The notes under the pieces: model-generated | The model's database searches: none | The model's input: only the letters and a program-made list of their open reading frames with translations | Told to the model about the DNA's origin: nothing | Translations under genes and position numbers: made by a program | Source: Aurelia coerulea | Taxonomy: Eukaryota > Cnidaria > Scyphozoa > Semaeostomeae > Ulmaridae | Reading direction: 5' to 3' | Length of the DNA stretch: 64,000 nt | Assembly: GCA_039566865.1 (NCBI GenBank) | Contig: CM076953.1 | Location: forward strand, 5,146,001-5,210,000 | Shown here: one piece after another, positions 1 through 64,000 of the stretch | Layout of the letters: each line of letters begins with the position of its first letter | How positions within the stretch are numbered: the first letter of the stretch is position 1

Positions 1-105
1 TCAATTGTAACACTTTTTGGAAAATCAGCCACATCGTCTAACTAATGATTAATTGTGCTCTTGAAGGTAAATGATATCGTAGTTGCATCCCTTGGAATAT
101 AATAG

Positions 106-408
106 CCTGTACGAAAATGCAAGGCCATGTAATAGCCATGTACAAGCCTTGTAGTTATGGCCTTGTAACCTTGTTTTAGCCTGGAATAGCCTTGCTGCAA
201 CCTTGTAAATGGCTTGAAAAATGCTAATTAGCCTTGTCGAAGCCTTGTGGAAACCTTGTGTTAGACTGGTTGCAGCTTGGAATCTTACTGATAGCCTTGT
301 AATTTTCTTCTAAGGCTAGTGCAAGGTCATAACAAGGTCATAATCCCTTCTACAAGGCTAAAACTTGGCCTGTACAAGGCCAAGTTTAGCCTTGTATTTT
401 TGTACAGG
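106..408. repeat. Inverted-repeat element rich in AGCCTTGTAA motifs
   Basis: The ends are inverted (CCTGTACgAAAATgCAAGGC at the left, its complement with few changes at the right). The interior is a degenerate run of AGCCTTGTA-type motifs that point one way in the left half and the other way in the right half. No clear target duplication was found. This is a non-coding mobile-element-like structure. Confidence 0.6.
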
Positions 409-1457
409 AGACATTAGTTTCCATCACATAGAACCAATTTTTGTGACGCTGTGATAGTTTCAAAATCAATGGTCAAGTGTTACAATTGTAACAGATGTTA
501 ATAGATGTTAGATGTTAACATGGGGCAATTGTAACAGATGGTTGGAGCAATTGTTACATATCTTTAAAATCATCACAGATGATTATTGCACGACTCTGCT
601 TTCCCCTTATATAAGATATAGCACCAGGTGGCAGATTATTCATGGCTTTCAAAAGAACAAATTAAAAATAAGATGTAGTTTTTATTTCTTTGTAAATTTG
701 GGTGCATCAGTTGAAAAAATTGAATCGATTGAGAAAATTTTCTTTTTTAACAAATTTCAATTCTGAGCTCTTTAATACTGCATAGATGCACATTGTTTGA
801 CCAGATTAGAAAATGAATAAAAACCAAAGCATCGGACAAACAGCATCTTACAATTTCCCCTGACCTGGTCACCTATCGTTATTTTCAATTTTCACATTTC
901 ATAAGCTGTGGAGCTTAAAAGTTTTAACGGTAGTTTTGATCCTAAATAGATGTCATGTCTGTGATGTGAAAATGAATTATTTTAATCGTGAGCAAAATCT
1001 TTAAGACAAAGATTTACAGTGAATGTATTTACTTTCGTTTCAAAAACATGACTGTTTCCCCTCGAAGATCTTCCAAACTTGGCAGAATATTCCTGTATCT
1101 CAAGTCGTATGTAGAGGGTTAGAACGAGCTTGTTCTGTGCAAAAGTCAGATTTTTGCACTTTTCTGCAAGGTGTGAGAGTCAGTGCTAGAATTGCCCTGT
1201 GTTACCATTGTCCCCGATTCAAAAACGAGATTCAAACACCATGATCTATGCAATATTTTAATGAGATTTGATGCACTTATATGTAATGGCAAATCAATTT
1301 AGCTTTTGCAATAGAGCAGACACCTGTGATTTTGCAACCTGCCACCCCTGCCTGCAATTTTGGAAGTCAGGCTGGGTTCTTGCACAATGAAAGCAATTTA
1401 TTGGTTCTTATGAAACAATCTTCATAAGAAGCAATCTTCATGTTCACTGCCTATGCC
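409..1457. other. No gene seen
   Basis: This stretch is AT-rich sequence with only short, low-quality open frames. No protein family, RNA gene or clear repeat boundary was recognised. Confidence 0.5.
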
Positions 1458-1458
1458 C

Positions 1459-1847
1459 CCAGGGGGTCTACTTAGTACTATGACCACCCGGGGATGTGCC
1501 TGCCAATAGGGTGTCATTTTCGGCGGAAAATTCCGGGACAGGATTATACCTTTTGCACCTTTATTCCAGGACCGGTGTGTCCTTTAGAGCTACTTTTTCC
1601 AGGACAGATCAGATCATCATTTAAAAAGATACTCCAATTCATGAACTTATTGAAATAAATTATTAGTAGCATTAGCAATTAGCGAAAAGTACTTTTAGTA
1701 ATATCATTTTCAAAAGAACCATCATTTTCCCCGATCTTATTCCAGGACAGGTATTATGTTTTCAGAATTTTATTCCAGGACAGGGTCATAAAATTTTGTT
1801 CTGGCAGGCACATCCCCGTTGTTTTTCTCCAAGGTAGACCCCCCGGG
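1459..1847. mobile_element. G-capped inverted-repeat element, copy 1
   Basis: The ends are CCAGGGGGTCTAC at the left and GTAGACCCCCCGGG at the right. They are flanked by the direct repeat CCTATGCCC (1450-1458 and 1848-1856), a 9-bp target-site duplication. Subterminal GGGGATGTGCCTGCC is mirrored at the right. The interior repeats a unit around TATTCCAGGACAGGT several times. It is non-coding. A second copy, split by a later insertion, is at 41443-43895. Confidence 0.8.
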
Positions 1848-1856
1848 CCTATGCCC

Positions 1857-2329
1857 TTGTGGACTTTCCAAACAAAGTTTTTTTAGTTTATTTTTTTCCT
1901 AACCCAAATCAACTTTCTTCCCTCTTATAGAATTTTTCCCCTTATAGAATCAATTCCTCTAATTACAAAAGTAATTGGTTAAAATAACATTCTAAATATA
2001 ACTTAAAATACAAAGTAACTGGGAAAAATAACGTTTAAAGTCCAAATTAAAGTATCAAAATTAATTGTGTCCTTTAAAATCAACAACAAGCGTGACGAAA
2101 GATAAAGAAAAATCAACTTAAGGCTAAAAAGTACAAGTATGATAATTAAATTAAATTAAATCCGAAACACCACTTAAGTACCTTCGGAGTAATCTGATAT
2201 AAAAAACAAGTGAAAATAAAACAATAAAGAAAAATTAAGAATTTTCTTACAAAAAATACGTGTACCTTTGAAAAATGAACATTTACCCCATACATCATAT
2301 TAATCAAAGCCTTTACTTTCATTAGAATC
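1857..2329. other. AT-rich upstream region of the orphan ORF
   Basis: This is very AT-rich sequence with no recognisable gene or repeat. It would include any promoter of the ORF that starts at 2330, but no convincing motif was picked out. Confidence 0.4.
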
Positions 2330-2773
2330 ATGGCCAGTCCAGAAGAAAATGAGTGGGACACCGACAGGGGAATGAGACGTGGTTCCCCTGAACAGGAGAT
2401 CCTCTTTCTGCTCTTCGGGTCTGCAGCAGAAACTGCATACAATAACTTACCGGGTAGCACAAATTATTCAAGCCTTGGTCCAGATTTTTGGATAGCGGCA
2501 ACAAATGGAAGGGTGGGAAAGTACGATGACTGGGTAAAAAGGGGGATATTGGAAATGGCAACAGATATGACAGCGAAAATGTCAAAGGAAGAGGCTGAAA
2601 CGTTATGGAAACGGTTGGTAGTGCTTATCAGAAGGGGACTGAACGAACGCAAAGAAAACAAAATGGACCACAGGCATAAACATGTGGCGAAACATTGGGA
2701 AGAATTGTTAACCAAAGTAGTTCAGTGGATGGATGAAAATGCAATTGCACAGCCAGGAGAAGAGCAAGTTTAG
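2330..2773 (+). CDS. Orphan 147-aa hydrophilic protein (hypothetical)
   Basis: I do not recognise this protein. It is an uninterrupted 147-codon frame that starts MASPEENEWDTDRG. It contains a central aromatic and glycine segment (residues about 45-70, with GPDFWIAATNGRVGKYDDW), followed by a charged, probably helical half rich in Lys, Arg, Glu and Trp (residues about 80-135). No signal peptide or membrane segment is visible. The lack of low-complexity sequence and the balanced composition argue for real coding, either a lineage-specific gene or a domesticated or relict transposon ORF. An intron upstream or downstream cannot be excluded. The overlapping minus-strand frames look like shadows. 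Confidence 0.45.
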   Translation: MASPEENEWDTDRGMRRGSPEQEILFLLFGSAAETAYNNLPGSTNYSSLGPDFWIAATNGRVGKYDDWVKRGILEMATDMTAKMSKEEAETLWKRLVVLIRRGLNERKENKMDHRHKHVAKHWEELLTKVVQWMDENAIAQPGEEQV

Positions 2774-3089
2774 ACTTTATTTTAATTACCAAAGGATGTT
2801 TTTTAGTATGGATATAATCTTTCATGTCACCTAAAAGGAACATTTCTATTTTTTATCCATTCCATATTCCCTTTTTTGAGTTTCAAACAAATGATTTGCG
2901 GTAAATAATCCTAAAAGGAATCGACATAGTTAAAAGCTGGCCCGGGCCAAGTTAAAAATATAATCTATTGTATTCAACAACTTTGACGCCTGCAGTTTCA
3001 TTGTGTGGCGAAGGAAACAATGGGTTTGTGGGCGTTTCTTGAGCCTATTTATAGCAGCTTGTCGATATAGCTATGTCTATTCCCTTTAA

Positions 3090-3970
3090 GGTTACTGTAA
3101 CTGTTCAGACGACAAATTTTCGATTTTTCGCTTTTGTCATAATCTGATGGTATAAGTATTTGAGGACTGTTTAAACCAACTCACTTCCAGAAATAGTCAC
3201 AATTACTTAGAAATTTGAGCATTTCAAAAGGAGCAATCATGTTTCTCAAAAATTGCGGGAATATACATTAGGGGATTAAAGTAAACTCACTTGACCTCTC
3301 AGCTATGTTCATGACATCCCGTGCTGCTGTGTTATTGACATAATGCTTTACCGATACCGCACTTAAGCCTCGTTGCTTGACCTTTCATGCATAATCGTAT
3401 TTCCCGCAATTTTTGCTTCATTTTGATAAAAGCCTGATTTCTCGAAACAGGATTCCTGAGTACTGGTGGGTAATAAAAAATCTTTGTGTACCCAACAGGC
3501 CAATCGAATCGCTTGAAACTTGGCACACAGGGTCACAAAGCATATAACTACGAAACCGTGTCAGCGATTTGTGATAGATCCACTGGTCCGATTTTTACAG
3601 GGGTCTGAGAGTTAAAAAAGACATTTAAGACATTTACATTTATTTAAAATGATATCATTTCAAGAAAATACCTTTTATCAAAAATTCGTGACACGGTTTT
3701 GCAGTTCAGGGCCTTAAGTCTTTGGTAAATAGATAGTCGTGGTCCAACGATTATCATTGGGGTACACAAAGATTTTTTCGCAAGGGTGGTCGATTTTGCC
3801 TTAAATCTAGAATAAATCATTCGTGATTTTATTGAATCAACTGAATATATTTTTATGATATTCTACGTTTAATTCTGCGTCGAATGATGCATAAGTTTGT
3901 TTGGTATATTTTGACGAACGACCGTGGTAAACGGAGTTTCTTAATCGCCGCCTGAACGGTTACAGTAACC
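3090..3970. mobile_element. TTAA-flanked inverted-repeat element (881 bp)
   Basis: The left end GGTTACTGTAACTGTTCAG and the right end CTGAACGGTTACAGTAACC are inverted copies. They are flanked by TTAA at 3086-3089 and 3971-3974. TTAA targets are typical of piggyBac and Kolobok elements. The interior has no transposase reading frame, so this is a non-autonomous copy. Confidence 0.8.
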
Positions 3971-4132
3971 TTAAGATAGCCTTAAATAACGGACTCATCG
4001 TAATACGCAACTCAAACGCAACATTGGACACTGTAATCTATGGAAAGAAACTGTTAAAATTTGTTACCAGGGAGACAATTTGACAATAGCGAAATATCCA
4101 TGTCCTAACACCCTTGCTTAAACACCGTCATA

Positions 4133-4662
4133 CCGGGTGCGCCAAAATAAACTATGCACGTTTGGCAGGCCATAATAAAACGTACACTGGACCGATTTTG
4201 AACATTCATGACTTAATAGTTAGCAGGAAGCCTGAATTAGATACCAGGATTTTTTGCAATTTTTTTCATTTTCAGTTTTTAGAGCTAGAAGCGAGTTTCC
4301 TAAAATTTTAGTTTTCGAAAAGCACTGAAAACGATCAAAAACATCGATCAATTTTTCCAAAGAATCGACATGAATGAGCAAAGAAAGAACTTGTTCATGG
4401 TGATTTGCGATTAAAAAATCGACCAATTGCAATCTGCTGTACGAGAGTTCGTACTGAACCCCAAAATCCCCCTTGAAACGTTTTCTCTTTGTTCATCCAT
4501 GTTGGATCTTTTAAAATTTGATCGATGTTTTTTAATCGTTTCCAATGTTTTCGAAAAAGAACATTTTAAGAAACTCGCTCCTGTCATAAATCTTCAAAAT
4601 CGGTCCAATGTACGATTTATTGTGGCCCGCCAAACGTGCATAGTTTATTTTGGCGCACCCGG
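4133..4662. mobile_element. TA-flanked MITE, CCGGGTGCGCC ends
   Basis: The terminal inverted repeats are long (CCGGGTGCGCCAAAATAAAC and about 40 bp more) and are flanked by TA at 4131-4132 and 4663-4664. It is 530 bp and non-coding. The TA target fits Tc1/mariner-type mobilisation. Elements at 27512, 47824, 54792 and 56033 share the CCGGGTG start or a variant of it. Confidence 0.8.
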
Positions 4663-4664
4663 TA

Positions 4665-5353
4665 TATACAGAGAAGTCTGTTAACTCCTATCTCGTAAAA
4701 GGGCACCAACCACGTTTTGCCACGATAAACCATTTGAGATCATAATGCGTTTCGTCGGACACTCGTCAGTTCGGTCCGTGCATAGAACAAATAGCAGACG
4801 AATGTGCAGGCCCGTCGGGACGAGATTCATATTGGGGGGGGGGGCTGAGACTTGTTGTAAGCCTTACAAAGCCTTACATTCATTTTCATTTTTCATTATT
4901 TCCAATGGCATTGCAATTAAAAACAAGGGTTGGGGGGGCTTGCTCCCGGGAAAACTTTTCATGACCACGCTCTTTAGATCGTTGGAAAGCGCCCCATTTT
5001 TGAAGAATTTGCCATTTAAAGAAGCAAAGGATTATGAATGATGGGGGTCTTTCCAGGAAAGTTTTAAAGATAGGACTTCAATTTCTCGAGGATATAGATT
5101 AATTTTGAATTGCATAATAATATGAAAGTGCTAGCTTGATACATTATGGTAACTTCTTCAAATACAGATCAGTTTGAATCTTCATTTCCAACAGCTTGGC
5201 TTTCACAGCCCTTTCCCGTACGTAAGTGAATGAGCTTCAGCAAATTATTTGGGGGGCTGAAGCCCCCCCCCCAGCCCGCCCGGTTCCAACGGGCCTGGTG
5301 TGCAACAAAACGCCTTTTTGTTCATTCAATGTTGCTATTTATTGCAGTTACTG
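4665..5353. other. No gene seen; G- and C-runs
   Basis: This intergenic sequence has runs of G near 4836-4846 and C near 5263-5272. No coding region was recognised. Confidence 0.4.
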
Positions 5354-5362
5354 GTAACTTAC

Positions 5363-5687
5363 CCCGGGGGGGGGGGGGTACTTGACTTAAATTTGTACGG
5401 GGGTGTGCCCACGAAAAAATTTTTTTTTACCCTGCTCCAGAATTTTTCGCTCAAAATGATAACCTGTTCTAGAAAAAGTTGATGAAAAGTATGCGCAAAA
5501 ATATGAAATTTGACCGAAAAACGACCCGATCTAGCAGAATATTCCCCTTTAACATGTTTTGACAACCTGCTCTAGAAAAATTGCCGCATTTTGATACCCT
5601 GTGCTAGAAAAAATTGGTGAAAACGATACCCTTAAAAACGGCACATCCCCGTCGGACAAATATACTAAGTACCCCCCCCCCCCCCGG
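5363..5687. mobile_element. G-capped inverted-repeat element
   Basis: It starts CCCGGGGG and a G-run, then TACTTGAC, and ends AAGTACCCC with a C-run and CCGG. The 9-bp direct repeat GTAACTTAC flanks it (5354-5362 and 5688-5696). Subterminal GGGGGTGTGCC is mirrored by GGCACATCCCC. The interior repeats a unit around ATACCCTGCTCTAGAAAAA. It is non-coding. Confidence 0.8.
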
Positions 5688-5989
5688 GTAACTTACACTC
5701 CGCTTACACTAACTTATTTCTTTTCTTTCAGGCTTTAAGATTAACTCGTTTTTCTCTTGCAGAATTCAACAGTTTTCTCTCTAGTTACAGGTTTATTTTG
5801 GCTGTTGTTCTTTTACAGGAGTTAGCAATCTTCTTTCTGCAGATCACGGTGTTTTGTTGCGTTTATATAGGTTTAGTACGATGAGTCCGTTATTTAAGAA
5901 TGAAAACTGTTAAATCCTGCTAGAGAAGCAACACATTTTTAATGTGAAACCCTGAAAGGAGAGAAAATAAGTTAATAGCTGCAATAAAA

Positions 5990-6700
5990 AGCTACGTGCA
6001 ATTAGTCCGGTAGCAGAAGGGGGGGTAGTACCACCAAACGAGGTAATTTGTGAGACCAAGTGATTTTGGTCAATTTTGGGGCGTAGAATTCGAATATCGA
6101 TGTTCTTTTTGTGGGGGAGGGGCCGTTTTTGAGATATGGGGGTAAATGCCCCCAAAATTGAAGGAAAATGTGTTATTGTTAAGACTCTCGATGTACCCTT
6201 TAAAAGTTCATTTTTAGCTGTAGAACATTGTTAATGGCCCCATCTAGCTCATAAAAGGTACTTTCGAGGTTTCGGATCATTCTGGGGTAACCCTGCCCCC
6301 AAATGGGGGCAACAAAGCAAGATGATTCAAAATTCACTAAAAGTACCTTACCATACCAATTCAGGGGTGTAGAACCCGAATTTCGATGTTATTTTGATGG
6401 GAGAGTAACTGTTTTTGAAATATAGGGGCAAATGCCCCAAACAGGGGTCAAAGGTCAAAATCTTTTGGTAAAGTTTGATGTTTGTCACCCTAATTAAATC
6501 ACAAATCTTACTATCATATTCGTACTAAAATGCTGGTCCATAGCGCTGTTTAGGTTTAAAGTCATCATATTCCTCTCCGAGGCAATGCTGTCCTAAATGG
6601 GAGCAACCAAGGAAGTCGATTGCTATTTCACTAACAACACATGATCTTATCAATTTCCAGTTATTCTTGGGTGTAGAATCTGAGTTTCGATGTTATGCAG
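5990..6700. repeat. Tandem units of about 290 bp
   Basis: A unit recurs near 6080, 6364 and 6664. It contains GGTGTAGAAcCcGAaTTTCG, then GATGTTATTTTG, GTTTTTGAAATATAGGGG and AAATGCCCC. The copies are diverged. An inverted copy lies at about 8890-9000. Confidence 0.6.
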
Positions 6701-9155
6701 CAATATCTCTTCCGGTAGAAATATTTTGCATTTTACCCTCACACCATTGATGAACTTGCCACTTTGGTCGAAAAACGGGAGGAGGAAAACAGGGAGACAA
6801 ATCTTAAATGCAGCCGGGACTTCACTGCTCAAGAGCGCGAAGAACATCTTATATTTTGGATATGGCTGCTAACATCAACGGTATCATGAGAACGCCAGAC
6901 ACATTTATAGAACAGTATTTCTTGTGACGAAGATAAATTTGGCATATGAACTCCCGATATTCGTATTCCTGCTGACATTAACAAATTTTTAGAAATAATG
7001 GAAGGAAAGAAATAATTTCAAGGCCGATGAAACATGTATGGCTTGAAACCAGTCATTAACTCATTGGACGCTCACTTTTATGGCATGAGATATGTCCTGT
7101 ATAAAGGCCAAGAATGGAACATCGATTGACGTGTGAAAGAAATTGAGCATGATCACGAAAAAACAAATGCCACAGAAGCTTTCCTCCACGACGAAAAAGC
7201 ATTTGACTCGTGAAATTGTCTGTTGACTCCACAGAATATGGGGCATAGGAACTAAAAAGCTATTGTTTATATCCTTGACAAGGTGCATAACCCTCCCTTC
7301 TCTAACGAGCCCCCTCTCGGGTTTCCAAAATTACACCAGCCTCCCGTGTATTCTTTGCAAGAGCTTTTACGGTATTCTTCGTAAAGGAAAACAGTTTTGG
7401 TGGATACATATGAAAGGTACATTTCTTGTTCGCTGTTTAGGGAACAGTCAAGCAAGATATAATATCTGACCAGAGCTGGATGGATTGGCACTTCTTTTAG
7501 GTAGAAGTTTGAAAGAAAGCAGCAGTATTCATCAAACAAAGTGATGAAAAATATATTTAGGAGATTGAAAGAATATGAAAATGGCATTGACTTGTCTCTC
7601 CTTCCACCATACCAGACAGCAAATTTTGTTACAAAATGTGGTGAAATGCATCAAATCCTGATCGCAAGGTTATCCAGGCCAATCAGGCTGATTACCAGAT
7701 ATAATGATAAAATTGGACAGAGGAAGTGTATTCAGAACAGATACATTGGCATTGGCATAAGAGTCGGGTGGCTGGGGTGTGCTGCATAGCCCCTCTAATC
7801 AGGCAAAAGTTATTTCACTTCAGGCGCGATTCAAGCACTATTAAAGCAACGAAGCCATCATATTGGGCACTATCCATGAAATAAGCCCATCTAAACATTA
7901 GGCTGCACCTAAGTCCAGGAAAGGATAGCAGAGTTGCTGATTAATGCCAGCAATGGAAGAGATGGTCGAGAATAGTGACAATATCTTAAGTTCTGATTTG
8001 TTAGCCCATTGCTAGTTCCTTTGGATTTAGGATTTGCATCCGAATCTTTTGCTCACCGATCGGCAGGTAATTGCATCCGAATTTGACATGTAAGGAAGGA
8101 TTCCAAACGGAAATGTCTCAATGAAAGATGCAAATCACAATAATGCAGCCGAAAGTGCAAACGGGCACACCACCATTGTTATCCTTTACAAGAGAGCATC
8201 ATGAATAGATTCGCGTAATTTCATTGGATGATTTAATGGTAAGCCATCGTCCTATTGTCTTTGAAGTGTGGATTTGGATGCGAATTCGAAGTCCAAGGGA
8301 ACTGGAAATTGGCCATAAATGTAAAAAATAGAGTAACATGAACTTGCGGTAATTACAGAATTTGTTTATTACTGAACTGGTCTATTAACGATCCATTCAA
8401 CATGTTGCAACTGAGCCTCTTTATAGGATCATGGCTGAGGGCACCATCCAATGTTTCCCTTGATTGAAAGGAACCATAGGTAGGTATGAAGTTTGAACCG
8501 TAAACACAGTAGGACCAAACAAGGCTCTCTGTTGCAAATGTTACTGTCGGAAATTCATAGGATGAGGCACTTCGACCATGAAGTGGACACAGATAATCTC
8601 TCTCATTGCCCCCAAATTCGGGGTAACATTTCGGGGTTAGAAGAAGGTAACAACCTGAAAAAATAGATTAAGCTATTGCTATTCATGAATTTACTGATCC
8701 CAAATTCCATTTCCCATAGCTGAAGATCAAAATGTTTATGCTTTGAGTGAGGCGTTCGACAACAACAAACTTTACCCTATTCTTAAGGCAGTCGCCGCTA
8801 TATTTGAAAAGCTCCCTTTTCCTGTTAAAATAACATCTTTCTATGAGAATCATTACAAGATTTGAAATGAAAAGCACCAAAGGTTACCAAAAGAGTTTGA
8901 CCTTTGACCCCTATTTGGGGGCATTTGCCCCTATATTTCATAAACTGTTCCTCTCCCATCAAAATAACATCGAAATTCGGGTTCTACACCCCTGAATTGG
9001 TATGGTAAGGTACTTTTAGGGAATTTTGAATCATCTTGCTTTGTTGCCCCCATTTGGGGCAGGGTTACCCCAGAATGATCCGAAACCTCGAAAATACCTT
9101 TTATGAGCTAGATGGGGCCATTATCAATGTTCTAAAGCTAAAAATGAACTTTTAA
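6185..9155. mobile_element. Large element with inverted arms of about 280 bp
   Basis: The block at about 6190-6475 (ending in AAATGCCCC, GGGGTCAAAGGTCA) reappears in reverse complement at about 8880-9155, with few changes. The arms enclose about 2.4 kb. The core has short plus-strand frames (for example 7541-7789) that match no family I know. It is probably a degenerate inverted-repeat transposon or foldback. The boundaries are approximate. Confidence 0.55.
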
Positions 9156-9159
9156 AAAT

Positions 9160-9445
9160 CCTTTCCGGGTATCGTTTTCGCCTCTTTTTTCTAACGCCGG
9201 GTATCAAAAGAAGGCAATTTTTCTAAAGCCGGTTGTCAAACATGTTATTTCATTGTTTTTCGACGAAGTTTTACGTTTAGGGGTATGCTTTTTGCCGATT
9301 TTTACGTTTTGGGATATGCGTTTCGCCGATTTCTTCTAAAGCCGGCTATCATTTCGATGGAAAATTTCTAAAGCCGGGTGAACATTTTTTTTCTTGGAGT
9401 GCACCCCCTCCGTACAATTGAAAGTGAAGTACCCCTCCCCCCGGG
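9160..9445. repeat. Truncated G-capped element, CTAAAGCCGGGTATC units
   Basis: The right end is intact in form (CCCTCCGTAC, then GAAGTACCCCTCCCCCCGGGG). The interior repeats TTTCTAAAGCCGGGTATC several times. The left end is missing where it abuts the inverted arm ending near 9155. No target duplication can be read. Confidence 0.6.
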
Positions 9446-9790
9446 GTTTCTTATTAGCTGAAATCGGTTACCCCATTCAGATTTCACCAGGTGCTTTCTC
9501 GAGAAAATCCCTTCGAGACACCTTTCAAAACGAGCTAAGAAAGATTAGTGATTACGACCAAATTTCCCTAGTTGTACCTTCCAGCAATGACATGAACACC
9601 GAACACGCTTTGGCCTCGTATGAATAACTTATGCAGAGGGATTCCGTTCTCATTATTGTTACGAAGGAAAACCAAGGAGATTTACTCGTTGTTTTTCACT
9701 CGCTTTTGTGGCTGCAAAGTCAGAGGATCACACCACTGCGCCACAACACCTTCAGTTTCGTCCCCGCTAAGCGTCATTTCGACGCTAACT

Positions 9791-10113
9791 CCCGGGGGGG
9801 TTACTTGACCAGGTTTTGGTCGGGGACGTGCCATCGAAGCTTCAAAAACATACCCGTTCCTTATACCAATTTTCCGAAAAAGCATACCCGACTTTAAACC
9901 AATTTTCCGAAAAAGTACACCCGACCTTATACCAATTTTCCGAAAATGTATATCCGATCTTATACTTTAACCAAAATCGTGAAAATCGATACCGTTCCTT
10001 GTACCAAAATCGTGAAAATCGATACCGTTCCTTATACCAAAATCGCGAAAATCGATACCCTTCCCGATGGCACGTCCCCGTACCCAAAATATGTGAAGTA
10101 CCCCCCCCCCGGG
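9791..10113. mobile_element. G-capped element with two minisatellite blocks
   Basis: It starts CCCGGGGGGGTTACTTGACC and ends GAAGTACCCC with a C-run and GGG. It is flanked by CGCTAACT (9783-9790 and 10114-10121). Subterminal GGGGACGTGCCATCG is mirrored by CGATGGCACGTCCCC. The interior holds about four units of CGATACCAATTTTCCGAAAAAGC type, then three units of TACCAAAATCGTGAAAATCG. Long open frames across it on both strands are products of the tandem repeats, not genes. Confidence 0.8.
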
Positions 10114-10121
10114 CGCTAACT

Positions 10122-11029
10122 TTCAGACCCCCCCCCCCCACCCCACCCTCCAAACTTAGCGTCGGTCTACAACAACAGCAACAACAACAACAACAACTCT
10201 CTTTGAGAAACCTTTCGACTTAGGCCATTTGAAAAACTAGAGCTGGCGTTGGAAAAGGCCCTCCGGTAAGGTATTTTCTTCTCAGATATTTTCTTTCATT
10301 TTCTTTTCTTCTATTTTCTAACCCTACCTAACCCTTACCCTCACATTGTAATCTGTCATATGAAAATCGATGGTAAAAAATTTTTTATCGTCATTTTGGC
10401 TGTGTGACCACTCGCCACCCGCCACACCACAGTCCCGCCACCCATTGGTATTAAACGTCGAAATGACGCTAAGCGAGGACGAAATGGATTTATGACCAAC
10501 CGCCTGCTTGCTTTATGCAGACGAGACCCACAAGATATCTTACACGAAGACGAGGAGGCAGGCATGCCAGAAGAATTGATTGAGTGAGCTCTAGTCTAGA
10601 AGTAAATATTTGGTAATAAGTCATCGGCCTACTCATGATGAAGAGAAAACTGACCTATTTTATATGCGCCTCAGTCAGGCAGAGAATCCAGAGAGTGAGA
10701 CCCATAATAGCCCAGGGAAACATTTTAACAATGAACCCCTTCCTTTTCATACAGGGTATATTAAGATAGGAACTAGGAAAGTTGGGCATCATTTTGAAAA
10801 TATCATACCCTCAAAAAACGGCACCAAAATCATCAATTAGAGAGAAGAGGACAAAAACTTTCCCATCAACCATCATGGCAGCAATGATAAATAACTAAAA
10901 AGGCATTTGCCCGTCACAACGGACTAACACAACTGCGTCCCCCTCTCTACCTGCAGAATCCTTGCAAAGCAGACCTGGCTGGGTAAAATTCACAAAATAT
11001 CTCCCATAACTCAGGCAAAGTATCACAGT
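10122..11029. other. No gene; CAA microsatellite
   Basis: A short CAA/CAG run sits at about 10170-10198. A segment at about 10457-10485 is the reverse complement of about 9755-9783, so this inverted pair brackets the G-capped element. Nothing else was recognised. Confidence 0.45.
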
Positions 11030-11240
11030 TCAGTTCAGTTCAGTTTCATTTTAAAATTCCACAACATACAAAAATCCATTAAACAAACTAACCTGAAAGT
11101 AAAATTATAACAAGTTACAAATACGACAAAATAATTGATATAAATAATTACCATCAACTAGAAATTTTTATGGAGAGGAATTTCTTAAGGAGGAGCTCTC
11201 TCAATGGGTAAACTAATCGAAGAGAGAGCACCCCCTGTTC
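11030..11240 (-). mobile_element. LINE 3' end (same family as 56568-57713)
   Basis: The GTTCA repeat at 11032-11045, followed by TTTCATTTTAAAATT, matches in reverse complement the tail at about 57675-57713. The GGGGGTGCTCTCTC segment at about 11225 matches 57485-57500. This is a 5'-truncated retrotransposon tail inserted in the minus orientation. Confidence 0.7.
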
Positions 11241-11819
11241 TAAAATCCTATTAACTTTTGAAAATCTTCAAAGAATGTTTGGAGGTTGATATAGCCAAAA
11301 AGCAAAATTATGGAAAAATTTAGTCTAAGTGACGAGACCAGTCCCAAGGCATACCAAAGGCCCCCACCAAATGCACACCAGAGCATTAAATGCCCAAGAG
11401 AATCCGAAAGGCAGTGCAAGAGTTTAATACCCAGCCACACCTCAAGACAAGCCGATCAGAGACACCACAAACTAGCCCATAACCTCTGGGCAGGCAAGCT
11501 GGAATGGAGTTACCAAACTCCCAAGTGGAGTTACCCCATCACTTGAGTATTAGGAAGGCCTACCAGGCTAGGTTGTAGGGTTGGCACAGGGCAGGGACAG
11601 ATTAACTGTGCATTCTACAGTATTTCTTGTAAATACTGATGAAGGGTAATGCCCCGCGCAATGCCCCATATGTATAGTTTCTATTTAAATCCTGGCATTT
11701 TAGTTTCTCAAATGCAAAAATTTACGTCACTCTCAAGACTGGGAGTAATTTGCACCTCCAGATTCCAATTAAAATGCTTTTGCAGGACTTAAAGAAGAGG
11801 ATGCACGGGTTCAAACAAG
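11241..11819. other. Upstream region of the fucosyltransferase gene
   Basis: No gene was recognised. It should contain the promoter and 5' UTR of the downstream gene, and a 5' untranslated exon is possible. A short frame at 11750-11938 overlaps the true start in another frame and is rejected. Confidence 0.4.
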
Positions 11820-13088
11820 ATGAACTACAGAAGAAGAAGAACCAAGGTACTCCTCTGCTTAGTTGCATTCGTTGCAGGTACTCTCATAATTTACAACTAT
11901 TACACAGAATTGATAGACAGAAATGTTGTAGAGCCTGAACAATATTATAGTGGTGAAGATGTGGAATGGCAAGCTCAATGCAATAATAGAACAAAGGTTA
12001 TTTTACTTTATACAACTTGGTTTCGGCGGAAAGTATGGAAATACACATTCACTGGCACGCTGCTTCATACTCATTTTGAGGAATGCCCCGAGCATAAGAA
12101 CTGCCTTGCAACATATAACAGGACCCGTCTGCAAAAGGCACATGCTGTTGTATTTCATGGCAGTGATATAGAACTAGAAAGGAATCATTATTATAAAGCA
12201 CACAAGTTGATAAAATTGAGGCAAATGGTACCACAGCAACAAAAATGGATTTACTTAAGCCACGAGAAACCGTTGGCTGACTCAAGCATTTACGCACCGT
12301 ATGATGGCCTGTTCAACTGGACAGCTACTTTTAGCAGAAGATCAAATGTCTTCATACCGTATGTATCATACACCAAATCAATGAATCCGCATGGAGAGAA
12401 ACGCAATTTCGCAGAAGGAAAAACAAAACAAGTTGCTTGGGCTGTTAGCAATTGCCATCTGATGCGTGAGGAATATGTATTAGAGCTGCAAAAATATATA
12501 AATGTCACTGTTTATGGTGACTGCAGAAGGTATTTTACAAAGCAAGATGATTGTCAGCATTTCGATACAGCATGCCAAAACAAAATATCTAAATATAAAT
12601 TCTACTTAGCATTCGAAAATGCTTTTTGCCAGGATTATGTCACAGAGAAATATTGGGAGAGAATTGAACAGAATACAGTGCCTGTTGTGATGGGCGCAAA
12701 TTATGATAAAGGGCTTGTTATCCCTGGCTCATACATAGATGCAGGTGACTTTGACTCAATAAAAGAACTTGCAAATTATCTGAAATATCTGGATGCAAAT
12801 GATGCTGAGTATAACAGATATTTTGAATACAAATCTCAGTATCGTGTTAGCTCTACAAGCATATTCTGTGGTATTTGCAACAAGCTACATTCAGAAGAAG
12901 CAAATAGATTTACGCAGATTAGATTGTCAAAAGAGTATAGCAGGAAACAGTACTGTGGACTTTATAAATATAAGGAAGACAAGTTTTGGAAGCAAATTTT
13001 AGATTCACGTAATCAAAACAGTGCATTTGGTACATTTTGGGCAAAGTCAAAATTGTGGTTTAGAAAGATAAAAGGGGCTTTGATTTGA
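11820..13088 (+). CDS. GT10 alpha-(1,3)-fucosyltransferase-like protein
   Basis: This enzyme transfers fucose from GDP-fucose to glycan chains in the Golgi lumen. It is a 422-aa type II membrane protein: a short basic tail (NYRRRRTK), a membrane anchor at residues about 10-28, a stem, then the GT10 catalytic domain. Visible GT10 hallmarks are FNWTATF with FIPYVSY (near residue 165), KQVAWAVSNC, VYGDC, and the signature FYLAFENAFCQDYVTEKYW (from residue 261), followed by VPVVMG and IDAGDF. The first ATG precedes the basic tail and anchor, so it is the natural start. The frame is uninterrupted and apparently a single exon. Family assignment is firm; the exact linkage specificity cannot be told. 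A 9-bp-duplication MITE starts 46 bp after the stop and probably supplies 3' UTR sequence. Confidence 0.93.
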   Translation: MNYRRRRTKVLLCLVAFVAGTLIIYNYYTELIDRNVVEPEQYYSGEDVEWQAQCNNRTKVILLYTTWFRRKVWKYTFTGTLLHTHFEECPEHKNCLATYNRTRLQKAHAVVFHGSDIELERNHYYKAHKLIKLRQMVPQQQKWIYLSHEKPLADSSIYAPYDGLFNWTATFSRRSNVFIPYVSYTKSMNPHGEKRNFAEGKTKQVAWAVSNCHLMREEYVLELQKYINVTVYGDCRRYFTKQDDCQHFDTACQNKISKYKFYLAFENAFCQDYVTEKYWERIEQNTVPVVMGANYDKGLVIPGSYIDAGDFDSIKELANYLKYLDANDAEYNRYFEYKSQYRVSSTSIFCGICNKLHSEEANRFTQIRLSKEYSRKQYCGLYKYKEDKFWKQILDSRNQNSAFGTFWAKSKLWFRKIKGALI

Positions 13089-13134
13089 AAAGTAAACAAG
13101 TTGAAAAGATGGCCTTGGAAATTGACTGTTATGC

Positions 13135-13989
13135 AGCATACTGTAGGTTCCAAATCCTTAACTCGGCGTAAAAAGGTGGGTGTAAAATTGAATGACCTGT
13201 TTCTTCTGATTGAATGGCTTGAAAGAAACTTTAGCCACTTACCTATAATTCTACCATTGGACTTTATGTTGAATATTTTTCGAAAATACAGCCTATCTTA
13301 CTTTTAAACTCATTCGAGGATGTGATGTCATCAGTGGCGGATTTAGGGGGGCAAGTGGGGGCAATTACCCCCCCCCCCTTCATGATGAAAACTCAGCTTG
13401 GCGCCCCTCTTTTGGCGAGAAAAGCGCCCCTCTTCCTGACTCTAACGCATGATTTTTCAACTTTTTCGATTTAAATATGGGGGAAAGATATAAATCAAGG
13501 CGTTATTTAGCAGTGAATCAAAGAATTTTCTTTGAAAAGCGCCCAAAAAATTTTCGCGCGCCTTCGGCGCGCTCAATTTCTATCGATTGTTTGGCGCCCA
13601 CTTTGCAAATTGCCCCCCCCCTTCAACTTCGGGCTGGATCCGCCCCTGGATGTCATCAAATTTCTAACTCATAAACCAGGTGAGTGACAGACATTTGCTT
13701 GATGCCATATTGCAGTCATTCATAAACTAATGGCCTTCTTCGAAATTATTTCATGTTGCATCAAACAGTTTAGAAATTACGACGGTTTCAAGTTTTTTTT
13801 TGGAATTTTTTCTTCAATTCTTGAAAAAGAAGAAAAACACTCTAATTCTGAAAATATTGAAGATTTCCAGGAATTCCAATTATGGTAGAATTATAGAGTA
13901 ATAGCTAAAGTTTCTTTGAAATCATTCAGTTCAAAGAAGTAGGTCACTGAATTTTACATAGCCTTTTTAAAGATTTGGAACCGTATGCT
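13135..13989. mobile_element. 9-bp-TSD MITE, copy 1 (interrupted)
   Basis: The ends AGCATActgtAGGTTCCAAATC and GATTTGGAACCGTATGCT are inverted. They are flanked by CTGTTATGC at 13126-13134 and 13990-13998. It belongs to the seven-copy family of about 520 bp. It is longer here because a 317-bp hAT-like element sits inside at 13332-13648. Confidence 0.85.
13332..13648. mobile_element. hAT-like MITE nested in the 9-bp-TSD MITE
   Basis: The ends are CAGTGGCGGATTTAG and CTGGATCCGCCCCTG, flanked by the 8-bp duplication GATGTCAT (13324-13331 and 13649-13656). The 8-bp target and CAGTG-type ends fit hAT. It is non-coding and contains C-runs. Confidence 0.85.
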
Positions 13990-14320
13990 CTGTTATGCTA
14001 GCAAGGAACTGATTTGTAGATACTGTACATACTCTCACTCTGATGGCAGTGTACGGCTCCTTGGGGGGGGGGGGGTTGCATTACTTGTGAATGGATGGGG
14101 GTCTGCCACCTACCCACTCCCAGTTATCAAAATTGTACCTACTTGTACCTACTTTTATGATGAATTTTGACAAGAACTTCTCATCATTTTAATTTACTGT
14201 ATTTCTTAGATCTCTTCTTGTTCTTAGGCAAATAATTTTGCAAAACGACATCAATATTTGGAATCTACATGACCAATGTAGAACGTTGAAGAGTGGCAAA
14301 CAAACCAAATCATTTGCACT

Positions 14321-14565
14321 ACCGGTTGAGCCAGAAAAAAGTTCCCGCTTCCGACAGGTCAGGATAGATCACACACTTGACCAATTTTGGAATATTTTCG
14401 ATCTAATATTTTGTCAATATCCTGTATTATTTCTTTGATTGCTGTTTCTCAACCTTTTTGGGGTGTCTGCAGTCGAAAAAATTTCGAGAAATTTGAAATT
14501 GGTCCAGTGTATGATCTATCCTGGCCTGTCGGAAGTGGGAACTTTTCTCTGGCTCACTTGGTTGA
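14321..14565. mobile_element. Degenerate MITE, CCGGTTGAGCCAG ends
   Basis: CCGGTTGAGCCAGAAAAAAG and the following 50 bp are inverted in CTTTTCTCTGGCTCACTTGG at the right. The arms are about 65 bp around a short core. The ends resemble the element at 20714-21150. No convincing target duplication remains. Confidence 0.6.
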
Positions 14566-14653
14566 TTGTAACAAAAATCAGGACCGCCAAGTAGGGGGAA
14601 GGTGGGTAAAAGGTCCTGGGCCCCGTAAAGATATCGTACCACAGAAATTGATT

Positions 14654-15000
14654 ATTATTGCTGTAAAACGTCTTTATATAAACTTGTTATGGCCATCTAT
14701 CTTCCTTAAAACATAGTCATAAGAAAACAGTTTTCTTATGGCTATGCGTAAAAGTTCGTGCCCTCCTTAATTATTGCTGTAAAATCTCTTTACATCAACC
14801 GTTTATGGCCATCTATCTTCCTTAAAACATAGTCATAAGAAAACAGTTTTCTTATGGCTATGCGTAAAAGTTCGTGCCCTCCTTAATTATTGCTGTAAAA
14901 TCTCTTTACATCAACCGTTTATGCCATCTATCTGCCTTAAAACATAGTCATAAGAAAACAGTCTTCTCATTGGCTATGCGTAAAAGTTCGTGCCCACCTT
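14654..15000. repeat. Three tandem 116-bp units, each with a hairpin
   Basis: Units start at 14654, 14770 and 14886 and are nearly identical. Each has a strong internal palindrome, for example 14712-14746, where CATAGTCATAAGAAAAC is mirrored by GTTTTCTTATGGCTATG around a single A. Confidence 0.9.
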
Positions 15001-15211
15001 TGAAAGTTAGTCACCTCGTAAAAAGCGAGTCTTTAATCTATTTATCGTAAATAACGTTTTCTTAATAACTTTGTCATAGAATATCTCCACAATTGTTCTT
15101 AACTAAGTTTCTTCAAAAGGTCGTTTCCCTCATTCTCCAAGAGTATGAAGGGCGTGGTCTCCGAAAATTTTATGATTTATGCAGGGTGGCCGGATAATTT
15201 TGGTGAGTTGA

Positions 15212-16062
15212 AGGCCGTAGGACAAGGACAGATTTAGTAATACAATAGCATGGATTATTACTTTTGTTGACACCTGAATTCAAAGCGATAATAGCGATTG
15301 CAGACAAAGGAAATTCCCTCAACCAGTAATTTTCAAAGCAAACAAAGACGCAAAAGTTTCTCTGAAACCCAGGGAGCTAGCACGATTGTTGTACATTCCA
15401 GAAATTTTTTGAAGAGCATACATGGGCATAAATCAAAAGAAGAAGGAGATATCTACACAGCGACCGCGGGCATTTCATTTTTTGGTTCAGAAACTGAGCA
15501 GTGTACATTCCAGAAATTGTTTTAAAGAGCAAACATGGGCATAAATCAAAAGAAGAAGGAGATATCTACACAGCGACCGCGGGCATTTCATTTTTTGGTT
15601 CAGAAACTGAGCAGTGTACATTCCAGAAATTGTTTTAAAGAGCAAACATGGGCATAAATCAAAAGAAGAAGGAGATATCTACACACCGACCGCGGGCATT
15701 TCATATCTTTGGTTCAGAAGCTGAGCAGTAAGTGTTTTAAATACATCCAGAACATAAGGGAATTGAATCGCCCCCCAATCGGCTTTTGAATCTTTGAACC
15801 AAACAAATTAAATGCCCGTGGCAGATGTGTAGATACATCCTTCTTCTTTCGATAAATGCACATGTTTACTCATAGAAACAATTTTTGGAATGCAAATCGA
15901 GCGAGCTAGCTACCTGTGTTTCAGAGAAAATTCTACGGCTATGTTTGTTTTGAATTAATGGTAGAAAGGATTTCCTTTTTCTGCAATCGATAATCGCTTT
16001 AAATTGCGGTGTCAATCAAAAGCAACTCATGCTGTTGTCTTACAAAATCTGTCCTTGTTGGC
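15212..16062. mobile_element. Inverted-repeat element with three internal 113-bp repeats
   Basis: The block at about 15212-15480 (GTAGGACAAGGACAGATTT at its outer end) reappears inverted at about 15800-16062. Between the arms a unit of about 113 bp starting GTACATTCCAGAAATT occurs three times (15391, 15503, 15616). No transposase was seen. The boundaries are approximate. Confidence 0.7.
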
Positions 16063-16079
16063 CAGTAGTAGTTCCTGCC

Positions 16080-16832
16080 ATACGAGAGAATCAAATACAG
16101 ATAAAATATGAATTTTTAATGAATAAGATTGAAGTAATTGTCTATGAATTTACACAAGAAATCTTTGTTACTTTGTTGCTTACTTGCTTCAGTCTACAAC
16201 CCCTTTCACACGGTGGTGCTTGATTTAAATCTAAACTAAAAACTCAGCAGGGTTATCGTGAGGGTGAAAAGGTAAAAAAGGTCAGTCTGGGGCGAAAAGG
16301 GTCACTGACAAGTTAATAGCTTTTAATTTCATTCCACATTTTAGGCATGGGTAGGAACGCACCACAGCTATGTTTCTGCTCGTATGGTTCTATGGAGGAA
16401 AATGTATATTATTCTGCAGAAGAGGCTTCGAAAGATTAAAAGGGAGGAAGAGATCTTGCACTGCCTTGTTAGGTGTCGTTCATTCGATCTCTTTCGCTAC
16501 CTCCTCCAAAGCAGATATGTTTTTCCTCTACAAAAGCATAAAACTGTAGCAATGAAGGACAACTACAGCGTCTGACCACCCATGCTTTCGTTGAAGCAAA
16601 TCAATTTCTATCATCAGCATAAAAATACAAAGGTTATTCGCTGCAAAATTCACAACCAATAATTATTTGCATGAAGGGGGAAAACATCAAGAAAGCCTTA
16701 TTTTCCCCGCTCTAACCCTTTTTACCATCACCCTCGTCTTCACCCTAGCAGTTGACACAAAATCTCTTTGTTTACAAAACCATGACAATCAACCTATCTC
16801 CTCGTTGGTAATAAAACACATTCAAACAACCA
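16080..16832. other. No gene seen
   Basis: Only short frames are present (for example 16384-16575) with no recognisable domain. No repeat boundary was recognised. Confidence 0.4.
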
Positions 16833-16950
16833 GGGCCCGGTTGTTCAAAACTGGTATTAGGCTAATACCGGATTAGGACTATGCAAATGACTACAGAATC
16901 ATGCCTTTAATCCAAGATTAGCGCTAATCGTGGTTTGAACAACCCAGCCC
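16833..16950. mobile_element. Short MITE, GGGCCCGGTTGTTCAAA ends
   Basis: GGGCCCGGTTGTTCAAAactgg is inverted in GGTTTGAACAACCCAGCCC. An inner pair of GGATTA and TAATCC-type motifs extends the symmetry. It is about 118 bp and non-coding. Confidence 0.7.
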
Positions 16951-17422
16951 AGGACGATTGAAAAGTGATACAGTAAAAAACCTGCAGTAAAAATCCTAGT
17001 GGATTAAGAAGTTCAAATTGTTTTATAAGAACCAATCCATTGTATTCATTGTTCAAGAACCCAGGCTGACTTGCAACATCGTAGGTTTTGACACACAAGT
17101 GCCTATTGTATACAGTAGAAGCTCTATTTCTATATAGTTCCGGGGACCATGCCCCCTTCAGTCACCAAAATCTCATAGTCATTGCAAGATTACAGTTCCA
17201 ATCGCTCTGTTCTTTCGAAAAATGTTTGGTTTCAAGTATTTTTCAATGAAAAGCTAGTTTCATGACCAAAAAACTGTTTCGTCCGCATATGTTTGTGAGT
17301 ACTTTAGTATCAATGTTACGAGTACCGTCCATATGAGAGTCAAGTAGAACTCTTGTTGCTTTCGGCTTATACTTGCAAAACGGATGCTTGAAAATTGTTC
17401 ATATGTTACAAACTTTCTAGCG

Positions 17423-17948
17423 AGCATAGGTTCCAAATCTTTAAAAAGGCGGATGTAAAATCGAGTGACCTATTTCTTTGAACTGACTTACTTCAAAGAA
17501 ACTTTAACTAATTCTCTATGTTTTTACCATTGGAAATTTCTGAAATCTTTAATATTTTCAGAGTTAGAATGTTTTTCTTCTTTTTCAAGAATTCAACAAA
17601 AAATTAAAAAAAAAACTTAAAACCATCGTAATTTCTAAACCGTTTGACGCAACATGAAGTAATTTCGAAGGAAACCATAGTTTATGAATGGCTACAATAT
17701 GGTATCAAGCAAAAGTCTGTCACTTTTCTGGTTTATGATCTAGAAATTTGATGACGTCACATCCTCAAATGAGTTGAAATGTAAGATACGCTGTAATTTC
17801 GAGAAATATTCAAAATTTCTGGAAATTCCAACGGTAGAATTATAGATAAGTATCTAAAGTTTCTTTCAAGCCATTCAATCCGAAGAAATAGGTCATTGAA
17901 TTTTACACCCACCTTTTTACGCTGAGTTAAAGATTTGGAACCTATGCT
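17423..17948. mobile_element. 9-bp-TSD MITE, copy 2 (526 bp, intact)
   Basis: The ends AGCATAGGTTCCAAATCTTT and AAAGATTTGGAACCTATGCT are perfect inverted repeats. They are flanked by TTTCTAGCG at 17414-17422 and 17949-17957. It contains TGACGTCA near 17752. It lies in the opposite orientation to copies 1, 6 and 7. Confidence 0.92.
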
Positions 17949-18089
17949 TTTCTAGCGTAACTGCTGGTATACATTTTGAAGGGAATGGGTTGTAGAGGAG
18001 AAAAGTTTAAAGCCCCCATTAAAATTAATTAATCAAACAGCTACAAGATAATTCTATAAGTTAACCTGATATCACTATAAATTCAGTCG

Positions 18090-18207
18090 TGTACGTGACG
18101 TGAAAATGCCCGCGCAAATAAAGACAATGGAAGAGTTTTGAAGAAGTAATTTTGTGCTGTCCCAAATCTCACGTGACATCAAATTGGAGACAAACTTGAT
18201 TTAATTT
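18090..18207. mobile_element. 115-bp MITE, CACGTGA type, diverged copy
   Basis: GACGTGAAAATGCCCGCGC at the left and CAAATCTCACGTGACATC at the right match the small family best seen at 19383-19615. The outer left end has decayed. Confidence 0.6.
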
Positions 18208-19382
18208 GTTCTTCCAGTTTAACATATTGGTACCGTATGCTTAAAATTTGTGGACCACATTAATGTTGCGTTGAGCTTTGTTCCAACCTGGCGAAGAAAT
18301 GCAGGAAGCTGTTTTCAGTTGGGAAAGACAAAGCTCTCACAATACCCACTTTTTAGCACGGAAAGGGCACTTCAAACAGCACTCTTTGCATCAAAACTGC
18401 CTTGCTAACTAGTTTTTGCATGCTCAAGTCCCAGAACCTCGAGTTTTAAAGCGTTTTAGCATCGGTGTTTTCGCTTAAACAACTTAGGCCTGTAGGTGTT
18501 CGTCTTAACCAACAGTTAGATCATGAGTCAGACTTGTAGAAATATATCAGCTAAGGCAAAAAGCGAATCTACGACTACGACGATGTACAAATCTACAACC
18601 CCCCCCCCCCCCCACATGCCTTGGCACTGCAGTCAGAAATTCTTCAACTCTGAGATCTTTTAAAAAGAAGGTGCAAACATGAATTAATTCACCCATTCTT
18701 TTCGTTTTTCTTTCGTTTATTCGTGACAAATTGTAATTAGTTTAGGTTTTATAGCAAATTCCGTTTTTATTGTAAATTAGTAGTTATTGTAAGTTTTTAG
18801 CATGGCCCCCTGTAAATAAAATATTCTTACTAAGAGGGTACCATGGATAAAAAGATAAAATGAAATCAATCACTCAATCAAATCAATAAATCGCTTTTGC
18901 ACCAATAAAGTCACGTTTACGTCGCATAGAAGATGAAAGCAAGAGACTTAGTTGTACGAATTGATAAAACACAAAAACAATTTACCAATGAGGATTTGAC
19001 CAAATCACAAATCTTCAAAACTGGTTCCATTCATCAGTTATCGTGGCCTCTTAGAAATTGATACCCTTGCGGCACCCCTGCCAGCTACTTTGCTTTTTCT
19101 GGTTTTTGCACAAAAATTATGGCCATTCTCAACTCGTACCCCATATAATCCAAACAAAAAATGTGCCATCAATCTGGGTTTTGTACTAAATTTTTACAGA
19201 AGAAATGATGCAAATTCAATTTCTGAATTTTAGCAGAAGAAATTCTATTGTTCGCGGGTCTTATGGGCCTCGTCTAATGATACTGAAAAGAGCTTTTCCC
19301 GCTAACGAGCAGGAAAGCTACCCCCTATTGCAAACATGTACAATCTCCGTGACGGCAAAACCACAATAAAGAGGCTCTTCAG
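18208..19382. other. No gene seen; C-run
   Basis: This is intergenic sequence with a C homopolymer at about 18600-18613. No gene was recognised. Confidence 0.4.
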
Positions 19383-19615
19383 TCTGTCTCAAATCAGATG
19401 TGAAGCGAAAACGTCTGCGCATAAAAACATTGAATTGCTTGGTATGAATAATTTTACGTTATCGCAAATCTCACCTGAAATCTAATTTGAGACTATGGTC
19501 TGTTTCAAATTAGATGTCACGTGAAAATTTCCGCGAACAAAAATGCAAAGCGTTTTGCATGAAAAATTTTGTGTTATCGCAAATCTCACGTGGTATCTAA
19601 TTTAAGACGGACTTT
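19383..19615. mobile_element. Two tandem copies of the 115-bp CACGTGA MITE
   Basis: Two adjacent units (about 19383-19496 and 19498-19615) each begin GTCTGTCTCAAATCAGATG or a close variant. Each ends with the inverted form CATCTAATTTGAGAC or a variant. Inside are ATCGCAAATCTCACGTG-type segments. Both are non-coding. Confidence 0.8.
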
Positions 19616-19672
19616 GACTACTTAATTTAAAAGTGCTGCGAAATTTGAAAATACACTATGAATGCAAAATCA

Positions 19673-40777
<21,105 letters not shown>

Positions 40778-41433
40778 TCCATCTCCCTTGCATCTTTCTC
40801 TCTGTCCTAATTTCTGTTCTAGCGTCTTTTAGGCCCACTGCGTTGATGAATGGTGAAATGAATTGAATTGATAGGCATGCGCAATGATTCGATTTTTGCC
40901 AACACGACAGCGTCAAACACGCTGCGCAGTGGCACAAACGACACTTCACTGGCAAATGCCCAAACTGGAAATGACCAAACCAGGCAGGAACTGGTCCCCC
41001 ATGAAAGGGTGGTGTCAAGAACCTTCCGACAGAGGGGCTAGAGCTTTCCAACAGGGGGCTGAAATTGCTAGAAAATGTAGTTTTCATGCTTGACATGCCT
41101 CATTTTGCCAAATTTCCTCCGACAAGAACCCAAGATGAAATGGCCCATGTCATGGTCAAAGTTATCAAATAAAATCGGACAGGGGATCGGACAATCATGG
41201 AACATTGCATCGGACAATCATGGAACATTGCGGACATCTTTGTTTTGCACGAAATTTTGTGCGAAATTTTTGTTCGATACTACTACCTTAAGTGCGAGCG
41301 AAGCGAGTGACTGTCCGCAATGCTCCATGATACAATAGGGTATATTGTTAACTTGGCCAGGACTAGCTTTTAAACATGTCGGTTCCCTTGTATATTTTTG
41401 ATTGCTTGGTTGAGAGAAACACCCTCAGGGAGG
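40778..41433. other. Upstream region of the mannosidase gene
   Basis: No gene was recognised. It should include the mannosidase 5' UTR and promoter. A direct repeat, CGGACAATCATGGAACATTG, occurs at about 41189 and 41213. Confidence 0.4.
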
Positions 41434-42850
41434 GGATGTGCCCGGGGGTCTACTTAATACAATGACCACCCGGGGATGTGCCTGCCAATAGGGTGTCATT
41501 TTCGGCTGAAAATTCCGGGACAGGATTATACCTTTTGCACCATCATTCCGGGACCGGTATGTCCATTAGAGCTACTTTTTCCAGAACAGGTCAGATTATC
41601 ATAATCATTTAAAGTGCACATAAACCCAAAATTTTTTATTTCATTTTCCGATAGAACTCATCAAGAAATGCTATTCTACCCAAAAAAATTTTCCAAAATC
41701 ATTTTCCAAACTCGTTTTATAATGCATTTTGTCGAGCTTGGACTGTGGACACTACCGGGCACCTACGGCCTGGGAACTAGTGACGACTACTCAGGATGAC
41801 AAATGATCGAACGAATTGATCGCTGTCATAAACCAGTTGTTATGAGGCGTTCATATCGAAGCTTAGACGAAGTCAAAGTTCCAATAAAATGCACCAAAAA
41901 AGAGTTTGTTTGAGTCAGACCTCCTCACAGTCGTCTGTTGTAGGTTTATCGGCATGGATTGTTGGAATTGGTATGACGCCAATTTCATCTCTCGACCGCA
42001 CAAGGTGTCCTTTCCTCATTGGCGAGTGACATTTTTCGTCCAGCAGAGATGACGTAATTCTCCTGGGTAGCATTACCTTTTGAATGGAACAATTAGGATG
42101 TTTGAAAAGCATAAAGAATCCGCTTTCCAATGTTGTCAAATGTTAATTGGGTGTTCGTACAAAAATGTGGAGTCATTGTGATTTTAGTGTCAGCAGGTCA
42201 ATTTCGTTGACTGTTGTGATTCATTTACAGTTAGGCTTATGATCATGGAAGTTCTTTCAAAGGGGTTTTTAGAGAGAGTTTCCAAGGAGAAAAGTGTTTG
42301 AAAATACCAATAAAGATTTTAATAGAAATTATGTGATGTCCTATCGCCTGAAGAACGTGTTATTATGGAGGATGAAGCGGAAGGTTAGGAATTGGAAGCA
42401 GAGCATCTGTGCAGGTACGTAAACAAGATCAGTGAAAAATTAGGCCCGTTCTTAGTGGCGCCCCTTGGTGAATCTTGTTACTTGGCTTGACATTTTTTTA
42501 TGTTCCTTCTAAACAGAGTTCAGAGTGGTATTAGGTAAGGTTAGTTATGAGTTTCTAGTCATTTCAGTATGATTTTAAAAACCACATTCCATCAACTAAG
42601 ACTCTAAAATATACGCCTCGGACCTTCCTTGCGCCTCGGAGGAACTCTGAGCAACGGGAATCTTAGCATTACTAGCATTACCCTCCCTTGGTGTTTTTTG
42701 CTTATATCATTTCTGTTTCTCAGCATGAGTTTTCGAGTTTTCACTATTTGTTATCATTTTATCTTCTGCCTTATCAAAATTTTCGAGAATATAAACAATG
42801 CGTTCTGCTCACATGAAAATTTCAGATCGACCTGAAAAATCTGACCGACC

Positions 42851-43405
42851 TCAGAAACCCAACCTGAGTTTCATTTCGCCTGTGTCGTGTAAGCGTTCCA
42901 AGGGCATCGAAAGCAGACCGAAATGAGTGTCAAACTGACCAGCAACCAGCAACTCAGACCAGTTAAATCTTCTCAAGTAATCCTCGGGTTTAAAGTGTTT
43001 TGAGCACAAGCAAGATGCTGTCGAAGCTTCCCATTTGGCACGTTTTTGTTTCACGAACGCTATCCATTCACGTAGTCTCTCCTTTGCAGTTGTATTTTCT
43101 TTGCCATGAAACGGAATAGCATGCAATGTTATACCATTCTTTAAATCTGAAGTCACTGCAAAAATATCAAAATTTCCCTTTAGTTTCTGCTTGGAAATTT
43201 AAGGGAAACGGACAAGTTTATCTGGGAAATTGAAGGGAAACAGACATTTCCATTTCCTTCTTGGGAAATTATGGGGAAAGTGTCCGTTTCCCCAAAATTT
43301 CCCGAAATTTTGTCATTTTTTGCAGTGAGTATTTCCACAATTAGCAGCCACGTATCTGTTTACCAGATTTGCGTTGTTTCTTGCCTTCCTCCCTTCTGCA
43401 ACCAT
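42851..43405 (-). pseudogene. THAP-domain ORF disrupted by a MITE
   Basis: THAP domains are C2CH zinc fingers that bind DNA, and several transposase families carry one. From the ATG at 43403-43405 the minus strand reads MVAEGRKARNN, then VNRYVAANCGNT. At that point a 174-bp element interrupts it. Reading resumes with SDLKNGITLHAIPFHGKE and KERLREWIAFVKQKR, then CLCSKHFKPEDY, the Cys and His of the finger. The frame is continuous if the insert and one AGT copy are ignored. The first zinc Cys appears as Tyr (YVAANC). After about residue 100 the frame ends without a transposase core. It is therefore a decayed fragment. Confidence 0.75.
43154..43327. mobile_element. 174-bp MITE with CACTGCAAAAA ends inside the THAP ORF
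   Basis: CACTGCAAAAATATCAAAATTT at the left is inverted at the right (TGTCATTTTTTGCAGTG). The 3-bp duplication AGT lies at 43151-43153 and 43328-43330. CACTG ends with a 3-bp target suggest an EnSpm/CACTA-type element. The interior repeats GGAAACGGACA-type motifs. Confidence 0.85.
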
Positions 43406-44069
43406 CACTGGCACTAAAATTGACTGCGAAATCACTTAGGCTACACTGAGACCTGAGTGTGTATACCTGAGTCGACGTCACATCCGCTATCGCCCCAGAC
43501 TCCAGACTGGTCAAAATAGCCCGGCAGTGTCCACAAAAAATTGTCCAAAAACGCGACTTTAGTGGGGCATAACTCCGGAACCACGCATCGGAATTCAATT
43601 CGGTTTACGGTTTTCAACTCAGCTCAACGCCCTCTATCATAATCAAGGATAAAACATTTTGGGTTTAGGTGCACTTTAAAGAAACGCTTCAATTTATGAA
43701 ATCATTAAATGAAAATTCTACTAGCAAAAGCAATTAGTGAAAAGTATACTCTCATTTTCTTCAGAACTATCAGTTTTCCAAGTCTTATTCCAGGACAGGT
43801 ATTATGTCTTCAGAATTTTATTCCAGGACAGGGTCATAAAATTTTGTTCCGGCAGGCACATCCCCGTTGTTTTTCTCCAAGGTAGACCCCCGGGGGGATG
43901 TGCCACCCTAAAGATGTTATTACTTTTTCATTGTTTTGTCCCCAAGTTTAGGATATTTCTTTTAAGGGCCCTGGTTTCTCACTTCAGAAATGGAGATCGT
44001 CCATTGTCTCCATATTTCTTGGGTTACAGAAATTCTTTGTTGAGCTATTGAATTTAAATTTCAATGGCA

Positions 44070-44290
44070 AATAAGTCATGGACCAGGTTCGAACGTGAAG
44101 TTCTCGTGCCCATACAAACCCGTCAATGGCTTATTCCTTATTTCTGGGTCTAAAAGATCAGTGCTGCCACGAAACACAATTTTTACATCCAAGTTAGCCT
44201 TTAACTGATCGATACACATTTCATTTTGAATATCGGCCTCAAGCTCTTTATTCCACAGCCTGTTAAACGTGTTAACTTTTTTTCACTCAT
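44070..44290. repeat. Half copy of the CCGGGTGAGTCA MITE
   Basis: TCATGGACCAGGTTCGAACG and TTTCTGGGTCTAAAAGAT match 55090-55170. GTTAACTTTTTTTCACTCATCC matches the right end of 54792-55310. The left half is absent. Confidence 0.6.
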
Positions 44291-44339
44291 CCCTTATAAC
44301 GAAACAAAAGAAACAAACATCCGGCATCCGTGGAGATAG

Positions 44340-45415
44340 GAGATGCACGTATCTTTTTTTATAAGAAACTAAGAATTTGGGCCAGTACTGGAAGTTTCTT
44401 AAGATTATCAGATTTTGAGTACTCAGAGTTTCTTACGAGTTTCTTAGAGGTTCCATTAACAATCTTCATGTTCACTACCTGTGCCCTCGTGAACATTTCA
44501 AAACAAGGTTTTGTATGCCTTTCCAATGTTCAGACATTACCTTACGAGTAATGTCTAATACGAGTAATTACGAGTAACGAGTAATGTAATGCAGGAAACA
44601 AGTGAAAATAAATTAAAATATGTTGAGGATTTCTTTTATCAAAATAAATAGTTTCTTGGCTTATATTTTCCCAGTACTGGAGTTTCTTAATTTTTTGGCG
44701 ATCTGAGAGTTGAGTTTCTTATAAGGAGTTTCTTATAAAAAAATACGTGTAGTGAGATTGTGCAAGACCAGTTCTAGGATGCGTCGAGCGCAGCAATGAA
44801 ATCGTTACAACTTGTACACATATTCTCTATAAGAGACTAAGGTCCGGGGCTGGTAGGCAGTTTCTTAAATTTTTGGGTCATTTTGCTACCAAAAGTTTCT
44901 TGTAGTTTTAATGCCAGAAGTTTAGAGTTAACTTAGATTTATCCTCAATTTAGATTTGTTCTTAGATTTCGAGTGTTAGGTTTGAAGAGGGCTCCCAAAT
45001 TACTTAGTAAGATCTCAAAACGAGTACACGTATTTTTTTCTTATAAGAAACTGCTTATAAGTAACTCAACTCTCAGATCGCCAAAAAATTAAGAAACTCC
45101 AGTACTGGGAAAGTATAAGCTAAGAAACTATTTACTTTGATAAAGGAAATCCTCGACACGTTTTTACTTTACTTTCACTTGTTTCCTGTATCATATTACT
45201 TGTAAGGCACTTGAGTAATGTCGAAACATTGGAAAGGCTTAAACAATCTTGTTTTGAAATGTTCACGAGGGCACAGGTAGTGAACATGAAGATTGTTATG
45301 GAACCTCTAAGAAACTCGTAAGAAACTCTGAGTACTCAAAATCTGATACTTTTAAGAAACTCCCAGTACTGGCCCAAATTCTTAGTTTCTTATAAAGAAA
45401 ATACGTGTAAATAAC
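44340..45415. repeat. Giant inverted repeat, arms of about 400 bp
   Basis: About 44345-44752 is inverted at about 45020-45415, with a 270-bp loop. The arms include TGTTCACTACCTGTGCCCTC and repeated GTTTCTTATAAGAAACT-like motifs. ATACGTG marks the outer ends. Related GTTTCTTATAA motifs continue to about 45615. It is non-coding. Confidence 0.75.
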
Positions 45416-46106
45416 ATGATTCGCTCTCAAAACAATGTCCAAACAGTTGCTATAACTGTACAGCATCAAAACATTTTTGAGTCCATTGCAATGGAAAAAA
45501 ACTGCCAATTACGAAAGTTTCTTAGCTTTCTAAATTCAGGTAGGGTTGTTTCTTTTCGAAAGATTGAGCCTACCGTTTCTTATAAGCGGTTACTTGTAAA
45601 AAAAATACGTGTAATCACTTATGTTTATTCTAATCGATTCAATCACTCAATGTTTAATCAGCTGATCAATACAGATTAATACAGTTAAAGAAAAGACTTT
45701 CTTCTGTTTCTTCTTTGAAGCAGCTGTAAGCACTTTCAATTAAAATTGGACTGATTCAAACAATGTTCTAAAAATATCTCCACTCCCATGATAAATCATC
45801 TATGATGCACAAAGCGTTTTATACAGGGACCGCATACACTAAAACTACGAGTTAAACGCGTAGCAGTAGCAGTGTCATATGGAAAGAAATTCTATACTCA
45901 ACCTTTCTTGATTTCAAAACGTAGCAGAAATGTGATTTTTGTATCCACTTCTCTGAAGATCGATAAGAATGAACTGTAGAAAATATTCAATTTTCGAACT
46001 TCACTACATTCGCATGACTGACGCTAAATTTCCTGATGGTTGCCTCTAAATTTGGCCCCAAATTTGGCCTTTAATTTGACATGCTCAAAGTTCCTGAATA
46101 TTAAAC

Positions 46107-46546
46107 GAGCTTGACAAGCCAAATCTGACGGGAAAAAGGATGGAATTTATGGCATATTCCTATTGCCTGCATATTGTACTGGAAGACTTTGAAATGAAGC
46201 AAGTTATAAGCATGGGGAATCGACACTGACAAGATACATGAGGTAGAAATAGAATAGATCAGACGCCATTTCATTGAACCCCACTTTCCAACGTCATCTC
46301 ATTGGACCAATCAAAATAGACGTGGCACAAGTCCAATGTAACCGTGTTGATTGTCTTTAAAGATGGTGTATTCAAATGGCTCTAACGTTAACTCAACTTG
46401 AATGACATTAAAGCTTGACTGGCACATTTGACGGGAAAATGGATGTAAAATATGGCACATTGTTATATCCCACATCGTACTGGAGGATTTTGAAATGAAG
46501 CAAGATTAAAGATGACATATTCAAATGGCTCTGACATTAACTCCAC
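46107..46546. repeat. Diverged direct repeat ahead of the GPCR
   Basis: TGACGGGAAAAAGGATGGAAT (46127) recurs as TGACGGGAAAATGGATG (46430). The segment ATTCAAATGGCTCTAACG (46369) recurs at 46517. The second copy contains the GPCR start codon, so the first is a broken duplicate of the N-terminal end. Confidence 0.65.
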
Positions 46547-47597
46547 AGTAATTTGCTGGACTTTCGCTTCGTCTAAGTTGCCATCAATTCATCATGTATC
46601 CTTTGGCACAGCTTATCCACTCTTGTCTGTTCTTACAATTGCTTCAAACGCAATTCTATTATATGCTCTTCACAAAACAAAGCAGCTCAACACAATATCA
46701 AACAAACTGACCCTTATCATGAATGTCTCAGACCTCTGTTCAGGCGTGATCACCTTTCACAGTAAATTGCACTCTTGTCTGTTCTTACAATTGCTTCAAA
46801 CGCAATTCTATTATATGCTCTTCACAAAACAAAGCAGCTCAACACAATATCAAACAAACTGACCCTTATCATGAATGTCTCAGACCTCTGTTCAGGCGTG
46901 ATCACCTTTCCAATTGCAGCCATCTCGAATTTATCGGGTAGTTTACGCATAAGCTGTGTCCTGGACAAAGCTGCTTCTTTCTTTGCCCTTTTTTTTTGGG
47001 CCTTTTTCATTTCTTTTGCTGTTTTGTATTTCAATAGATCGATACTTTCGAGTGACAAAGATGACAAGATATAACTTGTACATGAACGATTTTCGGATGA
47101 AAATCATGATTTTTTCAAGCCTTCTTGTCGCCGTCATAATTGCATTTAAATCGATTTTCACTCCTTCTTTTACACAACAAGTCATCTCCGTTTCAGTTAC
47201 ATCATTTTTCCTCATTTCCGCTATAATAGTGTACATGATTCTACTGAAAAGACTTCGAAATCATGTCATACAGTTCAATAATGCAAGGGAGGAGATTTCT
47301 GATGGAGTGCAAGAAAGTAGGAACATTCAAATAACTGCAACAACAACTATTCAGCTTCTTTTGATATGTCTGACCGTCGTTTACTCTCCGTACCAGATAA
47401 TTTCATGTTTCTGGACATACTACAAATACCAAAAGGAAACAGACCCAAATGTATATTTAGGCATAGCCTTTGCCTGGTCACGTATTCTCGCTCTGGCCAA
47501 TGCTACTGGGAATTCATTTGTCATTATCTATGGTAACGCTCGCATCTGGAGATTTGTGTTATCCCTGTTTCGACGAAGTCGCATTGGGCAGCGATGA
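46512..47597 (+). pseudogene. Rhodopsin-like GPCR with internal duplication and frameshift
   Basis: The family is class A seven-transmembrane receptors. Recognisable parts are an N-terminus with NGS and NST glycosylation sites, TM1 (SNAILLYALHKTKQL), TM2 (LIMNVSDLCSGVITFPIAA), TM3 with SIDRY (the DRY motif), TM4-TM5, TM6 (LLICLTVVYSPYQIISCFW) and TM7 (NATGNSFVIIYGN, an NPxxY variant). Two lesions break it. A 141-bp segment is duplicated (46618-46758 and 46770-46910, offset 152 bp), which shifts the frame. A second shift occurs at the T-run at about 46989-46997. Net frame is restored after both. The ligand is unknown. Assembly or sequencing error is possible, because the two duplicate copies are identical. 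Confidence 0.82.
46618..46910. repeat. Identical 141-bp tandem duplication in the GPCR
   Basis: Copies at 46618-46758 and 46770-46910 show no difference by eye. They are separated by 11 bp (ACAGTAAATTG). Confidence 0.92.
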
Positions 47598-47620
47598 AGT
47601 CGCATTGAGCAGCGATGAAG

Positions 47621-47683
47621 TAGCCTGCGTGCAGACTCGACTATCCTAAACACTTTAGGATGGTCGAGTCTGCACGCAGGCTA
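47621..47683. mobile_element. 63-bp hairpin element with 8-bp duplication
   Basis: TAGCCTGCGTGCAGACTCGA and 10 more bases are mirrored almost perfectly around a 4-base loop. CGATGAAG flanks it at 47613-47620 and 47684-47691. It sits just after the GPCR stop. Confidence 0.85.
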
Positions 47684-47823
47684 CGATGAAGCTGACTTCG
47701 CTGCTCTAAACTCTTACGGCAAAGTAACTTCTGGTTGCCACTTTAAAGATGTTTCAGTGCAGAGATGATTTGTGTTCCAGTGGACGGTAAACTATGTACT
47801 CGATTTAATTTTGTGAGAAACTA

Positions 47824-48273
47824 CAGGGTGTCCAATAAAAAGTACTCCTGTTCAAAAACCATCAAAACTCAAATACCAAACCTTTGATAAAATTTTCTTT
47901 TTGACTTGTTTCAAAAGTGACTCAATAATACTTTGAAATGATCAACTTACGCGTTGAAGAACCTTCTTTTGAGCTATAATTTTTACGCAAAGTAGCCAAT
48001 CTTGCCTAAGAGTCAACATTTTCAGATGATGTTATGCTTGAAGTACAAAAGTTTAACATGCACAAAAAGTTTATGCTTTTTGCAGTATGCTTCAAAATCA
48101 GGCAGCCCAAAAAAGAGCTAAATCTACTAATTTAAAACAAATCGCAGGATCGGCGACAGCTATGAAAATAGTTTGGTGTTTCATCTACTTGCCAAAGAAT
48201 GAAATTTGAAGATCGGCTCTGTTATCAAATTTTGGTGATTTTTAAAACCGGAGTACTTTTTCAGAACGCCCGG
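47824..48273. mobile_element. MITE, CAGGGTGTCCAATAAAAAGT ends
   Basis: CAGGGTGTCCAATAAAAAGT is inverted at the right as AGTACTTTTTCAGAACGCCCGG. TA precedes the left end; the right TA has decayed. It is related to 27512-28059 and 21190-21395. Confidence 0.7.
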
Positions 48274-48719
48274 TCGTATGTGCTACTTGGGGAAAAGAAG
48301 ACCTGGAGACTGCAGGACGTTCTTAAAGGAGAAGTTTCTTTTTCATATCAAGAACTTTCATACTGCAAACAGATAGTAAAGATGTGTGGCCGTGTAGATT
48401 TTTAGTCACTAAGTATCAGTTTGGCGAAAGATCAACTGGAGATTAACTCAATATAAAGACAAATTTTTCAGCAACTGCAGTTGATTCTAAGTTATTACAA
48501 TATCACAATTTTTGAAGGGAATAGGACTGATAATCGAGAAAAAACTTCAAAGAAAAAAATCTTCCGAATGAAACAGAATTATACTACCGTAGAGATCAGT
48601 ATTTTGAGATTTCCTTGATTGCTTCATATCAACAAGATGTACTCTTGTATTGTACAGGGACTCGAATAACCAAAAGGTTACTTCAATGATACTCCTTGAC
48701 ATCAATAAACAAAACGTTC

Positions 48720-49100
48720 ATCATCATCAAATTACGCTATTACGTCAGTCCCTGACATTGCGAGCCTGATAATTCCACTCCAAGTGTTTCTATTATTTGC
48801 TAGTTTCTTTAATTTGTTTGTGTCTTTTACATTCAGGCCTTGTCCTCCTAGATCTTTATCGATGAGGCCTATCCAAGTGATTTTTTGTTTGCCTTTGGGT
48901 TTCTTCACAGGTCTTAGTGCTTCATATAGGGCTCGTTTGGCTGGTGTTTCCTCTGGCAGTCTGAGCAAATATCCTAGCCAGCTTAATCTTCTCTTCTTAA
49001 TTTCTTTGCTCCATTTTTCTACTTTTGTTATATCATAAAGATTCTGATTTGAGATGATTCTGGGCCATCTTATCTTTATTATTCGCCTTAGTTGTTTCCT
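48720..49100 (-). pseudogene. LINE ORF2 C-terminal fragment
   Basis: On the minus strand it reads KQLRRIIKIRWPRIISNQNL, then KRRLSWLGYLLRLPEETPAK and KITWIGLIDKDL, ending at a stop near 48732. This is the familiar post-reverse-transcriptase tail of RTE/CR1-like non-LTR elements. A TGATGATGA run follows. It is 5'-truncated. Confidence 0.75.
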
Positions 49101-49236
49101 TTGAACAACAAAGGAAACAACTGTTGTATTCCTTTGAACAACTGAGCAACAAAATGTTGCTTACTTAAAAATTGGAAAGTAGCGATAGCAACAACAACAC
49201 CAAGCGGAAGTTACGCAACCTACGTAATGAGTCTAA

Positions 49237-49548
49237 GGCCCCGTTTACACGATACCGTTTCATACCGGATTGACCTTCTGTTTACACGAGAACGCACCAA
49301 TCCGATATGCTTCATACGACTTTTAAGTTTCCAAATGAAAACGCTCTGAAAGTGTAAGGAAATGAATCCGATATCGGAATCAGCTAAAAATGAAACCTCT
49401 TTACAAATTGTACGAGTCACCTGTTCATCTCATGCACTGCGCAGCGGGTGTTAAAACAAGGGCGAATCGTCCGCAGCACAAGACAAAGCGTTTCCGTGTA
49501 AACAGTACCCCAATCCGATATGAAATGAAAGCGGTATCGTGTTGATCC
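49237..49548. mobile_element. TAA-targeted element with ATCCGATA motifs
   Basis: TAA, then GGCCCCGTTTACACGATACC; the right side has GGTATCGTGTTG, an imperfect inverse. ATCCGATAT-type motifs recur inside. The right end has decayed. It is related to 23330-23530. Confidence 0.6.
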
Positions 49549-49559
49549 CGGAACTAAAA

Positions 49560-50744
49560 TCTCCGGGATCAGCGGTTCTGCGTTCCTGGGTCCGCAGTCC
49601 AAGAAGTCGCAGAATATGAAACTGTGGAATGGGATCCGTCAGATAGACGTAACAAAACAGACTTTGGCCAACCAAGTCTAGCAATCAAAAAAGTTAAGAT
49701 TCATTGATTCCGGTTAATCTCGAAATGGATAATGAGCTATACATTTACAGTAGATTTCTACAAAACTACCATAAAAGCAACTACAATAACAATCCTACTC
49801 TGAAATCTGCATAGCAATTCATCTCAACACAACCAATATTGATTGCAAAATCACTTCAAAAGATCAATTTATCGACAAAATTGAAAACTTGTTCATGAAT
49901 CAAAATGTTGAACGTATTTCAAATTTGCGAAGTACAGCTGAGAAATGCTTTTCAAAGCTTTTGTTTCATTACAGAGCGTTTGTGGAAAGCTAGTCTTTCC
50001 TGGACGGAAAACAGAGCGGTCTTACAGCCATGGCTAGAGTCAATTCATAGTCGTAATCTCGCTCTTTGACTGGAATGATACCGCTAAACTATTCACTGAA
50101 GCGACAACAACAACATCTATTCAATTCAATGAGATGCGCGAAAGCTGAAGGCCTTTGTGGCGTAAGGCTAGGCCATAGGAGTAGGAAGTTTGTGTGAAAA
50201 AAATGGGCCGTTGAGGAAGTCCTCCATTTACAATAATCAGCCATGCCCTCGAAAACGAGGAAAGTTTTTAGGTATGAACTATGTGGCAAGAGGAAGGTAT
50301 ACAATTTGTCTGCACTCTGGAAGCCCCTTGCAGTTGCTTACTTCATAGTGGCACATCAAATCATGTGCTGAAAATGGGCTATAACTTAAGTTGTGTCAAT
50401 AAACCGTAAACGTTCAAACAGGAAATTCAGCAAAACAGGCCATTCAAATTTCGTAGCAAAATCTGACAAATCATTGAAGTGGTTTGTTTGAAATGATTTG
50501 TTTATCATTAATAAACTTAAGTTAAACTGATAAACAGTTCGAAGTTGATCTTTAAATATATTTTACGATGCACGTAAAACTTACAGAATTTTCTACAGTT
50601 GTTTGCAAACGTTTATGGCACGAGATGCTTGGAAATTTGTATTTTGTCGAAACAGCCTCTTTATATCTGTTGAAAAAAAGAAGAACATAGTTAAGGCTAA
50701 TGGCAATTTCAGTAATTTTGTTCGGCGACAAGCATTTTTGTCTA
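49560..50744. other. No gene seen
   Basis: This is AT-rich sequence with short frames only. The missing last eIF1A exon could in principle lie here or nearby, but was not recognised. Confidence 0.35.
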
Positions 50745-50747
50745 CGA

Positions 50748-50862
50748 TCTGTCTAAAATTAGATGTCATGTGAGGTTTGCGGTGACGCAAAACTGCTCAT
50801 CCAAAGCTCTTCGATTGTTTTTATTCGCAGGCATTTTCACGTGGAATACAATTTGAGACAAT
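50748..50862. mobile_element. 115-bp CACGTGA-type MITE copy
   Basis: CTGTCTAAAATTAGATGTCAT is inverted as CACGTGGAATACAATTTGAGACA. Otherwise it follows the 19383 family in reverse orientation. Confidence 0.75.
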
Positions 50863-50922
50863 TTTAGTGTAAGAACATGGTCCGTTCTATAACAACCGTG
50901 TTCGCAACAGGCATGCCACATT

Positions 50923-51342
50923 GTGGGAGTATACCTTGTTTCTATATTCATGCTAACCAGCACATTAAGCTGCAAATTCAACCAAGACTCAAGGATTAAA
51001 ATCAAGAATTTCCTGAGTGCAGGAACATTGAGATCAGCAACTTGCGTTTGGTCACTTGTGACCAGCAAGCAAACTCTTGAATCGGAGACCAAAACTACTG
51101 AAGTGGAGGTCAAGATCGAACTAAGATGGGAAAAGTATAACCCCGTTCTGGAATTTTCAACTAAAATTGAAAACCTATTTGCATGCACACCTCTGCGAGC
51201 TGAATCCATCATACACGTGGTGCAAGTCAGTTACGGGCAACCTCTAGTCTATCAGATATCAGAATTTTCTGTTGACGTAGACCAGTTACCCAAATATGGT
51301 TCGGCACGAGTCACATCCAATTGTCTTCACACTGCTACTTAA
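50923..51342 (+). CDS. Unrecognised plus-strand ORF (139 codons)
   Basis: I do not recognise this protein. The second half looks like folded extracellular or beta-rich protein: EVEVKIELRWEKYNPVLEFS, then AESIIHVVQVSYGQPLVY and VDVDQLPKYG, with three Cys residues. A CAG before GAACATTG at about 51023 could be a splice acceptor, so this may be one exon of a larger gene or a fragment. It lies between a small MITE and the 51540 MITE, downstream of eIF1A and on the opposite strand. The overlapping minus-strand frame (50766-51212) looks less protein-like. Confidence 0.35.
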   Translation: MGVYLVSIFMLTSTLSCKFNQDSRIKIKNFLSAGTLRSATCVWSLVTSKQTLESETKTTEVEVKIELRWEKYNPVLEFSTKIENLFACTPLRAESIIHVVQVSYGQPLVYQISEFSVDVDQLPKYGSARVTSNCLHTAT

Positions 51343-51539
51343 TTATATTCCCTTAAAACCAACCCACGGATTCTCATTTCAAACTGCTGGCTGTAGGGTT
51401 GAAAACACGTTGTTTGTAAAAAAGAACACGTGACTTAATATGAGAAAACATATGACTTACAACTAGATAGCATGTGACTAAATATGAGAAAAAACGTGAT
51501 CTACGATATGAAAACACGTGACCTAATAGGGAAAACACG

Positions 51540-52064
51540 AACATAGGTTCCAAATCTTTATCTCGGCATAAAAAGGTGGGTGTAAAATTCAATGACCTAT
51601 TTCTTCTGATTGAATGGCTTGAAAGAAACTTTAGATGCTTATCTATAAATCTACCGTTGGACTTTACAGAAATCTTGAATATTTTTGGAAATTACCGCGT
51701 ATCTTACATTTCAACTCATTTGAGGATGTGACGTCATCAAATTTCTAAATCATAAACCAGATGAGTGACAGACATCTGCTTGACACCATATTGTAGGCAT
51801 TTATGAACTATGCTTTCCTTCGAAACTGTTTCGTGTTACTTCAAACTGTTTGGAAATTACGATGGTTTTAAGTTTTTTTTGAAAATTTTTCTTGAATTCT
51901 TGAGAAAGAAGAAAACACTCTAATTCTGAAAATAATGAAGATTTCAGAAAATTCCAACGGTAGAATTATAGAGAATTAACTAAAGTTTCTTTGAAGTCAT
52001 TCAATTCAAAGGAATAGGTCACTCAATTTTACACCAGCCTTTTTAAAGATTTGGAACCTATGCT
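51540..52064. mobile_element. 9-bp-TSD MITE, copy 6
   Basis: AACATAGGTTCCAAATC and GATTTGGAACCTATGCT are flanked by GAAAACACG at 51531-51539 and 52065-52073. TGACGTCA lies near 51730. It ends 40 bp from eIF1A exon 6, inside the presumed last intron. Confidence 0.9.
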
Positions 52065-52103
52065 GAAAACACGTAGATTGATATCAGAAAGCACGCGACT
52101 TAC

Positions 52104-52201
52104 ATTATCAACGTTATCTGCGTCCTCGTCTGATTCTTCGCCATATTCAAATTCGATTCCTTCAGTTGCGTCTTCAGCTCCAGCTCCTTCGTTGACTTTC
52201 A
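52104..52201 (-). CDS. EIF1A: eIF1A exon 6 (acidic tail)
   Basis: It encodes residues 113-145: [15 protein letters not shown], then the acidic run. The acceptor is CTACACAG and the donor GTAAGT. Read-through would end inside the neighbouring MITE after about 24 codons, so splicing to a short final exon is more likely. Confidence 0.9.
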
Positions 52202-55200
52202 CTGTGTAGTTAGAAGGAAAACAAAGATTGAGGCGATGTAAATAATTCCAAAATCTATTATGTATGTATGTATGTATCATTTGCCACAATTACAAGTATT
52301 TACAAGTTATATAATATAAAAATAGATACAATACAATATATAATTTTAAAAACGTAAAGGAAAAACACCCCTAATTACAGTGGCAGGGATAGCATTAAAA
52401 GGTCAAGATGACCTTAATTCCATAATGGTCCCCTTAGAGGTGCTGGTACAACGAAAAATGTAAGAAAAAATATATACAAAACTGTAGTTTGTTTTCGCTA
52501 TAAAACAAGGTTTATAAGACCATACCATGATCGGGAGAGATGATGACAAGTCTTAATAGAAGACATATATGTCATCTTCCTCTTTTTTTATGTGTTGGAA
52601 AAAGTTCTCTCAATATGCCTCGAAGAAACAATAAGGATAAATATATAAATATGCAAGTTTTCACAAACCGGTTGTTCTCGGCAAGTTCTTACAGCCCACG
52701 AGAGCTTGGACAGAGTTTGTTGTTGTCCAGGATCAACTTGTTAAGGAGCCTGCATTTCCATTATATCTTACAAAGAAAAGCTTATTTTGCATGCTTTTGT
52801 GGTGTGTATAGGTGGGGGAGGGGGGGGGGGGGGGGTTGTGGGAGACACAGCTTTCGGTTAACATAATCAATTATGAGTGAATAACATTATATTATGAAAC
52901 AAATATTGGATACCATTTTCAGGCAATTCTCCGTATGTCTTTAAATTTCTCGCCTCATCTGCAGTATATTTTAAAATTACATCAGCTTTAGCATCCTGAA
53001 TTCAAAAGAAGTAAATATAAAAAACAAACATGAATAAAATTTAAATCAAGTTAATTTAGCAAACTCTCATCATTAAGACTCAAATACTCTCGAATCTGGA
53101 ATAGACCTCCTCCCCATTCGATACATTTTTTTAACTCCATCCAGCACAGCATAGGTTCCAAATCTTTAACTCTGCGTAAAAAGGTGGGTGTAAAATTCTA
53201 TGACCTATTTCTTCTGATTGAATGGCTTGAAAGAAAGTTTTGATACCTATCTTTAATTCTACCGTTGGACTTTTTGGAAGTTTTGAATATTTTTGGAAAT
53301 TACAGCGTATCTTACATTTCAACTCATTTGAGGATGTGACGTCATCAAATTTCTAAATCATAAACCAGAAGTGTGACAGACTTTTGCTTGATACCATATT
53401 GTAGACATCCATAAACTATGGTTTTCTTATAAGTTATTTCATGTTGCCTCAAAACAGTTTAGAAATTACGATGATTTTAAGTTGTTTTGAAAATGTTTCT
53501 TGAATTCTTGAAAAAGAAGAAAAACACTCTAATTCTGAAAATATTGAAGATTTCAGCGAAGTCCAACGGTAGAATTATAGAGAAATAGCTAAAGTTTCTT
53601 TGGAGTCATTCAGTTGAAAGAAATAGGTCATTGACTAGCCTATTTAAAGATCTGGAACCTATGCTACCCAGCACAGCAATATTTCAGAAATCTTTTATGA
53701 ATGTTGAACTTCCTAAAATACGGAAGTACTCAAGATGCTGAAATTAAAACAACTCAGTGCTGCATTTTCTTGATTACATTCTGGAATAAAATAGACACAC
53801 AGAAAATAAATGCACTTGTCATTTCATCCAATCTAGATCCCCTACAGCATCTACCTACTAGACTCAAAGAGCATGCAGGAAAGAGCACTCTTCTCCTTGG
53901 TAAAAAATCATCATTACTACGTACTGGCTGACTTTCTGCAACTGACATTCGCAGGTGATTGGTTTAGAGAACAAAGTTTAGACAAAGGGAAGGAGCTAGA
54001 GCCCAGACTCTGTGCATTTTTCGCATGATAAAAATTCAGTTCAACTCGAAGCGATCTCTTCTCCAATTCTTTTCTGTTAATCCTGCCATACATATCTTTA
54101 ATCCCCTTCTACAATCTGCAGCCAATTATGAATGAGACAGAGATTGCCTTTGAAGGGTTTGTTTCATCCAGTATGGTTTGCACGTGCCGTCTCTTGGTTG
54201 GCCTTTGTTGTCGCTATTTTCATGGTCTATGTGAAGACTTATTGCACAAATTGCAGAATGGATTTAATTGCTGAGCTGAGACTATGTTCACATGATACCG
54301 CCACAATTTGAAAATAGCACAAAAATTTTACAGAGAGGTTTCACATTCACACAAAACAGAACATTGTTTTCCTGTAGATTTTCAAGACGATAGATTTGAT
54401 TATTACCTGGATGACGTTTCAAAAACGAGGCAATACAAGAATCCCGCCAATCCCATTGGCTAATCGCACATTTCCCGCGGTTTTCCCGTAGCCTTGTATA
54501 ATAAGATACAAGGACGCGTTTTTGTCACCACAGCAACTAATTTAGGCCTGTGAGATTACAATGAACTCAAACGACATAACAGTAACAAAATGAGTTTGAC
54601 TAAATGGTATAAGTCAAAACTAGAAGCTATCAGGTAATAAAACTCATACTAACGGGTTTTGTAGTTGTACAGGAAAATATAAAGCACTCGGTCTTATTGC
54701 ACAGACCTCGCAAGCTCGGTCTGTACTTTTAAGACCTCGGGCTTTATATTTTCCTGTACAACACAAAACCGGTTATAGTATGCGCATAATACCGGGTGAG
54801 TCAAAAAAAAGTTTACCAGTTTGGCGGGCTGTGAAATAAAAAGTAAGTGGCCGATATTGAAAACTGAAATGTTAATCTACCAGTCAAAGGCCAACTTAGA
54901 TGCGAAAATTTTCTTTGGTAAAATCACTCATCTTCAAGACCCAAAAATTTTAAAAGTGCCTGTAAGGGGTTTGTATGAGAATCGAGAATTCCACGTTCCA
55001 TTCTGGTCCATGATTTATTTGGCATGGAAATTCAAGTTCACTACAATTGTCAGTTTCAGAAATAGGATTTTGATTCCAATGGCAAGTAAATCATGGACCA
55101 GAATGGAACGTGGAATTCTCGTTCCCATTCATGCCCCTTACAGACATTTTTCTAATCTTTGGGTCTTAGAGATGAGTAATTTTACCAAACAAACTTTTCT

Positions 55201-58200
55201 GATCTAAGTTAGTCCTTGCATAATAGATTAACATTTCAGTCTTGAATATCAGCCGCATACATATTATTCCGCAGCCCGCCAAACGGGTAAACTTTTTTTG
55301 ACTCACCCGGTATAGAACTCTAGATGGCACATTTTGAAAAGGACATTTAGGTGAACACTAAAAAGCAACGAAAAAGGAACATTTTGATGCTTTCAAAACA
55401 AGGTGGATCGATTCTAGACTTAAGACTTTTCGTCCCTTATTTCCCTGCGTTCTTTGATTTGCTCATATCACTTGGTAATAGGGACTCATACCATAACTCT
55501 TATAAAGTGGGCCCCCCTTAGGCCCATATGGAGTGGTTCCGTATTTAACAATCAAATTGCTAGAATTTAGTTTGCAACCAATAAGGAGAGGCTATTTAGA
55601 CAGTTGTTGTTGTTGCATAAAAAAGACGGTTGATACGGCCTAGAGTTCTCGTAGCTGCGATGGATCTATTTTGTTTCTACGGAGGAAGATTACTGCTTGA
55701 AAGGCATGTATTTTGCGATTATTAGGTCAGGAAAACATTATTCTTCGTGTTAAAAGTTTGCTTTTTAATGTTTAAGCTCTTTAAACGAGACTTTGGAGCA
55801 ATTTTGTTGAGTGTATGAGAAGCCCCGCTAGTTTAGGCCATTCTGAAACAGGGGGCCAACTTTATAAGAGTAATTGTATGAGTCCCTATTGAGCAAGTGA
55901 TATCAGCAAATCAAAGAACGCAGGGAAACAAGAGATGAACAGTCATAAGTCTAGATCGATTTCTTAAGGTTGTATGAATGTTAGTCCGAGTCTTTTTTCT
56001 TTTTTTATACATTCTGCTAAAAATTTACAATACCGGGTGTCCCAAAATGATGTATTATCGTTTCATTGCTTGTATGTCCATATCCGATGAACCGATTTTC
56101 AAAAACTGTTAAAACCACAACCAACATCTTAACATCCAATTTAACAATTAGGCAATCAAATAAAACAAAGTTTTTGAAAATCTGTTGATTGGTTATGGAC
56201 ATACAAGCAATCAAACAATAATACATCATTTTGGGACACCCCGTACATATTTACTTAATTACTATACTTACAAACTACTCTACTCTACTACAAGGACAAG
56301 ACCACGGGGAGCAATAACTATGTCTACCCACTTGGTCCGAGTCTTTCAAAGCTTGAGGGAATTTATTGTCAAATTGTCAAGGTTAAGTTTTAGAAATTGT
56401 ACCTGGTAGTCTCTCAGTCCAAGTAAGATAATATCTCCAGTGTTAATCCATACCTGAAAGTAATTAGGAAAACCATCATCAAGAGTGTTAGAATGGTCAT
56501 CAACAACCAATTACAGTAATTTCTGTATTTCCAAAGAAACAATTTAGTACAAATAAGTGTTGATAAGTGTCCTCTCCTCTTCTTAATTTACATTAATGAT
56601 TTACCTCTTGCATCTTCAAAACTAGCCTTTTACTTATTTGCTGATGATACTAACATCTATTATGAAGCTGAAAGTCTTGCTCAATTGCAGAATGTGGTTA
56701 ACAAGGAATTGAAAAAAGTGAAAATGTGGCTTGATGTCAACAAGCTGTCACTCAATATTGATAAAACCAATTTTATAATTTTTAAGTCTCCTCAACATTC
56801 TTCTCCTGAAACTGTCAGCATCAAAATTGGAAACCTTCCTGTAAAGCAGACTTGTTATGTCAAATTTCTTGGTGTTCTTTTGGACGAAAACCTGTCATGG
56901 AAATTCTTTATAATTCTTTATTTTCACCTTTCCTGCAATATGGAATTTTGGTTTGGGGTCTCACCTACGAGACATATATCAATCCAGTATTCTTGTTGCA
57001 GAAAAGAGTTGTTAAAGCAATTTCATTTGCAAATTTTACTTCACCTTCTACACCTATTTTTTCTGACTTAAAGATTTTAAAATTGCATGATCTCTTCCAA
57101 CTGAAACTGCTTAGTTTTGTATATGATTGTGTGAATAGGATCTCTCCTTCTTGTTTTCATTCTTTCTTTGACTTAGTTGAATCCGTTCATCGATATGGTA
57201 CACGGCAAGTCACCAAAAATGATATTTTCCTAACCCAAAAAAATACCCTGCAATATGGTATCAGGTCAGTGCGCTATTGTGGAGCTAAATGCTGGAATGA
57301 CATTCCTGTGGATATAAAGAAATCACCCTCTGCTAATATTTTTCGACGAAAACTCAAAGCCTTCCTCTTTCAAAACCACTACCAAAGTTGATTGTAAACT
57401 TATTGATATAGAAAGTCACCATCTGCCCATAGTTTCTTTTATGCCTAAAATAATCAAATTTGTATGAGAATTTTTTGAAACAGGGGGTGCTCTCTCCTCG
57501 ATTAGTTTAACTACTGAGAGAGCTCCTCCTTTAAGTAATTCCCCCCATGCAATTTATCTTGTTCTTTGTTTGGTATTCGTATGTTGTATTAATTTTAGGT
57601 GCATTATTGTTATTATTGTAGTTTAGTTAATTGTTTGTATTAATTAGTTTTGTTATGATAAATTGTATGTGGAGAATTTAAAATATGAAACTGAACTGAA
57701 CTGAACTGAACTGACAGCTTCACCTTGAAAACTTTATGACTGTGTTTTTTAAAATTGCTCCACTTCAGGTACACTAATATTATTTATTTTTTGCTGAGCA
57801 CACACTGCAAAACGCTTTTTAAAAATTGAAGTGTCTTAAGGCTAATTTCCAGTAAGTGGAATTTTCCAAGCGGGCGGAATTTTAGACAATGAACGGTCGC
57901 TCAGCCGTATCTTTCTATTCAATGTCAGACATTTTCTCTCGAATACAATAGAAATTCCGCCCGTTCGGAAAATTCCACTGACTGGAAATCAGCCTTTATG
58001 GAGTTAAAATAACAGTCACTAGAATTGGTCTTTGTTGAATAGTCTTGCAAAATGCATGCTTTCTGTTTTAGTAAGCAGAGTGTAAAGCCTGGTTTCCATA
58101 TAATCGCAAGGAGTCGCAAGGAGTTGCAAGAAGTCGCAATGAGTTGCAATTTTTGTGACCCGAAAGAGTAGTTTCCGTATAATTGCAAGGAGTTGCAGTG

Positions 58201-61200
58201 AGTCGCAAGGAGTTCCAAGTTTTGTGACCTGAACAAAATGCAAATTAACCAAAAACTTGACTTGAAAACTTCCAAGCAAAATCTAATAAACTTGTTGTAA
58301 AGGCAATCAAATTCATGGACTTCGTTGAAAAGTGCCATTTTTTTCATTTTAATTTCATTTATTTTATTATTTAGGCACGGTAGCCCGGTCAGTTAATCAG
58401 AACTGCTTTTCAGGGGGGCCGTGGCCATGTGTGGGTGCGTGTGGAAGTGAGATTTATCACAGAAACAAGTCTGATCTGATCGGAAAGAGTCACAAGGAGT
58501 TGGAAAATTTGTGAACAGTGGTTTCCAGCAATTGCAACGAATCGCAGCGAGTCGCAATGAGTCACAGACATAGTAACGAGCTGCAGCGAGTCGCAGAGAA
58601 AGAATTTGTTCTTTTAGAGCTTTTTCTATCTCTGCGACTGCTTGCGACAGCGATCGCATACAAGTCGCAGTCGCATACAAATTTTAACCGGTTTCCATAT
58701 GACCGCAGAGAGTTGCAAGCAAACTTAGTCACTTCCATTGCGACTGGCTGCGACTCCTTGCGATTACATGAAAACCAGGCTTAATATGCAAACGAAGCGT
58801 GCTACGTACATTTTTACCTTTTATTACAGGCCCAGGAAATATAGTCATCCAAACTTCTACAGTAAGTCTAGAAGACTCACGAGATAGTCCAAGTTATGGC
58901 AACAACAACAACACCAACACCATATTTTTTGCTCAAACTGGGACTTATGAACTTTCAAGAAACAAAGAGGGTGCCAATCTTTCTATTCGCATTGAAACAA
59001 AGTTAATTTATAGTCATGGCAACCTTCGCCAGTTGAACATTTTATTGCTGTGATGAAGCTCACAGAAGTTACAGTAAGTGGCCTTCAAAATGAGGAAATT
59101 CTGGTTGAAAGTGAAAGGAATTGTTAATTCTTGCATAGATGAAACATTCATTTCAATACTTGTGGCTTTTGTTCATGGGTAATGTTACTTAAAACTTGAA
59201 TTTTGAGGCGTTTTATCAGTTGAGGCTTAAGCCGAAAACTTAGGTCTATACACCATTGCCTGGAGAACTCAGCTTTTCATAGCGTTGCTATGGTTTCTGT
59301 ATTGGACAGGAAATTGAGGGAAACAATTTCATCCCAGTTTTCAATGTGAGAGTCCTTGAGTCGTAGTTATAGTCTTTCAATAGCAATGAGTTTTACGCAC
59401 CTCTTTTTACTGATCCGAATCCTGCACTGACTATCTTTTGTGAACAATTAAATGATAACTATCAAATCATTATGGGTTTTGGATTTGGGACTCCCAGATT
59501 GGCAATTGGTTACAGAGAAATACAAGATTTTTAACCCTAACTTGGAAAGACAAGGCGTGCAATCTACTGTATTGCACTCCTTGGAAAGAGAAGGCATGCA
59601 GCAAGGTGTGTGAGGACAATGGCACAACATTCCCAGTGAGATGATAAACAAGTAAATAAAGTAAAATATCAGCACTTTGATGCAAATTGAAATTCCCAGT
59701 AAGGCCTGCTTGATGGTCAGAGAAAGTAAAGAATCTTCTGGATACCCTGTATAGCGGTTGCAGTGACAGCCACTGTGAGACATACCTTCTTTCTCAATTT
59801 TCCTCTGATGTGACACAGTCGTTTTATTCCATCAAAACAGAATGCTTCTAAACGCCCATTTCCAAGCATCTTCAGAACCTGAGCATACTCTGTGGATTGG
59901 GAAGAAATGCACTGATCTTTTAGAACCCCATTGAATTACTGTGTATTCTAATTTTGACTACTGCCCTTTAGTTTGGTACTTTTCATCTTCAAAATCAGTT
60001 CAGAAAATTGAAAGAATACAGGAACGTGCGTTAAGATTTTTGTACAATGATCATAAAAGTTCCTATGATGATCTTCTTCTTAGGTCAAAAAAATGCCCAA
60101 TGCAAGTTGCTCGTCAGAGAACCCTATGTGTTGAAATATTTAAGACAATAAGAAACTTGAATCCATCTTTTATGCATAACATTTTTAGTTCAAGAACTTC
60201 AAAGCATCTATCTCGGAATCCCAACAATTTAAATCACTTTCGACCAAATCAGGTAACTTTTGGTTCCAAGAGCCTTAAAGCCATGGGACCTCAGATTTGG
60301 AACTGTTTACCAAATGAGCTAAAATCAGCTGAAAATCTACACAGTTTCAAGGGTATGATAAAACAATGGAATGGCCCAACGTGTAAATGCAACGCTTGTA
60401 AATATAATGATATCATGTAGATTTTGTCCATTTATGTCAATTTAGTTTCGATATTTATCTTCTATATTTACGTATTAATTTCCTTAGTTATTTTTCCATT
60501 TGTTAGTAGATTCGATTTAGATTAGTTGTATGTGTATATATTTGTATATATATATATGTATAGCTAGGTGTAAAAAAATCGAATAAAAATAAGGCAACAA
60601 AACAAAACTGTAGAAAAATGGTGGCAAGGGGGTTGTACGAGAACAAGAATTCCATGTTCAATTCTGGTCCATGATTTTCTTGCTAGTCGACATTTAAATT
60701 CTAATTCTGAAACAGATATTTAATTGTTTTGAATTTATATTTCAATAATGAGTAAATCTTGGACCACAATCAAACATGAAATTCTTGTTCCCACACAAAG
60801 CCCCTTTCCAGAATTTTCCTTATTTTCCGAAGGACAAGCACACAAAGTTTGGACGAGTAGCAGTGGCAGACACTTTGCCAAATATTGGGGGGGCGAAGCT
60901 ATTGTTTCAGCAAAAATACATTGTTTATTTCTATTGTTTTCAAACAAAAGATCTTTGTTCTAACCAACATTGGGGGGGGGGGGGGGCGATCGCACCCCCT
61001 CACCCCCCCAAGTGTCCGCCACTGCGAGTAAGGTCATACTATTTCATATTCTTACATTGGCACGCATTAATACTGTAGCATCCAAACTGCCAATTGACAA
61101 AGATGCAACTTTTACAGTACAGTACAGTGGGTATCAATATTCAACATCTCAAAAACTACCAAATGTTAAAAAATATTACCTTGCCCATCTTCTTTGAATA

Positions 61201-62573
61201 CTAATTCTCTTTTCTCTGTTTCATTTTCATTCTTCCCTCTTCTTCTATTCTTTCCTCCCTTTCCTGAGAGCATCAAGATAATAAGACAATGAAAGAAATG
61301 CATACCAGACTGAAAACTGTGTGTGAAGCGAGCAATATCTTGCACACACAGAAACTTACAGTTTGTGGTTTTCAATGTGAGTCCCACAGTTGGCAATTAA
61401 TGAAAGATCTATCGTTTCAACCTATTGTATGTAAATAATAATAATGATAACAATAAAGTGTAAAATTTCCGTCAATATCACTTGGGCCATCTAAACTTGC
61501 ACACACAAAATACAAACTTTGCAGTATGGGTTGGATACAGTTTGCACTAAAATAACAATGAAAGATACATCAAAATTGAACAACTTTCAAACAGAAAAGT
61601 TTCCGAAAAACCACTTCAGATAAAAAACTCAGAACAAGTGAGAAAATCTTTGTTTTGATACAATATTCGAAAACCCAACAGAGGCTTGATCAAATTAGAT
61701 GAAAAAACAATCCTTAATTGGTGGTGCCAACGATGTGAATTCAATGTTCACAAGTCAAAATTATGTCTTAGTTTACTTCAATAAAGCTTCAACAGGTGAA
61801 CGTACATGGGTCTACTGCATGTGGTATGCACAACAACTGTTTTTTGTGTTCTTTAAAATCTAAAAGCATCGATGAGCGATTTGATACTATTGATAAAATC
61901 TTACGCCCAACTCTAAATCATGGGTTTACCATTTCTAAGATGGTTAGTCAGTTTACACTACCCTACCACCTCTTACACAAAGATCTCCAAGTACATCTCC
62001 TGCTTGTCATCTGCAGTTTCCCTTTGTTAATTTATTCATTGTACTGTAGGTAGTAGTTTGTATGTAACATGTATGTATGTGACACATTAACTGTTTGTTT
62101 TAAGTTTTGATGTACTTGGATATATTTGTCATGTCATTATGTCATTATGAAACTAAAACTCAGCCATGTACCCTTTGATTGTTTGGAAGAGAAAACTTTC
62201 CTGCGCACATTCCTGAAACAAAAAGTTGGTTTTGTCTGGTTTTGTTGCATCCATGCATGCTGGGTTCAATCATACAATGTGGATAAGAACGATGAAGTGC
62301 ATAATACATAGCTTTGTTAATATGATCAAGTTAGATTGAATGAACTTCGATGCGCCACATCGCAACACAAAATCATACCAAGTAATTTAGCTTTTAGGCC
62401 CTTTTTCCCCGAAATGTTTTTAGGCCATTGCGCCATCTGCCTTCCCAAAGGGATGTTCGTTTACACCGTGATCAAAGCACAAAAACCTTCGTGCTTGATT
62501 TAACAAGATTGTTCTAACATAAATGATACACGATATATAAGTTTTTGTCTCTCTTACCCTTATTTTTCGGCAT
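52104..62573 (-). CDS. EIF1A: Translation initiation factor eIF1A (six exons found, 3' end missing)
   Basis: eIF1A binds the 40S ribosomal A site, promotes scanning and start-codon selection, and acts in the cytoplasm. Six exons with consistent phases encode 145 residues, already the length of human eIF1A (about 144). The order is the basic N-terminal tail ([26 protein letters not shown]), the OB fold ([51 protein letters not shown]), a helical part ([20 protein letters not shown]), and the acidic tail ([17 protein letters not shown]). After AAT at 52104 a GTAAGT donor implies one more tiny exon, not located. Introns hold LINE fragments and MITEs. It is divergently paired with VBP1. Confidence 0.95.
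52255..52277. repeat. ATGT microsatellite
   Basis: About five ATGT units lie just upstream of eIF1A exon 6, within the intron. Confidence 0.8.
52914..52995 (-). CDS. EIF1A: eIF1A exon 5
   Basis: It encodes residues 86-112 plus one base: [19 protein letters not shown], then TYGELPEN. The acceptor is AATTCAG and the donor GTATCC. Confidence 0.95.
53148..53665. mobile_element. 9-bp-TSD MITE, copy 7
   Basis: AGCATAGGTTCCAAATC and GATCTGGAACCTATGCT are flanked by ATCCAGCAC (53139-53147) and ACCCAGCAC (53666-53674). It is 518 bp and contains TGACGTCA near 53338. It lies in an eIF1A intron. Confidence 0.92.
54645..54782. mobile_element. Palindromic element of about 138 bp
   Basis: GTTGTACAGGAAAATATAAAG at 54664 is mirrored by CTTTATATTTTCCTGTACAAC at about 54750. 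The outer CATACTAACGGGTTTTG pairs roughly with CAAAACCGGTTATAGTATG. It is non-coding. Confidence 0.75.
54792..55310. mobile_element. TA-flanked MITE, CCGGGTGAGTCAAAAAAAAG ends
   Basis: The inverted ends are CCGGGTGAGTCAAAAAAAAG and CTTTTTTTGACTCACCCGG, flanked by TA (54790-54791, 55311-55312). The centre is also palindromic (CCATTCTGGTCCATGATTTA and its inverse). Partial relatives are at 44070 and 60625. Confidence 0.88.
55415..55953. mobile_element. 9-bp-TSD element, TAGACTTAAGACTTTTCGTC ends
   Basis: The ends resemble those of 28096-29047. It is flanked by GATCGATTC (55406-55414) and GATCGATTT (55954-55962). The arms are long (ATTTCCCTGCGTTCTTTGATT inverted at the right) and the centre includes GGGCCCCCC. 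It lies in an eIF1A intron. Confidence 0.85.
56033..56243. mobile_element. TA-flanked short MITE, CCGGGTGTCCCAAAATGATG ends
   Basis: CCGGGTGTCCCAAAATGATG is inverted at the right as CATCATTTTGGGACACCCCG. TA flanks it (56031-56032, 56244-56245). It is 211 bp and almost fully palindromic. Confidence 0.88.
56403..56453 (-). CDS. EIF1A: eIF1A exon 4
   Basis: It encodes residues 69-85, [17 protein letters not shown], the end of the OB fold and almost identical to the human protein. The acceptor is CTTTCAG and the donor GTACAA. Confidence 0.96.
56568..57713 (+). pseudogene. LINE reverse transcriptase fragment with GAACT tail
   Basis: It begins mid-domain as [20 protein letters not shown] and [10 protein letters not shown], with the FADD catalytic motif of non-LTR reverse transcriptases. 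It continues to [15 protein letters not shown], then shifts frame near 56900-56930 to [15 protein letters not shown], and ends [13 protein letters not shown] with a stop near 57391. A 3' UTR follows, with GGGGGTGCTCTCTC and four GAACT units at 57692-57713. It is 5'-truncated and dead, in an eIF1A intron. Confidence 0.88.
57839..57995. mobile_element. TTA-flanked MITE, AGGCTAATTTCCAGT ends
   Basis: AGGCTAATTTCCAGTAAGTGG is inverted as CACTGACTGGAAATCAGCCT. TTA flanks it (57836-57838, 57996-57998), a PIF/Harbinger-type target. It is 157 bp. A relative is at 31916-32062. Confidence 0.88.
58086..58781. mobile_element. TAA-flanked element made of GAGTCGCAA motifs
   Basis: AGCCTGGTTTCCATATAATC is inverted as GATTACATGAAAACCAGGCT. 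TAA flanks it (58083-58085, 58782-58784). The interior repeats AGGAGTCGCAA, GAGTTGCAA and their complements many times, plus internal copies of GGTTTCCATAT. The open frames across it reflect the repeats, not a gene. Confidence 0.85.
59786..59889 (-). CDS. EIF1A: eIF1A exon 3
   Basis: It encodes residues 34-68: [20 protein letters not shown], then [15 protein letters not shown], the core of the OB fold. The acceptor is ATCCACAG and the donor GTATGT. Confidence 0.96.
59930..60600 (+). pseudogene. CR1-like LINE C-terminal fragment
   Basis: The frame 59941-60420 reads [40 protein letters not shown], then [20 protein letters not shown] and a Cys-containing end ([10 protein letters not shown]). 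This is the C-terminal part of CR1/jockey-type ORF2. No active-site part is present. A TATA-rich 3' tail follows to about 60600. It starts within 41 bp of eIF1A exon 3, inside the intron. Confidence 0.85.
60625..60810. repeat. Palindromic relative of the 54792 MITE core
   Basis: AATTCTGGTCCATGATTTTC at 60660 is inverted, with changes, near 60750 (GAGTAAATCTTGGACCACAA). GTACGAGAACAAGAATTCC is inverted as GGAATTC-like GAAATTCTTGTTCCCAC. No terminal CCGGGTG remains. Confidence 0.55.
60861..61024. mobile_element. hAT-like MITE, second copy
   Basis: CAGTGGCAGACACTTTG is inverted as AAGTGTCCGCCACTG. The flanks ACGAGTAG and CGAGTAAG are a slightly shifted 8-bp duplication. The interior, with TTTGTTC, matches 29830-29984 in the opposite orientation. 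Long G- and C-runs are present. Confidence 0.8.
61180..61263 (-). CDS. EIF1A: eIF1A exon 2
   Basis: It encodes residues 6-33: [20 protein letters not shown] and LVFKEDGQ. The acceptor is GCTCTCAG and the donor GTAATA. Confidence 0.96.
61440..62557. other. eIF1A first intron
   Basis: No other gene or bordered repeat was recognised. The short plus-strand frame at 61796-62053 has no known domain. Confidence 0.4.
62558..62573 (-). CDS. EIF1A: eIF1A exon 1
   Basis: It is 16 coding bases, MPKNK plus one base, followed by the donor GTAAGAG. This is the invariant start of eIF1A, and the intron position one base into Gly6 fits exon 2. Confidence 0.92.
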
Positions 62574-62705
62574 TTTGAATAACTTTCAATCTGTGATGAA
62601 ATAACTTCTTTTGAAGCGTTTCTCGTTTGAAGCAAAGGAAATTTCCTTAGTCTCGTTTTCATTTGTCCTCATTTTCAAACAGACTCCCTCTTTTAATATT
62701 CCACA
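62574..62705. promoter_or_regulatory. Bidirectional promoter interval between eIF1A and VBP1
   Basis: Only 132 bp separate the two divergent start codons, so both 5' UTRs and a shared core promoter must lie here and possibly a little beyond. No TATA box stands out. The start context of VBP1 is CCACAATGGCG. Confidence 0.7.
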
Positions 62706-62789
62706 ATGGCGGACGCAGAACAAAAAAATCCGCAAGGAGAAACAGCGATCAAAAAGAAACACAGAGGAATACCAGAAGCTATCTTCTTG
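62706..62789 (+). CDS. VBP1: Prefoldin subunit 3 (VBP1), exon 1 only
   Basis: Prefoldin is the six-subunit cytosolic chaperone that hands nascent actin and tubulin to the CCT chaperonin; subunit 3 is an alpha-type subunit. These 28 codons, starting MADAEQKNPQGETAIKKKHR and then GIPEAIFL, match the conserved N-terminus of subunit 3 (the human protein has LGIPEAVFVEDVDSFM). A GTAAAT donor follows in phase 0. The coiled-coil body must lie beyond the right edge, since no EDVD-type exon was found before 64000. Confidence 0.8.
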
Positions 62790-64000
62790 GTAAATATTCT
62801 AAGTTTTTATGCAATATATTTCTAGCAAAATTCTTTGGTACGAAATGACCCTTCCTCCCTTCAGAATTAGTCTGGTTTGGTTGGTACATACACACAAGAC
62901 AAGCCAAAATTTAAAAAGCAAAACTTTAGTTTAGGCCAACACCACGCCCAGATGTCTTTTTGTCTGTCTTATTTGTGAAGAGTGTTCAGGCAACTTAAAG
63001 GGAATCGACACTGTTAAATTGGTCTTGTGCCACATCTATTTTCATTGGTGGATCCAGGTTGCCAAAAAACATGCTTGATTTTGCCAGGACTAGTCTCTAA
63101 TCGCACACCTCTATTCAATAGGGTTTGGTAGGGTTTTGGAGGGTTCAGTTAGCATCAGTATGGGAACAAGCTACGATTCTTTATTAGCACCATTTTGCTG
63201 GCAAGTAGAGTCGAAAAAGCTAAAGAGAATTCAACATATGGTTAAAAGCTGGCCAGGGTCAAATTAAGATATAGCGGGGTATCGCCCTTTTGGAGCGCTT
63301 TTGTAAGGAGAGCAGGTTTTGACAATATAAAGCGAAATTTTGAATAAAACTTACCATGAGTATGATCATCTACTCTTCTTCTCCCTTTTGTGTGAATCTT
63401 GTGACTAATTGTGATTTCAATTTGCCATAATATCAATTTTTATGCCGAGAGGTCTGAGCGGCCTAATTTCAAAAGGTCGCCCATTTGGCCCTAGGAAATT
63501 GTTAAAGGAGCCATAGCGACCCATCGGGATTGTTTTTAAATTGCCTGACGAAACTGAGGCTTGAGCATGTGACATAGCACGAGCTCATACAGAACACAGG
63601 TGCACCATTAGGGCGATTTAGGCCCGAGAGAATGCTCTGATAATCGAGGCATGTGGTGGCAAGATCGCTTGCGTGATTTCAAGGATTCCTGTTAATTCGT
63701 CATCTCAAAGGTTGAAGCTCGACGTTAGGCCATCCAATTTAGATCAGGGTTGCAATATTTGAACTCAAGCAGCGACAAGAGATTAAAAACATAGAGACAA
63801 GAGACCATGAAAAAACAGATTGTGAAAGAACATACCTTCGATTCTCCTTCAGGTTAGTTCAACTTTATTTTCATTTCGTGAAGGAACAAAATGATATTAC
63901 ACAGAGAGGGCAAGTCACGATGTTGGAGGTGGCATCAGCAAACTGTTTTCACGCGCTTTTTGTGAAAAACTAGTCCGAGACTCTTTTATTCAGCGACTTT
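62790..64000. other. Start of VBP1 intron 1
   Basis: This is presumed intron. The segment at 63000-63055 (GGTCTTGTGCCACATCTATT) is homologous, inverted, to 46300-46350, and GGTTAAAAGCTGGCC at 63240 matches 2932. These are scraps of an interspersed repeat. No exon was recognised. Confidence 0.45.

What the first reader, a model, noticed from the sequence alone, without database searches (positions are those of the whole stretch)
1459..43895. G-capped elements with shared ends but unrelated tandem-repeat interiors
Six elements (1459-1847, 5363-5687, 9160-9445, 9791-10113, 29191-29545, and 41443-43895 minus its insert) share an architecture. Each has CCCGGGGG-type caps followed by TACTT or TCTAC and a subterminal GGGGAYGTGCC-type motif mirrored at the other end. 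Five of the six have an 8-10-bp target duplication. The interior is always a short tandem array, but its unit differs: TATTCCAGGACAGGT, CCTGCTCTAGAAAAA, CTAAAGCCGGGTATC, ACCAATTTTCCGAAAA with CAAAATCGTGAAAATCG, and ACCCATAAATCCGAAAA. The ends seem conserved for mobilisation while the interior is replaced or diverges quickly. The 9-bp target recalls Mutator-type elements. The G-runs could form quadruplexes. I know of no named family with this layout.
Basis: partly seen in the sequence, partly recalled or inferred. Interest (0 to 1): 0.75.

Follow-up and report, generated by a model that had tools for sequence, protein, structure and literature searches.

The report
Miniature transposons with shared repeat frame
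The six elements belong to one very abundant family of tiny non-coding jumping DNA pieces in what is probably a jellyfish-type genome; their inner repeats are not unrelated but variants of one repeat, in which a short word seems to change at several places together.

Summary
The elements are TIR miniature transposons: CCCGGGG...CCCCGGG caps, TACTT/TCTAC, inverted GGGGNNGTGCC motifs. The five complete window elements each have an exact 8-bp target duplication. Of 55 catalogued elements 36 have an exact duplication and 40 at most one mismatch under a rigid cap rule. One end pattern occurs 2122 times in the 574-Mb genome, reversed control 0. Five paralogous empty sites were found, one for the window's first element.

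The interiors are related. Seven subfamilies (A-G) carry arrays of one ~32-bp frame, (G)ATACCC-word-GAAAA, in one orientation; 11 of 21 pairwise comparisons beat all but at most 3 of 500 shuffles. Subfamilies differ in a 6-10-bp word. Between A and F two word positions changed identically in 4 of 4 colinear units (0 of 20000 permutations). The inner words of the two ends also agree within subfamilies (2 of 5040 permutations).

Best reading: MITEs of an unidentified 8-bp-TSD transposase, whose array words are probably binding sites of one family-specific protein (inferred). No autonomous partner was found in the pieces read.

The parts
1458..1847 (-). Element E1, subfamily C (word TGTCCTGG); TSD CCTATGCC at 1450-1457 and 1848-1855; 390 bp. 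Strand in this table = orientation of the array
   Evidence: 39 other scored genome copies at 94-99% identity; paralogous empty site
5363..5688 (+). Element E2, subfamily A (word TG[CT]TCTAG); TSD TAACTTAC at 5355-5362 and 5689-5696
9160..9448 (-). Element E3, subfamily F (word GGCTTTAG), left end lost; homologous with E2
   Evidence: two more copies in L013 and L028
9791..10113 (+). Element E4, subfamily B (AATTTTCCG and AAAATCGTG words); TSD CGCTAACT at 9783-9790 and 10114-10121
29188..29544 (+). Element E5, subfamily E (word ATAAATCCGG, 32-bp units); TSD GGTGAAAA at 29180-29187 and 29545-29552; left cap ACTGGGG
41441..43894 (-). Element E6, subfamily C, split by a nested insert (about 41605-43681); TSD GGGATGTG at 41433-41440 and 43895-43902
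51131..51189 (+). decayed fragment of a subfamily-C-like end
   Evidence: (78% over 59 bp to E6)

Best explanation
These are non-autonomous cut-and-paste DNA transposons (MITEs, about 150-580 bp) of one family with at least seven subfamilies (A-G). A transposase supplied in trans recognises the caps plus the inverted subterminal GGGGNNGTGCC-type motif and inserts with an 8-bp stagger (the stagger is shown by TSDs and empty sites; the transposase is not identified). The interior descends from an ancestral tandem array of a ~32-bp unit, (G)ATACCC-word-GAAAA. The words and the two end words are most likely binding sites of one family-specific DNA-binding protein (the transposase or a helper), so that when its specificity shifts the sites shift together and a new subfamily arises (inferred). 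My confidence is about 0.95 for the MITE part, 0.9 for common descent of the arrays and 0.4 for the binding-site part.
For: Exact 8-bp TSDs in the five complete window elements and in 36 of 55 catalogued elements by a rigid rule, 40 of 55 with at most one mismatch; displaced controls 0-2 of 32. Five paralogous empty sites crossing the junction with one copy of the 8 bp, exact in two and with one mismatch in three. Young copies: mean pairwise identity 89.5-96.6% in five subfamilies. Common frame: 11 of 21 subfamily pairs beat all but at most 3 of 500 shuffles in one orientation, opposite orientation at the shuffle level. Coordinated change: A consensus versus F (E3), 2 of 21 columns with the same substitution in 4 of 4 units, 0 of 20000 permutations, with further copies mostly in agreement. 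End words match left to right in 36 of 49 variable positions over seven subfamilies, 2 of 5040 permutations as high. Precedent for family-specific motif arrays read by a TE protein: PMC5735166 (passages).
Against: No protein and no autonomous partner were found. Deletion variants of about 153 and 163 bp (L032, L054; my count from the printed letters) sit between TSD-like flanks with few units left, so a full array is not needed for mobility. Array-wide word change can also come from neutral homogenisation. Ten of 21 interior pairs were not clearly above shuffles. The A/F test used four units; a further, degenerate unit was left out because it does not align, and F has two extra units with another word. 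One A word (L049) carries the F base at one of the two positions. End words of A and G agree poorly between the two ends (6 and 7 of 11 bases). Subfamilies E and G mostly fail the rigid TSD rule (2 of 6 and 0 of 2 within one mismatch).
Confidence: 0.55

Rival explanations
1. Same MITE family, but the words have no function: the arrays are homogenised by unequal exchange, slippage or gene conversion, and each subfamily is founded by one master copy.
For: Arrays shrink: L032 and L054 are internally deleted; subfamilies are tight, as from single masters. Neutral homogenisation of tandem repeats is well known (recalled).
Against: A and F arrays stay colinear, with shared irregular spacers and a unit-specific base kept while two word positions changed in all four aligned units; the inner words of the two distant ends also agree within most subfamilies.
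Confidence: 0.38
2. One reading: conserved ends that pick up unrelated interiors.
For: By eye the units look different, and the central parts of C and D hold non-repeat sequence.
Against: E2/E3 colinear homology, E 8e-21; shared frame across subfamilies in one orientation; common junction G-R-Y-ACCC, 7-8 bases, GGCAC in the consensus of A to E.
Confidence: 0.03
3. Mutator-superfamily foldback-like elements, moved by a MULE transposase.
For: MULE domains exist in the genome (105 matches among 150 scored of 224 candidates); Tetris, a foldback assigned to Mutator by its authors, has internal tandem repeats and 8-10 bp TSDs (passages).
Against: TIRs are short and the repeats lie inside, not in long TIRs; 4 of 105 MULE places inspected over 5-6 kb had no caps.
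Confidence: 0.15
4. P- or Merlin-superfamily MITEs; both superfamilies are recalled to make about 8-bp TSDs.
For: P (150 matches from 150 scored of 172 candidates, best 1.9e-48) and Merlin (99 matches from 109 candidates) are abundant, with repeated groups of equal score and open frame.
Against: 0.9-kb 3' flank pieces of 8 P places showed no caps; in the two P groups where paired copies diverged the boundary had no caps. Merlin flanks could not be read.
Confidence: 0.4

Closest known systems
MITEs in general (non-autonomous TIR elements with 8-bp TSDs)
   Same: small, non-coding, TIRs, fixed-length TSD, high copy number, young homogeneous subfamilies
   Different: the interior is an array of a frame-plus-word unit, with the word differing by subfamily and, between A and F, changed at the aligned units together
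VANDAL MULEs and VANC proteins of Arabidopsis (PMC5735166; passages read)
   Same: family-specific short motifs in same-orientation tandem arrays in non-coding DNA; related groups differ by one base in many motifs (YAGTATTAC against YAGTATTAT)
   Different: plant elements with a known binding protein; here animal MITEs and no protein known
Foldback elements: Tetris (PMC4079207; passages read) and Galileo (as cited in those passages)
   Same: non-autonomous, internal tandem repeats, 8-10 bp TSDs in Tetris; Galileo repeats hold extra transposase sites according to that paper
   Different: there the repeats (about 220 bp in Tetris) lie inside the TIRs; here TIRs are short and a ~32-bp unit fills the centre in one orientation
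CMITEs of Acropora corals (PMC2872659; text parts 1-3 of 4 read)
   Same: cnidarian MITEs; relation between ends and interior is unusual
   Different: about 100 bp, TTAA TSD, piggyBac-related, conserved interior with variable ends (the reverse)
Tandem-repeat elements of bivalves and Drosophila (Helentrons/DINE-1; search listing only)
   Same: mobile element carrying a short tandem array
   Different: Helentrons are rolling-circle elements (listing) without such TSDs (recalled)

Membership tests
MITE (TIR, cut-and-paste) | terminal inverted repeats | tested here: met
   caps, TACTT/TCTAC/TAACTT and GTGC motif at both ends in the complete window elements and five subfamily consensus sequences
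MITE (TIR, cut-and-paste) | fixed-length target duplication and empty sites | tested here: met
   8 bp, 36 of 55 exact and 40 of 55 with at most one mismatch; five paralogous empty sites
MITE (TIR, cut-and-paste) | small, non-coding, many copies | tested here: met
   catalogue 252-578 bp; no ORF of 140 aa or more listed inside the six elements; 2122 end matches
MITE (TIR, cut-and-paste) | autonomous partner with the same ends | tested here: inconclusive
   not found; pieces read beside 20 hAT, 4 MULE and 8 P places plus second copies of six P groups; Merlin not read, KDZ search did not complete
Mutator/MULE | TSD of about 8-10 bp, mostly 9 (recalled; 8-10 also in PMC4079207 passages) | tested here: inconclusive
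   8 bp, at the low edge of the range
Mutator/MULE | MULE transposase between the same TIRs | tested here: inconclusive
   4 of 105 listed places read, no caps
hAT | TIR of CAGNG type and TSD nTnnnnAn (recalled) | tested here: not met
   TIR CCCGGGG; TSD bias strongest at positions 3 (T 37 of 74) and 6 (A 37 of 74); T at position 2 in 25 of 74
hAT | hAT transposase with the same TIR | tested here: inconclusive
   1.4 kb downstream of 20 of 150 scored places; no such cap as an end of the hAT element seen
P superfamily | 8-bp TSD (recalled) | tested here: met
P superfamily | P transposase with the same TIR | tested here: inconclusive
   8 of 150 scored places, one 0.9-kb piece each, no caps; two groups with a boundary reached, none with caps
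Merlin | Merlin transposase with the same TIR | not tested
CMITE | TTAA TSD | tested here: not met
   8-bp TSD of varied sequence; paper text
VANC-type motif system (works like) | family-specific short motifs in same-orientation arrays, co-varying between groups | tested here: met
   (co-variation tested between A and F only)
VANC-type motif system (works like) | a TE-encoded protein binds the motifs | not testable with these tools
   no protein candidate; needs binding assays

The most novel reading that the evidence does not exclude
The array words and the end words are a subfamily-specific recognition code: one TE-encoded protein of animal DNA transposons reads all of them, and subfamilies split by whole-array switches of the word, as with VANC motifs in plants, to escape cross-use or host silencing.
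Probability: 0.2. Interest if true: 0.75.

Novelty: new variant of a known kind. Interest (0 to 1): 0.45.

Why it matters
A large set of young copies of one MITE family, split into subfamilies whose arrays and ends seem to change in step, gives a natural record of how a transposon's DNA recognition sites evolve. If a protein reads the words, it would be an animal counterpart of the plant VANC/VANDAL system and would make coevolution of binding protein and binding sites directly testable from sequence. If not, it is a clear case of concerted evolution inside 300-bp mobile arrays. The family also warns that short-unit arrays that look unrelated can share a frame.

Tried and rejected
Unrelated captured interiors: rejected. 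Nine-bp duplication: rejected, 8 bp. CMITE membership: rejected. Chance: rejected. Two matches of the end pattern in bacterial MAG contigs and two of a recalled coral motif in viral contigs were read: no caps, not this family. Pattern scans of viral contigs for the ends: 0. Paper search for the end motifs: 11 papers, judged from the listing (titles and abstract starts) to be unrelated; none opened. Other paper searches listed no paper that I recognised as this family. Search for an end with a foreign interior: tails NS and Y (one search listed only the first places of 249) and ends in held loci gave MITE subfamilies, deletion variants and the new subfamily G, no coding element. On contig C1 from 0 to 18.7 Mb, the stretch covered by the listing, the listings have 10 transposase places (7 hAT, 3 P, my count); none has a listed end within 5 kb (compared by eye; nearest about 5.0 kb). 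Regex frame counts were weak for subfamily C. Rfam: no match in the window.
Full report
What is there. The window (64 kb, 38% GC) is C11:5146001-5210000 of a 574-Mb, 294-contig assembly. It is animal DNA: an open frame at 11820-13088 is a fucosyltransferase that matches an unnamed protein at 86%, a named one of Rhopilema esculentum at 53% and one of Acropora millepora at 37%, so the host is probably a medusozoan cnidarian (inference). The six elements are real. Setting the ends at CCC|GGGG and CCCC|GGG gives an exact 8-bp duplication in the five complete ones; the third has lost its left end.

More than chance. The pattern GGGGTACTTN{8,30}CGGGGAYGTGCC has 1054 forward and 1068 reverse matches in the genome and none when read backwards. 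These are ends, not elements: an element can give 0, 1 or 2. Subfamilies C, E and F have other end sequences and are not in this count; the DNA searches with E1 (C) and E5 (E) had 668 and 708 first-look candidates, 40 scored each. From the loci then held and the window I catalogued the 55 distinct elements that an end rule could delimit; for example it delimited 5 of the 16 E copies fetched. Of the 55, 36 have an exact 8-bp duplication and 40 at most one mismatch under a rigid cap rule: A 9 and 9 of 11, B 7 and 7 of 9, C 4 and 5 of 7, D 15 and 17 of 20, E 1 and 2 of 6, G 0 and 0 of 2. The misses include elements with altered caps, such as E1 itself, and damaged or misdelimited ones. L040 and L041 are counted twice although their flanks are identical in inverse order, so they look like one insertion that was duplicated. 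In the earlier 32-element set, 21 pass at the predicted place against 0-2 at nine displaced places. The duplications are varied, with a weak palindromic bias (T at position 3 in 37 of 74, A at position 6 in 37 of 74; 37 sequences read on both strands).

Empty sites. Joining flanks without one TSD copy and comparing with the DNA held gave paralogous sites without the element for five insertions: B in L013 against L052 (94.6%), D in L015 against L030 (92%), C in L008 against the window at 52061-51920 (78%), B in L026 against the window at 21036-20918 (77%) and E1 against L030 (85%). The single copy of the 8 bp is exact in the first two and has one mismatch in the other three. These are repeats that were hit in one copy and not in another, not orthologous alleles.

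Subfamilies. A (E2), B (E4), C (E1, E6), D (20 catalogued, none in the window), E (E5), F (E3 plus L013 and L028) and G (L093, L094). Mean pairwise identities are 94.7% (A, n 11), 92.0% (B, 9), 96.6% (C, 6), 96.1% (D, 20) and 89.5% (E, 5), so activity is recent. For the C and E consensus one long row each was left out.

The interior. In one orientation the subfamilies repeat a frame of about 32 bp: (G)ATACCC, a word, GAAAA. Words: A TG[CT]TCTAG, F GGCTTTAG, D TGTCCCGG, C TGTCCTGG, G AATCCCAG, E ATAAATCCGG, B AATTTTCCG and AAAATCGTG. The frame is degenerate: the words were read off by eye, and C, D and G also hold non-repeat stretches. Local alignment of interiors: 11 of 21 subfamily pairs score above all but at most 3 of 500 dinucleotide shuffles; two more are exceeded by 8-9 shuffles, and eight are weaker or at the shuffle level (B-C, C-F and F-G show nothing); the opposite orientation stays at 16-25, the shuffle means being 18.6-22. 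A is linked to each of the other six. A window-only version gave 6 of 18 cross-subfamily pairs with 0 of 300 shuffles as high and 2 more with 2-3, subfamily C being linked through E2 alone. Direct homology of E2 and E3 is plain (68.5%, E 8e-21).

Coordinated change. A and F arrays are colinear, sharing irregular spacers. In four aligned units (A consensus against E3) two word positions carry the same substitution in 4 of 4 (T/G and C/T); 0 of 20000 within-base permutations reach two such columns. A further, degenerate unit does not align and was left out; F has two more units with another word. Further copies: in A, 10 of 11 copies gave all four words and one (L049) gave two, one of these with the F base at one position; in F, E3 gave four words, L013 three and L028 two by the regex; the first units of L013 and L028, which the regex missed, read GGCTTAAG and GGCTTTAG in the printed letters. 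The test rejects independent substitution; it does not by itself separate selection from gene conversion. The inner words of the two ends also agree within most subfamilies (matching bases of 11: B and C 11, D and E 10, F 9, G 7, A 6), 36 of 49 variable positions, with 2 of 5040 permutations as high.

How it works. Shown: insertion with an 8-bp stagger, inverted ends, high copy number, recent spread, array shrinkage (L032 and L054, about 153 and 163 bp by my count, with an exact and an imperfect TSD-like flank pair). Inferred: a transposase in trans recognises caps and subterminal motifs. Inferred and less sure: the words are further sites for the same or a companion protein, which would explain why they change together. 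The precedent is VANC in Arabidopsis, where the target motifs form same-orientation tandem arrays and related groups differ by one base in many motifs (PMC5735166, passages). The main rival is neutral homogenisation; the mobile short variants show that a full array is not needed.

The partner. hAT (150 matches, 150 scored of 418), MULE (105, 150 of 224), P (150, 150 of 172) and Merlin (99, 109 of 109) domains are present. The KDZ search did not complete. Pieces read: 1.4 kb downstream of 20 hAT places (one holds the end of a neighbouring G element facing away, one an internal C fragment), 5-6 kb at 4 MULE places, 0.9 kb at 8 P places plus second copies for six of these groups and a further 0.9 kb for one. 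In none did I see the caps as the element's own end, but most pieces do not reach a proven end. Two P groups diverged between copies inside the pieces, at boundaries without caps. The partner remains open, and my leaning to P or Merlin rests on the 8-bp duplication, a recalled feature.

Known or new. Searches of the paper library listed no description of this family that I recognised; most subscription journals and Repbase are not covered, so an existing Repbase entry is possible. As a kind it is a MITE family; what is unusual is the frame-plus-word array that seems to switch in step.

Noticed in passing
window 41605-43681: A 2.08-kb insert with ends GTGCAC..TAAACCCAAAA (32-bp arms, 94%) is nested in E6; no ORF of 140 aa or more listed there; probably another DNA element.
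   Followed up: partly
window 6199-6487 and 8868-9156: Inverted pair, 94.5% over 290 bp; its right arm stops just before the truncated side of E3 (9160), so this structure may have removed E3's left end.
   Followed up: no
window 13131-13989, 17422-17948, 23897-24410, 37756-37971, 38409-38920, 51539-52065, 53148-53668: Another interspersed repeat of about 520 bp with partly self-complementary ends, several copies in this window; element L008 has an empty site in it.
   Followed up: no
window 14654-15000, 15390-15729, 46618-46910: Three longer tandem arrays (116 bp x3, 113 bp x3, 152 bp x1.9), apparently unrelated to the finding.
   Followed up: no
G000 contigs C5, C9, C17, C21, C22: 91 of the 99 Merlin-type matches and about four fifths of the 105 MULE matches lie on five contigs (my counts of the listings), whereas the MITE copies scored lie on C1-C21 and none on C22; these contigs may hold transposon-rich blocks.
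   Followed up: no
window 2330-2773: Open frame of 147 aa with no Pfam match at E 0.001.
   Followed up: no
window 29830-29985 and 61024-60860: A second G-rich repeat pair, 84% identical.
   Followed up: no
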